From Acetobacter senegalensis (GTDB taxonomy: Bacteria; Pseudomonadota; Alphaproteobacteria; Acetobacterales; Acetobacteraceae), in the NCBI RefSeq assembly GCF_001580995.1, contig NZ_LHZU01000147.1:62001-126000 (forward strand): a stretch of DNA of 64,000 bases, in the 5' to 3' direction. Shown piece by piece: positions 1-64,000 of this stretch. Position 1 is the first letter of the stretch. Each line of letters begins with the position of its first letter. The notes below the pieces were generated by a model. That model was given only the letters and a program-made list of their open reading frames with translations, was not told the origin of the DNA and ran no database searches. The translations under genes and the position numbers were made by a program.

Positions 1-13
1 TATTCGCAGTGTG

Positions 14-47
14 CTCTAAAGCTGCTTCAGAAGAAGCGGCTTTAGAG
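14..47 (-). terminator. Strong hairpin downstream of the chimeric nuclease gene
   Basis: A 15-bp stem (14-28 paired with 33-47, one G-U pair) closes on a 4-base AGAA loop and begins 18 bases beyond the stop codon of the minus-strand gene at 66-5306. Its size and place suggest transcript termination or 3'-end protection. Neither strand has a clear U-run directly after the stem, so a textbook intrinsic terminator is not shown. Confidence 0.5.
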
Positions 48-65
48 AAAAATTCTTGGGTTTGT

Positions 66-3000
66 TCAGCTAGCTTTTCTGGCTTCTGATTTTATCGCGT
101 CTTCCAGAAGGGAGGTGATTTGCTCCTGGTTATAGGTCATTCTGATCAGATGGCGTCCTTCAATAGATGCTCTGCACCAGTGGGGCTGAGAGTTATGGAG
201 TTGTAAGATCTGTTCAGCCAATTCCTGCGCTGTCTCTCCTTGATTTTCATGGAGACCCGCTGTTAGCGGCAAACCTTCTGCTGCAATTGGTGTCATGACA
301 CAGGGCACACCGTAGGACAAACTTTCCAGAACCTTGCCCTTGATCCCGGCACCAAAACGCAGGGGGGCAATGCTGAGGCGCAGAGTGGAGAAAAGCGCGT
401 CCAGATCGGAAACCTCTCCGAGAATATCTACGCCTTCTTTTTGCAATGAACGTACGCGGGCGGGCATATTGGTGCCAGCAATCAGGCATTTGATTGAAGG
501 GTCTTTAAGCCACACAAGAGGCATAATCTCTTCAACCAGCCAGCGGGCGGCATCCACGTTGGGGGCGTGGGCGTAATTCCCCAGGAACAGCACGTTCTTG
601 CGTTGCTCAAAACTGTTCTCATGAACCTTCAAGGGAACAGACCATGGAATGACTGCCGTATTCAGCAGTGGAAGAGCGTCCTCAAGCAGAGCTGCTTCAG
701 CCGGAGAATGGGTCAGAACAATATCTGCCTGACAGGCTGCCTGATATTCCCGCAATTTTAAGCGTCGGGAGTCTGCAATCAGTTCAGGGCGTGCTTCTAT
801 CTGTGCCTGGCGGAGTGTGCGCAGGAAATGGAGATCAGCCACGCTATATATAATCCGAGCTCTGGGCTGATGGCGTCGGGTAAGCCCCATATAGCGGGAG
901 GCAATCTCCTCACGGTGCAGATAAACGATGTCAAAACTGTTGTTCTGACGAGACAGCACGTCCTCTACGGAGCGATAGAAGGGGGCCGTCAGCACGGTAA
1001 CATCCGGTGTGTTGTCGAGATGATCTGGACCTTCCATCTGGTCTGCCGCCACAAAACTTACGTCATACCCAAGGTCTTGCAGAGCAGTGATGTGGGAGAG
1101 GATAGCGTGTGAACCCGCGTCTCTGCCCTTGTTTGGCCGTTGTGTATCAATGACGAGCGCTCGGCACATCTTGGCCGGGCGGGCTTCTTTCAATCCCCGT
1201 CGAGCATGGGCTGAATGCAGAGCTGTCTGTTTTTTGCCACTCGTTTCCTGAGCGTGTTCCTGCGTCAACTGTTCTACCTGTGCAAGCAGAAAGGACAGCA
1301 CATCTTTACGGTGTTCCTTGCTGACGGCCTTGACTGCACGGCTGACGGACTGAGCAAATGCAGGATCAAACGCATCCACTGGTTCCAGAACATGTGGATG
1401 ACTGAGGAGCATGCCATCACTTGCTCGCCGAACTTCAATGACATGACGGCTGAATGGGGAAAGACCCACAGGCAGAATGACGTCAAAGCCGCAACGTAGA
1501 GCACGCCCACTCAATTCCACGTCAGGACGAAGGCCATTTGCAACTGTGGTGGCAATCAATTTGCCATTGTCCAGTATCTGAATGGCAACAGGTGTATCCG
1601 GGGTTGTCGGGTTCCAGGCCCATCCTCGAATTTGCTCACGGCCGACAGCGTCAAGGTAGCCTTCAAAAGACTCAAGGTTGATATTGGGCTGTGTGGTGTA
1701 AAGCGGGGCTTGGATCTCTTCGTTCAGGTCAAGCATCCATGGGCTGTTTTTAAGAGGGGCACTATCTTCCATGCGTTGCACTTCAATAACGTGGCGCTCA
1801 AAGGGGGAAAGTCCGCCGGGGATTTCAAAACGGAAACCACAGGAGCTTCCCACGTCTGCGCGGGGCTGATTGGCAATAATCTCACCTATCGTCACGCCAT
1901 TATTCAGAATGGAGAGCCGGACTGGTTCTTCAGATGCACTATCCCGCGCCCATCCCTGAACAATGGTGTGTGACACGGTATCGATATACCCTGAAAGTGT
2001 GCCAACAGATTTCAGGGTGTGCATTCCGGTCAGGCGCAGCAGGTCTGTACGGAGCTGTTCCAGTTCCACACCTTCTTCCAGACGAGGGGCGCAATACTGA
2101 GCCGGTACCTTCTGATCCTGCGGATAGAGTACCTGGAATTCAGAGGCATTCAGGAACATGCCGCGCGAGTCATCATCAACAAACGTTTCCGATGGGGCAC
2201 CGTGGGCAAAGATGACGTCATGACTTTCAAGTTCGATGTGAAAATAGGCCACTTCATCCATGGCTTCTGCCTGAATGATGCTCACACCGTTAACCAGCGT
2301 CATGGCGGGCACCAGTTTATGGGCCAGATACATTGCATGCAGCGGGGAGACGGAAAGATCCTGAGTAGGCAGCCCGTTTCCAAGGGATCCCTTGCGGAAG
2401 ACCACAGGCAGAATTTCCTTGTTCCCGGCGGCAAAACGTCCGGAATAGCTGCGGCGGCCGATCCATTTGATTGGACGGAAGCCATTCTGGAGTGTTTTGA
2501 CCAGATCGCCAATCTTCAGAAACTCAACAGAAACCGGACCGTGATCTGTTTCAATCAATGTGCCGCGACAATAACAGGGCGTGCCTTCTGTCAGCAGTTC
2601 AGTTCCGCCGCTTCCATCCGCCGCAAGGGAGAAAAAGGCCGCATCATAGTTTCCATCAAGGGCAATGGAGTAGGTATCTGTCCCGTTGGAGACCTTAAGG
2701 GTGGACGGATCTGTCAGGCTGAGGGTCGCGTTATCAGACCATGCAAGTTCTGGCAGATCAATCTGTGCACCGCTGGACAACTGAATGTTAGATGCAGAAC
2801 TGCCGGAATAAAGTGCCAGACGCCCACCATCTGCTACGGAGATATCTGCTGCACTGGCGCCCGTTTTGACGACAGCCGTTTGCCCGTTTGCGACAACTGT
2901 ATTGGCAAGTGTTTCTCCACTGCTGGCGCTGTAGTCTGACATTTCCAGAAGCGTTACGGATGGATCGTGGTCAGATTCAGCATCCAGATAGCCCGTGTTG

Positions 3001-5306
3001 ACATGCACGGTTTCAAACTGTCCGGCATCAGCAAAAGCAGAGGTGCCGATTGTGTGGTCCAGAGACTGGGCGTTTCCTTCAAAAATATAGGTATAGCGGT
3101 TGGAAGCGTCTTCCTTGGAGCTCATGTCCGTCAAGCCGCCATTGGTATAAACCGTATTGGCGTCGCTCCATTCCGTATCATTGAAGTCGCCCAGAATCCC
3201 GATTTTTGCATCAGGGTCCTGCTGACGCAGACTGTTGACGTAGTCTGTAATGTATTCAGCCTGAGCAATCCGGTTGTTGACGGTTGCTGTGGTGCCACCG
3301 TGATTGACCGGAGGTTGTGTCGATCCGTAGAGTTCGGAACTACCGGCCTGTGAGGACAGGTGGACGTTGAGGAGAGTGACATCCTTGCCGTTGAATTCAA
3401 ATGTCCCGACCAGCGGTAGGCGGGTGTTTTTGAACGTACCGTTCAGTTCCTCGTTGCCAATGGTGGTGACGGGCGCTTTCAGCGTTACCCGATCCGCATT
3501 GTAGAGATATACGCTGCGAATGTTGCCGCCTGATACACCCCCTTGTGTATTGTTGGCGGGATCGACCTCCGCCCAGGAATAGGTAGGGCCACCGGCAGCC
3601 GCAATGGCCTGCACAAGAGCCGCAAGATTTTGTTCTGCGCTTACGGTGCCATCATTGGTGGTTCCGCTGTCATCCTGAATTTCCTGAAGAGCAAGAATGT
3701 CTGGATTATCAAGGTTTTTAACAATGATCTGCGCAACCTGCTTCAGCCGGTCTGCATTGGCCGGGTCAAGCGCGTTGAAATTCTCAATATTATAATCGCT
3801 GATCAGCAGATTCTGATCATCTTTGTGGAAAGAGGTAACAGGTTTTTCCTGCTCGGTATGAATAACCGTAACCTGCGTGGTGGGAACCAGTTCGTAGATA
3901 CCGTTATAGTATGTTAAGATGCCGGTAACGCTGCCCAGGGAATCTCCCAGTTCCACACTTGGTGCTGTGCCGGGGGTCACACCGCTATCATAATAGAGCT
4001 CAACGCGTTGCGTGTTGATGCTGGTTTCTGTGCTTTGAAGCGCGCCTGTTGGTGTTAACAGGCCGTTTCCGTTATCTGGCACAACCCACACGGCATTCCC
4101 TGAAGAAGCGCTAACCGCCACGACGTTGTTCAGGGTGACAAGCTGCCCGAGCAGGTTCCGGTAGAAATCGAGCGCGTTAGTATCCGGGCTGAGTGTTGCT
4201 GTGCTCTGATTGAGGTTGATGGCCTGCGCCAGATCACCCAGATAAGAACTGGCCGGAACAGTCTCTCCACCTTGGCCGATCAGGGTGGGGGCGACCTGCG
4301 TGTAGGATGCGCCGGTATCCGTGTAGGAAACAAGGTTGATTTCCGGCAGCGTTAGAGATTTCTCCCATGAGGTGCCGGAGTAATTGGTTACCGTCCCTGT
4401 AACCGAGACTGTTGTGCCGACCGTTGGCAATGCTGCATCTTTGCCAGCGTAAACAAAAATGGCGGAACTACCAACGGTATCCTTGTCTTTTGTGCTTTCC
4501 TGTATCCAGAAACCAATGCTACCGTTTGTATCAACAGCCGTTACCACGCCCGTCGTCATGACTGAACTATTGGCGTAGGTGCTGAAATAGCCCGTTCCGT
4601 TAATCTGCTGAACGGTTAGCTGTTGGGGGGAGGTGTTTCCCGTACCATCATTCCCGGAAGAACCGCTGTTTCCGCCGCCTGTATCAGACCCGTCAGATCC
4701 GCTATTGTCATCGGTGTCAGAGCCACCGCTATTTGTTCCATTGTTGGCTGCGCCTGGGGTGACCAGCACGGTACCAGCTGCCGCTGTCGTTCCGTATCCG
4801 TCAATACCAGCCAGGGAAGGGTCATCTGCTACCCAGTCAGACGCGCTGTCCGTATCTGTGCCATCGGGTATGCGGGAGGCCCCGGCTGCACGTGCGCCGG
4901 TAAGAACGGGGGCATCGGCGTAGGTTGGATCGCCTTTTCCGCCATCCGAGACGGCAATGGTATCCCCGATTTCAGACCACGGCGTGGATGTGAAGGTGCC
5001 GCTTTTGGTCGTATCGACGTTATCTCCCACCTTGCCAGTGAAGTCTTTGACCAGAAGGACAGTTTGTGTGCCGTTCTGCAAAGTATTTGTCAGGAACGGT
5101 GTGGCCCAGTAGCCGTCACTGCTAGTTGTTCCAACCTGAAAAACGTTATCAATTTTTCCGGCAGCAGTACCGTCACCATCAACAACTATAATAGACCATT
5201 CACTGTAGTCAGTGGACGCATCTCCTTTTACTTCAATGAATTCATCAGGGTCACCAGAAACACTTGGGTTAAACATAAACTCATTGATGAGGAGCTTGGA
5301 CGCCAT
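66..5306 (-). CDS. Chimeric protein: ExeM/NucH-like nuclease, Hint domain, repeats and glycosyltransferase
   Basis: A single 1746-residue frame. Residues about 1-190 resemble a lamin-tail domain (opening KLLINEFMFNP). A Gly/Ser/Asp-rich linker (190-227) and an OB-fold-like part (to about 480) follow. Residues 500-785 form an endonuclease/exonuclease/phosphatase domain with LALQEIQDD, ILGDFND and ESDHDPS motifs. That order matches ExeM/NucH extracellular DNases. A short Gly/Ser/Ala-rich repeat segment leads to a Hint_2 domain starting at the CYCRGTLIET motif (about residue 911). Two tandem repeats with GWARDS/GWAWNP and SPFxRHVIEV motifs lie near 1100-1190 and 1210-1300. Residues 1380-1740 look like a GT4-type glycosyltransferase (GAGIKGKVLESLSYGVP). 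No Sec signal peptide is visible, so any export would need another route such as type I secretion. Known: Hint folds can self-process. Inference: cleavage could separate nuclease from glycosyltransferase. The ATG at 5306 has a weak GGA upstream. Confidence 0.85.
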   Translation of the reverse strand: MASKLLINEFMFNPSVSGDPDEFIEVKGDASTDYSEWSIIVVDGDGTAAGKIDNVFQVGTTSSDGYWATPFLTNTLQNGTQTVLLVKDFTGKVGDNVDTTKSGTFTSTPWSEIGDTIAVSDGGKGDPTYADAPVLTGARAAGASRIPDGTDTDSASDWVADDPSLAGIDGYGTTAAAGTVLVTPGAANNGTNSGGSDTDDNSGSDGSDTGGGNSGSSGNDGTGNTSPQQLTVQQINGTGYFSTYANSSVMTTGVVTAVDTNGSIGFWIQESTKDKDTVGSSAIFVYAGKDAALPTVGTTVSVTGTVTNYSGTSWEKSLTLPEINLVSYTDTGASYTQVAPTLIGQGGETVPASSYLGDLAQAINLNQSTATLSPDTNALDFYRNLLGQLVTLNNVVAVSASSGNAVWVVPDNGNGLLTPTGALQSTETSINTQRVELYYDSGVTPGTAPSVELGDSLGSVTGILTYYNGIYELVPTTQVTVIHTEQEKPVTSFHKDDQNLLISDYNIENFNALDPANADRLKQVAQIIVKNLDNPDILALQEIQDDSGTTNDGTVSAEQNLAALVQAIAAAGGPTYSWAEVDPANNTQGGVSGGNIRSVYLYNADRVTLKAPVTTIGNEELNGTFKNTRLPLVGTFEFNGKDVTLLNVHLSSQAGSSELYGSTQPPVNHGGTTATVNNRIAQAEYITDYVNSLRQQDPDAKIGILGDFNDTEWSDANTVYTNGGLTDMSSKEDASNRYTYIFEGNAQSLDHTIGTSAFADAGQFETVHVNTGYLDAESDHDPSVTLLEMSDYSASSGETLANTVVANGQTAVVKTGASAADISVADGGRLALYSGSSASNIQLSSGAQIDLPELAWSDNATLSLTDPSTLKVSNGTDTYSIALDGNYDAAFFSLAADGSGGTELLTEGTPCYCRGTLIETDHGPVSVEFLKIGDLVKTLQNGFRPIKWIGRRSYSGRFAAGNKEILPVVFRKGSLGNGLPTQDLSVSPLHAMYLAHKLVPAMTLVNGVSIIQAEAMDEVAYFHIELESHDVIFAHGAPSETFVDDDSRGMFLNASEFQVLYPQDQKVPAQYCAPRLEEGVELEQLRTDLLRLTGMHTLKSVGTLSGYIDTVSHTIVQGWARDSASEEPVRLSILNNGVTIGEIIANQPRADVGSSCGFRFEIPGGLSPFERHVIEVQRMEDSAPLKNSPWMLDLNEEIQAPLYTTQPNINLESFEGYLDAVGREQIRGWAWNPTTPDTPVAIQILDNGKLIATTVANGLRPDVELSGRALRCGFDVILPVGLSPFSRHVIEVRRASDGMLLSHPHVLEPVDAFDPAFAQSVSRAVKAVSKEHRKDVLSFLLAQVEQLTQEHAQETSGKKQTALHSAHARRGLKEARPAKMCRALVIDTQRPNKGRDAGSHAILSHITALQDLGYDVSFVAADQMEGPDHLDNTPDVTVLTAPFYRSVEDVLSRQNNSFDIVYLHREEIASRYMGLTRRHQPRARIIYSVADLHFLRTLRQAQIEARPELIADSRRLKLREYQAACQADIVLTHSPAEAALLEDALPLLNTAVIPWSVPLKVHENSFEQRKNVLFLGNYAHAPNVDAARWLVEEIMPLVWLKDPSIKCLIAGTNMPARVRSLQKEGVDILGEVSDLDALFSTLRLSIAPLRFGAGIKGKVLESLSYGVPCVMTPIAAEGLPLTAGLHENQGETAQELAEQILQLHNSQPHWCRASIEGRHLIRMTYNQEQITSLLEDAIKSEARKAS

Positions 5307-5812
5307 TACTTTGATTCCGAAGGTCGTTTTGAATGTGAATTAAGATATTCAGACACATTCCTTGCATTGATATCTGTAAGTCAACTTCTTTTCGTCTTTG
5401 ACTTAAAAAATACATAAAAAATTCATATTTTATTCTAATGGGCGGCTTTGTCTGATGTGCCCCGAAACGGGCGTATAAAAGAACTATCTATTTGGAAATG
5501 TTATAAATTTTATTCCGTTATAACATGTGCCCTTTATGATTTTTCTGGGGCCATTCTGAAAACGGGTGCCGTCATGACATGTGAGTGAAAGTTGCCAAAT
5601 ACGATTCGTTTTCGCAATAAGATACCGTTTTTATCGGCGTGAAAGAAATTTACCGTCTGGTCAGAAAGAGACGGAATCCGTCTGTTGCTCTCTCAGAAAG
5701 AAATCCCGGCAGGAGAGCTTCTAGCTGCGTCCTGATTATGCCACGATGCGCGCACCGAAAATCAGGGGCGTGAAGAGCCTCATGTGTTTACTTTCTGGAG
5801 AGAAGCAATTTT
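5307..5812. other. Divergent intergenic region with one inverted repeat
   Basis: About 500 bases between the divergently transcribed nuclease chimera and the M1 aminopeptidase. It is AT-rich near 5400-5530 and carries the inverted repeat listed separately. I see no credible gene and no tRNA in it. It should contain promoters for both flanking genes, but none stands out. Confidence 0.6.
5498..5526. promoter_or_regulatory. Inverted repeat ATGTTATAA-N11-TTATAACAT
   Basis: Perfect 9-bp arms at 5498-5506 and 5518-5526, separated by 11 bases, in the middle of a divergent promoter region. The geometry fits a dimeric repressor or activator site. No regulator gene is adjacent, so the protein that binds is unknown. 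Confidence 0.35.
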
Positions 5813-8449
5813 ATGCGTAGGTTTTTGTCTTTTACAACATTGCTCGCCGGGATGCAGTTTGTGGTTCCGGCATATGCTGAGCAAGCCTTTTCATTTCAGA
5901 ATGCGCCCGGAGAGCTGCCCAAGACAGTTGCGCCCCTTTCCTACATTATTCATCTTGCAACGGACATGGACCATCTGTCCCTGACCGGGCGGGAAACGAT
6001 CAAGGTGAATGTCCTTTCCGCTACGGCTGAGATGACGATGAACCAGGCAGGTCTCAAGCTTGAGGGTGCGGTTCTGGATAATGCTGTCAAAGCAGAGATC
6101 AGCCAGAATGATGCTGCGGAGACAGTAACCTTGCGTTTCCCCAAGGACGTGGCGAAGGGGGTGCATACACTGGCCATCACATATTCCGGGCCCATTCTGA
6201 AAACGCCGAACGGTATTTATGTTGATGATTACTCGTCCCCCAAGGGCGAAGCAAAACGCATGCTTGTAACCCAGTTTGAGGTTGCAGATGCGCGGCGTAT
6301 GTTCCCCGGCTGGGATGAGCCAGCGTTTAAGGCAACCTTCCAGTTGGATGTGGCCTTGCCTACAGACTATGTGGCCGTGAGCAATATGCCTGTTACAAGC
6401 TCCAAACCTGAAAGCGCTGGGCTGAAAAGGGTCTGGTTTGCGCAAACACCGCGCATGTCCACTTATCTTCTGGCATTGGTTGCGGGAGACATGAAGGCTG
6501 TTCGCGGTCAGGCTGACGGAACGCCTTTGGCTGTTTATGCGCCATCGGGGCTGGAAGGGCAGGGGGACTTTGCGCTTCATGCTGCAGAAAAGATACTGCC
6601 CTATTATAATAGTTATTTTGGGGTGAAATATCCGCTCCCCAAAATGGATATGGTGGCTATCCCTGGTAACTATCAGGCCGGAGCCATGGAGAACTGGGGC
6701 CTTCTGACCTACATTGATAATGTACTTCTGTTTGACCCCAAAAACAGCACCCCCCGCACGCGTGAACTGATTTATGAAGTGGTTGCCCATGAAATGGCAC
6801 ACCAATGGTCTGGTGATCTGGTCACCATGGGGTGGTGGGACAATATCTGGCTGAATGAGGGGTTCGCCTCCTGGATGGAAATCAAGGCGACGGACAAAAT
6901 GAACCCGCAATGGGAGATCTGGCCCCGCCAGCACGAAACACGGGAAGAAACGATGGGCACCGATGCACTGCCCAGTACGCATCCCATTCAGCAAACCATT
7001 CACAACGTAAGTGAAGCGAATTCAGCGTTCGACGGGATCAGTTACGGTAAAGGCGAACTGGTTATCCGTATGTTGGAAGGATGGCTGGGTGAGGAGCGTT
7101 TCCGCCAAGGGATGCGGGCTTACATGAAAGCGCATGCATATGGCAGTGCGACCAGCCAGGATTTGTGGAATGCGTTGTCTGGTGCATCGGGGCAGGAGGT
7201 TGGTCAGGTAGCCCGCAGTTTTACGGAACAGCCGGGTATTCCGCAGGTCAATGTTGCAGCAGCCTGTGAAAAGGGGAAAACAGTTTATACTCTGACACAG
7301 TCTCGCTTTACCATCCATGATCCCAACCCGAAGGATCTGGTGTGGAGTATTCCGGTGGTGGCTGGTGGCCCTGGGGTGCAGACTCAAAAACTGGTGCTGG
7401 GCAAGGTGCCTCAAACGCTGTCCGTGCCCGGGTGTGACGCCCCATTCAAAATGAACTTGGGGGAAAGCGGTTATTATCGTGTCCGTTATATGCCTTCTGC
7501 TTTTGATGCGTTGGCGAAGAATATCACCACATTTGAAGCAGTGGATAAGGCTAACCTGCTGGGGGATCAGTTTGCCCTTTTCCAGTCTGGGCAGGCACAG
7601 CTTTCTTCATACCTGACGCTGGCTGATCGTCTTCTGAACGCACATGAAGACAACATTGCAGTGCTTCAGGAAATCATTGGCAAGTTTGAAGCGCTGGATG
7701 ACTATCTGAAGGGTTCAGCCGACCGTTCTTTGTTCCGGGCTTATGCACGTAAAGGACTGGCGCCTGTGTTGGCGCGCCTTGGGTGGGATCAGAAGCCAGA
7801 TGAAAACGTTCTGGATACCATGTTGCGGCCTTTGGTTCTTTCCGCGCTCGGTCAATTTGAAGACCCGGCAGTGACGGCGGAAGCTCAAAAGCGTTTTGCG
7901 CAGTGGCTGGATAACCCTGCTTCTGTTCGTCCTGATCTTGTGGGTGTGGTTGCCAGCCTTGCCATGAAGCACGCTGATCAGAAAACATATGACATTATGG
8001 CTGCCAAGGTGCGCACCACACAGGCGACAGAAGTCAAGCTGCGTCTGTTTAACGCCATGGCAGGTGCCACAAACCCTGCGCTGATTGAGCAGACTGTTGC
8101 GCTGGCTTATAGCGGTGCCATTCCAAACGGCCGTATTGCCATGGCACTTTCCAGAGTGGCGGACAGTAGCGAGAACCCGGATCTGGTATGGAAACTTGTG
8201 AAACAACACGAGGCCGAGATCAGAACCCATCTGGCTCCATGGTCTCAGGATGGGTTTCTTGCGGGTATAGCTGTACATTCAGATAACGCGGACATCGCTG
8301 GCGCGTTGGAAAACGATCCCGCGTCAGTCAAGACAACCGGCGCTAAAATTGCCACGGCCAAGGCGTTAAGCGAAATTGGTGCCCGTAAAGAGGCCATGCG
8401 GGCGGCGCAGGCGCAAATCCATGTTTGGCTCAATACGCAGAAACATTAA
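5813..8449 (+). CDS. Exported M1-family zinc aminopeptidase (PepN/ERAP-like)
   Basis: An 878-residue protein with a Sec signal peptide (about residues 1-23, ending AYAEQ), so it is probably periplasmic. It removes N-terminal residues from peptides. The M1 signatures are intact: the exopeptidase motif GAMENWG near residue 290, the zinc site HEMAHQW (His326, Glu327, His330) and the third ligand Glu349 in NEGFA, with the canonical 18-residue spacing. The C-terminal half is a long helical ERAP1-like domain, giving normal family length. GGAGAG lies about 10 bases before the ATG. It is transcribed alone, followed by a hairpin at 8475-8518. Confidence 0.95.
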   Translation: MRRFLSFTTLLAGMQFVVPAYAEQAFSFQNAPGELPKTVAPLSYIIHLATDMDHLSLTGRETIKVNVLSATAEMTMNQAGLKLEGAVLDNAVKAEISQNDAAETVTLRFPKDVAKGVHTLAITYSGPILKTPNGIYVDDYSSPKGEAKRMLVTQFEVADARRMFPGWDEPAFKATFQLDVALPTDYVAVSNMPVTSSKPESAGLKRVWFAQTPRMSTYLLALVAGDMKAVRGQADGTPLAVYAPSGLEGQGDFALHAAEKILPYYNSYFGVKYPLPKMDMVAIPGNYQAGAMENWGLLTYIDNVLLFDPKNSTPRTRELIYEVVAHEMAHQWSGDLVTMGWWDNIWLNEGFASWMEIKATDKMNPQWEIWPRQHETREETMGTDALPSTHPIQQTIHNVSEANSAFDGISYGKGELVIRMLEGWLGEERFRQGMRAYMKAHAYGSATSQDLWNALSGASGQEVGQVARSFTEQPGIPQVNVAAACEKGKTVYTLTQSRFTIHDPNPKDLVWSIPVVAGGPGVQTQKLVLGKVPQTLSVPGCDAPFKMNLGESGYYRVRYMPSAFDALAKNITTFEAVDKANLLGDQFALFQSGQAQLSSYLTLADRLLNAHEDNIAVLQEIIGKFEALDDYLKGSADRSLFRAYARKGLAPVLARLGWDQKPDENVLDTMLRPLVLSALGQFEDPAVTAEAQKRFAQWLDNPASVRPDLVGVVASLAMKHADQKTYDIMAAKVRTTQATEVKLRLFNAMAGATNPALIEQTVALAYSGAIPNGRIAMALSRVADSSENPDLVWKLVKQHEAEIRTHLAPWSQDGFLAGIAVHSDNADIAGALENDPASVKTTGAKIATAKALSEIGARKEAMRAAQAQIHVWLNTQKH

Positions 8450-8474
8450 GCTTCTCTGTATTGATACCTCGAAA

Positions 8475-8518
8475 GACCTTTCCTGCTTCTTGTCGCGTTA
8501 CCGGACGCAGGAAGGGTC
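8475..8518 (+). terminator. Hairpin after the M1 aminopeptidase gene
   Basis: Arms at 8475-8486 and 8507-8518 pair over 12 bp with a single G-U pair, around a 20-base loop, starting 25 bases after the aminopeptidase stop. The sequence after it is pyrimidine-rich (TCCTTCTC) but lacks a clean U-run, so termination is likely but not certain. Confidence 0.5.
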
Positions 8519-8724
8519 TCCTTCTCGGCGTTCAGAATAAGCCTGTTTTGCATGCTTGGCAGAGTTAGTGCTCTGTTGGCCTGATATTTTTTCATAAAAA
8601 TCAGCCTGGTTTTTAGCGCAATGTCGCTCGGCTCCTGTGTGGGTTTTAGCACGGGAGCCTCCATTTGAGTTTCTGAGCTACGCGAGAGAAGAAGGCAGCG
8701 AAAGGGAAGCTAAAACCATATCTA

Positions 8725-8773
8725 GATATAAGTCTCGATATATCTTGACATGCGATATATCGAGACTTATATC
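8725..8773 (+). promoter_or_regulatory. Palindromic operator overlapping the yqjI-like core promoter
   Basis: Two perfect 20-bp arms (8725-8744 and 8754-8773) flank a 9-base spacer. The spacer contains a consensus -35 box TTGACA (8745-8750). A -10-like TATATC (8768-8773) follows after 17 bases, inside the right arm. A dimer bound here would block RNA polymerase, which fits autorepression by the PadR protein encoded just downstream. The predicted start of transcription falls near 8780, on the A of the chosen ATG. Confidence 0.8.
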
Positions 8774-8779
8774 GGAATT

Positions 8780-9376
8780 ATGAAACACAGAAATAGACAC
8801 GCAGACGGTCGTCACCGTCAGACATTTTCTCCCGAAGGTCTTGGTGCCGGAGGTTCATCCCGTCCAGAAGGACGGCGCCATGGTCGAGGCGGAGGCCGTC
8901 GAGGCGGGCGCAACAGACTCTTCGATTACGGTGAGATGCGTCTTCTGGTGCTTGATCTGATCAGTAAAAAACCGACCTATGGCTATGAACTGATCAAGAC
9001 CATCGAAGAAACATTCGGAGGAAGCTACACACCCAGTCCGGGTGTGATTTACCCCACGCTTACCTGGCTGGATGAGGCTGGTTACGTGAAGTTTTCTGAG
9101 GAAGACGGACGCAAAAGCTACCATATCACGCCGGAAGGTGAGGCTTTTCTTGGCGCCAATAAGGGGGGATTGGAAGAAATTCTCTCACGGGCCGCTACTG
9201 CCGAGCCAGATGGGCGCGGAGGAAGACGAAATATCCCGGTGCCCATTATGCGCGGTATGGAAAACCTCAAGACAGCCTTAAGGCTTCGGCTTCGTAATGG
9301 TGGCCTTGATGCAGCGACCGAGGAAAAAATTGCTGCCCTCCTTGATGAGGCTGCGCGCGGCATTAGCCAATCCTGA
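8780..9376 (+). CDS. yqjI: PadR-family repressor, YqjI-like (metal-responsive)
   Basis: A 198-residue regulator. An N-terminal low-complexity segment (His-, Gly- and Arg-rich, residues 1-50) precedes a PadR winged helix (about 50-130) with YGYELIKTIEE and YTPSPGVIYPTL motifs, then a C-terminal dimerisation helix. E. coli YqjI has the same layout and represses yqjH and itself in response to nickel. The N-terminal His content here is lower than in E. coli and there is no Cys, so metal sensing is not assured. An upstream ATG at 8750 lies inside the operator and before the predicted transcription start, so I use 8780. The message may be leaderless. A yqjH homologue follows 71 bases later. Confidence 0.88.
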   Translation: MKHRNRHADGRHRQTFSPEGLGAGGSSRPEGRRHGRGGGRRGGRNRLFDYGEMRLLVLDLISKKPTYGYELIKTIEETFGGSYTPSPGVIYPTLTWLDEAGYVKFSEEDGRKSYHITPEGEAFLGANKGGLEEILSRAATAEPDGRGGRRNIPVPIMRGMENLKTALRLRLRNGGLDAATEEKIAALLDEAARGISQS

Positions 9377-9447
9377 CACACTTTATATTCGGAGGGGGGA
9401 GGGGGATTTATCTTCTCCCCTGTTTGGCTGGAGAAGGAAATAGACAT

Positions 9448-10233
9448 ATGAGTGAACTACTCCCACCCCAGCAAAATGATGCTCCCCAAATTCACCGCGT
9501 ACGCCACGAACTTCGGCGGCGTCGGTTGGAAGTTGCATCGGTAGAGCGTTTAACGCCGCATATGATCCGTGTTGTGCTGGCAGGCCCGGAACTGGCTGGA
9601 TTTACCAGCGCTTCTCCTGATGATCACATCAAGATCTTTATCCCCGGGCGGGACGGTGTTCTTACGCGACGGGATTATACACCGCGCCGTTATGATGCCA
9701 AAACTGGAATGCTGGTTCTGGATTTTGTCAATCATCACGGCGGGCCGGCTGCTGCGTGGGCTCGTGCAGCGATAGTAGGGGATACTCTCGAGATTGGCGG
9801 CCCTCGTGGATCACAGATCGTATCAGAGAGTGTAACCAGTTGGCTGTTGATCGGGGATGAAACGGCTTTGCCAGCTATTGGGCGGCGTGTGGAAGAGCTT
9901 TCGGAGCGGAGTTCTGTGATAACGGTTGTCGCTGTATCTGGCCAGGAAGACGAACAGAGCTTCGAAACATCAGCCCAGCATGATGCGCACTGGGTTTATA
10001 GGCCACTTGAGGAGGCAGATCAGGCACAAGGTCTTCTTGCGAAGCTGGCTGATCTTGAAATACCGGAACGCACCTTTGTTTGGGTGGGAGCTGAGGCCCA
10101 CGTGGCAAAAGCAGTGCGACATTATCTGCTTGAAGAACGGGGTATTAATGCTCGGTGGCTCAAGGCGTCGGGATACTGGCTGAAGGGGCAGGCCGATGTC
10201 TCAGTCAAAAATGTTGGGGAAGAGGCGATCTGA
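9448..10233 (+). CDS. yqjH: Siderophore-interacting protein, YqjH-like ferric reductase
   Basis: A 261-residue cytoplasmic flavoprotein of the SIP/ferredoxin-reductase fold. Residues about 25-120 form the FAD-binding barrel (TRRDYTPRRYD motif). Residues 130-260 form the C-terminal NAD(P)H-binding domain (WLLIGDETALPAIGRR and FVWVGAEAHVAKAVRHYL). Family members reduce ferric-siderophore complexes to release iron in the cytoplasm. The ATG at 9448 has GGAGAAGGA 9 bases upstream; a TTG at 9424 is less likely. It shares the yqjI-like promoter region, and pairing with a YqjI-type repressor is the E. coli arrangement, though here the two genes run in the same direction. Confidence 0.9.
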   Translation: MSELLPPQQNDAPQIHRVRHELRRRRLEVASVERLTPHMIRVVLAGPELAGFTSASPDDHIKIFIPGRDGVLTRRDYTPRRYDAKTGMLVLDFVNHHGGPAAAWARAAIVGDTLEIGGPRGSQIVSESVTSWLLIGDETALPAIGRRVEELSERSSVITVVAVSGQEDEQSFETSAQHDAHWVYRPLEEADQAQGLLAKLADLEIPERTFVWVGAEAHVAKAVRHYLLEERGINARWLKASGYWLKGQADVSVKNVGEEAI

Positions 10234-10280
10234 AAGCCCCCAACGTAATTGATGAAAACCTGCCCCTTAGGCAGCATTTG

Positions 10281-10307
10281 TCTGACTCCTTCAGGAAAGG
10301 AGCCAGA
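10281..10307. terminator. Weak hairpin between convergent yqjH and TonB receptor genes
   Basis: Eleven-base arms (10281-10291 and 10297-10307) pair with one mismatch around a 5-base loop, and a smaller CTGCC/GGCAG hairpin lies just upstream. The position between convergent genes fits a bidirectional terminator, but there is no strong U-run. Confidence 0.3.
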
Positions 10308-10352
10308 TAGGACGTGAAGTTAAAGAATACAATCGCAAGGGAAAAGTAGAGC

Positions 10353-12668
10353 TTAGTCAAACCCTACGGAAATTCCGGCGAAAATGCCGAATCCATCGCC
10401 CACCAGCAGAGCAGAAGGCTGTGTGGTGCCGCTTCCGTAAACAGGAACTACGCCGGTTGCGTAATGCTTGTTCGCAAGGTTGTGGAAGCTGAGATAAACC
10501 TGTCGATGCTTTTTGGGCCACTGGTATCCCATATTGAAGTTGTAAATATGGTAAGGGGCTGCCCGGTAGCGATTATCATAAGATGCCAGAACAGATGATG
10601 CGACTTCAGCATCAACGGCGGCATAAAACCCGTTTTTCAGGTCTAGATGCAGTTCTCCCTGATAGTAATGCTGGGGAATGCCAGGAATGTGGTTATGGCC
10701 CCATACCGGGTCATGATTGAAGCGGAAGTCCTGATAGGTATAGGCTTGTCGTAAAGAAATGACGTTTCCGGCCCATTGGTAAAGAGTGGAATGAAGTGCA
10801 AACTCCACGCCCTGATGCGTGGTGGGGGAGGCATTCCCATAGGTTGCGTTGTTATACAGCTGTGACGTGGGTGTCATGACCGAGAGTAATTCATTGCGCA
10901 CAGCCGAGTGGTAGTAGGACAAACTCCACTGTGTTCCGGCATATTCTCCGCTGGTACCGACTTCAAACGTGGTGGCAGTCTGGGGTTTCAGCATGCTCCA
11001 GTCTTTGGTTAAACCCGTTGCGATGCCACTGGTATAGAGATTACCGGAGAGATACTGCCAATCCTGTGCTGGTTGGACGCTGCGGCTGACATTTCCGTAA
11101 ACCTGAATATGCGGGTTAATGACATATCGGAAACCGGCACGCGGAGAAAAATACAGAGCATCCTGACTAAAGCGGCTTTTTTCCGGATATGTCTGGCTAC
11201 CCGAACGGGGGGAATAATCCAGCGCGCCAGCGACCGTTAACCAGAAATTATGAAAAACTTCCGTATTGTTGCTGACATGAAATACATTGTCACTTCCGCC
11301 CAAATGGGAACGTGTGACCAGTGTGCCAATTGCAACACCCGGATAGGCATCGGCGCGTCGGACACGGTTGTCAATTGTGGCGTGCAAATCATGCGTTGTG
11401 TAAACCCCCACATCCGTATCGCTCTTTAGACCGAACAAGGTATCATGACGTTGGTAACTGAGAACGCCAGATGCGTAATCGATATCATAAAGAGAAGCTG
11501 TGTTGCCCAGTTCATGGTCCATGGGGGCGTTCATATAAACAAAGCCGAGCATAAGCTTTGAGTTGTCATCAATGCGTATGCTGACACGGTCTGCCGCGTA
11601 TTTTGTGCCAGGTTCAATCGTTTTTGTTCCCCAGTAACGGTAGGGTTCCTGTGCCTGCTTGGGGTTTTGTGCAACCTGGGCACGGGTCAGATAATAGGGG
11701 TTACCTTCAGACGTCTGGCGGTAGCGGAAGAAAAATCGGTTTTCAACACGGTCATTGAATTTATAGCCGTAATTGAAATTAACACCGAAGTTGGTGGATT
11801 TTGTGCTTTCCTGATATCCTGAGCGATAAGAATTGGTGACGCTGATATAATAATCATGTTTGCCAATCACCTTACCTGAACTGAGCTGCTCTTTGACGTA
11901 ACCAAAGCTGCCGGCTTCCACACGGGCTTGATAGGTTTGGGCATCATAGCCAGTATTGGTGACATAGTTGATCGCGCCGCCTAGCATAAGGGAGCCGTAA
12001 TCAAAACCATTTCCGCCGCGCAGGACTTCTGTATATTTTATGCCCAGCGGTTCCTGTAGTTCGTTCACGGTTCCAATAGGCGTGGTCAACGGCAAACCAT
12101 CGAACAGGAAGAGAATACCTGAACGTGTTGCATTCAGCCCTGTCTGGATGCCTGAACCACGGATGGAAATGCGCAGGTCATCTGATCCGCAAGGAGCCTG
12201 TGCGAAAACACCAGCTTGATACTTGAAGGAATCCGCATTTGTGGCGCTTCGCCCACGTAGCATGACGGATGCGTCAATAACACTGGTTCCGCCGGGAATA
12301 CGGGAGAGCCTGCGTTCAGCCTGCATAACGGCAGGTGTATGATGATGCGTTACGAGAATCTGTTCTGCTGTATGGCTGGTGTGCGTAGCAGAGTGCTCGT
12401 GGTGCATACCCTCCATATTGTCTGCTTCTGGAGCATGGGAGTGCGTATGAACATGAACCGCCTTTTTGTGTGCGGCTGAAATGGTGCGCGCAGTGCTGGG
12501 GGCAGCGTTATGCGTCACAGGAGGCGTGCTGGCCAGTGCTGCCGAGGCTGTCACCAGCGCTGAGGTTGTCAGCAGGAGCCCTGTTCTGAAAGGGGGCATC
12601 ATGAAAAAGGAACACACACGTGAAGCACGAACCGTAAGTGTAGAACGAGGTGCAGCGAGGTGATCCAT
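10353..12668 (-). CDS. TonB-dependent outer-membrane receptor with His-rich N terminus (paralogue 1)
   Basis: A 771-residue receptor: signal peptide (core about residues 23-46, ALAS), a mature N-terminal stretch unusually rich in His (about 65-115), a TonB-box-like EQILV, a plug domain (RIPGGTSVID to about 240) and a 22-strand barrel ending in FGIFAGISVGFD. Receptors of this type import scarce ligands using TonB energy. It is clearly paralogous to the receptor at 26943-29186. Divergent ssuCB suggests sulfonate uptake. The His tract and the yqjI/yqjH neighbours leave metal or siderophore uptake open. The start could also be one of the Met codons near 12600, which would give a shorter, more usual signal peptide. 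Confidence 0.92.
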   Translation of the reverse strand: MDHLAAPRSTLTVRASRVCSFFMMPPFRTGLLLTTSALVTASAALASTPPVTHNAAPSTARTISAAHKKAVHVHTHSHAPEADNMEGMHHEHSATHTSHTAEQILVTHHHTPAVMQAERRLSRIPGGTSVIDASVMLRGRSATNADSFKYQAGVFAQAPCGSDDLRISIRGSGIQTGLNATRSGILFLFDGLPLTTPIGTVNELQEPLGIKYTEVLRGGNGFDYGSLMLGGAINYVTNTGYDAQTYQARVEAGSFGYVKEQLSSGKVIGKHDYYISVTNSYRSGYQESTKSTNFGVNFNYGYKFNDRVENRFFFRYRQTSEGNPYYLTRAQVAQNPKQAQEPYRYWGTKTIEPGTKYAADRVSIRIDDNSKLMLGFVYMNAPMDHELGNTASLYDIDYASGVLSYQRHDTLFGLKSDTDVGVYTTHDLHATIDNRVRRADAYPGVAIGTLVTRSHLGGSDNVFHVSNNTEVFHNFWLTVAGALDYSPRSGSQTYPEKSRFSQDALYFSPRAGFRYVINPHIQVYGNVSRSVQPAQDWQYLSGNLYTSGIATGLTKDWSMLKPQTATTFEVGTSGEYAGTQWSLSYYHSAVRNELLSVMTPTSQLYNNATYGNASPTTHQGVEFALHSTLYQWAGNVISLRQAYTYQDFRFNHDPVWGHNHIPGIPQHYYQGELHLDLKNGFYAAVDAEVASSVLASYDNRYRAAPYHIYNFNMGYQWPKKHRQVYLSFHNLANKHYATGVVPVYGSGTTQPSALLVGDGFGIFAGISVGFD

Positions 12669-13086
12669 ATTTTTAATCCGTCAGGGTGAGATAATTATGC
12701 GACTAGAATGTGTGGAATATAATGCCAAAAATGAACGGTAAATATATAAACAACAAAATATAATGTGTGTTGCAAAATTAACACTACGAGAATGTGGAGA
12801 GGGGCTGCGTAGTGGAAGAGTTAAAAAGTTATATAAAACAATATGATAACATATTATTCTCGCCATTTTTGTGAAAGTGGCAGGGAGTGCGCGCACTCTC
12901 TCTCTTCGGCGGGATTGAGTAAGAGTTGTATGTTTCTTTATGAGAAGGGGACGAGACTTAAATTTCACGTTTTATTTTGTGTGTATTAAACAATCGCAAA
13001 AACAGGTTATATAGATAAATAACGAACTGCATGGAAACTTAGGGCGGCGTTAAGGAACGTGGGTGCAGAACAAGAAAGGCTGTTTG
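12669..13086. other. Divergent promoter region between TonB receptor 1 and ssuC
   Basis: About 420 bases, mostly AT-rich, with a GC-rich perfect palindrome at 12885-12898 and a TAAATAACGAA motif at 13016-13026 that recurs between ssuA and the acyl-CoA-dehydrogenase-like gene. A minus-strand ORF here looks random. No RNA gene was seen. Confidence 0.55.
12885..12898. promoter_or_regulatory. 14-bp perfect palindrome GAGTGCGCGCACTC
   Basis: A continuous self-complementary 14-mer in otherwise AT-rich DNA between divergent receptor and ssu genes. It could be an operator for a dimeric regulator. No known consensus is claimed. Confidence 0.3.
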
Positions 13087-13911
13087 ATGGCAGAAAGCTA
13101 TTCTGGGCACCGGTCAGCCCAGGAGTTACGGATACGGCAATTACGTTTTGTTGGGAGGGAAAGTCGTAGGTTTCTTTCGCCTCTTCTTCTTGTTGCTATT
13201 TGGCAGATAGCAAGCGTATCCGGGCTTGTTTCCGCGCGGATATTGCCGTCACCTGTTCAGCTTGCTCATACGGCATGGGGATTGATCAAGGATGGCTCCT
13301 TGCCTACCAATCTTCTTGTGTCTCTTGAACGGGCCAGCCTTGGCTTTGCTCTCGCCTTGGTGATCGGGGTGACATTAGCACTGATTTCTGGACTTTCCCG
13401 CTTGGGGGAGGACATAATTGATGCTCCCCTTCAGATACTCCGTACGCTTCCTGCTTTGGCTTTGGCACCCCTGTTCATCTTATGGTTTGGTATTGGAGAA
13501 GAGCCAAAAATTCTGTTGGTTTTACTGGGGGCGCTTTTTCCAATCTATCTCAATTTACATAAAGGCATTCGGAATATCGATCCCAAGCTTCTGGAAATGG
13601 CGCGCACGCTTGGTCTCTCCCGTGTTCAGACCATCATGGATGTGATCCTGCCTGGTGCTTTGCCAGACTTGCTGCTCGGGGTGCGCTATGCGTTGGGTGT
13701 TGCATGGCTGATGCTTGTTGTAGCGGAGCAGGTGAATGCAGAAAGTGGCATTGGCCACATGATGATGGATGCAGAAGATTTTTTACGAACAGATATTATT
13801 CTGGTCGGATTGATTGTTTACGGCTTGCTGGGATTGATTTCTGACCGACTAGTGAGGGCTGGGGAGCGCTGGCTGCTGGTATGGCAAATGCAGGGCGGTA
13901 CGCGCGTATGA
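13087..13911 (+). CDS. ssuC: Sulfonate-type ABC transporter permease SsuC
   Basis: A 274-residue inner-membrane permease of the SsuC/TauC/NrtB group with about six membrane segments. The cytoplasmic EAA loop is well conserved (LEMARTLGLSRVQTIMDVILPGALPDLL), as is the ILPSPVQ segment near the N terminus. It forms the channel for aliphatic sulfonate import with SsuB and SsuA. Its stop overlaps the ssuB start (ATGA), so translation is coupled. The ATG at 13087 has AAAGG upstream; a GTG at 13063 with AAGGA is an alternative that adds 8 residues. Confidence 0.9.
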   Translation: MAESYSGHRSAQELRIRQLRFVGRESRRFLSPLLLVAIWQIASVSGLVSARILPSPVQLAHTAWGLIKDGSLPTNLLVSLERASLGFALALVIGVTLALISGLSRLGEDIIDAPLQILRTLPALALAPLFILWFGIGEEPKILLVLLGALFPIYLNLHKGIRNIDPKLLEMARTLGLSRVQTIMDVILPGALPDLLLGVRYALGVAWLMLVVAEQVNAESGIGHMMMDAEDFLRTDIILVGLIVYGLLGLISDRLVRAGERWLLVWQMQGGTRV

Positions 13912-14660
13912 ACCATATCACCTCAAACGGAGAAGAGGGGCAGGGTCAGTTGGTTCGGGAAAGAGCAGATGTGCGTATTTCCGGTTTAACCAAGCGGTTT
14001 GGTGATGGCCCTGCCGTGCTGGATCATTTGTCTCTGAATATTCCGGCAGGAGAATTTGTTGCGTTGCTGGGCCGCAGTGGGTCTGGCAAGTCCACCTTAT
14101 TACGGACCTTGGCTGGGCTGGACCCGGTTGAGTATGGAGACGTGGCCCGGCCCACGGCTGTTTCCGTCGTATTTCAGGAAAGTCGTCTGCTGCCGTGGCG
14201 GCGTGTCTGGCAAAATGTGGTGTTGGGGCAAAAAGGGCCCGAAGCAAAAAAACGTGCCTTGCAGGTTTTGACAGAAGTAGGCCTGGCGCATCGGGTGGAC
14301 GCATGGCCGCTGACTCTTTCTGGGGGAGAGGCGCAGAGGGTGGCGTTGGCGCGTGCGCTTGTGCGTGACCCATCTTTCCTGATGTTGGATGAGCCCTTTG
14401 CCGCATTGGATGCGTTGACCCGAATTCAGATGCAGGCTCTTGTTCTGACATTGTGGAGGAAACACCAGTGCGCAACCTTGCTGGTGACGCATGACGTGGA
14501 TGAGGCTTTGGTGCTGGCAGATCGGGTTTTGGTGCTGGAACATGGGAAGATCAAAGTTGATCTACCCGTGCGCCTTTCACGCCCTCGTCGGCATGCTCAC
14601 CCTGTGTTTGAGGAGTTGCGAAGCGAGTTGCTGCAGGCGTTAGGCGTGCAGAACAGCTAA
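13908..14660 (+). CDS. ssuB: Sulfonate-type ABC transporter ATP-binding protein SsuB
   Basis: A 250-residue ATPase with Walker A (GRSGSGKS), Q-loop (VFQESRLLPWRRVWQN), signature (LSGGEAQRVALARAL), Walker B (FLMLDEPFAALD) and H-loop (LLVTHDVDEAL), all intact. The LLPWRRVWQNV pattern is typical of the SsuB/TauB/NrtD family. It powers SsuC. The ATG at 13908 overlaps the ssuC stop; an in-frame start at 13881 inside ssuC is less likely. Confidence 0.92.
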   Translation: MNHITSNGEEGQGQLVRERADVRISGLTKRFGDGPAVLDHLSLNIPAGEFVALLGRSGSGKSTLLRTLAGLDPVEYGDVARPTAVSVVFQESRLLPWRRVWQNVVLGQKGPEAKKRALQVLTEVGLAHRVDAWPLTLSGGEAQRVALARALVRDPSFLMLDEPFAALDALTRIQMQALVLTLWRKHQCATLLVTHDVDEALVLADRVLVLEHGKIKVDLPVRLSRPRRHAHPVFEELRSELLQALGVQNS

Positions 14661-14692
14661 GAATTTTTACTTTTGAAAGGCATAAAAACGAT

Positions 14693-15298
14693 ATGACCAA
14701 AGCGCCAGAACGTTCAGCCGACACTTCTGCCAGCCCATTTATTGTGGATCGCTGGTCTCCCCGTGCTTTCACGCCTACTCCCATATCTCAGGAAAATTTA
14801 CTGACGTTTCTGGAAGCTGGTCGTTGGGCACCGTCAGCTTATAACGGCCAGCCGTGGCGTTTCCTGTATGCCAGACGGGATACGCCGGACTGGGAGCGTT
14901 TCCTCTCCTGGCTTATTCCGTTTAATCAGGCATGGGCACAACATGCGTCGGCTCTGGTTTTCATCGCCTCTCATACCGTCACATTTTCCAGCAGCACCGG
15001 AGAGCCGGTTCCTGCACCTAGCCACGCGTTTGATGCCGGTGCCGCAGCGCTTCTGATTCAGTTGGAGGCATCTCATGCGGGGTGGGCAACACATCCAATC
15101 AGCGGATTTGATCATGCGTTGGCGCGCGCTGGGCTGGAACTGCCGGAAGATTATGCTTTGCATGCCGCAGTTGTTATTGGTCAGCAAGGTGATAAGAGCC
15201 ATCTGCCGGAAACCTTGCAGGGAAAGGAAACGCCCTCTGGCCGCCGGACTTTGTCGGAGCTGGCGTTCGAAGGACGTTTCCCGGTGCGTGAGGACTAA
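14693..15298 (+). CDS. Nitroreductase-family FMN oxidoreductase
   Basis: A 201-residue protein of the nitroreductase fold, with the N-terminal FMN-binding pattern RWSPRAFTPTPIS and APSAYNGQPWRF. Family members use NAD(P)H to reduce nitro compounds, quinones or free flavin. It starts 32 bases after ssuB, so it is probably cotranscribed with ssuCB. Inference: it may supply reduced flavin to the monooxygenases of this island. The substrate cannot be read from sequence. It converges on ssuA with a 4-base overlap of the two coding ends. Confidence 0.85.
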   Translation: MTKAPERSADTSASPFIVDRWSPRAFTPTPISQENLLTFLEAGRWAPSAYNGQPWRFLYARRDTPDWERFLSWLIPFNQAWAQHASALVFIASHTVTFSSSTGEPVPAPSHAFDAGAAALLIQLEASHAGWATHPISGFDHALARAGLELPEDYALHAAVVIGQQGDKSHLPETLQGKETPSGRRTLSELAFEGRFPVRED

Positions 15299-16284
15299 CC
15301 CTTCCAGATCATGTCCTGCACATGGAGGCTATGCGGTATAAGGGCTTTTTGGGTAAGCAGGTCGGCAGCTTTTTGCTGTTCGGCCTGAGTTTGGGCGTCC
15401 ATGAAATCGACGTCCAGAGAAAGGCGTGAGAGTGCCGTCTGGATAACGCTTGCCTCAAGCCCGGTGCTTGTTGCAAGCGTGTGCACCAGATCCTGTTGAT
15501 TTTGGGCAACCCATGCTTTCAGGCCCGAAAGGGTCGAGATGATGCGCCGCACAATATCAGGATTCTGTTCTGCAAAAGCGCGGGCTGAGAGCAGGAACTG
15601 CCGATTGGGAGAGAGATTTTCGGCATTTGTCAGCAGTCTGGCTGAAGGGAGCGCCTCACCTGCGGCAAGATAGGGGTCCCAGATGGCCCATGCATCAATT
15701 TGGCCCGTTTCAAAAGCAGCCCGTGCGGCGGCAGGTGTCAGATTAACAGGATGAATATCCGCAATTGTTAATCCAGCTTGAGTGAGGGCGTTCAGCAGCA
15801 GGTAATGGACATTTGAGCCCCTGTTGAAGGCGACTTTTTTGCCTTTAAGATCCTTCAGTGCTTTTATCTCTCCTTCTTTTTGGACCAATAGGCCTTCGCC
15901 CAAGGGGGCGGGGCCGCTGTGCCCGATATAGACCAATCTGTCTGGCCAGTTGGACTGAGCAAAGATGGGAGGGGCATCACCTGTTTCTGCAAGATCAATG
16001 GCGTTGGCAGCCAGAGCCTGCAACATTTGTGGCCCTGCAATAAACTCGGACCATTTGATAGTCCACCCTACAGAAGACAGGGCTTTTTCCAACAAACCTG
16101 ACTGTTTGAGAATAATAAGTGTCCCATACCGTTGATAGCCAATTCGGAGAGTTTTATCCGCACTTTGAGCCAAGCTGTGCTGGGGGACGAGAAGTGTGGC
16201 CCCTGCCGTAGCAGCAAGTGCCGCAGTGAGGAGCGATCGGCGGCGGAGTTTGGGTGCAAAGAGGGGAAGGGAGGGAGGCGCCAT
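15295..16284 (-). CDS. ssuA: Sulfonate ABC transporter substrate-binding protein SsuA
   Basis: A 329-residue periplasmic binding protein of the SsuA/NrtA/TauA group (NMT1-like fold). The N terminus has a twin-arginine-like signal (RRRSLLTAALAA) with probable cleavage near residues 39-41 (SLAQS). Motifs DKTLRIGYQRYGTL, GGPQMLQALAANAIDLAETGDAPPIFA-like and FNRGSNVHYLLL agree with sulfonate binders. It delivers ligand to SsuBC. Oddly it is not in the ssuCB operon but convergent with it. It is divergent from the oxygenase-like gene at 16474. Confidence 0.88.
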   Translation of the reverse strand: MAPPSLPLFAPKLRRRSLLTAALAATAGATLLVPQHSLAQSADKTLRIGYQRYGTLIILKQSGLLEKALSSVGWTIKWSEFIAGPQMLQALAANAIDLAETGDAPPIFAQSNWPDRLVYIGHSGPAPLGEGLLVQKEGEIKALKDLKGKKVAFNRGSNVHYLLLNALTQAGLTIADIHPVNLTPAAARAAFETGQIDAWAIWDPYLAAGEALPSARLLTNAENLSPNRQFLLSARAFAEQNPDIVRRIISTLSGLKAWVAQNQQDLVHTLATSTGLEASVIQTALSRLSLDVDFMDAQTQAEQQKAADLLTQKALIPHSLHVQDMIWKG

Positions 16285-16473
16285 GAAAAAAGATCTCCGT
16301 ATTGTTTCTTGTTTTATGAAAACCAGTCTCTTTTTGGATCAGAATGGAAGTCAGATGCTCCGGAAAGACAGGATGGGTATTCCTTTTATTATCTATTGAA
16401 TTCAAATAAACTATTAAATAACGAAAATTGATGGTTAAATTAACGCGTTTATGACAGGGAAAGACTGTATTCT
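16285..16473. promoter_or_regulatory. Divergent promoter region between ssuA and the SfnB-like gene
   Basis: 189 bases of AT-rich DNA that must hold both divergent promoters. TAAATAACGAA at 16415-16425 repeats the 11-mer found upstream of ssuC at 13016-13026. A shared site would fit common control of the ssu genes, but the motif is short and AT-rich. Confidence 0.3.
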
Positions 16474-17625
16474 ATGACGGCGCAGGATATAGACCAACAG
16501 ACTGCATGTGTTCAGAAAAAAGTATCTGAAATACTCCCTGATATGAAAATTAGAGCGCGAGAAGCAGACAGAACGGCTGTTTTCCCGTTTGAAACAATGC
16601 AGGCTCTTGCTCAAGCCGGGGCGCTTGATCTGGTATTGCCGCGTTCACAAGGTGGTGCAGAATGTGACCTGGCAACTGCTCAGGCTCTGATTGGTACCAT
16701 TGCGCAAGCTGATCCTGTTGCTGCTCTTGTTTTGGTAAACCATTATATGGTGCATGCGGAATTGCGCTCATTACCATCTTATCCTGTTCCGCTTCAGGAC
16801 AGAGAGGCAACAGCGGGTAAATTGATCAATGCGTTGCTGGCTGAGCCTGATCAGGGTTCAGCATCGCGGGGTGGACTGCCGGGAACAGTGGCGCAGAAAA
16901 CAGATCAGGGATGGAGCCTTACCGGCCGCAAAGCTTACGCAACGGGCATACCTGCTCTTTCCTGGTTGCTGGTACGGGCCAGAACGGATGGTCCTGAGCC
17001 GGAGATTGCTTTTTTTCTGATACCAAGAGAGGCTTCAGGCATAGCCGTTCTTTCGACATGGGATCATGTGGGTATGCGGGCTTCGGCCAGCCAGGAGGTA
17101 GTGCTGACAGATGTTGCCGTGCCGAATGATTATCTCATTTTTAAGGAAAAAGCCGGTCAAGCATCCAATTTTGGCAAAGTGCTGGGAATGTGGAATCAGG
17201 GGCTACTAGGGGCGCTTTATGATGGTGTTGTGCGGACGGCTGTTGGTTGGACCGAAAATTTCCTTAAAGCGCGCAAACCGTCCAATCTGGGTGCCGCTCT
17301 TGCAACGCTTCCCGCCATGCAGGACATGATCGGCGGTATACGGATTGCGCTGGATCTAAATCAGACCCTTTTACGGTCTTTTGCAGAGGCTGTGGCGCTC
17401 AGGGATAAGGAGCGTATTCAAAAAGAAGCAGTTCTGATCAAGATGCAGACAGTTGATGGCGCGGCAGGTTTGACGCAGTCCTTATTGGCTATTGCTGGCA
17501 ATGCAGGTCTTTCTGCACGTAATGATCTGGAGCGTTGTCATCGGGATGCCTTATGCGGGCGTATTCATGCCCCCCATGCCGAACTTTTGCGCAATAAAGC
17601 AGGACGGCAGGCGCTGGGTGTTTAA
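16474..17625 (+). CDS. Acyl-CoA dehydrogenase-fold oxidoreductase, SfnB/DszC-like
   Basis: A 383-residue flavoprotein of the acyl-CoA dehydrogenase fold. The N-terminal helical domain (to about 110), the middle beta domain (ATGIPALSWLLVRARTDG, EVVLTDVAVP) and the C-terminal helices are present. The C terminus (RCHRDALCGRIHAPHAELLRN, split here at about residue 365) lacks the IYEG catalytic Glu of true acyl-CoA dehydrogenases. That fits the SfnB/DszC subgroup, which uses reduced flavin and oxygen on sulfur compounds. It is divergent from ssuA. The ribosome site is weak. Confidence 0.8.
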   Translation: MTAQDIDQQTACVQKKVSEILPDMKIRAREADRTAVFPFETMQALAQAGALDLVLPRSQGGAECDLATAQALIGTIAQADPVAALVLVNHYMVHAELRSLPSYPVPLQDREATAGKLINALLAEPDQGSASRGGLPGTVAQKTDQGWSLTGRKAYATGIPALSWLLVRARTDGPEPEIAFFLIPREASGIAVLSTWDHVGMRASASQEVVLTDVAVPNDYLIFKEKAGQASNFGKVLGMWNQGLLGALYDGVVRTAVGWTENFLKARKPSNLGAALATLPAMQDMIGGIRIALDLNQTLLRSFAEAVALRDKERIQKEAVLIKMQTVDGAAGLTQSLLAIAGNAGLSARNDLERCHRDALCGRIHAPHAELLRNKAGRQALGV

Positions 17626-17675
17626 GAATTCAGGATTCCTTGACTGTTGGAATGGTCTTTCTTGGTAAGATTTTT

Positions 17676-19319
17676 TTAGGAGGGGAGGCTGCTGGTTGCA
17701 TCTCCTATAAGGTGGGCAGCGGCAACCAGTTCCTGCGTAAAGGGATGGCGCGGATGCGTTAGGACGTCCTGAGCGGTACCGCTTTCAATAATTCGTCCAT
17801 GCTGCATGACAATGAGATCATCCGCGATATTTCTTACCACGTTTAGATCGTGAGAAATGAATAGGTAAGAAAGACGCAGGCGTTTTTGAAGATCATCCAG
17901 TAGGTCGAGAATTTGTGCTTGCACGGAAACATCAAGTGCGGAGACAGGTTCATCACAGAGAATGACAGACGGTTCCACTGCCAAAGTCCGCGCTATGGCG
18001 ACACGTTGCCTTTGCCCGCCCGAAAGAAGCAGGGGGTTTTTGCTCAGGAGAGTATCCGGCAAGCGGACCTGATCCAAAAGCGCACGAATACGTGTCATCC
18101 TTTCCTGTTTTGGAACATGAATGACAGAAAGAGCATCATCCAGAATAGTCTGTACTGTCCAACGGGGATCAAACGAACTGAGCGGGTCCTGATAGATAGC
18201 GGCCAATCTGGGCCTTCTGCCACGGCGAGCGGACTCGGGAACGCCGGCCTTTTCTGATCGTGACCAAGGTTCTCCCAAAAAATCTATGAATCCTGTTTCG
18301 GGTTTCTGAAACCCCATGATCATGCGGGCTGTAGACGTTTTGCCGGAACCGGATTCTCCAATTAACGCTAATGTGCGACCGGGAAAAAGGGACAGGCTGA
18401 TATCCTGCACAATGTGTTTTCTGGTGCCATCCTGCTGTTTGATAGAGAACGATAAATTGTGCGCTTCCAGCAACGGCAACGCTGTTTGGCGGGCAAGTGC
18501 GGGGGGGCGAGGCGGTCTTCTTCCGGGTTCGGCATCAAGCAGCCTGCGGGTATAGGAATGTCGGGGAGCGGAAAGAAGGTCCGCCGTGCGGCCTTCTTCA
18601 ATCATATGCCCATGATGCATGACAATAACGCGATCTGCCAGGCGAGAGACAAAACCAAGGTCATGACTAATGATCAGAATACCATGTCCCGCTGCACGGA
18701 GCTGTTTCAGCAGTTCCAGAATTTGCACCTGAACGGACGGATCAAGGGCTGTTGTTGGTTCATCCGCAATCAAAAAGGGTGGGTTCATGGCCAGTGCGCT
18801 GGCAATCAGCGCACGTTGACGCAGGCCGCCCGAAAGCTGGTCCGCCCGAAGGTGAACGCGCTCTTTTGCTAAAGGAATGCCAGCCTGCGTTAGCAACTGT
18901 AACACACGGTCTTCTCGTGTGTTTTTGGTGCCCCATTTATGGGCTGTCAGGGCTTCAGTAATCTCTGTCCCGATTGAGCGTAGCGGGTCGAGTGCGACCA
19001 ATGCATCCTGCAGGATAAAGCCGATTTCCGCACCGCGTATCTTGCGCCATTGCTGTTCTGTGTTGGCTAGAAGCGACCGCCCGTTAAGAGACAGATGGTC
19101 CGCTGTAATCTGGGCATGTGGACCCGAAAGACCAAGTAATGCGCGCGCGGTAACGGTTTTGCCTGAGCCAGACTCTCCAACAAGTGCGACAACTTCTCCC
19201 GGTGTGAGGGAAAAGGAGAGGGAATGCACGGCTATATGGGAAACCCCACCCGAACTGAATGTCACGGACAGATTTTTTACACTCAGGCCAGACTGAGATG
19301 TGTCAGAAAACGCGTTCAT
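17676..19319 (-). CDS. Peptide-type ABC transporter, fused dual ATPase (DppD-DppF type)
   Basis: A 547-residue protein with two complete ATPase halves. The first has Walker A GESGSGKT near residue 50 and signature LSGGLRQR. The second has Walker A GESGSGKT near 325, signature LSGGQRQRVAIARTL and Walker B ILCDEPVSALD. This is the fused layout of GsiA/YejF-type importers for peptides, glutathione or related solutes. It is the last gene of a four-gene transporter operon, its start overlapping the permease stop (ATGA). Its association with SfnB-like genes suggests import of an organosulfur ligand, which is inference. Confidence 0.92.
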   Translation of the reverse strand: MNAFSDTSQSGLSVKNLSVTFSSGGVSHIAVHSLSFSLTPGEVVALVGESGSGKTVTARALLGLSGPHAQITADHLSLNGRSLLANTEQQWRKIRGAEIGFILQDALVALDPLRSIGTEITEALTAHKWGTKNTREDRVLQLLTQAGIPLAKERVHLRADQLSGGLRQRALIASALAMNPPFLIADEPTTALDPSVQVQILELLKQLRAAGHGILIISHDLGFVSRLADRVIVMHHGHMIEEGRTADLLSAPRHSYTRRLLDAEPGRRPPRPPALARQTALPLLEAHNLSFSIKQQDGTRKHIVQDISLSLFPGRTLALIGESGSGKTSTARMIMGFQKPETGFIDFLGEPWSRSEKAGVPESARRGRRPRLAAIYQDPLSSFDPRWTVQTILDDALSVIHVPKQERMTRIRALLDQVRLPDTLLSKNPLLLSGGQRQRVAIARTLAVEPSVILCDEPVSALDVSVQAQILDLLDDLQKRLRLSYLFISHDLNVVRNIADDLIVMQHGRIIESGTAQDVLTHPRHPFTQELVAAAHLIGDATSSLPS

Positions 19320-20182
19320 GAGGAACTTGTTTCAAAGTGATTTTTCAGGAAGCGTCCCAATGTGGTTGTTGCCAACATGGTAAGAACAATAGCAACGCCA
19401 GGGAAAAACGTGATCCACCAGGCCTCGGCAATATAGTCGCGGCCCATAGCCAACATGGTGCCCCATTCTGCTGCAGGGGGTGGTGCGCCGAGCCCCAGAA
19501 AAGAGAGGGAAGACGCCCAGATAATGGTCTGCCCAACACCCATGGCGCCTGCAATCAGCAATGGACGAAACGCATTGGGAACTAAATGGCGCCGTAAAAT
19601 GTGTGCTGGCGAGTGGCCGAGTGAGCGGGCCGCTTCAATGAAGCCAGCATGACGGATTGTCAGAAACTGCCCGAACAGCATCCGCCCGTACCCCGGTGCA
19701 GCGCCAATGCCGACCGCTACAATCAGAGGAAAAGTGCCGGAAGAGAAAATGGCCGTTAACAGGAGAGCAAGAACAACGGTAGGGAATGAGAAAAGGATCT
19801 CAAAAATCCATTTAACACATTGTTCTGCCACGGCTCCACCAAATGCTCCGGGGATTGCGAGGCTTAAGGCAACGGAGAGAGCGAGCAGAATGGACCCTAT
19901 TCCAATAACCAGAGAACTGCGCGCCCCGAAGATAAGACGTGTCCACATATCGCGCCCGGATTGATCTGTGCCAAGTGGATGTTGCCAGCCGGGAGCCGTA
20001 AATGCTTCACGCGGTGCAATGCTATAAGGGTTGCCATGTGCGAGAAGATGCGGGGCAATGGCGGCAAGAATGAGAAGAGTCAGGTAGAGTAATGCCAGAG
20101 CCAGCCCGATATGCTTTCCTGCCGGCAACCGCAGGCGCGGATAGGCTTTTAAGGACAGCGGGAGAGAGTTGGTTGCGCTCAT
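19316..20182 (-). CDS. Peptide-type ABC transporter permease (DppC type)
   Basis: A 288-residue inner-membrane permease with an N-terminal OppC-N-like segment, the HPLGTDQSGRDMWTRLIFGAR signature near residue 70 and a conserved EAARSLGHSPAHILRRHLVPN loop. About six membrane segments are predicted by eye. It partners the DppB-type permease encoded immediately upstream (ATGA overlap) and the fused ATPase downstream. Substrate specificity resides mainly in the binding protein. Confidence 0.9.
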   Translation of the reverse strand: MSATNSLPLSLKAYPRLRLPAGKHIGLALALLYLTLLILAAIAPHLLAHGNPYSIAPREAFTAPGWQHPLGTDQSGRDMWTRLIFGARSSLVIGIGSILLALSVALSLAIPGAFGGAVAEQCVKWIFEILFSFPTVVLALLLTAIFSSGTFPLIVAVGIGAAPGYGRMLFGQFLTIRHAGFIEAARSLGHSPAHILRRHLVPNAFRPLLIAGAMGVGQTIIWASSLSFLGLGAPPPAAEWGTMLAMGRDYIAEAWWITFFPGVAIVLTMLATTTLGRFLKNHFETSSS

Positions 20183-21135
20183 GCTCTTGCCTCCTGAATG
20201 CGTGGATCAACGATCACGTAGAGAATGTCGGCCAGAAAGGACGCGAGGATATAAACAACGGAGATAAACAGAATTATACCTGTTACCAACGGCATGTCGT
20301 GCATGCTGACAGCCAGAAAAAGCTGACGCCCTAGTCCCTGCCGCGAAAAAATGAATTCAACAGCAACAGCATTTCCTACAAGAGCACCAACGGCCCATGT
20401 TGATAAGCTGACGCCCGGAAGCAATGCATGGCGTAAAACATGCCGGAACCTAACTGCATTGTCAGATAACCCTCTGGCGCGCGCGGTTAGTACAAAGGGT
20501 TGATCAAGCGTGGTTTTGAAGGATTCCCGCATCACCTGAGCGAGGAAGCCCCCCAGAGGAATGGCGAGGGAAAGGGATGGGAGTATCAGCGATAAAAAAC
20601 CATGCGTACCAGCAGGCGGAAGCAGCCCAAGCTGATAGGCAAACAGCCAGAGCAGGATGATGCCAATCCAGAACTGTGGAAGCCCTGCAAAAAAGGTTTC
20701 AAGAGAAGAAAACGCAGAATCAAAGAACGGCTTGCGGGCAGAAAGAGTAACGGAAAGAACGGCAAAGCCCCATGCCAGAACGAGGGAGGAAAGCATCAGC
20801 TTCAGAGTTGGAGGAGCCTGTTGCCAGAGGACATCTGTAACCGGCATATGCTGCGAGAATGAGGCCCCGAGATGGCCCGACAGCACATGCCAGATATGGA
20901 GTGCATATTGCACCATAAGCGGTTGATCCAATCCATATTCTTCACGGATTTCCCGAATGGTTTCAGGAGTTGGATTGGCGGACCCGCCCAAAATGGCTGT
21001 GACAGGGTCTCCTGGAGCCAGATGAAGCGTGATGAAGGTCAATGTTGCTGCGGCAAAGAGAACCAGACAGGCTCCTCCAACGCGGATCATAAGTTTTTTC
21101 AGAAAAACAAAGCCGGAATTGGGGAAGGGGATCAT
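20179..21135 (-). CDS. Peptide-type ABC transporter permease (DppB type)
   Basis: A 318-residue permease starting with the DppB-family pattern of a first membrane helix followed by FITLHLAPGDPVTAILGG, then DQPFVLTARARGLSDNAVRFRHVLRHALLPG in the cytoplasmic loop. The ATG at 21135 overlaps the stop of the binding-protein gene as ATGA and is preferred to the start 12 bases upstream. Gene order binding protein, B, C, DF is standard for the family. Confidence 0.9.
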   Translation of the reverse strand: MIPFPNSGFVFLKKLMIRVGGACLVLFAAATLTFITLHLAPGDPVTAILGGSANPTPETIREIREEYGLDQPLMVQYALHIWHVLSGHLGASFSQHMPVTDVLWQQAPPTLKLMLSSLVLAWGFAVLSVTLSARKPFFDSAFSSLETFFAGLPQFWIGIILLWLFAYQLGLLPPAGTHGFLSLILPSLSLAIPLGGFLAQVMRESFKTTLDQPFVLTARARGLSDNAVRFRHVLRHALLPGVSLSTWAVGALVGNAVAVEFIFSRQGLGRQLFLAVSMHDMPLVTGIILFISVVYILASFLADILYVIVDPRIQEARA

Positions 21136-22793
21136 TGTTCTACCCATGCGTCATATAATGTTGTGACGTTCAGCGCGGGCTCCAGCCGTATATCATGCAC
21201 ACGTTTTGAAATGGCCAGACGTGTGGTCTGGGGAAAAGTTGTGATCTGGAGGAACGCGGCAGAGGCAATTTTCTGGGCCTGATAGTACAGATTGCGGCGC
21301 TGTTCAGTATCGGTTGTCAGAAGTGCCTCATTGACGATCCTGTCAAAATCAGGATTGCTGAAACCGGATTCATTCTGGTGGTGTCCTGAAATTCCGGCAG
21401 CGTCAAGAAACTCTGAAGAAAAAACAATACGCAGCACGTCAGCAGTATTTGTGTTCCAATAGCCAATCCGAACATCATAGTCCCATTGGCCTTCACGGGT
21501 GTTGACGGATGTATCGTCAGCATTTTCCAGTAGCACATCAAAGCCGGTCTCACGTGCCGTGGCCTGGACCTGCTCCCATAATGTGCGTTCAGAATTTGAA
21601 AGTGAGGAGCGCAGAGGAATATGAACGGTTAAACGGTGTCCATCTTTTGTGCGGATACCATCCGCATCTTTGGCACTCCATCCTGCCTGGTCCAGCAATA
21701 TATTTGCCCTTTGGGGATTGTAGTCTGCCGCGTGTTCAAAATCGGGAGAATAAAAAGGCGTTGTGGGCGTAAGCGGGCCGCCTGCGCGCCGATAATGGTG
21801 GAAAAAAACGCTTCCGAGTGCGCCTTCTATGTCTGCGGACCGAAGAAAAGCTTCTCGCACTCGCACGTCATTGAACGGGGCGCGGCGGGTATTGAGGGTG
21901 CCATTGGTGGGGTTGCCTGGGCGGTCTGCCATCAATAGCCACAGATCAGCATTATGCTGGGCAGGCGTTTGTGCTTCGGGCGGTAGAGTATCGATGGCAT
22001 CAACTTCCGCAGCTTGCAGGGCTGCAAACCGGGCTGAAGGTTCAGGGATGAAGCGCCACTCAATACGATTTAAATAGGCTGGCCCATTGTGTAAGGCATA
22101 GGAAGGGGCCCAGTGATAGGCCGGGTTGCGTTCGAATAAGATCCTGTTCTGTCGATCCCAGCGGACAATGCGGAAGGGACCGGAGCCAACAGGGGCCTGA
22201 CAGTTCAGGTCACGCGGGCGAGCGAGTGCCTTGGGGGACTCAATGCCGAGAAAACCTTGGGCAAGCACTTCCAGAAACGCGGCATAAGGACGGCTGAGGT
22301 GGACGATGGCTGTATGGGCGTCAACAATTTCGGTTGAATGATATTGGCGAATATAACCGCCGGCCGTGCTGGATTGCGTAGCCGGATTGGCCATATGATC
22401 AAGGTTGGCTTTTACGGCTTCTGCCGTGAAGGGCGTGCCATCGGTAAAGGTGACGTCTGACCGCAAATGGAATGTGTAGGCCAGTCCATCTGGCGAAATA
22501 TCCCAATTGGTCGCCAGCCACGGATGGATGCCGCCCGCTTTGTCCATTGAGACAAGTGAATCAAGATATTGTTGTGCCACAAAAACCTGTGGCATATCTC
22601 CTTGCACATGTGGGTCCAGGCAGACAGGTTCACGGTCCGTTGCGTAGATCAGCGTGCCGCCCGAGATAGGGGACGTGGCATTTCGCGCATGTTTGTTCTT
22701 GTGGCATGCTGCCAGAGGCAGACACAGGGCTGCCAGCAGTGCGCTATGGAAAACTGCTTTGCATGTGTGTATGGCCGTGTTTCTGGCAAGCAT
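21132..22793 (-). CDS. Peptide-type ABC transporter substrate-binding lipoprotein (SBP family 5)
   Basis: A 553-residue binding protein. The signal peptide ends in a lipobox LAAC with Cys30 as the lipidation site, so it should be membrane-anchored in the periplasm. Family 5 motifs are visible: GGTLIYATDREPVCLDPH at the mature N terminus, LRSDVTFTDGTPFTAEAVKAN and GSGPFRIVRWD. Family members bind peptides, nickel, glutathione or other solutes. It lies 26 bases downstream of an SfnB-like oxygenase gene, which argues for a sulfur-containing ligand without proving it. Confidence 0.9.
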   Translation of the reverse strand: MLARNTAIHTCKAVFHSALLAALCLPLAACHKNKHARNATSPISGGTLIYATDREPVCLDPHVQGDMPQVFVAQQYLDSLVSMDKAGGIHPWLATNWDISPDGLAYTFHLRSDVTFTDGTPFTAEAVKANLDHMANPATQSSTAGGYIRQYHSTEIVDAHTAIVHLSRPYAAFLEVLAQGFLGIESPKALARPRDLNCQAPVGSGPFRIVRWDRQNRILFERNPAYHWAPSYALHNGPAYLNRIEWRFIPEPSARFAALQAAEVDAIDTLPPEAQTPAQHNADLWLLMADRPGNPTNGTLNTRRAPFNDVRVREAFLRSADIEGALGSVFFHHYRRAGGPLTPTTPFYSPDFEHAADYNPQRANILLDQAGWSAKDADGIRTKDGHRLTVHIPLRSSLSNSERTLWEQVQATARETGFDVLLENADDTSVNTREGQWDYDVRIGYWNTNTADVLRIVFSSEFLDAAGISGHHQNESGFSNPDFDRIVNEALLTTDTEQRRNLYYQAQKIASAAFLQITTFPQTTRLAISKRVHDIRLEPALNVTTLYDAWVEQ

Positions 22794-22819
22794 GGAATAT
22801 GACCGGTAAGGAAAAAAGG

Positions 22820-24070
22820 TCAGGCTGGTGCAAAATGCGGGGTGTGTTTTACATCCGCACTCGCCTTGCGGGTCCAGCCGGAATCAAGCGGCGTGCCGTT
22901 CAATTCCCAGTCTCCCAGTTCACGGGCACGCTGAATGGCTGGGTTGTGGGATGCCAGCACCCGCGCATTACGCCAGAACCTGTCCAACCGCCGCTTTTCT
23001 GAACTGGCTGACGCACCGCCTACTTCAAACAGGCTGGTCGTTGCATCCAGAACCAGAGGAATAATAACCTGTTGTGCCTGGAAGGCTTCCAGTTCCGCCT
23101 GTTGAGAGACTGTATCTGGCAGGCCTTGCTCCCGAAGAAGAGAAGCCTGTTCCAGCGTTGTGGAGACCCGATCAACCAGCGCTTCTGCTGCAAAGGCCAG
23201 ACTGGAGAGGCGACCGACAACTGTTTGCACAAGGGGGTCTTCACGCTGAAGAGACTGGCCCGGAACACCGAAAACACGCGTGCGCGGGCGCACAAAATCT
23301 ATGGTTTCGCGTAGAGCCGCTTGTGCGATACCGGCCAGCGTGGCCAGATGAAAGTTCTGGTAGAACGCAGTGAAAAACCGATCTATGGGTGAGGCATCCT
23401 TTGGGAGGACATGATAAATCTGGTCTGCTGAGAGTTCGACATTGTCAAAGATGGTTGTGCCGCTGCCGGTGAGGCGCTGGCCAAAGCCGTCCCAGTCATC
23501 CACACGGGTGACGCCAGCAGCCGTGGTGGGGACAGCCACGCGGTAGCGTTTATCATCATGCACGGCGACAACCGCAATCCAATCAGCGTACAGGCTGCCG
23601 GTAGAATAATATTTGGTGCCGTTCAGGTACCATTTTCCATCTTTAGGGGTCAGGGTGGTTGTGGTTTCAGTCGCTTTACCCAGTTCAGCCATGGCTGCGC
23701 CAAAAACGGCACCGGCATGAATTGTTTCCAGCCATTTTCCGGCTGAAGACCCTGTTCCGGCTTCTGCAAGGCGTTGGCGTTCCCCTTCAACAAAAGCAAA
23801 GTGCGCCCTTATGATTTGAGGAAGATTTGAATCTGCCGCGGCAAGTTTGACCAGTAGACGGAATGTCTCCCGCAACGGCAAATTTTGTCCCCCCAATTCT
23901 TGGGGAATACGGGCGGCCGTAAAGCCACTCTGGCGCAGAGCATCCACCGCATCATAGGCCAGAATACGATTTTGCTCGCGGTCTATTGCACCTTCAGCAA
24001 TCTGGTCAAAGACTGCCTGAAAATGGTTGGAGGGAGCTTCTGAGTGGTCGGAGAGCGTGGACTGAACCAT
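22820..24070 (-). CDS. SfnB-family sulfur acquisition oxidoreductase (acyl-CoA dehydrogenase fold)
   Basis: A 416-residue flavoprotein with the SfnB/DszC pattern: PQELGGQNLPLRETFRLLVKLAAADSNLPQ in the N-terminal domain, NGTKYYSTGSLYADWIAV in the middle, and the C-terminal FWRNARVLASHNPAIQRARELGDWELNG that replaces the acyl-CoA dehydrogenase catalytic Glu region. Family members help desulfurize compounds such as dimethyl sulfone or dibenzothiophene with reduced flavin. The ATG at 24070 (MVQSTL) is chosen over one 48 bases upstream with no ribosome site. The four-gene peptide-type importer follows directly, so the two are probably cotranscribed. Confidence 0.85.
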   Translation of the reverse strand: MVQSTLSDHSEAPSNHFQAVFDQIAEGAIDREQNRILAYDAVDALRQSGFTAARIPQELGGQNLPLRETFRLLVKLAAADSNLPQIIRAHFAFVEGERQRLAEAGTGSSAGKWLETIHAGAVFGAAMAELGKATETTTTLTPKDGKWYLNGTKYYSTGSLYADWIAVVAVHDDKRYRVAVPTTAAGVTRVDDWDGFGQRLTGSGTTIFDNVELSADQIYHVLPKDASPIDRFFTAFYQNFHLATLAGIAQAALRETIDFVRPRTRVFGVPGQSLQREDPLVQTVVGRLSSLAFAAEALVDRVSTTLEQASLLREQGLPDTVSQQAELEAFQAQQVIIPLVLDATTSLFEVGGASASSEKRRLDRFWRNARVLASHNPAIQRARELGDWELNGTPLDSGWTRKASADVKHTPHFAPA

Positions 24071-24271
24071 GACGTGACTCGCTATATAACTCAAAAAATA
24101 TGAACAATAACCATACAATCATAGTCTATCGTGTTTATTTTATAGTCAACACAATTCCACTTAACGAAACGGAAAACAGTTGAGAATCTGGTAAAATAAG
24201 AGTGGGTTTATGATGAGTTCTGCACGGTGTGCGGTTGAAAGTCTTTACTTTCAACGGGTAAGATGACTGCG

Positions 24272-25528
24272 TCAGCTCCAGGCATGAAGTGGAGGAAATG
24301 TGCCATTGAGGTAATAATCTCCGACTATGGCATATTTCCACCGCACTGGATCGTGTAATGTGTGAGTTCTAGCATTGCGCCAGTAACGGTCCAGATTATA
24401 GCGCGTATCTGTAGCGGCAGTTCCTGCCAGTTCAAACAATCTGTTGGTGGCCTCTATTGCCAGTTCTGTCGTGAAAATTTTCGCTTCTGCCGTGGCAATT
24501 TGGGCTGCGGCGACTGTATCTGGCGTAGCGTGAATAAGTGCTGCGTCAATTGTTTTTCCCGCTACGTCCAGCAAGGCACGGCATGCGCTTAAGCGCGCAA
24601 ATAAACCCCCAAGAATATGGCGCGTGTAAGGATCTTCATGTGCATGATCCTGATGGCTGTCTATCCATGCGCGTGTGCGCGTTTTTACAAAAGAGACAGT
24701 TTCCTCAAGGGCGCCCTGTGCTATGCCAGCATCAATGGCAGCCTGAATAAACTGCGAGATTGCGCTATCTGGACGCGGAGTATCATGGAGATAGGACTTC
24801 CACGCAGGTATTACGCGCGTAAGAGGGACCTTCACATTCTCAAGGAGAACTGTACCGCTGCCTGTCTGGCGCTGGCCGAAGGCCGACCAGTCATTTAATA
24901 CAGTCAATCCTTCTGTATTTCGGTCCGCTATGGCAAGCCAGGCCAGCCCTTAATCATCAACGGCAACAATCGGTACCAGATCTGCTGCCAGTGCACCGGT
25001 GCAGTAATATTTCTTGCCGGTTATGATGACATGATCTCCTTCCCGGGCAAGCTGTGTCTTGAGATCGGTTAATGTTTTGTTTCCGCGCTCGGAAAAAGCA
25101 TTCCCGCAGCGCTTTCCGTCAAGAATAAGGCCAAACAGTTCTTCTTTCTGGTTTTCCGTACCGCATGACGCAATCACAGCGACGGCCGCCCAATGGTTCT
25201 GGGCGATTTGCGCTAACGCGCCATCTGCCGCAGCAATAGTCTGCACAACGGTGCCCAGCGTGGCGTAAGACACACCGGCACCACCGTGGGAGCGGGGAAC
25301 TGTAATGCCCCAGAGGCCAGAAGAGGAATACTGGTTTAATTCTTCAAGCGGAAAATGGTCAGACTGTTCACGTGCCGCCGCGTTTTGTTTCAGATGAGCA
25401 GCTAACGTCTGCGCGACACGAATAGCGTCTGCGTCGGTATCTATGCGGGAGGTAGATGTGGCGCGGGGCCAGAGTGGCGGCGGAACAGGTAAGCCAGAAC
25501 CAATAACAAACGGATCAGACAAAGACAT
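24272..25528 (-). pseudogene. SfnB/DszC-type oxygenase gene interrupted by one in-frame TAA
   Basis: The frame from the ATG at 25528 reads 192 residues of an SfnB/DszC-like protein, meets TAA at 24950-24952 after IVAVDD, and continues in the same frame as GLAWLAIADRNTEGLTVLND to a normal C terminus (YWRNARTHTLHDPVRWKYAI) ending at 24272. Total coding length would be 418 codons, the usual family size, and nothing else is disturbed. A single substitution (for example from CAA, GAA or AAA) explains it. The gene is either recently inactivated, read through, or a sequencing error. It sits 16 bases after an NtaA/DszA-type monooxygenase gene, the natural partner arrangement. Confidence 0.85.
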
Positions 25529-25544
25529 GACAGAGCACCTGATA

Positions 25545-26927
25545 TTACTGTGCGGAGGCTAACGGAGGAGTGGCGTGGGTTTGCCGGCCTGCATGATTGG
25601 CGGGGAGACGGTCGCCTGCTCCAAAAAGCTTATGCCGCAGTGTGCCGGGCTGGTACGCGCGTTTATAGCGGCCGCGTCGTTGGAGTTCGGGCACTATGAG
25701 AGCAACAATGTCTTCAAATGTTTCTGGAGCAACGGCGTAAGCTAGATTGAAGCCATCAACGCCAGTTTGATCAATCCATTGCTCCATTTGATCAACAATC
25801 TGCGTTGGGCTGCCAACAAATGTTATGCCCATGCCGCCAATGGCCGCATGACGTGCCAGTTCTCCTACTGTCCAGATTTTGTCCGGGTTCAACACTGTCA
25901 GGGAATCCATGGCGGAATGGATGGCATCACTCCGAATATGACGCACGGGGTCTGTCGGCTTGTATGCGGAAAAATCGATACCGGTCCAGCCCGAAAGCAA
26001 AGTAAGCGCTCCCTCTTCACTGATATAGCTTTGATAGTCGCGATATTTTGCAAAAGCCTCTTCCTCGGTAGGGGCGGTAACAATGGTGAGGAGGGAAAAA
26101 ACCAATGGTGTCTTCTTGGTTCTGCCAGTCTGCTGCGCAGCAGCCCGAAGGGAGCGGACAGTCTTGGCAACTGTGTCTTGAGAAGGACCGGCCACGAATA
26201 CACATTCAGCGTGTGTTGCAGCAAACTGTTGACCGCGCGCCGAGGCCCCAGCTTGGAAAAGCACGGGAGTGCGTTGAGGAGAGGGTTCGGCAAGATGAAT
26301 GGCATCTAATGAGAAAAAGGGACCATCATGCTGAATACGGTGAACTTTTGACGGGTCGGTAAAAATACCTCGTTGTTTGTCACGTAAAACGGCGTCTTGT
26401 TCCCAGCTTTCTTCCCAAAGCTTATAGACAACGTCCATATAGTCGTCAGCTATTGCGTAGCGTTGATCATGCTTGGTCTGCACCTGCTTTCCGGTGCTTT
26501 TGGCCGCACTGTTCAGGTAACCTGTCACAATGTTCCAGCCAATGCGCCCTTCAGTCAGGTGATCCAGTGTCGACATACGCCGCGCAAATGGGAAGGGATG
26601 TTCGTATGAGAGGGTTGCCGTAAGCCCAAAGCCGAGATGTTCGGTGACACCTGCCATGGCGGAAATCAGCATGGCGGGGTCATTAACCGGGATTTGGGCA
26701 CCGTTGCGCAAAGCAGCATCGGGACTATGCCCATAGACATCATAAACGCCCAGGACATCAGCCAGAAACAGGGAGTCAAACAATCCTCGTTCCAATGTGC
26801 GGGCAAGGTCAGTCCAGTACCGAAGCGAGCGATACTGTGCTGATCGGTCTCGGGGGTGCCGCCATAATCCGCTGGCTTGATGGGACACGCAGTTCATATC
26901 AAAAGCATTCAGGCGTATCTCGGCCAT
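25545..26927 (-). CDS. LLM-class flavin-dependent monooxygenase (NtaA/SnaA/DszA/SoxA family)
   Basis: A 460-residue protein of the bacterial luciferase-like fold. The family-specific N terminus (LNAFDMNCVSHQASGLWRHP), the LEEGRFDSLFLAD-like LERGLFDSLFLADVLG and the GRIGWNIVTGYLNSAAKS segment mark the NtaA/SnaA/DszA group, two-component monooxygenases that use FMNH2 from a separate reductase. DszA cleaves a C-S bond in sulfones, and NtaA attacks nitrilotriacetate. The neighbours favour a sulfur substrate. It lies 16 bases from both the receptor gene upstream and the interrupted DszC-like gene downstream. Confidence 0.9.
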   Translation of the reverse strand: MAEIRLNAFDMNCVSHQASGLWRHPRDRSAQYRSLRYWTDLARTLERGLFDSLFLADVLGVYDVYGHSPDAALRNGAQIPVNDPAMLISAMAGVTEHLGFGLTATLSYEHPFPFARRMSTLDHLTEGRIGWNIVTGYLNSAAKSTGKQVQTKHDQRYAIADDYMDVVYKLWEESWEQDAVLRDKQRGIFTDPSKVHRIQHDGPFFSLDAIHLAEPSPQRTPVLFQAGASARGQQFAATHAECVFVAGPSQDTVAKTVRSLRAAAQQTGRTKKTPLVFSLLTIVTAPTEEEAFAKYRDYQSYISEEGALTLLSGWTGIDFSAYKPTDPVRHIRSDAIHSAMDSLTVLNPDKIWTVGELARHAAIGGMGITFVGSPTQIVDQMEQWIDQTGVDGFNLAYAVAPETFEDIVALIVPELQRRGRYKRAYQPGTLRHKLFGAGDRLPANHAGRQTHATPPLASAQ

Positions 26928-26942
26928 TTTCGTTTTTCCTGT

Positions 26943-29186
26943 TCAGTTGAAACCGAGAGAAATGCCGCCGAACACACCAAAACCATCACCTGGCTGCATG
27001 ACAGAAAGCTGGGAGCCGCCAGCAATGTATCCGGGCACGACGATGGAGGCGTAATGGGTGTTGGCCAGATTATTGAAGTTCAGAAAAACTGTTCTGTGCT
27101 TGTGGGGCCAGGAATAACCCAGATGCGCATTGAAGAGATGGTAGGACGGGGCAAAATACGTCATGTCATACGCAGCGCCGACTTTGGACGAAACCTGAGC
27201 ATCAAAACCGGCATAAAATCCGTTTGCCAGATCCAGATTTATGCCGCCCTGGTAGAAATGTTCCGGAATGCCGGGAAGGCGATTATGCCCGAATACAGGA
27301 TCATGCTTGTAATGAAAATCCTGCCATGTGTAAGCATTACGCAGGGACAGACGATTGCCTTTCCATTTATACAATGTGCTGTCGAGAGAAAATTCCACAC
27401 CTTGATGTTCGGTTGGAGAGGCGTTGCCATAAATGGATGTGCCCTGTGCTTGTGATTCTGGCGTCATAACGGCCAGCAATTCATTATGCACAGAAGAATG
27501 ATAATAGGTGAGTGCCCACTGATTGCCGGCATAATGCCCCGTTGTGCCAATTTCAAATGTTGTGGCTGTCTGGTTACGCAATTTTCCGGCAGTGGCATTC
27601 ATACCAGACTGCAAGGACGTGCTGGGATAATAGGAACCAGCGTAGTTGTAGTTCCAGTCATTGGGGGGTTGAAGGCTGCGGCTGACATTTCCGTAAATTT
27701 CGACATGCTTGTCCGGTTGATAGCGGAAGCCGGCGCGGGGAATGAAATTGATGGAAGAGGTTTTGAACGGGTTGCTCGGCCCCGGAGAGGGAACATCGGA
27801 AGATTTCTGAATAAAGGCGAGCGCGCCGGCTGTAGTAAGCCAGAAATTATGAAATAATTCCGTGTTATTGCGAATATGAAAGTAGTTCTCTGTTCCGCCA
27901 TAAGTGACATGCCTTAGAGACGTGCCTATGGGATATCCTGCAAAATTTCCTGACTGCACACGTACACGGTTGGTTTGCCAGGCTTCAAGGTCAGTATAGG
28001 TTAGAATGCCAAAGCGCGTGTCACTTTTATGGCCGCCCAGAACATCATGCCGATCATAATTCAGCACACCGGCAACAGTTTTATATCCCCAGACTTGTGA
28101 AAACCGTCCGTACTGGATATCAATTGGAGCATCTTGATAATTAAAGCCCAATTCAATTTTGGATTTATCATCAATTTTGATGGTGGTCATATCCGCGTAA
28201 TATTTGGTGCCAGGCTGAATACGGTTTGATCCCCATTCCTGATATGGCTGTTGGGCCTGTTTGGGATTTTTCAGGATTTGATCACGTGTCAAGAAACCAG
28301 CCCAACCATTGCGGGTCTGGCGATAACGGAAGAAAAGGCGGGTTGAAACACGATCATTAAATTTATAGCCAAAATTGGCATTTACGCCAAAGCTGGTTGC
28401 TTCCGTATTATGTTGATAGCCACCACGGTAGGAGTTGGTGAGGCTGATATAATAATCAAATTTGCCGAGAACCTGCCCGGAACTCAGCTGCTCTTTGACG
28501 TAGCCGAAACTTCCGGCTTCTGCACGCGCCTGATATTTCTGGGAGTTATATCCTGTCTGGGTCACATAATTGATGGCACCGCCGAGTTGCATGCCACCGT
28601 AATCAAAGGCATTCGCGCCTCGCAAGACCTCTGTATATTGCAGGCCAAGGCTTTCAAATAGTTCGTAGGGGGTGCCTGCGGGCGTGGTGACAGGCAGACC
28701 GTCAAACATCATGAGCATGCCAGAGCGAAAATAGTTGACGCCTGTCTGGATACCAGACCCGCGAACCGAGATGCGCAGACCGTCACCACCGCCTGAAGCC
28801 TGAGCAAAAACGCCCGGCTGAAATGCCAGCGTATCCGCATTGGTGAGATTCCGGCCTTTCAGAATCTGCTGCGCATCAATAACGGTCGCTGCGCCTGGAA
28901 TGCTACGGAGATGACTTTGGGCAACTTGTGCATCAGAACGCCGCTGCGTTGAAACGGATATTTCTTCTCTATTGGTTGCGCGTGTCTGAGCTACGGGTTT
29001 GTTGGGAGAAGAGGCGGGGGCAGGGTGGCGTGGCTTTGATGTGTCCGCAGGAGGAGATGAAGAATGTTCTGCTGCCTGGGCTGCGGGTGGAAGCATGCTC
29101 AAAAATGCATATGCCAGCGCTGCATGCCGTGGAAGGGAGGAGCCGCGCTCAGAAAATTTAGGAGGAGAGAAAGAAAACCTGAGCAT
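26943..29186 (-). CDS. TonB-dependent outer-membrane receptor (paralogue 2)
   Basis: A 747-residue receptor with signal peptide (about residues 1-38, ending AAQAAE), a Pro/Ser-rich spacer, TonB box-like EEISVS near residue 74, plug domain (IPGAATVIDAQQILKGRN) and a barrel ending FGVFGGISLGFN. Long stretches such as AGSFGYVKEQLSSG and DYYIS.TNSYR are shared with the receptor at 10353-12668, so the two are paralogues, but the His-rich tract is absent here. It is directly upstream of the DszA/DszC-type oxygenase genes, suggesting it imports their substrate across the outer membrane. Confidence 0.93.
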   Translation of the reverse strand: MLRFSFSPPKFSERGSSLPRHAALAYAFLSMLPPAAQAAEHSSSPPADTSKPRHPAPASSPNKPVAQTRATNREEISVSTQRRSDAQVAQSHLRSIPGAATVIDAQQILKGRNLTNADTLAFQPGVFAQASGGGDGLRISVRGSGIQTGVNYFRSGMLMMFDGLPVTTPAGTPYELFESLGLQYTEVLRGANAFDYGGMQLGGAINYVTQTGYNSQKYQARAEAGSFGYVKEQLSSGQVLGKFDYYISLTNSYRGGYQHNTEATSFGVNANFGYKFNDRVSTRLFFRYRQTRNGWAGFLTRDQILKNPKQAQQPYQEWGSNRIQPGTKYYADMTTIKIDDKSKIELGFNYQDAPIDIQYGRFSQVWGYKTVAGVLNYDRHDVLGGHKSDTRFGILTYTDLEAWQTNRVRVQSGNFAGYPIGTSLRHVTYGGTENYFHIRNNTELFHNFWLTTAGALAFIQKSSDVPSPGPSNPFKTSSINFIPRAGFRYQPDKHVEIYGNVSRSLQPPNDWNYNYAGSYYPSTSLQSGMNATAGKLRNQTATTFEIGTTGHYAGNQWALTYYHSSVHNELLAVMTPESQAQGTSIYGNASPTEHQGVEFSLDSTLYKWKGNRLSLRNAYTWQDFHYKHDPVFGHNRLPGIPEHFYQGGINLDLANGFYAGFDAQVSSKVGAAYDMTYFAPSYHLFNAHLGYSWPHKHRTVFLNFNNLANTHYASIVVPGYIAGGSQLSVMQPGDGFGVFGGISLGFN

Positions 29187-29321
29187 GGGAGGACTTTCTG
29201 TCAGAAAGAAGAGATATTACGGGGGAAGGCCAACGGAAAAGCAGCATCAACAGCATTCCTGTGCAGGAGTAAGGTCTCTACTGTGTGGAAATGAGTGCTT
29301 TATCATGAGGATTTTCCAGTT

Positions 29322-29855
29322 TTATTCAGGAATATGAGTGTGGGCATAGTTGCGCCGGAACCAGATCAGGCCGGGGTGGTGTGTATCGGAAGCGTTGACA
29401 TGGAGGATATGGGCGAAAACGACAGAGTGCGATCCTGACTCAACAACATGCGCAATACGGCAATCAAAATTGACGAGCGCATCTTGGAGAAGAGGAGCCC
29501 CTGTGGCGTATGAAGACCAGTCCGCATGAGCGAAGCGCGCCTCCTGTGATTTGGAGCGACTGCTGAAAATATTGGAAAGCGGGTGCTGCGCGTGGGTCAG
29601 AACATTAACGCCTAAAACGCCATTTTTCAGAATAGGATCATGCGCGCTGGTATTTTTATTGATGCAGACCAATAATGTCGGCGGGCTATCAGACACACTG
29701 CACACGGCTGATGCGGTAAATCCATACTGACCGGCGTTGCCATCAGTTGTCACAATGGTAACCGCACCTGGCAGCAGGGCCATGCCGTCCCGAAAAGATT
29801 GGGAGGAAGGGATGGATTGCGGCTGAAGTGCAGCAGGATCAATAAACTGGTTCAT
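29322..29855 (-). CDS. Flavin reductase family protein (FMN reductase)
   Basis: A 177-residue protein of the flavin reductase-like fold, with FRDGMALLPGAVTIVTTDG, GFTASAVCSVSDSPPTLLVCIN and the His-containing GSHSVVFAHI strand. Such enzymes reduce FMN or FAD with NAD(P)H and release it to partner monooxygenases (SsuE-, DszD- or HpaC-type function). It is at the end of an operon with two luciferase-like monooxygenases and is the obvious source of their reduced flavin. ATG at 29855 has GGA upstream; a TTG at 29873 is rejected. Confidence 0.88.
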   Translation of the reverse strand: MNQFIDPAALQPQSIPSSQSFRDGMALLPGAVTIVTTDGNAGQYGFTASAVCSVSDSPPTLLVCINKNTSAHDPILKNGVLGVNVLTHAQHPLSNIFSSRSKSQEARFAHADWSSYATGAPLLQDALVNFDCRIAHVVESGSHSVVFAHILHVNASDTHHPGLIWFRRNYAHTHIPE

Positions 29856-29886
29856 TTTAGGGTCCGTAAGCAAAAGAGCGGTGGCA

Positions 29887-31317
29887 TCAGGAGATCAGGG
29901 TGGCGTTTTCTGGCACGGGCATGGCAGTCTGCGCACGAATGGTGTTGGCAAGCCTTTCGGCGTACAAGGTGACTTCTGGCAGCCCCATCAGTTCGCCAAA
30001 GCGGCCACGTGCCAAGGGGCCCGCAACAAAAAGAGAAGGGTCCTTTTGGGGGCCGACCTGAGCGTTTCCTTCTGCAGAAACATGCAATCCCAGATCTGAG
30101 GGATCCATCTCAATATGTCCCTCAGCAGCAAGAGATTTCAGGAATGGCTGTGAGTGCAGAATATTGACGTGAGCGGGACCGGTTGTGGTGATTATGGCGT
30201 CCACAACCCGATCGTCCGTATGGCCGTTGCGGAGCCGTAAGGTGACCTTGAAGGTTTTTCCTTCTTTCTCGACCTTGATAACGCGGGCCGCCTTAATCTG
30301 AAGTATGCCCGCTTGAAGTGCCTTATTCACAATGTTTTCGGTTTGTGGAGAAATACGGAAGCGATGAGTATCCCAAAAAGGACGTAAGTGCCGAATGAGC
30401 CGACGCCGCTCCGTTTGATCAAGCGAACTCCAGATTTGAGGCCCCTGTTCGCGCACACGATCCAGAAAGGCCTGCCAGGGAGTGTCCGGGTTATCTGCAA
30501 TGATTTTACGTATGCGTTGCAGGACGTCTCTGGTTCGAGAGGCTGGAGGAGAGAGAAAATCTCCCGTTGCTGTAACAGGTGTCCGACTATGGCTTTTTGA
30601 TCTCTGGCCGCGGCGGGATATGGCGAGAATAGGTGCTCTGTGTCCCTGTGCCGCCAAGCTGGCCACAGTATCAGCCATGCTCAAGCCTGTGCCGATAATC
30701 AAAACCCTGTCGTCTGGTTTGACTGTGCTCAGCCCATCAGGTTTCCACGGATCATTGATCAGAACAGGACGCGTTTCAGCAGAAAGGAATGCCCCCAAAG
30801 CGGCAAATTGTCTGGGCAGTTGCGGTGCTGGGTGGCTGGTTGCGATAACGACAGTATCTGCTTCAAAAACGTCCCCGCCCTGAGTTTCCAGTATCCATTT
30901 GCCAGTTGATACTTTCCGCGCCGCAGTGACCAGACTAGGAATGTGTCGTAGGAGGTGAGCTTCCAGCAGGGGGGCCAGTCTGGCCGCTACGTACTGGCCG
31001 AAAACCTTACGGGCTGGATAGAGATTCCCATCAGGTTGCCGGGCCCCGTCGTCCTGATGGTTTGCCCCCGTTTCTTCCAGCCATTCAAGGAAGTCTAGAG
31101 GATGGGCCGTATCAATGCTCATGCGGCTGGCAGGAACATTGATACGGTGGTTGGGGTCTGTTGCGCTGTAAGCCACACCGCTGCCCAACACGGAGCGGGG
31201 TTCAAAAACCAGAACCGTCAGGGGGACACGGGGCCCCTTGAGCAGATGCCAGGCCAGCGCAGCGCCACTGAAGCCGCCGCCGATAATGGCTATGATATTA
31301 GGAGGCTGCGTACTCAT
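29887..31317 (-). CDS. FAD/NAD(P)-binding oxidoreductase
   Basis: A 476-residue flavoprotein with an N-terminal FAD-binding GGGFSGAALAWHL, a FAD-NAD(P)-binding family segment (VLGSGVAYSATDPNHRINVPASRMS) and a second dinucleotide motif, VLIIGTGLSMADTVASL, near residue 215. It resembles the group annotated as FAD/NAD(P)-binding protein or HcnB-like. Its reaction is not known. It lies 2 bases after ssuD and about 30 bases before the flavin reductase gene, so it belongs to the desulfonation operon and may oxidise or reduce a product or a substrate there. Confidence 0.8.
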   Translation of the reverse strand: MSTQPPNIIAIIGGGFSGAALAWHLLKGPRVPLTVLVFEPRSVLGSGVAYSATDPNHRINVPASRMSIDTAHPLDFLEWLEETGANHQDDGARQPDGNLYPARKVFGQYVAARLAPLLEAHLLRHIPSLVTAARKVSTGKWILETQGGDVFEADTVVIATSHPAPQLPRQFAALGAFLSAETRPVLINDPWKPDGLSTVKPDDRVLIIGTGLSMADTVASLAAQGHRAPILAISRRGQRSKSHSRTPVTATGDFLSPPASRTRDVLQRIRKIIADNPDTPWQAFLDRVREQGPQIWSSLDQTERRRLIRHLRPFWDTHRFRISPQTENIVNKALQAGILQIKAARVIKVEKEGKTFKVTLRLRNGHTDDRVVDAIITTTGPAHVNILHSQPFLKSLAAEGHIEMDPSDLGLHVSAEGNAQVGPQKDPSLFVAGPLARGRFGELMGLPEVTLYAERLANTIRAQTAMPVPENATLIS

Positions 31318-31319
31318 GG

Positions 31320-32486
31320 TCAGGCTGCGTGAGAACCGGGACGGTGATCACCAGCAATGGTTTCACCAAAAGGTCCCATGTTGTTCAGGTTGGACGTTGC
31401 CCGAATAGGGTGCGCTGTTGGCAGAAGCGGCAGGACCAGTTCTCCAAACTGATAGGCTTCTTCCAGATGCGGGTAACCGGAGAAGATAAAGGTGTCTATG
31501 CCAAGCCGACGATATTCATCAATGCGTTCGGCAACGGTGTCCGGGTCACCCACAAGAGCGGTGCCGGCCCCCCCACGCACAAGGCCGACCCCGGCCCACA
31601 GATTGGGGCTGATTTCAAGCTTGTCGCGTTTGCCGCCATGCAAAGCACTCATCCGGGCCTGCCCCACGGAATCCATCCGCGCAAAAACCTTTTGAGCTTT
31701 GGAGATTGTTTCGTCACTTAGGTGGCTGATAAGGCGGTCTGCTTCCTGCCATGCTTCACGCTCGGTTTCTCGAACAATGACGTGAAGGCGGATGCCAAAG
31801 GAGATATCGCGTCCCTGTTTTTCTGCGAGTTGGCGTACTTTGCTTATTTTTTCGGCGACTAACGCAGGCGGTTCACCCCATGTCAGATATTTATCAATGT
31901 GCTTGGCGGCGACATGTGCACCGGCCTCAGAGGAGCCGCCGAAATAGAGTGGGGGACCATTTTTCTGGAAAGACGGAAACAGAATGTGGCCATCATCTAT
32001 CTTGAAGTGTTTCCCAACGTAATTGACATGCTCTCCATGCAAAAGGGCTCGGTAGATATTGAGAAATTCATCTGTAATTTCATAGCGTGTAGCGTGGTCG
32101 GCAAAAAATCCGTCGCCCGCATTTTCTGCCGGGTCTCCCCCGGTGACAATGTTGATCAGCAGACGGCCTTCAGAGAAACGGTCCAGTGTTGCTGTCATCC
32201 GTGCGGCGAGAGTAGGGGAAAGCAGCCCGGGCCGGACCGCAATAAGATAGCGCAGCCGTTCCGTAATGGGCGCGAGGGCCGAGGCTACAACCCAACTATC
32301 TTCACAACTGCGGCCTGTTGGTATCAGTACTCCATAATATCCAAGGGTATCGGCCGCTTTTGCCACCTGCTGCAGGTAAGGAAGATCTACCGGACGCCCC
32401 CCTTTCTGGGTGCCAAGATAACGGCTGTCACCATGGGTAGGCAAAAACCATAGAACGTTGATTTTATCAGGAATAGAAAAAGACAT
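31320..32486 (-). CDS. ssuD: FMNH2-dependent alkanesulfonate monooxygenase SsuD
   Basis: A 388-residue luciferase-like monooxygenase. The N terminus ([18 protein letters not shown]), the [17 protein letters not shown] segment and [18 protein letters not shown] are close to SsuD of enteric bacteria and pseudomonads (about 380 residues). SsuD splits C2-C10 alkanesulfonates to an aldehyde and sulfite using reduced FMN and oxygen. It is packed between two other oxidoreductase genes with gaps of 1 and 2 bases. The cognate ssuABC genes are about 15 kb away at 13-16 kb rather than adjacent. Confidence 0.93.
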
Positions 32487-32487
32487 G

Positions 32488-33906
32488 TCAGGACGCCTTG
32501 GAAAAGGGCAAGGAAGAAAAGAGAGGGGCCGCTGGAGCCGTCAGGTTTTGCGGGTCCCGGTAGCGCGCGCCAAAATGGTATGCGGGCAGCCGTGTTCTTC
32601 CGGGTTCAAAAAGACGTTCGCGCAGGGTCTCGTTTGGCGTGTAAGCTGTACGGTAGCGACCACGCTGCTGAAGTTCAGGCACGACGAGGGAAATAAAATC
32701 CCTTGCAGTCTCAAAGGAGTGGTACTGCCGCAGATTGATGCCATCAATACCATCGACGTCCAGCCAGTTCTCGATCTGATCAGCGACAGTCGTGGGGGAG
32801 CCGACAACAAAGAAGCGTCCCTCATCAAACGACGCTATCTGTTTGAGTGCGCTACCAATGGTTTGATCCGGGCGGAAGCGACGGCCCATGTTCCCAAAGC
32901 TCTGACCCTCACGTAGCAGGACATCCCCTATGCGCTCGTTTACATCATAGCGCCGGAGGTCAATTTCAGCCTGAGCGTGAACAAGTGCGCCTTCTACGCT
33001 GTAGTAACGGCGATAGTGTTCCAGCTTTTTGGCGGCGAGGGCATCTGTTTCATCAACAATAATGCCAGCCATGACGATGAACCGAATATCGTCTGGCTTT
33101 CGACCATGAGCCACGGCCTGTTCGCGTGTTTTGGCAATGTTGCGGCGTACTTCCTCAGTCGTGCGGCCGCCAATAAACACAACCTCGGCGTGTCGGGCTG
33201 CAAATTCCAACCCTGCTGATGAGCCGGTTGCCTGAAACAGTAAAGGTGTCCGTTGCCGGGATGGTTCCACAAGGTGCGGCCCAGCAACCCGAAAATTAGG
33301 CCCTGTGTGGTTAATGGAACGGACTGCTGAAGGATTTGTATAAATGCCTGCTGCAGCGTCTTTCAGAACGGCGTTGTCATCCCAACTGCCTTCCCAGAGC
33401 TTATAGAGGACATCCATATATTCGTCCGCAATGGCATAACGTTCATCATGCGGGATCTCATCATCCAGACCGAAATTCTGCGCGGCACTCCTTAAGTAGG
33501 AGGTGACAATATTCCAGCCCACCCGCCCTTGTGTGAGCAGATCAAGCGTTCCCATGCGGCGTGCAAAGGCGAAAGGGGGCTCATAGGTGGTGGAAAATGT
33601 AACACCAAAACCGATATTCTTGGTGACAGCCGCCATGGCCGGGACAAGCAGGAGCGGATCAAGATTAGGAATTTGCACAGCCTCCCGCAGGGCGGCATCG
33701 TTGCTTTCTCCAAACCGGTCATAAGTGCCAATTACGTCAGCCAGAAAAACTGCGTCAAACAGACCGGCTTCGGCCAGTTTGGCCGTTTCAAGCCAATGCT
33801 CCATTTCACTATAGCGATGGCGGTTATTGCCCGGCGCACGCCACATGCCATGCACGATGTGGCTGACGCAGGCCATTTCAAACAGATTTACGTGCAGTTG
33901 TTTCAT
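32488..33906 (-). CDS. LLM-class flavin-dependent monooxygenase (NtaA/SnaA/DszA family), first gene of operon
   Basis: A 472-residue protein with the same family signatures as the product of 25545-26927 ([58 protein letters not shown]), but clearly a distinct paralogue. It should act with reduced FMN from the flavin reductase three genes downstream. The substrate is unknown; sulfone or sulfonate cleavage is the contextual guess. It heads the minus-strand operon whose promoter should lie within the long gap at 33907-34984. Confidence 0.9.
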
Positions 33907-34100
33907 GGTTTTGGCTCAGACTGCGTGACGAAGTGGTCTCAAGGTCGGCTGATAAGGCGGGGCAGAGAGGGTGACGGCACGGCAGGTTGCGGAGTGGAGC
34001 GGAAAGGAGCCGGAAGAGAAAAAGGCAAGAGACGTAAGCACCGCAGACTCCTTAAATAACCACACAAAATAGTACATAATGAATAGTAACAACGACATCG

Positions 34101-34123
34101 CGTGAGTCAAACAAAAACTCACG
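34101..34123. promoter_or_regulatory. Inverted repeat CGTGAGT-N9-ACTCACG
   Basis: Perfect 7-bp arms separated by an A-rich 9-base spacer, about 195 bases upstream of the first gene of the desulfonation operon. It could be a binding site for a dimeric regulator or a short transcript hairpin. Confidence 0.3.
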
Positions 34124-34806
34124 ACTTAAATTTGTTATAAAGAAAATTATCGCCCCATTGTGTTGAAAGGCCGGGATGCCGATAACCAGATTCAGTCGGG
34201 CTGCCAGCGTGTTATCTGCATGGGGATCTATTCAACGCAGGCTCTGCGCGTTGGATGCGGAGAGTGTTTGCGGGCGATCACATTTGGAAGATGACGGTAA
34301 TCTGCTCCCGCAAGATGGGAGGGGGCTGAGTCATCTTTAACGGGGGTTATGTGGAAACAGAGCTCCCGTCAGTCCATGTTCAGTTGCTGCTGCGCACGTA
34401 AGGAGTGCTTCATATGCCGTTTCGACGCACGCCGCTTTAAACAGGCAAGGCCCTAAACCAGCAGTATTGGAGAGGGCAGCCGGTGCGATCAACCTCCTGC
34501 CCATGTGGAGGAAGAGATACATATGAGGAACAAGTATCGTGGCTTTCTTTGTGCGATGGCCCTTGGGGTAGTCGGCAAAAAGAAGAACGACCTTATTTGA
34601 CCGACGGCGGGGGTTAGGGCGCTGTTTGGGATTGAACGAGATCTTCAGACCCACAGGTTGTCATCAGGGGTTATTACTGATCTGGCGAAGTGGGGGCGTG
34701 GTTAGTCTCTTTCTATCTTCTAGTAATATGATTTTAAATAATAAATTTAGTGGTCATTCCTTCTGAGGGATAGGTACGAGGTCTGTTTTGCAAGCAGAAT
34801 AAGGAC

Positions 34807-34835
34807 GATAATAATGATAGTGATTCGCACTTGCG
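34807..34835 (+). promoter_or_regulatory. Fur-box-like sequence upstream of exbB-exbD-tonB
   Basis: The segment GATAATAATGATAGTGATTC resembles repeated GATAAT-type hexamers of Fur boxes, and the overlapping TGATAGTGATTCGCACTTGC resembles alphaproteobacterial Fur sites. It lies about 150 bases before the exbB ATG. Iron control of an ExbB-ExbD-TonB operon would be normal. The match is by eye only. Confidence 0.4.
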
Positions 34836-34984
34836 GGTTTTGAGCGGCTTTGTTATCACTGTGTGAAATTTTTCATGTGTCAGAGATACAGCAGGTTGTT
34901 GCGCCATTGAGTTAAGAAAGGGCGTATCTGAGATCTCTCGCATGGAGTTGTATTTCTTCATGTTTTGAAAGTGCTGGTTTCTCC

Positions 34985-35734
34985 ATGCCAACATCAGCCT
35001 CCCCAGTTCTCACCAATATTTCGTTTTCTCCGTGGGAAATGTTTATGAATGCCGGGCCTGTTGTCCGGTGTGTGATGGTTCTTCTGGCGTTGGCATCCCT
35101 GCTGACGTGGACGGTCTTTTTTGCCATAACGGTTGAACTGGTGCGTGTGCGGCTGAAGCTGGGCCGGGCGGAGCGGGCGCTGGAGGAAGCGGGAACGCTG
35201 GATCTGGGAGAAGAGCACACGCGCGGTGCCGGGATTGCCCATGCGCTGGTGATGGCCGCGGAAACGGAGCGCGAACGCTCACAGGATATTCCCGATGACC
35301 GCGAGGGTTTGAAGGAGCGGATCGTGCTGCATCTTGAACGTCTGGAAGCGGCGGAAGGCCGCCGTCTGATGCGTGGCACGGGCCTGCTGGCCACCATCGG
35401 CGCAACATCACCCTTTATTGGTCTGTTTGGCACGGTGTGGGGGATCATGACCTCCTTTACCGGCATTGCCGCCAGTAAGGCGACCAGTCTGGCGGTGGTG
35501 GCGCCCGGCATTGCCGAAGCGCTTCTGGCCACGGCTCTGGGGTTGGTGGCGGCCATTCCGGCGGTGATCATCTACAACCATCTTGCACGTCAGTCCGCCG
35601 CGTGCCGGGCGCAGGTGGCGGATCTGACCTCGCTGGTCATGCGGCTGGTCTCGCGCGATCTGGGGCGGATGCAGGCGCAACTGGAAAGCGGGCAGGTGGT
35701 GCGCTTTGGTGTCAGCCGCATGGCCGGGGAGTGA
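34985..35734 (+). CDS. exbB: ExbB-type proton channel subunit (MotA/TolQ/ExbB family)
   Basis: A 249-residue inner-membrane protein with three membrane segments: one near residues 25-50 and two in the conserved C-terminal half (GTGLLATIGATSPFIGLFGTVWGIM and APGIAEALLATALGLVAAIPAVIIYN). ExbB and ExbD use the proton gradient to energise TonB. The start at 34985 is kept because SFSPWEMFMNAGPVVR matches the usual ExbB N terminus, although the ribosome site is weak. It is the first gene of exbB-exbD-tonB. Confidence 0.93.
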   Translation: MPTSASPVLTNISFSPWEMFMNAGPVVRCVMVLLALASLLTWTVFFAITVELVRVRLKLGRAERALEEAGTLDLGEEHTRGAGIAHALVMAAETERERSQDIPDDREGLKERIVLHLERLEAAEGRRLMRGTGLLATIGATSPFIGLFGTVWGIMTSFTGIAASKATSLAVVAPGIAEALLATALGLVAAIPAVIIYNHLARQSAACRAQVADLTSLVMRLVSRDLGRMQAQLESGQVVRFGVSRMAGE

Positions 35735-35740
35735 CGGGGC

Positions 35741-36214
35741 ATGATCCGCATCCGTCACACTGATGAAAACCCGCATGAGGCCAGTGAGATCAATGTCACG
35801 CCGTTCATTGATGTGATGCTGGTTCTGCTGGTGATCTTCATGGTCACGGCCCCGCTGACCACGGTGAACGTGCCGGTTGATCTGCCGTCCTCCACCGAAA
35901 AGCCCACACCCCGGCCGGATGATCCCGTGTTTCTGACTGTCAAGGCCGATCACGGTCTGGCGCTGGGCGAGGACGATATCGGTGCGGACGCGCTTGCCGG
36001 TGCGCTGGAGACGGCGACGAAAGGCAACAAGGACGAACGGATCTTCCTGCGGGCCGACAAAACGGTGGATTACGGCACACTGATGGGCGTGATGGACAAG
36101 CTGCGCTCTGCCGGATACCTCAAGGTGGCGCTGGTCAATCTGCAGGGGCAGGAAGAAGGGGCCGCACCGGCTGCTCCGTCCAACGCGCCCACCCCGGCAG
36201 GGGAGACGCCATGA
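35741..36214 (+). CDS. exbD: ExbD-type biopolymer transport protein
   Basis: A 157-residue protein with one N-terminal membrane helix (about 22-42) and a periplasmic domain. The conserved membrane aspartate of the proton path is present as Asp24 in INVTPFIDVMLVLLVIFMV. It starts 7 bases after exbB, and its stop overlaps the tonB start (ATGA). The C-terminal tail is extended by an Ala/Pro-rich stretch. Confidence 0.93.
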   Translation: MIRIRHTDENPHEASEINVTPFIDVMLVLLVIFMVTAPLTTVNVPVDLPSSTEKPTPRPDDPVFLTVKADHGLALGEDDIGADALAGALETATKGNKDERIFLRADKTVDYGTLMGVMDKLRSAGYLKVALVNLQGQEEGAAPAAPSNAPTPAGETP

Positions 36215-37071
36215 CCACGGCGGTTGCCGAGCAGGGCGAAAAAACCGTGCACCTGTCACAGTCTTTTGCCGAGTGGCAGAAAGCCCATACCCGCCATATC
36301 CGCCAGGAGGAAGCGCTTCGCTGGGGGATATCCTTTGTGGCGGTGCTGATGGTGACAGGCGGGGCGGTGGCATGGATCATGCGGCTGCCTCCGGTTGTGG
36401 TGCCCGTGCCGGAACCTCCACCTGCGGCCATTGCCCTTGATATGGCGCCGGAGCCAGTGTCCACACCGTCTCCTCCAACGGATGTGCCGCCCGGCCCGCA
36501 GCAGACCCTCTCGGAACCAGACCCGGCACCGGAGGAGCCGCCCAAGATATCGGCCCCGCCATCACCCGCAGCCAATCCACCAGTGCCGGTGCCCAAACCA
36601 GAAAAGCCGCGCAAAATTGTGAAGAAACACAAACCTGCGCCGCATCTGAAACAGCCGGTGCCAGATAAAACGCCACCAGCAGAGGAAGTAACAGCACCGC
36701 CCGCGACAGAAGCACCTCCGGCGGCTGCTCAGGCTACTTCTGCTTCAGGCCAGTCATCATCACATGCGTCTCAAAGCCCGGCAACGTGGCAAGGTGATTT
36801 GTTAGCTCGGCTGGAGAAGTACAAGCGGTATCCGTCGGAGGCTATGGCTGATCATCAGGAGGGCGTACCAATGCTGCGTTTCTCCATGGATCGTAAAGGT
36901 CATGTCTTGTCTGCTCACATTCAAGGCAGTTCCGGCCATGCTTTGCTGGATCAGGAAGCGATGGCGTTGGTGCGCCGTGCCGAGCCTCTTCCGGTTCCGC
37001 CAGATAGTGTTCAAGGAGACCCTATTACTCTCACCGTGCCGATTGAATTTTACATAGAAAAAGGGAAATGA
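36211..37071 (+). CDS. tonB: TonB energy-transducing protein
   Basis: A 286-residue protein with a cytoplasmic N terminus, one membrane helix (about residues 33-56), a long Pro/Ala/Glu/Lys-rich periplasmic spacer (60-190) and a C-terminal TonB domain (about 195-283) with the KYKRYPSEA motif and a final VPIEFYIEKG strand. It contacts TonB boxes of outer-membrane receptors. The nearest receptors are the two in this window, one of which (26943-29186) lies about 6 kb upstream of exbB, so the three genes may serve them, although TonB can be shared by all receptors of a cell. Confidence 0.93.
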   Translation: MTTAVAEQGEKTVHLSQSFAEWQKAHTRHIRQEEALRWGISFVAVLMVTGGAVAWIMRLPPVVVPVPEPPPAAIALDMAPEPVSTPSPPTDVPPGPQQTLSEPDPAPEEPPKISAPPSPAANPPVPVPKPEKPRKIVKKHKPAPHLKQPVPDKTPPAEEVTAPPATEAPPAAAQATSASGQSSSHASQSPATWQGDLLARLEKYKRYPSEAMADHQEGVPMLRFSMDRKGHVLSAHIQGSSGHALLDQEAMALVRRAEPLPVPPDSVQGDPITLTVPIEFYIEKGK

Positions 37072-37073
37072 TA

Positions 37074-37097
37074 GCGAATTATTCGCGGAATATTTTT
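37074..37097 (+). terminator. Small hairpin with T-rich tail after tonB
   Basis: A 6-bp palindrome-based stem (GCGAAT/ATTCGC, 37074-37086) directly follows the tonB stop, and a TATTTTT run lies a few bases further. The stem is short, so this is a modest intrinsic terminator candidate between convergent genes. Confidence 0.3.
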
Positions 37098-37209
37098 AGA
37101 GTTTATAGGTTTTCTAATTTAAGTATTTATCAAAAATACTCTATTTTTATTGTCTTATCTAATTTGTCTTTGAGGTTGAAAGACTTCCGCTCTGTCAGGG
37201 GGTGTTATT

Positions 37210-37731
37210 TTAGTTTCTATAGTTGGTGCGAATTTTATGTTGAGCTTTAGAGGAGGTGCGAGGGCTATCGTCATGAGGTTTGACTGCTGCATGGTTGCTG
37301 CCAGTGACGTAATCCTGAAGTTCCTGAGCCTCCTGCTCTGCATTTTCTGCCCGTAATTTGACGATATCGCCAATACTGACCAGACCTACGAGCTTTCCGT
37401 CTTCAAGAACCGGAACATGACGGCTGCGAGACCATGTCATTCGATTGGCGATGTCAAATATGTTGTCGTCAGGTGAAGCGGTTGGCGTCTCTTTCAGCAT
37501 GATCTCTTTTGCCGTCAGGGATGCGATGTTGGGGCCATATTGGGTGAGTGCGTTAACAATGGCACGTTCCGAAACCATTCCCGCAAGTGCGCCATTAGCG
37601 CCCATAACTGGTGCGCCACCAATATTATGACGGATCAGCAAATTGGCGACAGAAAGGACAGGATCGTCTTCCTTGACGGTGAGGACCACATTTCCTTTCT
37701 GGGCCAGAATATGAAAAACACGAGAAGACAT
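37210..37731 (-). CDS. Tandem CBS-domain protein
   Basis: A 173-residue cytoplasmic protein made of two CBS domains (about 15-70 and 80-140) with the usual NIGGAPVMGANGALAGMVSERAI and RHVPVLEDGKLVGLVSIGDIVK patterns, followed by a polar tail. CBS pairs bind adenine nucleotides and act as energy or redox sensors. The ATG at 37731 has AAGGA 8 bases upstream; the frame extends further back but without support. It lies 79 bases after nuoN in the same direction, so it may be the last gene of the complex I operon. Its function there is unknown. Confidence 0.88.
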   Translation of the reverse strand: MSSRVFHILAQKGNVVLTVKEDDPVLSVANLLIRHNIGGAPVMGANGALAGMVSERAIVNALTQYGPNIASLTAKEIMLKETPTASPDDNIFDIANRMTWSRSRHVPVLEDGKLVGLVSIGDIVKLRAENAEQEAQELQDYVTGSNHAAVKPHDDSPRTSSKAQHKIRTNYRN

Positions 37732-37810
37732 AGGAACTGTTCCTTCTGTATTTTGCGTGAAGAGATGGAATGTTTTTGAAGTCAGAAGGCATTGTTTGTA
37801 TGCGGCCATA

Positions 37811-39277
37811 TTAAAGGCTGGGCTGCATTGGCTCTTGAATACTTATAAGTTCATTTTGTGGTAATGGTGGGGACGGCAGAACCTGCGGAAGCATCCGGGC
37901 AGGGAAAATTCCACCCACAACCACTATCAAAGTCAAAACGACGATAAGAGTTGTCAGTTCCGGAGACTGACTTTTTTTAACTTGTAACGAGGGCGTGTTC
38001 TGCGTGCCCATAAGGACACGGACAATAGAGAGATAATAATACAGGCCGATGATGCTCCCAATAACAAGGGCAGCAAGCAGAAGTGTCTGCTGACGTTCCA
38101 CACCGGTTGCGGCGACCTCAAATTTTGCGAAAAATCCAATTCCCGGTGGAATGCCAGCCAGCGAAAGGATCATCAGGGATAAGGTTGTTGCCAGAAAAGG
38201 GCGGGTGTAAAATAGGCCTCTCCAGTCAGTAATAGTATTGGGGAGTGAATTCTCCGTCAGAGCAAAGGCGCAGATAATGGCGAAAATTCCTAAAGTGCTT
38301 GCGGCATAGGCTGCGAGATAGAGTGTGATCGCTTCTGATCTCAACTGTCCGGGCGAAAAAAAAGCAATAAGCAGATAACCGACATGCGCGATTGACGAAC
38401 ACGCCATAAGACGGATGAGATTGGTTTGACGCAAGGCCAGAAAATTGCCGCCGAGAATAGTCAGAATGATCACGGCGGACAGGATGCCATGCAGATACCC
38501 GGGAGTATCCCCTGTGCCGAAATAGCGAACAAGAGACGAGAAAATGGCTATTTTTGAAACCACAGCCATGAATGCAGCAACCGGCGGCGGCGCACCGTCC
38601 ATGACATCTGGCAGCCACATATGAAAAGGCACGGCAGAGAGTTTAAAGAAAACTCCCACAAGGATCATGATGGTTGCAATGGCCGGGATGGCGTTGGCAT
38701 TGCCTGAAGGGGGAGGGCTGAACAGAAGGGAGCCAGTGCTGGCATAAGCCAGACCGATGCCAAACAGAAGAATGGCGGACGATATTCCTGAAAGAATCAG
38801 ATATTTCATGGAGGCTTCACTGGCCTCTGTCAAACGGGAATAGCGAGATGCCACAAGCCCCATAAGGGAGAGCGCCAGTATCTCAACCCCCAGAAAGAAG
38901 GGGAGATAATTTGCGCTGAAAACCATAGAAATCGCGCCTAATGTGCCCAGAACAAGTAGGAGAGGATATTCGTCGGTTGGATGTGTTTTATCCTGCTCCA
39001 GATCCCGCCATGACATAAGAAGAATACTTAGAGACGAAAGCAGGATGAGAAGAGCAGTATAGTTTGCCCAGCGGTCCTGCACAAAGAGGGACAAGCCTTC
39101 GGGGTGTGGTGTGCCGACATGATAACCAATGCCGCCGAGGGACAGGACGAGTGTCACTAAAGCAAGTGTCAGGCTACGTGTTGTTGAGCGACGCCATGCG
39201 ATGGCCGTGAGCAGGAGCATGGTGCCGACAGAAAGAAGAGGGAGCGGCAAAGGCAGGAACAGATCATGCGTGATCAT
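37811..39277 (-). CDS. nuoN: NADH-quinone oxidoreductase subunit N
   Basis: A 488-residue antiporter-like membrane subunit of complex I with about 14 helices. The conserved glutamate of the first half-channel is visible in YLPFFLGVEILALSLMGLVAS, and a Lys/Pro-rich loop in FFKLSAVPFHMWLPDVMDGAP. It contributes to proton pumping. Its start overlaps the nuoM stop (ATGA). Confidence 0.95.
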   Translation of the reverse strand: MITHDLFLPLPLPLLSVGTMLLLTAIAWRRSTTRSLTLALVTLVLSLGGIGYHVGTPHPEGLSLFVQDRWANYTALLILLSSLSILLMSWRDLEQDKTHPTDEYPLLLVLGTLGAISMVFSANYLPFFLGVEILALSLMGLVASRYSRLTEASEASMKYLILSGISSAILLFGIGLAYASTGSLLFSPPPSGNANAIPAIATIMILVGVFFKLSAVPFHMWLPDVMDGAPPPVAAFMAVVSKIAIFSSLVRYFGTGDTPGYLHGILSAVIILTILGGNFLALRQTNLIRLMACSSIAHVGYLLIAFFSPGQLRSEAITLYLAAYAASTLGIFAIICAFALTENSLPNTITDWRGLFYTRPFLATTLSLMILSLAGIPPGIGFFAKFEVAATGVERQQTLLLAALVIGSIIGLYYYLSIVRVLMGTQNTPSLQVKKSQSPELTTLIVVLTLIVVVGGIFPARMLPQVLPSPPLPQNELISIQEPMQPSL

Positions 39278-40782
39278 TGCGTGTCTCCTCCTCCATCAGA
39301 GAGAGGTGGAGCAGAAAGAGGTGACGGCATGGATAAGGTCATGATTGGTTGAGGGTGCACGCCGAGCACGACCAGAAGGATCATGAGCGCGCCAAGAATA
39401 GTCATCTGTCCTGCTGAAAAATCTTTTGCATGACTGGGGGATGTTCGGCTTGGGGCCATGAAAATTCGGTTTACCATACGGAGCGAATAGATGGCTGCCA
39501 GCACGAGCCCGGTTGCGGTGAGCGCGGCCACGATGGAATTGACATGCCACGTTGCAAGCAGAACCAGAAATTCTCCGGTAAAGTTTCCCAAACCGGGCAT
39601 GCCAAGAGATGCGACGGCAAAAAATAGCCCCGCGCTTGAAAGCCGGGGCAGAGAAGCCCACAGGCCGCCAATTTGTGCCATATCCCTGGTGTGGAGACGG
39701 TCCTGAATGGAACCGGCGATGATAAAGAGTGCTCCGGTGCTCAGGCCATGTGCCAGCATCTGGATAATAGCGCCCTGCAAACCGGTATTGGACCCTGTGA
39801 AAATTCCCAACAGAACGAACCCCATGTGGCTGATGCTGCTGTAGGCAATCAGGCGTTTAACATCGTTTTGAGCGCAGGACAGCCACGCGCCATACAGAAT
39901 GCCTGCAATACCCAGCCCCATTGCGACGGGAGCAAAGCGGATTGCAGCCTCTGGAAAGAGCATGAGGTTAAAGCGGATCATGCCGTAGCCCCCGGTTTTG
40001 AGCATAAGGCCCGCGAGGAGAACACTGGCGGCAGTAGGGGCCTGCGTGTGGGCGGCGGGCAGCCAGACATGCACGGGGACGACCGGAAGTTTCACTGCAA
40101 ACGCAATAAAGAACCCCAGCATAAGCAGCATGGAAAGGAAGGGAGAAAGAGGGGTGTTGGCGAGTGCAAAGTAATTGAACGTAAGTAGTCCGGTCTCCCG
40201 GTAGTGCGTAATGACAAGACCCAGAATGGACAGAAGCATGAGCAGCCCGCTGCCCTGTGTGAAGAGAAAAAACCTGATTGCTGCGCGGTGTCTATCTTCA
40301 TGCCCCCATGCGGAGATCAGAACAAACATTGGGACAAGCATGAGTTCCCAAAGAAAGAAGAAGAGAAAGAGGTCCGTGGCCAGAAATGTTCCGATGATGC
40401 CGGTAAGAGTGGCGAGAAACAGAAAATGGAAAGCACCTGCATCGGTGGTGATTTGTCGGGTGGCGAGAAGAACGCAGGGAAAGGAGAGGATGAGAGAGAG
40501 CCATAGCAAGGAAAGGGAAAGGCCATCCATATCCAACTGGAAGGCGATGCCCATGACGGGGATCCACGGTATGGAAAAATGATCTAGCCATGGCCCTGGC
40601 AGGGTATGGTGCCTGAAGGTGGTGATAAGCAATAACACTGTTTCCAGTGTCAGCACCATCAGAGTGATGCGCCAGGAGATGTTCCTGGTGGGCTGCTGGT
40701 TGGCCGTATTTGAACGGTCAGCCAACCAGGCAACAGTACCACCCAGCAAGGGCAGAAGCACAAGGGCCGGGAGCGGGTTCAT
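39274..40782 (-). CDS. nuoM: NADH-quinone oxidoreductase subunit M
   Basis: A 502-residue antiporter-like membrane subunit. Conserved glutamate in FLFFFLWELMLVPMFVLIS and the VKLPVVPVHVWLPAAHTQAPTAA loop are present. It is a proton-translocating arm subunit of complex I. The ATG at 40782 overlaps the nuoL stop; an upstream in-frame start inside nuoL is rejected. Confidence 0.95.
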   Translation of the reverse strand: MNPLPALVLLPLLGGTVAWLADRSNTANQQPTRNISWRITLMVLTLETVLLLITTFRHHTLPGPWLDHFSIPWIPVMGIAFQLDMDGLSLSLLWLSLILSFPCVLLATRQITTDAGAFHFLFLATLTGIIGTFLATDLFLFFFLWELMLVPMFVLISAWGHEDRHRAAIRFFLFTQGSGLLMLLSILGLVITHYRETGLLTFNYFALANTPLSPFLSMLLMLGFFIAFAVKLPVVPVHVWLPAAHTQAPTAASVLLAGLMLKTGGYGMIRFNLMLFPEAAIRFAPVAMGLGIAGILYGAWLSCAQNDVKRLIAYSSISHMGFVLLGIFTGSNTGLQGAIIQMLAHGLSTGALFIIAGSIQDRLHTRDMAQIGGLWASLPRLSSAGLFFAVASLGMPGLGNFTGEFLVLLATWHVNSIVAALTATGLVLAAIYSLRMVNRIFMAPSRTSPSHAKDFSAGQMTILGALMILLVVLGVHPQPIMTLSMPSPLSAPPLSDGGGDTQ

Positions 40783-42737
40783 GGTACAACTCCTGAGGCG
40801 AGGGCGGCGCAGAGGCCTGCGACGATCCATGCGGCATACCACCGGACACGCCCGTTCTGGACGCGGGCCAGAAGGGTATCTCCGCTCTGAAGAAGGAGTG
40901 TGGTTCTGCCCGAGGAAAGCGTAAGAAAACGGGTGCGGGTATGTTCAAGAAAAGAGCTGATGGCACGGACCATTCTGCCGATGCCCGTAATAAGGTAATC
41001 AAGAACATCATGCCGGGTGAGCCAGACCAGAAATCTGAAAGGCTGCACGAAGAGAAAAGCATACAGGGCATCTACGCCCCAGCCTTCCTTTGCCACCCGG
41101 ATGATGGTGGCCTGACCGGGAATTTCCTGCATGACAGGCGTAGCGCGGCCCCAGAGCACCCATGCAATGACCACGCCAGCAATGGGGGCTGACGCTCCAG
41201 CCAGAAGGAGCCACACAGGTTCTTCCGCATGAGGGAGGGGGGCGGATAAAAAGTGGGTAAAGAGGTGAATGGGGGCAAGTGTGTCTGGCATTTCGATGAC
41301 TCCTCCAAACAGGGAGAGAAAGGAGAGGCACGCAAGCGGAATAGCCATAAGACGCGGGGTTGAACCGGTGCTTTCTGTTTTGTGGGTGTTGAAAAAAACA
41401 ATGAAAATGCAACGAAAAATATAAAGAGAAGTCAGAAAGGCGCCAGTCAGTGCAATTCCCCATAGAATATGAGCAAGTGGAAACGAACCAGGCAATAAGG
41501 GGAAATGGGCGCTCCAGATGCTGGAGAGGATCATTTCCTTGCTATAGAAGCCGGACGTGACAAGCGGCAGCCCGGCCAGAGCGGAAGCGCCCGCCAGAAA
41601 AGCTACTGTTAGGCCGGGCATGGTGCGATATAGCCCCCCCATACGGAAAATATCCTGCTCGTGGTGGAGGCGGGCGATGAGAGCACCCGCTGTAAGGAAC
41701 AGAAGCGCCTTGAAAAATGCGTGGGTCATCAGATGAAAAAGGGCGGCCTGCCAGACGCCCGTGCCGAGGGCGAGGAACATATAGCCAAGCTGACTGATGG
41801 TGGACCACGCCAGGATACGTTTGAGATCTGTTTGCACAAGGGCCGTGCAGGCAGCCATCATGAGGGTGAGCGCGCCAATAATGGATGTCAGCATCATCAC
41901 AAGAGGGGCTGCGGTGAACAGTTCATGTAGCCGGGCGATCAGGTAGATACCCGCAGTGACCATTGTGGCAGCATGGATAAGGGCCGATGTTGGGGTAGGC
42001 CCCGCCATGGCGTCTGGCAACCATGTCTGGAAGGGAATTTGGGCAGATTTGGCTAATGCGCCTATCAGCAGAAACAGTGTTGCAGCGGTCAGAACGTCCG
42101 GGCCAATTTGGCCTGCGTGCAAGGTGGCCAGAAGCGTTTCTATATGGAGTGAGCCAGTTGTGGTGGCCAGAAGGAGAAGGCCGCATAGCATGGCGGTATC
42201 TCCGATACGCGTCATGTAGAATGCCTTGCGGGCGGCTGCGGTATTGACGGGGTTTTCATACCAGAACCCGATCAGCAGATAGGAGCATATGCCAACGCCT
42301 TCCCATCCGATAAACAGGCAGAACAGATCAGATGCGAGCACCAGAACCAGCATGGATGCCACAAAGAGCGTCATGGAGCCGAAGAACCGTGCGATGCCGG
42401 GTTCTTCCTCCATATAGCGTATGGCGTAAAGATGAATCAGAAACCCGACAATCGTAACGACGAGGATCATCACGAGCGACACGGGATCAAGAGTAAACGC
42501 AATATCCGCAGAGAATGCCTGTGTGTGCATCCATTCCCAGAGGATAATGTGGATAGGCGCTGGAACCGCTGAAAAGAGAAAAAAGCATGCCAGCGTGATG
42601 CTACACAAGGCGGATAACCCGATGGCTCCCGTTGCTACCCATCCAACCGTTCGTGCGGAAAGACGGCCCGCTGTGACAAACAGAAAGATGGCTGATGCAA
42701 GAGGGAAAAACACCAGAAGGGGAAGGAGGTAGGGCAT
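40779..42737 (-). CDS. nuoL: NADH-quinone oxidoreductase subunit L
   Basis: A 652-residue subunit, slightly longer than E. coli NuoL (613). It has the antiporter core with the conserved glutamate in FIGWEGVGICSYLLIGFWY, the KSAQIPFQTWLPDAMAGPTP loop, and a C-terminal extension that would form the long lateral helix bracing the membrane arm. The ATG at 42737 has GAGGATAA upstream and lies 4 bases after the nuoK stop. Confidence 0.95.
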   Translation of the reverse strand: MPYLLPLLVFFPLASAIFLFVTAGRLSARTVGWVATGAIGLSALCSITLACFFLFSAVPAPIHIILWEWMHTQAFSADIAFTLDPVSLVMILVVTIVGFLIHLYAIRYMEEEPGIARFFGSMTLFVASMLVLVLASDLFCLFIGWEGVGICSYLLIGFWYENPVNTAAARKAFYMTRIGDTAMLCGLLLLATTTGSLHIETLLATLHAGQIGPDVLTAATLFLLIGALAKSAQIPFQTWLPDAMAGPTPTSALIHAATMVTAGIYLIARLHELFTAAPLVMMLTSIIGALTLMMAACTALVQTDLKRILAWSTISQLGYMFLALGTGVWQAALFHLMTHAFFKALLFLTAGALIARLHHEQDIFRMGGLYRTMPGLTVAFLAGASALAGLPLVTSGFYSKEMILSSIWSAHFPLLPGSFPLAHILWGIALTGAFLTSLYIFRCIFIVFFNTHKTESTGSTPRLMAIPLACLSFLSLFGGVIEMPDTLAPIHLFTHFLSAPLPHAEEPVWLLLAGASAPIAGVVIAWVLWGRATPVMQEIPGQATIIRVAKEGWGVDALYAFLFVQPFRFLVWLTRHDVLDYLITGIGRMVRAISSFLEHTRTRFLTLSSGRTTLLLQSGDTLLARVQNGRVRWYAAWIVAGLCAALASGVVP

Positions 42738-42741
42738 GGTC

Positions 42742-43053
42742 TTATCCTCGCAGCAGGTTGCCGGTATCGGCATCAAGAGAAGGACGCCCTCTGGCGTGCA
42801 ACGCGAGGATAATGGCTAACCCCACGGCGGTTTCCGCCGCGGCGAGTGCCAAAATCATCAGGAACATGACCTGTCCGCCACTATCGTGCCAATGCGCACC
42901 GGCAGCCACAAACAGGAGCGCTGCTGCATTCAGCATGATATCGAGTGACATCAGCATGAACAGCAGGTTACGGCGTATCAGCACCCCGGCAAGACCGATG
43001 CAGAACAGCATGCAGGCCAGAAGCAGGGAGGCATTTAAGGAAAGAGCGACCAT
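42742..43053 (-). CDS. nuoK: NADH-quinone oxidoreductase subunit K
   Basis: A 103-residue subunit with three membrane helices, matching the usual NuoK size. The conserved glutamate in ALAAAETAVGLAIILAL lies in the third helix region and is part of the proton path. It sits 1 base after nuoJ. Confidence 0.93.
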   Translation of the reverse strand: MVALSLNASLLLACMLFCIGLAGVLIRRNLLFMLMSLDIMLNAAALLFVAAGAHWHDSGGQVMFLMILALAAAETAVGLAIILALHARGRPSLDADTGNLLRG

Positions 43054-43054
43054 T

Positions 43055-43555
43055 TCAACGGCCCTCCGTGCGGTGTCTGCCGATATGAAAGGCTGTGATA
43101 AGACCAGCCAGAAGTAGAAATGAGACCAGTTCCACCATCAGCACATAGGGGCCGAACAGGCTAAGACCCACATCCCGCGCGGAAAGAGGGGCAAGCGGCC
43201 CTTCTTGTTGTGGGGAGGAGCTGACAGAATAGATCAGTTCTGCACAGAGAAGAATGGAAAGAAGAGCAGGGCCCAGCCAGATGCGGGGGCGGAGCCACTC
43301 TTTTTCTCTCTCCCGGTCAGATTGTCCTAGATTGAGCATCATGATGACAAAAACAAAAAGAACCATGATTGCGCCGGCGTAGATGATGACCTCAAGTGCG
43401 GCGGCAAATGGCGCGCCAAGCAGGGCGAAAACTGTCGCTAGCCCCAATAAGGTGACAACCAGATACAGCACGGCATGAACGGCCACCTGCCGTGTGATGA
43501 CCATAATGGCCCCCAGCAGGGTCACGGCGCCGGAAAAGAGGGCTAGCGTATTCAT
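43055..43555 (-). CDS. nuoJ: NADH-quinone oxidoreductase subunit J
   Basis: A 166-residue subunit with about five membrane helices. The family motif LGAPFAAALEVIIYAGAIMV, including the pi-bulge helix region important for coupling, is present. It follows nuoI by 6 bases and precedes nuoK. Confidence 0.93.
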   Translation of the reverse strand: MNTLALFSGAVTLLGAIMVITRQVAVHAVLYLVVTLLGLATVFALLGAPFAAALEVIIYAGAIMVLFVFVIMMLNLGQSDREREKEWLRPRIWLGPALLSILLCAELIYSVSSSPQQEGPLAPLSARDVGLSLFGPYVLMVELVSFLLLAGLITAFHIGRHRTEGR

Positions 43556-43561
43556 GGTGTG

Positions 43562-44074
43562 TTACGGCAGAAGCGTATGGAGATCGACGGGTGGCCGCTC
43601 GCGTTTGGCCTCTCCGCGATCCTTGCCGGGGATGGTAACACCGGCCACATGGTAGAAACTGTAGTCCGGATATTTTCCTGTTCCGCTGATTAGAAGATCT
43701 TCTTTTTCATAAACAAGATTGGGTCGTGCATATTCGCTCATCTCAAAATCTGGTGTCAGTTGAATGGCGTAGGTCGGGCAGGCTTCCTCACAAAAACCAC
43801 AGAAAATACAGCGGGAAAAATTGATCCGAAAGAACTCCGGATACCATCGCCCATTTTCTTCTGTTTTCTGCAAACTGATGCAATCTACCGGGCAGGCGAC
43901 AGCGCAGAGATTGCAGGCAACGCAGCGCTCCATGCCGTCCGGATCGCGTGAGAGAATGATGCGTCCACGGTAGCGTGGCGGCAGGTAGGGATGTTCCTCC
44001 GGATACTGCACGGTTGCACGGCGCTGGAAAGCGTGAAGGAATGTCAGGAACAGTGTGCGGACAGTATTGAGCAT
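43562..44074 (-). CDS. nuoI: NADH-quinone oxidoreductase subunit I (two 4Fe-4S clusters)
   Basis: A 170-residue peripheral-arm subunit with two complete ferredoxin motifs, [15 protein letters not shown] and [12 protein letters not shown], which hold clusters N6a and N6b on the electron path to quinone. Length and motif spacing are normal. Confidence 0.95.
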
Positions 44075-44099
44075 GACACGTGCCTTTCCATGGAGCGTA

Positions 44100-45056
44100 C
44101 TATCCGGCTGCGCGTAACATCAGGACAGTGCCGGTGGCGGTGACATTGAGAAGAGAAAGCGGCAGCAGGATTTTCCAGCCAAGAGCCATCAGTTGGTCAT
44201 AACGCGGACGAGGAAGAGCGGCCCGGAGAAGAATGAAAAAAATGACAACGCTTGTGGTTTTGAGCAAAAACCAGAGGGCCGCCGGGAGAAGAGGCCCCTG
44301 CCAGCCGCCCAGATAAAGCGTGGTGACAAGAGAGGAAATAAGGATAATTCCTGCATATTCGGCAATGAAGAACATGCCGAATTTCATGCCGGAATATTCT
44401 GTATGAAAGCCAGCCCCCAGTTCGTTTTCGCCTTCGGGAAGATCAAAGGGAAGACGATGGGTTTCTGCAATGCCTGCCAGCAGGAAGACAAGAAAACCAA
44501 GGCATTGCGGAAGAATGAACCAACAATGCGTCTGCGCCATGACGATATCATGCAGGTTGAATGAACCAGCAATCATCACTACCCCAAGCAGGGAAAGCCC
44601 CATGAAGACTTCATAGCTGATCATCTGGGCAGCGGCTCTCATGCCACCCAGCAACGCATATTTACTGTTGGAGGCCCATCCGGCGAGAACAACCGCGTAT
44701 ACGCCAAGACCCATCATGCCCAGAATGAACAGAAGACCAACATTCAGGGTGCCAACAATGCCGCTCCATGCGGTAAAGGGAATGGCGCCGAAAGAGAGCA
44801 GAACCGTCATCATGCCTATGGTTGGGGCCAGAACAAAAATGGCTTTGTCAGCGAATGGTGGAATCCAGTCTTGTTTGAAAAGAATCTTGATACCATCGGC
44901 TACGGCTTGAAAGAGACCACCCGGCCCAACGCGGTTTGGACCATGCCGATCCTGCCATAAGCCCAAAAGGCGACGCTCCACCCATGTCAACAGTGTGGCT
45001 AATGCCAGGATCACCAGTGGGGTTAGAACAATAGCAAGGAACGGTATCTGGCTCAT
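44100..45056 (-). CDS. nuoH: NADH-quinone oxidoreductase subunit H
   Basis: A 318-residue membrane subunit with about eight helices that forms much of the quinone-binding chamber with NuoB and NuoD. The family motifs [19 protein letters not shown] and the [19 protein letters not shown] loop (carrying conserved acidic residues) are intact. The ATG at 45056 overlaps the nuoG stop as ATGA; longer starts inside nuoG are rejected. Confidence 0.95.
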
Positions 45057-47806
45057 GACCCATCTCCTTCCGCCCTTGTGGCCGTAAGGCGCGCCAGACG
45101 AGGGAAAGAGAAGGCGGGGGCGACCATGTGCGCCGGGCACAACGCAATACCATCAGGCAGATCAGCAACCAGCTGCACAGGAAGGGTTTGCGGCCCATAG
45201 CCTTCCAGATGAAAGGTTATGTGGGACGCTGTGGCAGTTCCATGTGCCGGAAGCCGTAGATTGGCTGGAGGAGCACGGGCAACAACAGGAGGAGAGAGCA
45301 TGCTGAGTTCCTCGCTGCCAAACAGCCGGACATCAGGAAGAAGAAGAACCGTATCGGACTGTGGCGTAAACGGCGGAGGGATGTCAGGTGCTGGAAGCTG
45401 CTCGGTTTGACCGTTTTTTAGCGCATGGTTGGCAAGCAAGCGGATGCCAGCCTCTCCACCACGTAAGGGGCCACCAATCTCCTGCTGGAAGCGATTGAGG
45501 GCCTGTACCGAATTCCATGCTGGCGCGTGAAAAGAGGGAACAAGGGCCGCAGGCATGTCTGGTTGATAAGCGCCTTCCATGGAACTGCTGAAGGGCGTGT
45601 CTGGATTGGTTGGGGGAGGTTGATCCCGCACACTGATGTAAGAGCGGATGACGGTGCGTCCACTTGCGCGATAGGTCTGGCTGCGAAGCTTCTGGCCATT
45701 TAGCCGATACGCTGCATCTGGAGCGGCCTTTATGATGCCTGCGAATATCGGAATTTCAGTGCCCAAGGCAGCAAGAACATCATCAAGATTCTGCCACGCG
45801 GTTATGTCTGTTCTGTGAGGTGCAAGCTGGGGCTCTGCCGATGGGGGAAGAGCGCGAGCGAGTTCCTGCACCCAGCGCCAGCTGGCCTGAATGGGAGAAA
45901 GCGGAAAAACCGCCGGGAAAAAGCGCTGCGCGCGCCCTTCCTGACTGATCAGGGTGCCAGCGTATTCCGTAAAGGCAGCCGCCGGCAGAACGAGGTTTGC
46001 GTTTTGCCACAGGGCAGTTGCCGTATGATCAATCAGAACGATGTTGGGAACCGCCTCCAGAAGCTCGACGATTTCTGGTGGATCAAGATGGCGAGTGAGA
46101 TCATTCTCCACAATGATGAGTGTTCCGATTGCTCCCGCTCTGGCCCGCATCATGACAGTTTCGAGGGGAAGGCCACCCATCATGGCCATCCCCATGCTGT
46201 TGCAGTCTGGCATGACCAGAGATAACCCGGCATCCGGGGTATTCTGGGCAAGGCTGCGGGCAATGCGGGCGGCAGCTTGTATCAGGGCCGGAGAGCCATA
46301 CTGCATGCCCGATACGATCAGTGGTTTCTTGGCGGCACCCAGAGCGGTCGCAATCCGATTTGCCTGTTCGGCCTCAAATGGTGTGAGGTCAGGCACAGCG
46401 GGAGCGGTTGGATCAAGTTGATGCGCAATGGCGAACCCAAGGCGGGCAGCGTTGTCTGGCACTGCACGAAAGGTTTCCTCCGCGCTTTTGTCCAGATCGG
46501 TGGGGGCTGGCGTGACGATAAAAAGAGAGGATAGCGTCTCAGACCCGATTGTGCGGACGGCCGCATCCATCCAACGAGGCACCTTGGCGGCGTCGGCTGC
46601 AAGAAAGCTGTTCTGTCGTCCGGCTTGCCGTAAGGCCAGCGCAAGACGTGGCGCGGTTGCGGAAACGTCCTCCCCCAGCACGAGCACGGCGTCCGCGCTT
46701 TCCATGTCATGCAAGGTTGGAATGGAGCCCGGATGATCTCTTAAGAGCGTATAAGCCAGTTCAGCGCAGGTTTGTTCCTGTTGTGTCTGCCCCGTAGAAA
46801 ACTGTTCCCGGCCAACCAGACACTGGAGACTGAAGCAGGCTTCCAGAGACGCGCGGGAGGAGGCAATGCCGACGATTGGGCCAGAGGCCACCATGCGCGC
46901 AAACTGCGCCATGGCAGACTGTGTGGGCACGGGGGTAGGCTGTTCCTCGGACAGGCAAAGAGGCGTGTGAAGGCGAGAGGGGGCATTGACAAAGCCGTGT
47001 CCAAATCTTCCCCGGTCACACAGCGCATAACGGTTGACCTCGTCATTATAACGGTTGAGGAGCCGCCTTACTTTTTCATCACGCGCGTTGACAAAAGTAT
47101 TGCATCCCACGCCACAATGAACGCAGACGGAGGGCGCGCCACGCATGTCCCATTTGCGGGTGTAGGTCTCGGAAAAGGGTTTGTCTGTAAAGACGCCTGT
47201 GGGGCAGATTTCGGCGAGATTACCGCTGAAAGCATTCTCTAGTGTGCCGTCTTCTGATCGCCCGAAATAGACATTGTCATGAGCGCCAAGCACTGCGAGG
47301 TCCTCGCCTCCAGCATAATCCTTGTAGAAACGCACACAGCGGTAACAGGCAATACACCGGTTCATCTCATGGTTCAGGAAAGGGCCGAGATCCTGATTGC
47401 GGTGGGTGCGTTTGGTAAAACGGTAGCGGCGCGTATTGTGCCCGGTCATGACGGTCATGTCCTGAAGGTGACATTCACCGCCTTCCGGGCAAACGGGGCA
47501 GTCATGCGGATGGTTGACCATCATCCATTCAATGACGCCCTCCCGAAATTCCTTTGCTTCTGCGTCATCAATTGAAACGCGCGTGCCCTCGGTCACCGGC
47601 GTCATGCAGGCCATGACGATACGGCCTGTTTTGTCATCCGGGCCACTGAACTGTTTGATTGCGCACTGTCTGCACGCTCCAACGGACCCAAGTTCCGGGT
47701 GCCAGCAGAAATAGGGGAGGTTGGCTCCGGCTTCCAGACAGGCCTGAAGCAGGTTGATGTCTGCGCGGGTGGAGCACTGAAGTCCATCTAGCTGGAAGGT
47801 GACCAT
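45053..47806 (-). CDS. nuoG: NADH-quinone oxidoreductase subunit G
   Basis: A 917-residue peripheral-arm subunit. The N-terminal third carries the iron-sulfur sites: a 2Fe-2S set around YFCWHPELGSVGACRQC and a later ACMTP, a His/Cys-ligated cluster (HPHDCPVCPEGGEC), a 4Fe-4S set (CIACYRCVRF to ICPTG) and the extra N7-type set (CVHCGVGC) typical of the E. coli-type enzyme. The rest is a molybdopterin-oxidoreductase-like domain without expected molybdenum function. Size is close to E. coli NuoG (908). Confidence 0.95.
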   Translation of the reverse strand: MVTFQLDGLQCSTRADINLLQACLEAGANLPYFCWHPELGSVGACRQCAIKQFSGPDDKTGRIVMACMTPVTEGTRVSIDDAEAKEFREGVIEWMMVNHPHDCPVCPEGGECHLQDMTVMTGHNTRRYRFTKRTHRNQDLGPFLNHEMNRCIACYRCVRFYKDYAGGEDLAVLGAHDNVYFGRSEDGTLENAFSGNLAEICPTGVFTDKPFSETYTRKWDMRGAPSVCVHCGVGCNTFVNARDEKVRRLLNRYNDEVNRYALCDRGRFGHGFVNAPSRLHTPLCLSEEQPTPVPTQSAMAQFARMVASGPIVGIASSRASLEACFSLQCLVGREQFSTGQTQQEQTCAELAYTLLRDHPGSIPTLHDMESADAVLVLGEDVSATAPRLALALRQAGRQNSFLAADAAKVPRWMDAAVRTIGSETLSSLFIVTPAPTDLDKSAEETFRAVPDNAARLGFAIAHQLDPTAPAVPDLTPFEAEQANRIATALGAAKKPLIVSGMQYGSPALIQAAARIARSLAQNTPDAGLSLVMPDCNSMGMAMMGGLPLETVMMRARAGAIGTLIIVENDLTRHLDPPEIVELLEAVPNIVLIDHTATALWQNANLVLPAAAFTEYAGTLISQEGRAQRFFPAVFPLSPIQASWRWVQELARALPPSAEPQLAPHRTDITAWQNLDDVLAALGTEIPIFAGIIKAAPDAAYRLNGQKLRSQTYRASGRTVIRSYISVRDQPPPTNPDTPFSSSMEGAYQPDMPAALVPSFHAPAWNSVQALNRFQQEIGGPLRGGEAGIRLLANHALKNGQTEQLPAPDIPPPFTPQSDTVLLLPDVRLFGSEELSMLSPPVVARAPPANLRLPAHGTATASHITFHLEGYGPQTLPVQLVADLPDGIALCPAHMVAPAFSFPRLARLTATRAEGDGS

Positions 47807-47827
47807 GATCCTGCTCCTTTTCTGCCA

Positions 47828-49123
47828 TCAGGCTGCGTGCCGGAGGGGGCAACCGCGCTGGGAAATATGGGCGGAAAAATCATCAGCAAACAGTTTCAGA
47901 CCGCTGGCGAGCGGGGCCATGGCACCGGGTGCATGCGCGCAAAAAGTGCGGCCCGGTGTGCCCAGCATACGGGCATGACGGGCAAGTTCTTCAAGGTCTT
48001 CGCTCTCGCCTGTGCCTTCTTCAAGAGCGCCGAGGAGACGTTCCACCCACGGCAGACCATCCCGACATGGCGTACACCAGCCACAGGATTCCTGCGCGAA
48101 AAAATGTTCCAGATTCAGGATCATGCCGATAGGGCATGTGCGGTCATCCAGAATAATGGCCGTGCCGGTGCCAAGCCGGCTTCCGGCTTTTTCGACCGAG
48201 CCGTAATCCATTGCAACATCCAGCGCAGATTCATCAAGAAAAGCGGTGGACGCCCCGCCGGGCAAAAGAGCGCGCAGGCTATAGCCGGGCAGCATTCCCC
48301 CAGCGTGATCTTCAATGATCTGGCGGAGGGGCGTGCCAATGGGGAGCTCCCATGCACCGGGCCGTCGCACCCGACCGCTTACGCCATAAAGCTTGGTCCC
48401 GCCATCCGCGCCCATGCCAAGGCTGAGAAACCACTCTGGCCCATTGGTGACAATGTGCGGAAGATTGCAGAGAGTTTCAACGTTGTTCACAACAGTCGAG
48501 GCTCCCCACAGGCCGCTGAACTGAGGGAAGGGCGGTTTGCTGCGGGGGGTGGCGCGTTTGCCTTCCAGCGCGGTGATGAGAGCGGTTTCTTCCCCGCAGA
48601 TGTAACGGCCAGCACTGGAGTGGAGATGGATATCAAAACTGAAGCCAGAGCCCAGAATGTTCTCGCCCAGCCAGCCTTTTTGCCGAGCTTCCTCAATAGC
48701 ATCCGTCAAACGCTTGCGCGGAAGGTGATATTCTCCCCGTAGAAAAACAATGCCGTGGCCAGCCTGAATGGCGTATGCCGCCAGAATCATACCTTCCACA
48801 AGCTGAAGCGGGTTCCCTTCAAGCAACCAGCGGTCTTTGAACGTGCCGGGTTCCATCTCATCAGCATTGGCAACGAGGTATTTCCTGCGTTCGGAGGCTG
48901 CATTTTTCGGCACAAAGCTCCATTTCTGGCCCGTTGCAAAGCCTGCGCCTCCACGGCCCCGCAGTTTTGAGCGTGTCACCATGTCGATCACCTCGGCCGG
49001 GGCAAGGATTTTGAGAGCCTTGCGGGCTGCTTGCCACCCACCTGCCTGCTCGTATGCTGCGCAATCCGGTGGTGGGGCGGCGGGTGTGATCATGGCGGTA
49101 AGAGGGTGTGTGGCGGCTGTCAT
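47828..49123 (-). CDS. nuoF: NADH-quinone oxidoreductase subunit F (NADH and FMN site)
   Basis: A 431-residue subunit that binds NADH and FMN. The glycine-rich RGRGGAGFATGQKW (FMN/NADH site) and the 4Fe-4S ligands in ESCGWCTPCRDG with a later TFCAHAPGA are all present. The ATG at 49123 is 8 bases after AGGGAG; a GTG one codon upstream is possible. The nuoE stop overlaps both. Confidence 0.95.
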   Translation of the reverse strand: MTAATHPLTAMITPAAPPPDCAAYEQAGGWQAARKALKILAPAEVIDMVTRSKLRGRGGAGFATGQKWSFVPKNAASERRKYLVANADEMEPGTFKDRWLLEGNPLQLVEGMILAAYAIQAGHGIVFLRGEYHLPRKRLTDAIEEARQKGWLGENILGSGFSFDIHLHSSAGRYICGEETALITALEGKRATPRSKPPFPQFSGLWGASTVVNNVETLCNLPHIVTNGPEWFLSLGMGADGGTKLYGVSGRVRRPGAWELPIGTPLRQIIEDHAGGMLPGYSLRALLPGGASTAFLDESALDVAMDYGSVEKAGSRLGTGTAIILDDRTCPIGMILNLEHFFAQESCGWCTPCRDGLPWVERLLGALEEGTGESEDLEELARHARMLGTPGRTFCAHAPGAMAPLASGLKLFADDFSAHISQRGCPLRHAA

Positions 49124-49614
49124 CACGGTGTCTCCCTCAGGCTGCCAATCAGGCGGTCCAGCGCGTCTGTATCAAGGTCTCCGTGTAGTGTTTCGTCTGC
49201 CAGAAGGGCGGGGGCGTGATCGCAATGGCCCAGGCAGACTGTAGGCAGCAAGGTGATGGCTCCATCTGGTGTGGTTTCTCCCGGATGGATCCCCAGCGTC
49301 TGGCGGAGGTGGGCGCAAAGGCGGTCACGCCCCATCAGCCAGCAGGAAACGCTGTCGCAGAGCATGATGACATGTCTGCCAACGGGCTGGCGGAACAGGA
49401 GGTTGAAATAGGTTGCAATGCCATCCAGCGCATCGGGTGACATATCGAGCAACTGGGCCACTTCCTGCAAATGCTGGGAACTGATCCACCTGAAATGGGA
49501 TTGCACCAATTGCAACGCGGCAACGCTGGCTCCCTGTGGGTGGAGTTCCTCCTGCGCAAGGGCGAGAATATCTGCCCTCAGTTCGGCAGGGAGGGTGTAT
49601 TCAACGGTCAACAT
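49123..49614 (-). CDS. nuoE: NADH-quinone oxidoreductase subunit E (2Fe-2S)
   Basis: A 163-residue thioredoxin-fold subunit with the 2Fe-2S cysteines in CDSVSC and CLGHC. It starts within the last 14 bases of nuoCD. Length matches E. coli NuoE (166). Confidence 0.94.
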
Positions 49615-51376
49615 CGGCCATCACAAAATCAATGCTGCCAACAATCGCTATCAGATCGGCAATCATGGTGCCGCGGCTTAGAAGTGGGATCATCTGCAGG
49701 TGTGCGAAGGAGGGCGTGCGGATACGGGTTCTGTAAGAGGTCGTGCCGCCATCACTGATCAGGCTGTAACTGTTGAGCCCTTTTGTTGCTTCAACACAGG
49801 CTCGTGCTTCGCCCGGGGGGATGACGGGGCCCCAACTGACATTGATAAAATGATGAATGAGGGTTTCAATATCATGCATTGTCCGCGCTTTTGGCGGTGG
49901 CGTGGTCAGCGGATGATCCGCTTTTACCGGCCCGGACGGCATGTGTTCCAGACATTGGCGGATGATCCGCAGGCTCTGACGTATCTCTTCTATATGGACC
50001 ACGATACGGTCGTAACAATCGCCGTTTCTGCCCGTGGGAATATCAAAGTCCAGTTGATCGTAACAGGCATAGGGGGCGTATTTGCGATAATCCCATTCCA
50101 GCCCGCAGGCGCGTAAGCCGGGTCCTGTTACACCCCATTCTATGGCCTCGGCTTTTGTGTAAGCGCCAATTCCTTGCGTGCGTGCACGGAAAATTGGATT
50201 GCGCATGACCATGGCATCATATTCGTCAAGGCGTTTGGGGAGATAATCCAGAAAGGTGCGGATCAGCCCATCCCACCCCGTGGGAAGGTCCATGGCGACG
50301 CCCCCGATACGGAACCATGCCGGATGCATCCGAAAACCGCAGATGGCTTCTATAATGCTGAATACTTTCTCGCGGTCAGTAAACATATAGAATACAGGAG
50401 AAAGTTGCCCCACATCCTGCGCCATTGTTCCGTAAAAAACCAGATGGCTGGCAATGCGGAACAATTCTGCCAGCATGACGCGGATCATCTGCGCACGTGG
50501 GGGAACAGTAATGCCTGCCAGTGTTTCAACAGCCATGACATAGGGAAAGTTGTTCATCACGCCACCGAGGTAATCCACCCGATCGGTGTAGGGAATGTAG
50601 GTGTGCCAGGACTGGCGTTCTCCCATTTTTTCCGCGCCACGGTGATGAAAGCCTATATCGGGTACAGCATCTACAATACGTTCCCCTTCCAGTTGCAGCA
50701 CGATGCGAAACACACCGTGCACACTTGGATGGTTGGGGCCAAGATTGAGAAACATGAAATCACTATGATCACTATGGCGCTTCATACCCCATAGGGAGGG
50801 ATCAAAAGATAATGCATTTTGCTCATATTTTTCCTGATCTTCGGTCAGGCTGTAAGGTGGTTTTTCCGTTGCACGGGCATGGTGATCTTTACGTAACGGA
50901 TGGTCTGTCCATGTAGGAGGCGTAAGGATACGGCGCAGGAAAGGATGGCGGTCAAAATGAATCCCGAACAGATCCCATATTTCCCGTTCGTACCAGTTGG
51001 CGTTGGGCCAGATATCACTAATGCTGGGCAGAGACGGGGCATGATCAGTTAGGGCCACCTTGATCCGGACTTCATCCGCCCGACTATCGAGGGACATGAG
51101 ATGATAGACGACTGTGAAGGAGGAACTTGGTTGTCCTTCCCTGTGAATGCGTTCCCGTTCATCTATTGCCGTAAGGTCAAAAAGCATCAAATGACCTTGG
51201 GCATGATCCTTCAGCATTTGAAGCGTGGCGCGAATGGTGGCTGCCGATATCCAGACAACAGCTACGTTATCCCGTGTGACATCGGCAGTTGGGCCAGAAG
51301 GCGGGAGGTTCTGTGCAGCAATGTTTTCCAACAGGGAATGGGGCGGTGGCCGGTCAGAAAGAACAGTCGCGCTCAT
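49601..51376 (-). CDS. nuoCD: NADH-quinone oxidoreductase fused subunit C/D
   Basis: A 591-residue fusion: NuoC (30-kDa-like, about residues 1-180, with [24 protein letters not shown]) and NuoD (49-kDa-like, about 200-591, with [14 protein letters not shown] and the C-terminal VMADVDR). NuoD forms the quinone pocket. The fused form is typical of E. coli-type operons. The ATG at 51376 lies 4 bases after the nuoB stop. Confidence 0.95.
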
Positions 51377-51380
51377 GGTA

Positions 51381-52025
51381 TCAGATCCCATCTGGTGAAC
51401 GCAGGTCCTGCGTTTGTTGACGGACGCTGCGTTTGGCGTCCCGCAGGCTTGGTGGAGTAACCGGAACGATCCCTTGCTCGCCTACCATCCAACTGAGCGG
51501 GCGCCTCTGGCTCCCGATGGATTTTTGCAAAAGCATGAGGCCTTCCAGAAGAGCTTCTGGCCTTGGTGGGCAACCGGGAACATACACATCTACCGGCAGG
51601 AAGCTGTCTACCCCCTGTACCACGCTGTAAATATCATACATGCCACCGGAATTGGCGCAGGACCCCATTGAGATAACCCAGCGCGGTTCAAGCATCTGAT
51701 CATAGAGATGTTTGATGATAGGAGCCATTTTTACAAAAACAGTTCCGGATATAACAATGAGATCGGCCTCGCGGGGCGTAGCCCTGAGAACTTCAGATCC
51801 GAAACGGGCGATATCGAACTGGCTTGTGAAGGCCGTAGCCATTTCCACGTAGCAACAGGAAAGACCAAAATTGAGAGGCCAAATGGAGTTCTTCTGCCCC
51901 CAGGAGACAAAATCCTGAAGGCGACCGATAACAAGGTTGCGCTGGACTGTTTCTGTAAAAGTCGCGTTATCAACAGAGGGTACAGTGGTTGGCGTTGTTG
52001 CCGGGCGAGAAAGTGACCAGATCAT
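51381..52025 (-). CDS. nuoB: NADH-quinone oxidoreductase subunit B (N2 cluster)
   Basis: A 214-residue subunit carrying the terminal 4Fe-4S cluster N2: tandem cysteines in LSCCYVEMA, then Cys in [10 protein letters not shown] and in VPGCPPRPE. It passes electrons to quinone. The ATG at 52025 has GGAG 8-9 bases upstream and overlaps the nuoA stop (ATGA); the much longer open frame inside nuoA is not used. Confidence 0.95.
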
Positions 52026-52447
52026 GATAGATGCTCCATGCTGGATTGTGTTTCTGGAAGGCGCCGGGGCAGAGGCCCCCAATCCAACCCGCCTGCTCGC
52101 CACAGGTACACGAGGGAGACAGCCAGAAAGAAAATGAAGAGCAATGCTGCGCTGTATCCAACCCACCCCACATCTGTGACCACAATGGCCCACGCAAAGA
52201 GAAACGCGGTTTCTACGTCAAAAATGACAAAGAACATGGCGACCAGATAATACTGCACTGGCAGGCGGAGATGGGCAGATCCGGTAGGGATGATTCCGGA
52301 TTCAAATGGTATGGAGAGAGAGGTTCCGCCGTGGGACAAGGAACGTCTGAGACCCGTCAGGGCGCTCAGGCCCAGCATGCAGGCAAGCAGAACACTTATA
52401 ACCAACGCATAGATAAGAAGGGAACGGATTTGGGAAAAATCGACCAT
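52022..52447 (-). CDS. nuoA: NADH-quinone oxidoreductase subunit A
   Basis: A 141-residue subunit with three membrane helices and the conserved [21 protein letters not shown] and [12 protein letters not shown] motifs, the latter with the conserved acidic residues. It is the first gene of the operon, so the complex I promoter should lie just upstream of 52447. Confidence 0.94.
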
Positions 52448-52836
52448 ATCGGGACCTTCCGCATCTGTTGATTATTATCCGAACGGAGTTGTCTTAACCT
52501 GTAAGGAATTTGTGTTTTTCTGCTTATATTCTGCACGTCCCGGCGATGTTTGCTCCAGTATAAAAAAACGGAGCCGCGAGCGGTGCTGTCGAGCTTCATA
52601 CGCCTGATAAAAGGGGAAGTTCCCGCAAGGCAGACAGAAAGCGTATCTGGAACGTCACAGCCTTCCTTTTCCATGCACGGCAAGGGCTGAGGAGTAGGGA
52701 ATTTATGCCGCTGAGAAGGGAATAAAAAACAGGAGGGGGAGAATGCGTCTCTCTTTGCCTGTGTGCGTTCTTCTGCGTGTGAAGGCATTTTTTTGCGTCT
52801 TCACGCTGGACTTTAATATCATAGATGGAGACGAAC
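52448..52836. other. Divergent promoter region between nuoA and the SDR gene
   Basis: About 390 bases without a credible gene. A bulged hairpin (about 52774-52806, arms ending TGAAG and CTTCACGC around a T7 loop) lies just before the SDR gene and may be part of its leader. Promoters for the nuo operon and the SDR gene must be here, but none is clear. Confidence 0.45.
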
Positions 52837-53601
52837 ATGGGGCGCGTACAGGGTAAAGTTGCCATTGTGAGTGGAGCGGCGCTTGGTATTGGCAAAGCGA
52901 CAGCACAGCTTCTGGCGCAGGAAGGCGCTTGTGTTGTTGTTGGGGATATTAACAAGGAGGAGGGAGAGAAAACCGTTTCCGAAATTGAAGGGAAAGGCGG
53001 AAAAGCTCAGTTTTTCACCCTTGATGTGAGCAAGGAAGAAGATTGGAAAGTTGTGGTTGAAGCTGCTTTAGCTGCCTTTGGCCGACTTGATATCGTGGTG
53101 AATAACGCAGGTATTGCGTATAGTGGCACTGTGGAAAGCACCAGTCTGGAAGCATGGCGAAGGGTACAGTCCATCAATCTGGACGGTGTGTTTCTGGGCA
53201 CAAAATACGCCATTGAAGGAATACGGAAGCACGCTGGAGGTGGCTCAATCATCAATCTGTCTTCAATTGAAGGGCTAATTGGAGATCCGGATCTGGCTGC
53301 TTACAATGCCAGCAAGGGCGGAGTGCGTATTTTTACAAAATCGTCGGCATTACATTGTGCAAAGGCGGGATATAACATCCGGGTCAACTCCGTTCATCCG
53401 GGCTATATCTGGACACCCATGGTAGAAGGGCTGACACAGGAAGACGAGGCAGCACGTCAGCGGCTGGTTGATCTTCACCCTATCGGGCATTTAGGGGCGC
53501 CAGAAGATATTGCCTATGGCATCCTCTATCTTGCATCTGACGAATCAAAATTCGTTACAGGCAGCGAGCTTGTGATAGATGGCGGTTATACGGCGCAATA
53601 G
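52837..53601 (+). CDS. Short-chain dehydrogenase, Lactobacillus R-specific ADH-like
   Basis: A 254-residue NAD(P)-dependent SDR. Cofactor motif SGAALGIGKA, NNAGIAYSG, catalytic Ser in NLSSIEG, and Tyr156/Lys160 in YNASKGG. The segment GDPDLAAYNASKGGVRIFTKS, the HPGYIWTPMVEGL loop and the C-terminal IDGGYTAQ closely follow the R-specific alcohol dehydrogenase of Lactobacillus brevis, and carbonyl reductases of Acetobacter. It probably interconverts secondary alcohols and ketones. The GGAG 6 bases upstream supports the ATG at 52837 over that at 52825. Asp in the GDIN loop after beta-2 hints at NADH rather than NADPH use. Confidence 0.88.
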   Translation: MGRVQGKVAIVSGAALGIGKATAQLLAQEGACVVVGDINKEEGEKTVSEIEGKGGKAQFFTLDVSKEEDWKVVVEAALAAFGRLDIVVNNAGIAYSGTVESTSLEAWRRVQSINLDGVFLGTKYAIEGIRKHAGGGSIINLSSIEGLIGDPDLAAYNASKGGVRIFTKSSALHCAKAGYNIRVNSVHPGYIWTPMVEGLTQEDEAARQRLVDLHPIGHLGAPEDIAYGILYLASDESKFVTGSELVIDGGYTAQ

Positions 53602-53798
53602 TTGCGATACTGCGTGAGTATTGTGCGTGCTGACCGTGTGATAACGAAGAGACTTGTACCACATCTGTGATAGCCAGAGTTTGCCCCCCACTTTTGTTTT
53701 GGCAATCCAGCTTGCTGACATGAGGCGTCACGCCTTGCTTCTTTAGCTTCCGCCGACGTTATTATTATCGCTGCATCGAAAATGTATGGTGACAGTGT

Positions 53799-53825
53799 CC
53801 TGACGCTTTACGGGAGCGCGTCAGG
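53799..53825. repeat. Inverted repeat CCTGACGC-N11-GCGTCAGG
   Basis: Perfect 8-bp arms at 53799-53806 and 53818-53825. There is no U-run on either side. It could be a transcript hairpin after the SDR gene or part of a decayed mobile element. Confidence 0.3.
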
Positions 53826-53959
53826 CGGTCCATGCCGATCAAGAAAAGGGTGCTAATCGGCGTTGAGTTCTGTGCAGCATGTTGAAGTCAAAGCTCCTCG
53901 CAAAACCATCAAGTTAAGTTGAACGGCGGTTCAGAGGTTGTGAAGGGGAAGGGTGTTGA

Positions 53960-53994
53960 TTGACACTTATTCTGTAATACACTAACCAGTTAGT
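53960..53994 (+). promoter_or_regulatory. Promoter with TetR-type palindrome before the aldehyde dehydrogenase gene
   Basis: A consensus -35 TTGACA (53960-53965) is followed after 17 bases by a TAACCA -10 region that lies inside the palindrome ACTAACCAGTTAGT (53981-53994, 6-bp arms, 2-base centre). CTAAC/GTTAG palindromes are typical TetR-family operators, and overlap with the -10 region would give repression. No TetR gene is present in the window. Confidence 0.5.
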
Positions 53995-54044
53995 AACACC
54001 GATTTCCAGCGACAATAACACAAAATCAAAAACAGGGCGGTGCA

Positions 54045-55544
54045 ATGACAACGAGCACACAAAAGCTTTCCTTACCCCAAAACCCACGTTTATTCGGATT
54101 ATATATCAATGGGTTGTGGGTGGATTCTGGCGACCGTAAGATCATGGAACGCCGCAGCCCGGCACACGGTGTTCTGGTAACCAGAACCACAGCGGGCACG
54201 GAAGCGGACGTCAACGAGGCTGTTGCAGTAGCCAGAAAGGCGTTTGAAGACAGGAGATGGTCAGGGCTTTCTGGTCAGCAGCGTGCGGATGTGCTTCTGA
54301 AAGCGGCAACCCTTATTCGGGAGCGGGCCGAGGAACTGGCGCAGCTTGAAACCTTTGAAACAGGCAAGCCTATTACGCAATCTCGTGGAGAAATTCAGGC
54401 CAGCGCCGGTATTTATGAATATGCGGCGGGTGCAGCCAGAATGCTGCATGGGGATAGCTTCAATAACCTCGGCGATAGCATGTTCGGGTTTGTGACCCGT
54501 GAGCCAATCGGTGTTGTGGGGCTGATTACACCGTGGAATTTTCCTTTTTTCATTCTGTCTGAGCGTCTGCCCTTCATTTTGGCTTCTGGCTGCACAGTGG
54601 TTGCAAAGCCGAGTGATCTGACATCTGCCACCACGCTGATTATGGCTGAGATCCTGACGCAGGCGGGCCTGCCAGATGGCGTATTCAATGTTGTCACGGG
54701 CCCAGGAAGTGTGGTGGGAGAGGTGCTGTCTCACCATCCCGACATTGATATGCTGTCCTTCACGGGGTCAACCGCTGTTGGCAAGCGGGTGCTGGCGGCA
54801 TCTGCCGGGAACTTCAAAAAGCTGAGTCTGGAACTGGGGGGTAAGAATCCTCATGTGGTCTTTGCTGACGCACGGCTTGAAGACGCTGTTGATGGGGTTA
54901 TTTTTGGTTTCTGCTTTAACGCGGGCCAATGCTGCGTGGGCGGAAGCCGGTTGCTTGTTGAAAAATCCATTCAGCCCGAATTTGAGCGCCTTTTGACTGA
55001 AAAATTGGCCCGTTTGCGTGTGGGAGATCCGTTGGACCCGGACACGCAGATTGGCGCAATTGTAAGTGAAAAGCAGCATGAAACCATTTGTGACTACATT
55101 GAACGAGGAACAAAGCAGGGAGCCCGTTTGCTCTCGCAAGGTAAAATCAATGGCACAGATGGGGGATTGTTTGTTCAACCAACAATCTTTTCGGACGTTA
55201 CATCTGACATGGATATTGCAACGGACGAAATTTTTGGGCCGGTTCTGAGTATACTTCCGTTTGAGACAACGGATGATGCCATTACCATAGCAAACAACAC
55301 TATTTACGGCCTTTCCGCCACAATCTGGACGCAGAATCTCTCGCACGCCATGGACGCAGTGCGCGGTATTCGTGCGGGGCGCGTTTGGGTCAACACCACC
55401 ATTGCGGGTGGACCGGAACTCCCTGCAGGCGGATTCAAGCAGTCCGGCATTGGGCGTGAGACTGGCATTTACGGGGTAGAAGAATACACCGAAATCAAGG
55501 CAACGCACATTGCTTTTGGCCCTCGTACCCCTTGGGTGTCGTGA
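54045..55544 (+). CDS. NAD(P)-dependent aldehyde dehydrogenase, sorbosone dehydrogenase-like
   Basis: A 499-residue aldehyde dehydrogenase with TPWNFPF, ELGGKNPHVVFAD and the catalytic loop NAGQCCVGGSR (Cys297, with Cys296 beside it). The C-terminal ELPAGGFKQSGIGRETG and EYTEIK are typical. Length and its position directly upstream of a GMC dehydrogenase match, from memory, the L-sorbosone/L-sorbose dehydrogenase gene pair of Gluconobacter oxydans T-100. A betaine-aldehyde type substrate is the alternative. The stop overlaps the GMC start (TGATG), so the two are coupled. Confidence 0.88.
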   Translation: MTTSTQKLSLPQNPRLFGLYINGLWVDSGDRKIMERRSPAHGVLVTRTTAGTEADVNEAVAVARKAFEDRRWSGLSGQQRADVLLKAATLIRERAEELAQLETFETGKPITQSRGEIQASAGIYEYAAGAARMLHGDSFNNLGDSMFGFVTREPIGVVGLITPWNFPFFILSERLPFILASGCTVVAKPSDLTSATTLIMAEILTQAGLPDGVFNVVTGPGSVVGEVLSHHPDIDMLSFTGSTAVGKRVLAASAGNFKKLSLELGGKNPHVVFADARLEDAVDGVIFGFCFNAGQCCVGGSRLLVEKSIQPEFERLLTEKLARLRVGDPLDPDTQIGAIVSEKQHETICDYIERGTKQGARLLSQGKINGTDGGLFVQPTIFSDVTSDMDIATDEIFGPVLSILPFETTDDAITIANNTIYGLSATIWTQNLSHAMDAVRGIRAGRVWVNTTIAGGPELPAGGFKQSGIGRETGIYGVEEYTEIKATHIAFGPRTPWVS

Positions 55545-57139
55545 TGTCTGGCAGCTATGATTTCATTATCGTAGGGGGCGGCACAGCGGGGTGCGTGCTT
55601 GCCAACCGCCTGAGTCAGAACCCAAGCGCACGTGTTTTGCTGCTGGAAGCAGGAAAAGCGGATAACCATCCTTTCATTCACATGCCCATAGGGTTTGCAA
55701 AAATGACAGGAGGACCTCACACATGGGGTTTTCATACCGTGCCGCAGGTGCATGCGCAGAACCGTCGCATACCGTATGTTCAGGCCCGCGTTCTGGGAGG
55801 TGGAAGCTCAATCAACGCTGAGGTTTTTACGCGGGGTGTTGCGCAGGATTATGATCGCTGGGCTGATGAAGAAGGGTGTACGGGCTGGTCTGCCAAGGAT
55901 GTGCAACCTTATTTTCTTCGGTCTGAAGGCAATGAATTGTTTGCCACGAAATACCACGGCACGGATGGTCCGTTAGGTGTTTCCAGCATCACGAGCCCTA
56001 TGCCCGTAACGCGTGCGTTTGTTCAGGCCTGTCAGCAATATGGCATTCCCTATAATCCTGATTTTAATGGGGCGTCGCAAGTGGGGGCTGGTGTTTACCA
56101 GATCACTACCCGGAATGGGCGGCGGTGTTCAACGGCCGTTGGCTATTTGCGGCCGGTCATGAAGCGTCCCAATCTGACAGTTGAAATCAATTGCCTCACG
56201 ACGCGTATTCTTTTTTCAAATAATCGGGCGACGGGTGTTGAATACATTCACAAAGGTAAGAAGTGCGTGGCCCACGCAGATGCTGAAGTGATTGTGACAG
56301 CGGGCGCTATTGGATCACCAAAGATCATGATGCTTTCTGGTATTGGACCAGCGGAGCATCTGAAAGATCATGGCATACCCGTTGTTGCAGATCTGCCAGG
56401 TGTTGGCAGTAATCTGAGTGACCATTACGGTATAGATATTGTTTACGAGTTGAAAAAACCGATCAGTCTTGATCGCTACAATAAAGCGCACATGATGATG
56501 TGGGCTGGCCTGCAATATCTTCTGTTCAAGTCAGGGCCTGTGACATCCAATGTAGTGGAAGGCGGGGCGTTCTGGTCTTCCAATGATCGGGAGAGTGTGC
56601 CTGATCTGCAATTCCATTTTCTGGCAGGTGCTGGTGTGGAAGCAGGCGTGCCGAATATTCCCTCAGGGTCTGGTTGCACGTTGAATTCCTATGTTCTGCG
56701 TCCTAAAAGCCGCGGGACAGTGAGGCTTAAGAGCGCCGACCCTGCAACTGGAGTTCTGGTTGATCCGAATTTTCTTGCAGAACCGGAAGACGTACAAAGT
56801 TCTGTGGAAGGTCTGCATATCAGCCGCGAGATCATGAACCAGCCGAATATGCAAAAGCATGTTAAACGCGCGCACTTTCCAGATGAGAGCGTAAAAACCC
56901 GAGAGGCTCTGGTGCGGTACGCACGTCAATATGGGCGGACGTCATATCATCCCAACGGTACCTGTAAAATGGGTCGTGATGAGATGGCCGTGGTTGACCC
57001 GACATTGAAAGTGCATGGTGTTGAGGGCTTGAGGATTTGTGATTCCTCGGTGCTCCCTAGTCTTATTGGCTCCAATACAAATGCTGTTACTGTTATGATA
57101 TCAGAAAAAGCAAGTGATATCATTTCTTCTTCTTACTAA
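55544..57139 (+). CDS. FAD-dependent GMC oxidoreductase, sorbose dehydrogenase-like
   Basis: A 531-residue GMC flavoprotein with FIIVGGGTAGCVLANRLS at the N terminus, LGGGSSINAEVFTRG, GAIGSPKIMMLSGIGP, and the C-terminal active-site pair TSYHPNGTCKMG (His) and GSNTNAVTVMIS (Asn). It oxidises an alcohol to the aldehyde that the upstream aldehyde dehydrogenase would take on. Strong resemblance to Gluconobacter L-sorbose dehydrogenase (about 530 residues; PLIHMPVGFAKMT-like region HPFIHMPIGFAKMTGGPHTW) is judged from memory. Choline dehydrogenase is a more distant relative. There is no signal peptide. Confidence 0.88.
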   Translation: MSGSYDFIIVGGGTAGCVLANRLSQNPSARVLLLEAGKADNHPFIHMPIGFAKMTGGPHTWGFHTVPQVHAQNRRIPYVQARVLGGGSSINAEVFTRGVAQDYDRWADEEGCTGWSAKDVQPYFLRSEGNELFATKYHGTDGPLGVSSITSPMPVTRAFVQACQQYGIPYNPDFNGASQVGAGVYQITTRNGRRCSTAVGYLRPVMKRPNLTVEINCLTTRILFSNNRATGVEYIHKGKKCVAHADAEVIVTAGAIGSPKIMMLSGIGPAEHLKDHGIPVVADLPGVGSNLSDHYGIDIVYELKKPISLDRYNKAHMMMWAGLQYLLFKSGPVTSNVVEGGAFWSSNDRESVPDLQFHFLAGAGVEAGVPNIPSGSGCTLNSYVLRPKSRGTVRLKSADPATGVLVDPNFLAEPEDVQSSVEGLHISREIMNQPNMQKHVKRAHFPDESVKTREALVRYARQYGRTSYHPNGTCKMGRDEMAVVDPTLKVHGVEGLRICDSSVLPSLIGSNTNAVTVMISEKASDIISSSY

Positions 57140-57159
57140 AACCATCCTTAAATATTAAA

Positions 57160-57189
57160 GCAGAAATGATACTCACAGGTCATTTCTGC
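57160..57189 (+). promoter_or_regulatory. Perfect 10-bp hairpin between GMC and transporter genes
   Basis: GCAGAAATGA (57160-57169) and TCATTTCTGC (57180-57189) pair perfectly around a 10-base loop, 20 bases after the GMC stop. No U-run follows, so it may be a processing or attenuation hairpin, or an operator for the downstream transporter genes. Confidence 0.4.
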
Positions 57190-57230
57190 ACTACCATTGG
57201 GCAATGTACGTCCGCCAAAGGAGTGCTGCT

Positions 57231-58508
57231 ATGGAGTGTTCTGTTGCGGTAAAGGATAAGACGCACGAGAAAGCAGGTATTCTCGATTTTCTTTCTTTCT
57301 CGATGTTTTTCCTTTTCGGAGGCATTACCAGTCTGAATGACGTAGTAATGCCAAAACTCAAAGAAGTGTTTGATCTGAATTACACTCAGATGACAACAGT
57401 TCAGTTCTGCTTTTTTGCAAGTTATTTTCTTATTTCTATTCCAGCTTCTCATATGATCAAGAAAAATGGCTATATGAGAACACTTGTTATTGGCCTTAAT
57501 CTGATAGCGTTAGGGTGCCTGTGTTTTATTCCAGCAACGTGGTCTGCCCGTTTTCTGGTTTTTCTGCTGGCCCTGTTTGTGGTGGCTGCCGGTATTACGA
57601 TTATTCAGGTAACAGCCAATCCACTTGTTATCTCTTTAAGTAATAAACAGAATGTATCGTCACGCCTGACATTTGCCCACGCCTGTAATTCTCTTGGTAC
57701 AGTGGTTGCTCCCTATCTGGGTGCCATGATTATTTTGCGTCACCATTCCGAAGAAAGTCTGCTTGGAAAAATAGCAGCGTATTTTTCTGATCAGGGAATG
57801 TCTGAAGGGGCAATAGATATTAGTGTCTGTTATCTGATTGTTTCTGTCATTATTTTTTGTTGGTCAGTGATGACCTGGATAAATCGTAGCAAACTCAAGG
57901 GCGAATATTTTCATGAAGGAAGTGTGCTGAAGGCCGTTGAGTTGTTTAAGGACAGGCATTTCAGTTTTGGCGTTGCCGCGATGTTTTTCTATATCGGCGC
58001 AGAAGTTACGATTGGAAGCCTTCTGGTTAATTATCTTATTTTGCCAGATACCTTGCATTTGACTGCGGAAGAAGCCGGGAAACACCTTGCATTTTACTGG
58101 GGTGGGCTTTTATGTGGGCGTCTGCTGGGCATTGTTTTGCTGCGCGCTATAGCGCCTTCTGTTCTTCTGACTGTGTATGGAACCTGCGCCTTTCTGCTGG
58201 TTATTCTTTCCATTGTTTCCACAGGAGGAATGGCTGGTTGGGCAATGTTAGCCGTTGGGTTGTGTAACTCAGTCATGTTTCCGCTTATTTTTTCACTGAC
58301 TTCGATGGACCTTGGGCATCGTGCCTCTGAAGGGTCTGGCCTGATTTGCATGGCGATTGTGGGTGGGGCGTTTGTTCCGGTTATAACAGGACGGTTTGCG
58401 GATATTACCAACCTGAATATAGCCTTCATTATACCGGCTCTTTGCTATCTTGTTGTTATTTTATTTGGGTTTTACTCACGTTCTTCCCGCCATAAAGTGT
58501 TTTCCTGA
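57231..58508 (+). CDS. FHS-family sugar:proton symporter (MFS)
   Basis: A 425-residue MFS permease with about 12 membrane helices. The family pattern GGITSLNDVVMPKLKEVF (helix 1), FFASYFLISIPASHMIKKNGY and VTANPLVISL (helix 4) point to the fucose-galactose-glucose symporter (FHS) group, which imports hexoses or related polyols with protons. The ATG at 57231 is preceded by AAAGGAG. It follows the dehydrogenase pair and precedes a porin gene, so it should import the pathway substrate or product. Confidence 0.87.
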   Translation: MECSVAVKDKTHEKAGILDFLSFSMFFLFGGITSLNDVVMPKLKEVFDLNYTQMTTVQFCFFASYFLISIPASHMIKKNGYMRTLVIGLNLIALGCLCFIPATWSARFLVFLLALFVVAAGITIIQVTANPLVISLSNKQNVSSRLTFAHACNSLGTVVAPYLGAMIILRHHSEESLLGKIAAYFSDQGMSEGAIDISVCYLIVSVIIFCWSVMTWINRSKLKGEYFHEGSVLKAVELFKDRHFSFGVAAMFFYIGAEVTIGSLLVNYLILPDTLHLTAEEAGKHLAFYWGGLLCGRLLGIVLLRAIAPSVLLTVYGTCAFLLVILSIVSTGGMAGWAMLAVGLCNSVMFPLIFSLTSMDLGHRASEGSGLICMAIVGGAFVPVITGRFADITNLNIAFIIPALCYLVVILFGFYSRSSRHKVFS

Positions 58509-58545
58509 TCATAAACGGCAGTATAAAAATAAAAAGGAAGCTGTC

Positions 58546-60084
58546 ATGTGGGAAATGTCTCGTACTGTAGGGGCTGTTGCGTGTCTTGCATTGATACCGG
58601 CGGCCAGTGAAGCGCGTGCGCGCCGGCCTGAACTGTCAGAATGTTTTGGTGTTGCGATGACACCGTGGGACCCGGATGTGCTCTGTGTGAATAATCCTAA
58701 TCTGGTGGAAGAAGAGTTGTCAAACAATCAGGATAATTTCTTCTTTTACGATGATCATCATAACATCAGCAGGCGGCCAAGCCGTGTGTCCCGGGTGTGG
58801 CGTTCGGCACCTCGCCCGTTATCGTCCAACTGGTTACATCAGGATGTGATGACGGGAGATTGGGGCGGACTGCGCACGCGGTTGGCACAGCGCGGCATCC
58901 TGTTTCAGGGGCATTATGTGCAGGATACAGCCGGAAACCCTGCCGGTGGGAAAGCGCAGGCCGTGCGTTATGCGCATGAATTTGCCGGAGGACTGGATAT
59001 CGATTTCAACAAATGGCTTGGTTACGATATCGGGATTCTTCATTTTCTGGTTACACAACGTTCAGGGCTGGGGCTGCATATGGTGATGCCTGCGCTCAGT
59101 TCCGTGCAGGAAATTTATGGAACAGGGCAGACCGTGCGTTTGACCCGGCTTTCTCTTGAACACAAATTTACAAATTATGTGAACACGGAACTGGGATGGG
59201 TTAATACGGAAAATGATTTTGCCCAGTCTACAACGCACTGGGGTATGTCTATTTACTGTCAGTTTCAAAGCAATGCCATTTGTGGCATGCCACAGTCGCT
59301 CGCATTCAATTCTGGCTACGGCTATTATCCCAGTGCGCACCCGGGTGCTTATGTAAAGCTATACCCTACCGGCAAAGATGATTTCCTTGCCTCGTTTGGT
59401 GTCTATAACGTGGATAATACAATTGCCAACAGTCATAATGGCTGGAAAATGTGGCTTCATAATACTGTGGGTACGTATTTTCCTGTGCAACTGGGCTGGA
59501 AGCATGGGGGCACGGATATAAAAGGAGCGTATCCGGGTAATATCAGAATAGGTGGGTATTGGGAAACAACCCGCGTTAAAACGGTTACCCAGAAAATCAC
59601 GATGTTTGCACCTGCGGGTACAGTTTATCAAAACTGGCCCAATGACAGCATAAAAGGGCGGTATGGCGCGTGGTTTGAAGGAGATCAGATGATCGAGCGC
59701 GATCGGAACAACCCTAAACGGGGTGTGGTTGCGTTTGGCAGTTTTGTCTGGGGGGACACCCAGACTTCTCCGTTTCCATATTTTGCCACCTGGGGCTTTA
59801 TTCGCAAAGGCACGTTTGCCAGCAGGCCAGATGATACGATCAGTATTGGCGGAAAGCTGATGGTGGTTAATTCAAAAATTGCCCGCTATGCCCGATATCT
59901 TAAATCAACCGGGCAAGATGTTTCCACGCCGACCTTTGAGCATAGCTTTGAGGTCAATTATGGCTGGCGACCTGCACCGTGGCTGCTGGTGCGGCCCGGG
60001 TTGCAGTATGTCTGGAGACCCGGCGGAACGCGGCGTTACCCCAATGCGACGGTACTCGATTTTGAGACCGCTATCATCTTCTAG
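58546..60084 (+). CDS. OprB-family carbohydrate-selective porin
   Basis: A 512-residue outer-membrane protein: signal peptide (about residues 1-26, cleaved near SEARA), a charged N-terminal region, then the OprB core starting TGDWGGLRTRLAQRGILFQGHYVQD and a barrel with the final WRPAPWLLVRPGLQYVWRPGG and LDFETAIIF C terminus ending in Phe. OprB porins pass sugars. The ATG at 58546 has AAGGAAG upstream; the longer open frame that overlaps the permease gene is rejected. Confidence 0.9.
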   Translation: MWEMSRTVGAVACLALIPAASEARARRPELSECFGVAMTPWDPDVLCVNNPNLVEEELSNNQDNFFFYDDHHNISRRPSRVSRVWRSAPRPLSSNWLHQDVMTGDWGGLRTRLAQRGILFQGHYVQDTAGNPAGGKAQAVRYAHEFAGGLDIDFNKWLGYDIGILHFLVTQRSGLGLHMVMPALSSVQEIYGTGQTVRLTRLSLEHKFTNYVNTELGWVNTENDFAQSTTHWGMSIYCQFQSNAICGMPQSLAFNSGYGYYPSAHPGAYVKLYPTGKDDFLASFGVYNVDNTIANSHNGWKMWLHNTVGTYFPVQLGWKHGGTDIKGAYPGNIRIGGYWETTRVKTVTQKITMFAPAGTVYQNWPNDSIKGRYGAWFEGDQMIERDRNNPKRGVVAFGSFVWGDTQTSPFPYFATWGFIRKGTFASRPDDTISIGGKLMVVNSKIARYARYLKSTGQDVSTPTFEHSFEVNYGWRPAPWLLVRPGLQYVWRPGGTRRYPNATVLDFETAIIF

Positions 60085-60206
60085 GTAGATAGACACACTA
60101 CACGAAATGTTCAGCGTTTTTTGAGCAGGGTTCTGTTCTCTTTCCTTGATCTTCCAACGCAATACAATGTATGTAACCAGATAGTTCATTAAGTAGGATT
60201 TTAAAG

Positions 60207-61349
60207 ATGTTTCTTAACGAAGTGCAGGAACAGGTTCTGGAAACAACCCGGTCTTTTGTAGATGAGGTGATCCGCCCGGCAGCAGAAGCGCTGGATCGGG
60301 AAGAACGCTTTCCTACCGAAATTTATGATCAGATGGCCGAGTTAGGCCTGTTTGGTATTGGGGTGCCGGAAGAGCTGGGTGGGCCGGGATTTGATACACT
60401 GACGTATGCTGTGGTCATGGAAGAACTCTCCCGTGGTTACGCCAGCATCGCAGACCAATGTGGATTGGTGGAATTGATTTCCACCCTGCTGGTAAGGCAT
60501 GGCACGGAACATCAGCGCAAGATGCTGCCAGAAGTTCTCTCCATGCGGCGCAAGGTGGCTTACTGCATTACCGAGCCGGAGGCCGGGACGGATGTCTCTG
60601 GTATTCGCACCACGGCTGAGCGAGATGGCGATGGCTGGGTGCTGAACGGGGGCAAGATCTGGATTCATAATGCTCCCGTGGCAGATACGGGTTTTGTGCT
60701 GGCACGAACCAACAAGGAAGCCGGTAATCGTGGCATGTCCATCTTTATTGTGGATCTGCATGCCAAGGGGGTAGAGCGCGGCCCGAAGGAACATAAGATG
60801 GGGCAGCGCGCCAGCCAGGTCGGCGGGCTTGATTTTCAGGATGTAAGATTGGGGCCAGACGCGCTTCTGGGTGAAGAAGGACGCGGCTTTCATATGATGA
60901 TGAGCGTTCTGGATAAAGGGCGGGTGGGCATTGCCTCTCTGGCCGTGGGCATTGCGCAGGCGGGATTGGAAGCCGCAGTGGATTACGCAGGCACCCGGAA
61001 GCAGTTTGGAAAACATATTTCAGAATTTCAGGGCGTCCAGTGGCTCCTTGCTGACATGGCAAAGGATATTGAGGCCGCACGGCTTCTTGTTTACTCCGCT
61101 GCGACCAAAATTGACCGAGGGCTGGATGCAACACGGTCCTGCTCCATGGCCAAATGTTTTGCAGGGGACATGGCAGTAGCCCGCACAGCAGACGCGGTAC
61201 AGGTTTTTGGTGGTTCAGGCTATATCCGTGGTTTTGAGGTTGAGCGCCTTTATCGCGATGCCAAAATTACCCAGATTTACGAAGGAACAAACCAGATTCA
61301 GCGGATGATTATTGCGCGTGAATTGCTGCGCAAAGGCGCACGTTCATGA
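60207..61349 (+). CDS. Acyl-CoA dehydrogenase (true family member)
   Basis: A 380-residue flavoprotein with the full acyl-CoA dehydrogenase pattern: YCITEPEAGTDVSG, AGNRGMSIFIVD-like middle domain and the C-terminal KITQIYEGTNQIQRMIIAREL carrying the catalytic base Glu359. This contrasts with the SfnB-like genes earlier in the window, which lack that Glu. It should introduce a double bond in an acyl-CoA, but no CoA ligase or hydratase gene is adjacent. It overlaps the downstream SDR gene (ATGA). Confidence 0.9.
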   Translation: MFLNEVQEQVLETTRSFVDEVIRPAAEALDREERFPTEIYDQMAELGLFGIGVPEELGGPGFDTLTYAVVMEELSRGYASIADQCGLVELISTLLVRHGTEHQRKMLPEVLSMRRKVAYCITEPEAGTDVSGIRTTAERDGDGWVLNGGKIWIHNAPVADTGFVLARTNKEAGNRGMSIFIVDLHAKGVERGPKEHKMGQRASQVGGLDFQDVRLGPDALLGEEGRGFHMMMSVLDKGRVGIASLAVGIAQAGLEAAVDYAGTRKQFGKHISEFQGVQWLLADMAKDIEAARLLVYSAATKIDRGLDATRSCSMAKCFAGDMAVARTADAVQVFGGSGYIRGFEVERLYRDAKITQIYEGTNQIQRMIIARELLRKGARS

Positions 61350-62113
61350 TGCAGGTAGCTCTGGTTACTGGGTCTTCTCGCGGTATCGGGCTGGCTACTG
61401 CCGAGGCTTTGGCTCAGGCCGGTTTTGCCATTGCGCTCAACGGCCCTGCAGACGATGCAGAACTTCACGCGGCAGTTAAAAAAGTTTCGGACTATGGAGT
61501 GCCTGTGATGGCCGCTCCATTTGATGTAACGGATAGTGCTGCTTATGAACCGCAACTCTCCCGCATTGAAGACACATTGGGCCCGTTAACAACGTTGGTG
61601 AATAATGCCGGGGTAGGGGTTCTGCAACGCGGGGATCTGCTGGATGTGACGGAAGCCAGTTGGGACCGGTGTGTAAACGTGAATGCCAAGGCTGTTTTCT
61701 TTCTCTCGCAGGCTTTTGCGCGGCGTTTGCTTTCACGCAAACGGGATGATGAGCAGTTTTACGCCATTGTGAATGTGACATCTTCAAACGCCGTTGCTGT
61801 TGCTGTCCAGCGTTCGGAATATTGTGCCTCAAAAGCTGCTGCTGCCATGATTTCACGTACCCTTGCTGTCAGGCTCGGGGCTGAAAACATAGCTGTTTAT
61901 GATGTGCAGCCTGGGCTGATTGCCACAGAAATGACAGCGCCTGTTATTGAAAGTTACAGAAAGCGCGCTGAAGACGGTTTGACCTTGTTTCCCCGTGTTG
62001 GCACTCCCGCAGAAATTGGTGCCATCATTACAAGTCTTGCCGCTGGAAAACTTCCATATGTGACAGGACAGGCAATTTCGGCAGATGCCGGAATGCTGGT
62101 TCCGCGTTTTTGA
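61346..62113 (+). CDS. Short-chain dehydrogenase/reductase
   Basis: A 255-residue SDR with cofactor motif TGSSRGIGLATAEAL, VNNAGVGVLQ and active-site YCASKAAAAMISR (Tyr and Lys present, Ser in VTSSNAVA). Closest in style to 3-oxoacyl-ACP reductase-like sugar dehydrogenases. It is coupled to the acyl-CoA dehydrogenase gene upstream (ATGA overlap) and 8 bases from the DUF993 gene downstream, so it acts in the same pathway. Substrate unknown. Confidence 0.88.
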   Translation: MMQVALVTGSSRGIGLATAEALAQAGFAIALNGPADDAELHAAVKKVSDYGVPVMAAPFDVTDSAAYEPQLSRIEDTLGPLTTLVNNAGVGVLQRGDLLDVTEASWDRCVNVNAKAVFFLSQAFARRLLSRKRDDEQFYAIVNVTSSNAVAVAVQRSEYCASKAAAAMISRTLAVRLGAENIAVYDVQPGLIATEMTAPVIESYRKRAEDGLTLFPRVGTPAEIGAIITSLAAGKLPYVTGQAISADAGMLVPRF

Positions 62114-62121
62114 GAGTGGCC

Positions 62122-63270
62122 ATGAAAATAGCACTTCCCGACCTGAATGGTCAGAAGACTGAGTATTCTCTGACCGGTGTTCCGTTGCCTTCGGCAGTTC
62201 TTTCTGGCCAGTCGGCACGTATTGTCTATTCAGCGGCTCACGTGGTTGCTGATCCTTTCACGAATAATGACCCATCTGGTTCTCCTGCGATTGATTGGGA
62301 AAAAACCCTTGAGTTTCGCCGCTATCTTGCCGGTTTAGGAATTGGTATTGCGGAATCCATGGATACAGCCCAGCGCGGTATGGGGCTGGACTGGCCCAAA
62401 GCGCTGGAACTGATTACCCATACTCGCAAGGAACTGCCGGACGCATTGGTTGCTAACGGGTGTGGCACGGATCATCTGCTGCCTCAGGATGCGCGATCGG
62501 TAGATGATGTTATTCGCGCTTATCTGGAGCAGGTTGAGGCTATTCAGGCCGTGGGCGGCCGGTTGATCCTGATGGCAAGCCGCGCTTTGGTAAAAGTGGC
62601 CCGAAGCGCAGCGGACTACCTGCGTGTGTATTCAGACGTTCTCTCCGCCTGTGACCAGCCGGTTATTCTGCACTGGTTGGGAGAGATGTTCGACCCGGCA
62701 CTTGCCGGATATTGGGGGAGTGCCTCGTTTGAGGACGCTGTAGAGACCGTTCTTGAGATTATTGAAGTTAATAAAAGCAAAGTTGACGGCATAAAAATAT
62801 CTCTTCTGGATAAACAGAAGGAAATCGTTCTGCGGCGGCGTCTGCCTTCTGGTGTGAAAATGTACACTGGGGATGACTTCAATTATCCGGAACTGATTGA
62901 AGGTGATGACCAAGGATTCAGCCATGCTCTTCTTGGTATTTTTGATCCTCTGGCACCGGCTGCCGCGTATGCTGTATCAAAACTGGGAGAAGGGGATACT
63001 GCTGCTTTCCGGTCCACGCTGGACCCGACGGTGCCCCTTGCCCGCACCATTTTTCGGGCTCCCACACAGTATTATAAAACAGGCGTCGTGTTCCTTGCGT
63101 GGCTGAATGGTTTTCAGGATCACTTCATTATGGTGAATGGCGCGCAGGCTCTCCGGCCTTTGCCATATTTTACGGAAATTTTCAGGCAGGCGGACCAGTG
63201 CGGTCTTCTCCGTGATCCGGAAAAGGCGGTACACCGTATGACGTCTCTTCTGGCTGTTTACGGAGCCTGA
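62122..63270 (+). CDS. DUF993 protein, aldolase-like TIM barrel
   Basis: A 382-residue protein of the DUF993 group. The segment VDGIKISLLD with Lys225 resembles the Schiff-base lysine motif of dihydrodipicolinate synthase/N-acetylneuraminate lyase enzymes, and MYTGDDFNYPELIEGDDQG resembles their following GDD loop, so a class I aldolase or dehydratase activity on a sugar-derived keto acid is plausible. That is inference; the family has no function I can name. The ATG at 62122 has GAGAGTGG upstream; a TTG at 62110 is less likely. The next gene starts 1 base after its stop. Confidence 0.82.
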   Translation: MKIALPDLNGQKTEYSLTGVPLPSAVLSGQSARIVYSAAHVVADPFTNNDPSGSPAIDWEKTLEFRRYLAGLGIGIAESMDTAQRGMGLDWPKALELITHTRKELPDALVANGCGTDHLLPQDARSVDDVIRAYLEQVEAIQAVGGRLILMASRALVKVARSAADYLRVYSDVLSACDQPVILHWLGEMFDPALAGYWGSASFEDAVETVLEIIEVNKSKVDGIKISLLDKQKEIVLRRRLPSGVKMYTGDDFNYPELIEGDDQGFSHALLGIFDPLAPAAAYAVSKLGEGDTAAFRSTLDPTVPLARTIFRAPTQYYKTGVVFLAWLNGFQDHFIMVNGAQALRPLPYFTEIFRQADQCGLLRDPEKAVHRMTSLLAVYGA

Positions 63271-63271
63271 A

Positions 63272-64000
63272 ATGCGGGATTTCACGCATGATCTCTCTGC
63301 ATTGGCGCTGAACACCGCCACACTTGGCCATAATGTGCCGGGGGCAGGTGCCGGGTGGTCTCCTGAGCGGATACTGGATGCATGCGCCCGGCGGGGCATT
63401 GGGGGGATTGTTTTCTGGCGGCGGGAGGTTACAGGCCGAGGCGCTGAAATTGCGCGCCGGGCACGGGAGGCAGGCGTGAGTGTCGCCGGTTTATGCCGGT
63501 CTCCTTTTCTGGTCGGACCGATGGCCCCGGTAGGAAGACAGGCTGTTATTGACGATTTTCGGTCTGCTCTGGATCTTGCTGCCGAGTTGGGAGCGCCGAT
63601 TTTGACTATTGTTACCGGCGGCGTGCAGCCTGAGACGAAAGGCGTGGAAGAAAGTCTTAAGCTAGTGGCAGGGTATCTGGAAGAAGTGGTTCCATATGCT
63701 GATGCGTGCGGTGTCAAATTGGCTCTGGAACCATTGAACCCGGCTTATGGGGGGGATCGCTCCTGCCTGACAACCACCAGAGACGCGCTGGATATCTGTG
63801 ATCTGGTCAATGCGCCAGGCCTTGGTGTGGCCATAGATGTTTACCACGTCTGGTGGGATACGGATTTACGCTATCAGCTTCAACGCGCTGGGCATCGGAT
63901 TCTGGGCTATCATTTGTGTGACTGGCTGGCCCAGACCACTGACATTCTTCTTGATCGCGGGATGATGGGGGACGGCGTGGCTGATCTGAAACCTATTCGG
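63272..64000 (+). CDS. Sugar isomerase/epimerase-type TIM barrel (cut by the window end)
   Basis: The first 243 codons of a protein with the xylose isomerase-like TIM barrel (AP endonuclease 2 fold). Metal-site patterns are present: LALEPLNP (Glu), GVAIDVYHVWWD (Asp and His) and GYHLCDW (His). Family members are sugar phosphate isomerases, tagatose or ketose epimerases and hydroxypyruvate isomerases; which of these cannot be told. It starts 1 base after the DUF993 stop, so it is cotranscribed. The reading frame is open to the last base of the window. Confidence 0.85.
   Translation, partial: MRDFTHDLSALALNTATLGHNVPGAGAGWSPERILDACARRGIGGIVFWRREVTGRGAEIARRAREAGVSVAGLCRSPFLVGPMAPVGRQAVIDDFRSALDLAAELGAPILTIVTGGVQPETKGVEESLKLVAGYLEEVVPYADACGVKLALEPLNPAYGGDRSCLTTTRDALDICDLVNAPGLGVAIDVYHVWWDTDLRYQLQRAGHRILGYHLCDWLAQTTDILLDRGMMGDGVADLKPIR

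Follow-up and report, generated by a model that had tools for sequence, protein, structure and literature searches.

The window, a stretch of 64,000 nucleotides from Acetobacter senegalensis, whose closest matches include A. indonesiensis and A. tropicalis, contains between positions 10353 and 37071 every gene class that the original prediction had brought together as a TonB-coupled organosulfur-scavenging island, and the observation is partly confirmed after correction of several gene identities. Two genes on the minus strand, TBDR1 (10353..12668) and TBDR2 (26943..29186), code for PqqU-like TonB-dependent receptors in which both the PF07715 plug and the PF00593 β-barrel exceed their Pfam cut-offs. 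That the two are paralogs is borne out by 56% identity over 713 aligned positions. The region gives no signal of a compositional island, its GC content (0.49–0.56) lying within the range of the window (0.46–0.58). No tRNA that could form an island border was found in the window, Rfam models had no match at the gathering threshold between 8500 and 38000, and the scanned ORFs of the region include none recognisable as a regulator within the sulfur gene string.

The SsuD-type alkanesulfonate monooxygenase (31320..32486, minus strand) passes the NCBIfam equivalog TIGR03565 (617.7 bits, cut-off 518.2), its nearest solved relatives being 7jv3 (577 bits) and then 1nqk (533 bits), and an FMNH2-dependent desulfonation activity is predicted from its sequence. 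Two FMN monooxygenases, encoded by dszA1 (25545..26927) and dszA2 (32488..33906; both minus strand), share 46% identity over 450 positions. They had been described as DszA-type, and the genes are indeed present; membership in DszA is rejected, however, as both proteins belong to the NtaA/DmoA subfamily that they have in common with DmoA, LadA, and DszA (TIGR03860, 559.8 and 484.7 bits, cut-off 279.7) and the former two score above DszA. The dszA1 product is DmoA-like (546 bits to DmoA) and the dszA2 product LadA/DmoA-like (468 bits to LadA), compared with 234 and 211 bits to DszA. Three genes for SfnB/DszC-type oxygenases are also found as predicted, but none of them combines an open frame with a score above the SfnB equivalog TIGR04022. 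The SfnB/DszC/MsuC-type flavin oxygenase sfnB1 (22820..24118, minus strand) reaches 261 of the 430.9 bits required, with TdsC as nearest solved structure and methanesulfinate monooxygenase in third rank. In sfnB2 (24272..25528, minus strand), which scores 546.8 bits, the frame is broken by a single in-frame TAA at 24950–24952, a site that is stop-free in all 15 relatives where both halves aligned in one frame. The third gene (16474..17625, plus strand) codes for an acyl-CoA-dehydrogenase-superfamily flavoprotein that is distantly SfnB-like, with 100 bits against the SfnB model (cut-off 431) compared with 117 bits against an acyl-CoA dehydrogenase model. Further flavin enzymes are a RutF/HpaC-type flavin reductase (29322..29873, minus strand; PF01613), a nitroreductase-family flavoprotein (14693..15298, plus strand; PF00881), and an FAD/NAD(P) flavoprotein with an N-hydroxylating monooxygenase fold (29887..31317, minus strand; PF13454). 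The last of these lies within the sulfur gene string and was missing from the original gene listing; its predicted model (pLDDT 85.7) is matched by Foldseek to FzmM, DesB, PvdA, and SidA.

Two importers are encoded in the region. The SsuC-type permease (13063..13911, plus strand; 253.7 bits, cut-off 347) and the SsuB-type ATPase (13881..14660, plus strand; 253.9 bits, cut-off 395) have sulfonate models as their best matches, though both remain under the respective cut-offs. The SsuA-family sulfonate-binding protein (15295..16284, minus strand) exceeds the subfamily cut-off of TIGR01728 (223.3 versus 163.5 bits) and stays below that of a second SsuA-type model (273 versus 299). The other importer, encoded entirely on the minus strand, consists of a fused DppD-DppF-type ATPase with two ABC domains (17676..19319), DppC/NikC-type (19316..20182) and DppB/NikB-type (20179..21147) permeases, and a NikA/GsiB-like family-5 solute-binding protein (21132..22793; PF00496) whose nearest solved relative is NikA (147.5 bits).

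The gene neighbourhood of the receptors goes beyond chance and recurs across the acetic acid bacteria. When up to 10 kb on each side of the receptor were surveyed, some loci ending at contig ends, genes for luciferase-family (LLM) or SfnB-type oxygenases were located near the receptor in 48 of 55 acetic-acid-bacterium loci, in 44 of 55 if at least 45% identity is required, and in 51 of 55 if relatives of the gene at 16474 are added. Among the seven loci that lack LLM and SfnB genes near the receptor, L052, L053, and L074 carry within these flanks the 16474-type relative alone, accompanied by SsuABC-type genes, and L041, L045, L062, and L076 show no match to any of these oxygenases in up to 10 kb. 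In Pseudomonas and Pantoea, where the receptors are 40–44% identical, LLM- or SfnB-type oxygenases occur nearby in 2 of 25 loci, although queries taken from the window may be less sensitive there; the sulfur link is therefore a trait of this branch and not of the receptor family. The neighbourhoods in these two genera (10 proteins from four loci) are varied and uninformative as to substrate. Among 49 genomes of the genus Acetobacter, receptor and dszA2 orthologue are both present in 7 and both absent from 38, with the receptor alone in 3 and dszA2 alone in 1 (p = 1e-5); for receptor and ssuD orthologue the counts are 7 with both, 36 with neither, 3 with the receptor alone, and 3 with ssuD alone (p = 1.4e-4), p values that ignore shared ancestry. 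One of the three receptor-positive genomes, out of ten, in which no ssuD orthologue reached the threshold is 68% complete. The proposed association of the receptors with the organosulfur genes thus holds, on the basis of the conserved neighbourhood, the co-occurrence, and four further clusters in the same genome that combine a receptor, a binding protein or importer, and an LLM gene.

Since many related bacteria keep the pairing of receptor and desulfurization genes, the receptors probably import organic sulfur and not iron. We consider it probable that the region is an organosulfur-scavenging cluster equipped with its own outer-membrane step, the receptors most likely taking up small anionic organosulfur compounds that flavin-dependent enzymes then desulfurize. 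The original interpretation as a whole is partly supported. TBDR1 and TBDR2 would capture such compounds on the cell surface and carry them across the outer membrane with energy from whichever TonB complex is available. SsuA and the NikA-like binding protein would receive them in the periplasm and pass them on to SsuBC and the Dpp-type importer. Once in the cytoplasm, they would be attacked by SsuD, the DmoA/LadA-like monooxygenases, and the SfnB-type oxygenase, all of which would draw on the flavin reductase for reduced flavin. Cleavage of C–S bonds by these enzymes would release sulfite for cysteine synthesis. What the analysis shows are the gene content, the conservation of the neighbourhood, the co-occurrence, and the predicted receptor fold, whereas we infer the substrates, the direction of flow, and the sulfur regulation.

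A variant that overlaps with this explanation proposes thioethers or thio-conjugates in place of sulfonates, the Dpp-type importer and DmoA/YtnJ-like monooxygenases salvaging S-alkylcysteine-like or peptide-linked sulfur while SsuD and SsuABC operate in parallel. It would agree with a dimethyl-sulfide monooxygenase as nearest solved relative of the protein encoded at 25545–26927, with YtnJ among the matches, and with the 17 of 55 relative loci in which a match to a Dpp-type importer lies close to the receptor, but SsuD is part of the same gene string and, among the relatives, usually the member of the unit with the highest identity, which makes this variant rather unlikely.

Uptake of metal chelates is an unlikely explanation as well. 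According to it, receptors and NikA-like importer bring in complexes of metals with small, aminopolycarboxylate-like chelators, and NtaA-family monooxygenases oxidise the chelator together with the flavin reductase. The placement of the LLM enzymes in the NtaA/DmoA subfamily, the closeness of the binding protein to NikA, and the similarity of the receptor fold to FecA are in line with it, but DmoA and LadA score far higher than the nitrilotriacetate and EDTA monooxygenases, which are found among the lower matches, and SsuD and SsuA exceed sulfonate cut-offs. Genes of iron type do flank the region, with a siderophore-interacting protein (SIP) gene on one side and an exbB-exbD-tonB operon (34985..37071, plus strand) on the other, but they are not conserved. 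The SIP gene is situated 119 bp from TBDR1 and forms a SIP-PadR pair at 8750–10233. As none of the 55 relative loci had a match to SIP or PadR, a siderophore reading based on this pair is weakened. The exbB-exbD-tonB operon, which had been counted as part of the island and might have served as its dedicated TonB system, is better regarded as a neighbour outside the sulfur unit: one of 55 relative loci, some of them truncated at contig ends, has it next to the cluster, its distribution over 41 genomes shows no co-occurrence with the receptor (p = 1.0), and a second ExbB copy (97%) is present elsewhere in the genome. Between the operon and the sulfur genes, A. tropicalis has genes for a PKHD/YbiX-type oxygenase, a type belonging to iron loci, and for a Sel1 protein. 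The operon may nevertheless power the receptors, like any TonB complex in the cell.

The genome encodes 64 PF00593 receptors, so that one receptor near any cluster means little by itself, and the Ssu system of E. coli is not known to need a dedicated receptor. Both points favour an ordinary clustering in which the receptors have unrelated substrates and the sulfur compounds enter through porins, which is nonetheless quite improbable in view of the linkage conserved across genera and the co-occurrence. Each of the nine LLM genes found in the genome has a PF00593 receptor gene no more than 10.3 kb away, and six of them have one within 5 kb, compared with a probability of about 0.33, by a rough Poisson estimate, for a random gene to lie within 10.4 kb; the nine genes form five clusters and therefore are not nine independent trials.

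PqqU (YncD) is the closest solved relative of the receptors by profile (E ~3e-44) and by fold (TM 0.85 by target), the predicted model of TBDR2 matching the PqqU fold and FecA being the next fold match. The substrate sites of PqqU/YncD and FecA are described as positively charged in PMC7193533. A small anionic ligand is what the PqqU-like fold points to, whereas the original prediction had bulkier sulfur compounds in view. Membership in PqqU itself was rejected, as the residue signature of Y/F/W99, R304, and R365, given in PMC12124388, is not found in an alignment of about 21% identity, and the equivalog NF041535 gives 100.1 and 112.6 bits against a cut-off of 1200. In this alignment R409 corresponds to R365, at a position that holds R or K in 95% of the 41 rows, R304 has no counterpart, and the Y99 region, adjoining an alignment gap, is aromatic in TBDR2 only. 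That the receptors import PQQ or another redox cofactor, the sulfur neighbourhood being incidental, is highly improbable despite the nearness to PqqU and the conserved arginine, given the missing R304, a Y99 loop without an aromatic residue in 23 of 23 TBDR1-type receptors, and the ability of acetic acid bacteria to synthesise PQQ themselves; the sulfur-gene setting is a further difference from PqqU.

The substrates usually assigned to TonB receptors are iron chelates, B12, carbohydrates, and PQQ. The cluster resembles the SsuEADCB alkanesulfonate system of E. coli and Pseudomonas in having SsuD above the equivalog cut-off, SsuA above a subfamily cut-off, and SsuBC-type partners, but differs from it in that no SsuE occurs among the scanned ORFs of the region, the flavin reductase is of the RutF/HpaC type, and the genes are split among several strings with outer-membrane receptors attached. 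In Pseudomonas putida, a TonB receptor, SftP, is reportedly encoded with atsRBC in a sulfate-ester cluster, and by description both cases have such a receptor next to sulfur-scavenging genes. SftP is listed in the siderophore/vitamin receptor group in a table of PMC3400609. According to PMC7142613, sphingomonad TonB transporters were assigned to sulfonate by gene context, some clustering with sulfanilic-acid-responsive receptors, which by context is the same inference in another bacterial group. The terms ‘sulfonate’ and ‘sulfate’ do not occur in the main text of a 2024 review of TonB receptor substrates (PMC11658791, term search), and excerpts of the Pseudomonas literature on chromate response and sulfur starvation gave no receptor-sulfonate link. 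The idea of a receptor-sulfur pairing is already known, and the present receptor branch looks to be without earlier assignment. If true, organosulfur compounds would form a chemically defined class of TonB substrates, their uptake would gain an outer-membrane step through a receptor branch linked to desulfurization enzymes, and some of the many unassigned receptors of the host acetic acid bacterium would be accounted for.

TBDR1 and TBDR2 probably differ in ligand, as TBDR2 has in its plug loop a Tyr-Phe pair, aligned with the region of the ligand-stacking Tyr99 of PqqU, and TBDR1 lacks an aromatic pair there. Tentatively, a PqqU-like branch might have been recruited across the acetic acid bacteria for small anionic organosulfur compounds, TBDR2, tied to SsuD, taking aromatic ligands by way of its Tyr-Phe loop and TBDR1, more often near SsuBC- and acyl-CoA-dehydrogenase-type genes, taking non-aromatic ones. 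One plug loop would then yield a simple, testable ligand prediction. The nitroreductase gene at 14693–15298 recurs at the equivalent position in the relative loci L052–L054.

ORF and family-model scans of the region 10353-37071 confirm the gene list of the original prediction, a TonB-coupled organosulfur scavenging island. The leftmost gene codes for a TonB-dependent receptor (TBDR1, 10353-12668, minus strand), followed to the right by ssuC-ssuB-nitroreductase on the plus strand, ssuA on the minus strand, and a plus-strand gene for an acyl-CoA-dehydrogenase relative distantly similar to SfnB (16474-17625). A minus-strand string, reading from 33906 down to 17676, consists of dszA2 (32488-33906), ssuD, an FAD/NAD(P) flavoprotein gene, a flavin reductase gene, the gene for a second receptor (TBDR2, 26943-29186), dszA1 (25545-26927), sfnB2 (24272-25528), sfnB1 (22820-24118), and a Dpp-type importer. 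Plus-strand exbB-exbD-tonB lies beyond a gap of 1,078 bases from the dszA2 string, and the longest ORF wholly inside this gap has 105 amino acids. Genes for a PadR regulator and a siderophore-interacting protein (8750-10233) adjoin TBDR1; matches to either occur in 0 of 55 acetic-acid-bacterium and 0 of 25 Pseudomonas/Pantoea receptor loci (tblastn, E 1e-8). An ORF of 1746 amino acids at 66-5306 combines endonuclease/phosphatase-like, Hint, and glycosyltransferase group 1 domains.

Gene assignments made earlier are largely right, but the SfnB-type and DszA-type labels needed mending and a flavoprotein gene (29887-31317) had been omitted. SsuD and SsuA pass their family cut-offs, and SsuB, SsuC, the sfnB1 product, and the 16474-17625 protein stay below those of their family models. 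For the two "DszA-type" enzymes the closest solved structures are DmoA and LadA. In the present assembly, sfnB2 contains a single in-frame TAA (24950-24952), and all 15 relatives whose two halves could be aligned in a single frame are free of a stop; the TAA may be either a sequencing error or the mark of a recent pseudogene. The flavoprotein model (pLDDT 85.7) most resembles N-hydroxylating flavin monooxygenases in fold, among them FzmM, DesB, PvdA, and SidA (TM about 0.6-0.7 by query).

Conservation of the neighborhood was assessed with nine receptors as queries, keeping the best 80 of 243 relatives (55 acetic-acid-bacterium loci and 25 others, of which 24 belong to Pseudomonas and 1 to Pantoea), and scoring neighboring genes by tblastn with the window proteins (E 1e-8) in stretches around the receptors. 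A luciferase-family monooxygenase (LLM) gene is found in 39/55 acetic-acid-bacterium loci versus 2/25 others, SfnB in 43 versus 1, and either of them in 48 versus 2 (44 versus 1 at no less than 45% identity), rising to 51 versus 2 with 16474-type genes, although the 55 loci are not all independent, because L052 and L053 are TBDR1 copies on the contigs of L028 and L027, respectively. The corresponding counts in the 55 and the 25 are 24 versus 3 for SsuABC-type genes, 17 versus 3 for Dpp-type genes, 19 versus 1 for flavin reductase, and 31 versus 0 for the flavoprotein. Among the seven acetic-acid-bacterium loci devoid of LLM and SfnB, the stretches of L045, L062, and L076 span 5.3-8.3 kb and that of L041 14.7 kb, and L052, L053, and L074 possess a 16474-type gene and SsuABC-type genes. 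Receptor-positive genomes number 8/150 in the family, our own counted in, and all seven others, several being the same strains as named loci, encode oxygenases or importers within the 19-39 kb read around the receptor, the oxygenase match in one (G135) reaching only 34%.

Within the genus Acetobacter, 10 of 49 genomes carry the receptor, 8 dszA2 orthologues (at least 65% identity), and 10 ssuD orthologues (at least 73%), one with an in-frame TGA; a dszA2 tally of 16 had included matches of 44-48%, which were dropped. Receptor and dszA2 occur together in 7 genomes, receptor only in 3, dszA2 only in 1, and neither in 38; for ssuD these values are 7, 3, 3, and 36, and the corresponding Fisher values ignore shared ancestry. 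The closest receptor relatives are from Acetobacter indonesiensis (94%) and A. tropicalis (92%). Since the genome (3.93 Mb, 148 contigs) holds 64 PF00593 receptors, receptor presence alone is weak evidence.

By both profile and fold, TBDR1 and TBDR2 (model pLDDT 81.1) are closest to PqqU/YncD, with FecA second by fold. The PqqU signature comprises Y99 (or F/W), R304, and R365 (excerpt of PMC12124388). R365 aligns with R409, 95% of the 41 rows having R or K at this position, and a counterpart of R304 was not found in the receptor alignment. In the Y99 region, [TV]NYF is present in 32/32 TBDR2-type loci and an aromatic residue in 0/23 TBDR1-type loci; because type was assigned by similarity, the motif serves as a label of the two branches and gives no independent proof that their ligands differ. 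Matches to ssuD accompany 27/32 TBDR2-type versus 8/23 TBDR1-type loci. In A. orientalis (L081, 8342-16471), neither TBDR2 nor flavin reductase matches were found between the flavoprotein gene and dszA1. Upstream of dszA2 there is instead a receptor matching TBDR1 at 65%, an arrangement suggesting that one and the same sulfur unit may exchange its receptor as a module.

The proposed membership of exbB-exbD-tonB in the island is not sustained. The operon is near the receptor in 1/55 acetic-acid-bacterium and 0/25 Pseudomonas/Pantoea loci, was not matched within the 19-39 kb covered for each of the seven other receptor-positive family genomes, and does not co-occur with the receptor: ExbB, present in 28 of 41 genus genomes searched, is unrelated to it (both 6, receptor only 2, ExbB only 22, neither 11; p = 1.0). 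In A. tropicalis (L028) the operon is near dszA2, with genes for a Sel1 protein and a PKHD/YbiX-type oxygenase intervening, and in A. indonesiensis the 5.3 kb available upstream of dszA2 do not contain it. An ExbB copy 97% identical to that of the window is located at a contig end (C62:92770-93444). We treat exbB-exbD-tonB as general TonB machinery. Apart from this operon, the main interpretation, active uptake followed by desulfurization, is partly right and emerges strengthened; the mechanism suggested for a receptor-linked sulfur cluster rests on conservation, and its substrate, regulation, and TonB dependence are predicted.

In Pseudomonas putida, the TonB receptor SftP is reportedly encoded beside sulfur-scavenging genes. 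Among the literature matches listed, from a library that leaves out most subscription papers, there is no demonstration of a TonB receptor importing a sulfonate; for sphingomonads, context-based or response-based proposals of such receptors are published (excerpt of PMC7142613). In Novacetimonas hansenii, alkanesulfonate genes are mildly induced on glycerol, and the section describing this induction does not name a receptor (excerpt of PMC12405394).

Similar clusters exist elsewhere in the own genome. Ten HMM hits correspond to nine LLM genes, none of them farther than 10.3 kb from a PF00593 receptor and six within 5 kb. Four further clusters (L107-L111) combine a TonB receptor distant from TBDR1/2, a binding protein or importer, and an LLM. 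In the stretches read, contig C140 encodes a receptor together with an MFS transporter, an SsuA-like protein, and an enzyme that is SsuD-like at 47% but below cut-off, and no ABC permease is seen on its 7.8 kb. C62 combines receptors and SsuABC-type genes with two LLM enzymes, SfnB-type enzymes, and Dpp-type parts, and the start of C72 pairs a receptor with two LLM enzymes and with SsuBC/NMT1-type parts. C76 codes for a receptor, a family-3 binding protein, a permease, an ATPase, an NtaA/DmoA-type enzyme, and MmgE/PrpD, a set forming one string at L109:10121-17843 that resembles Bacillus genes for S-alkylcysteine salvage. In-frame TAA codons also occur in two further TonB receptor genes of this genome (C24:58378-59658 and C76:56564-57862).
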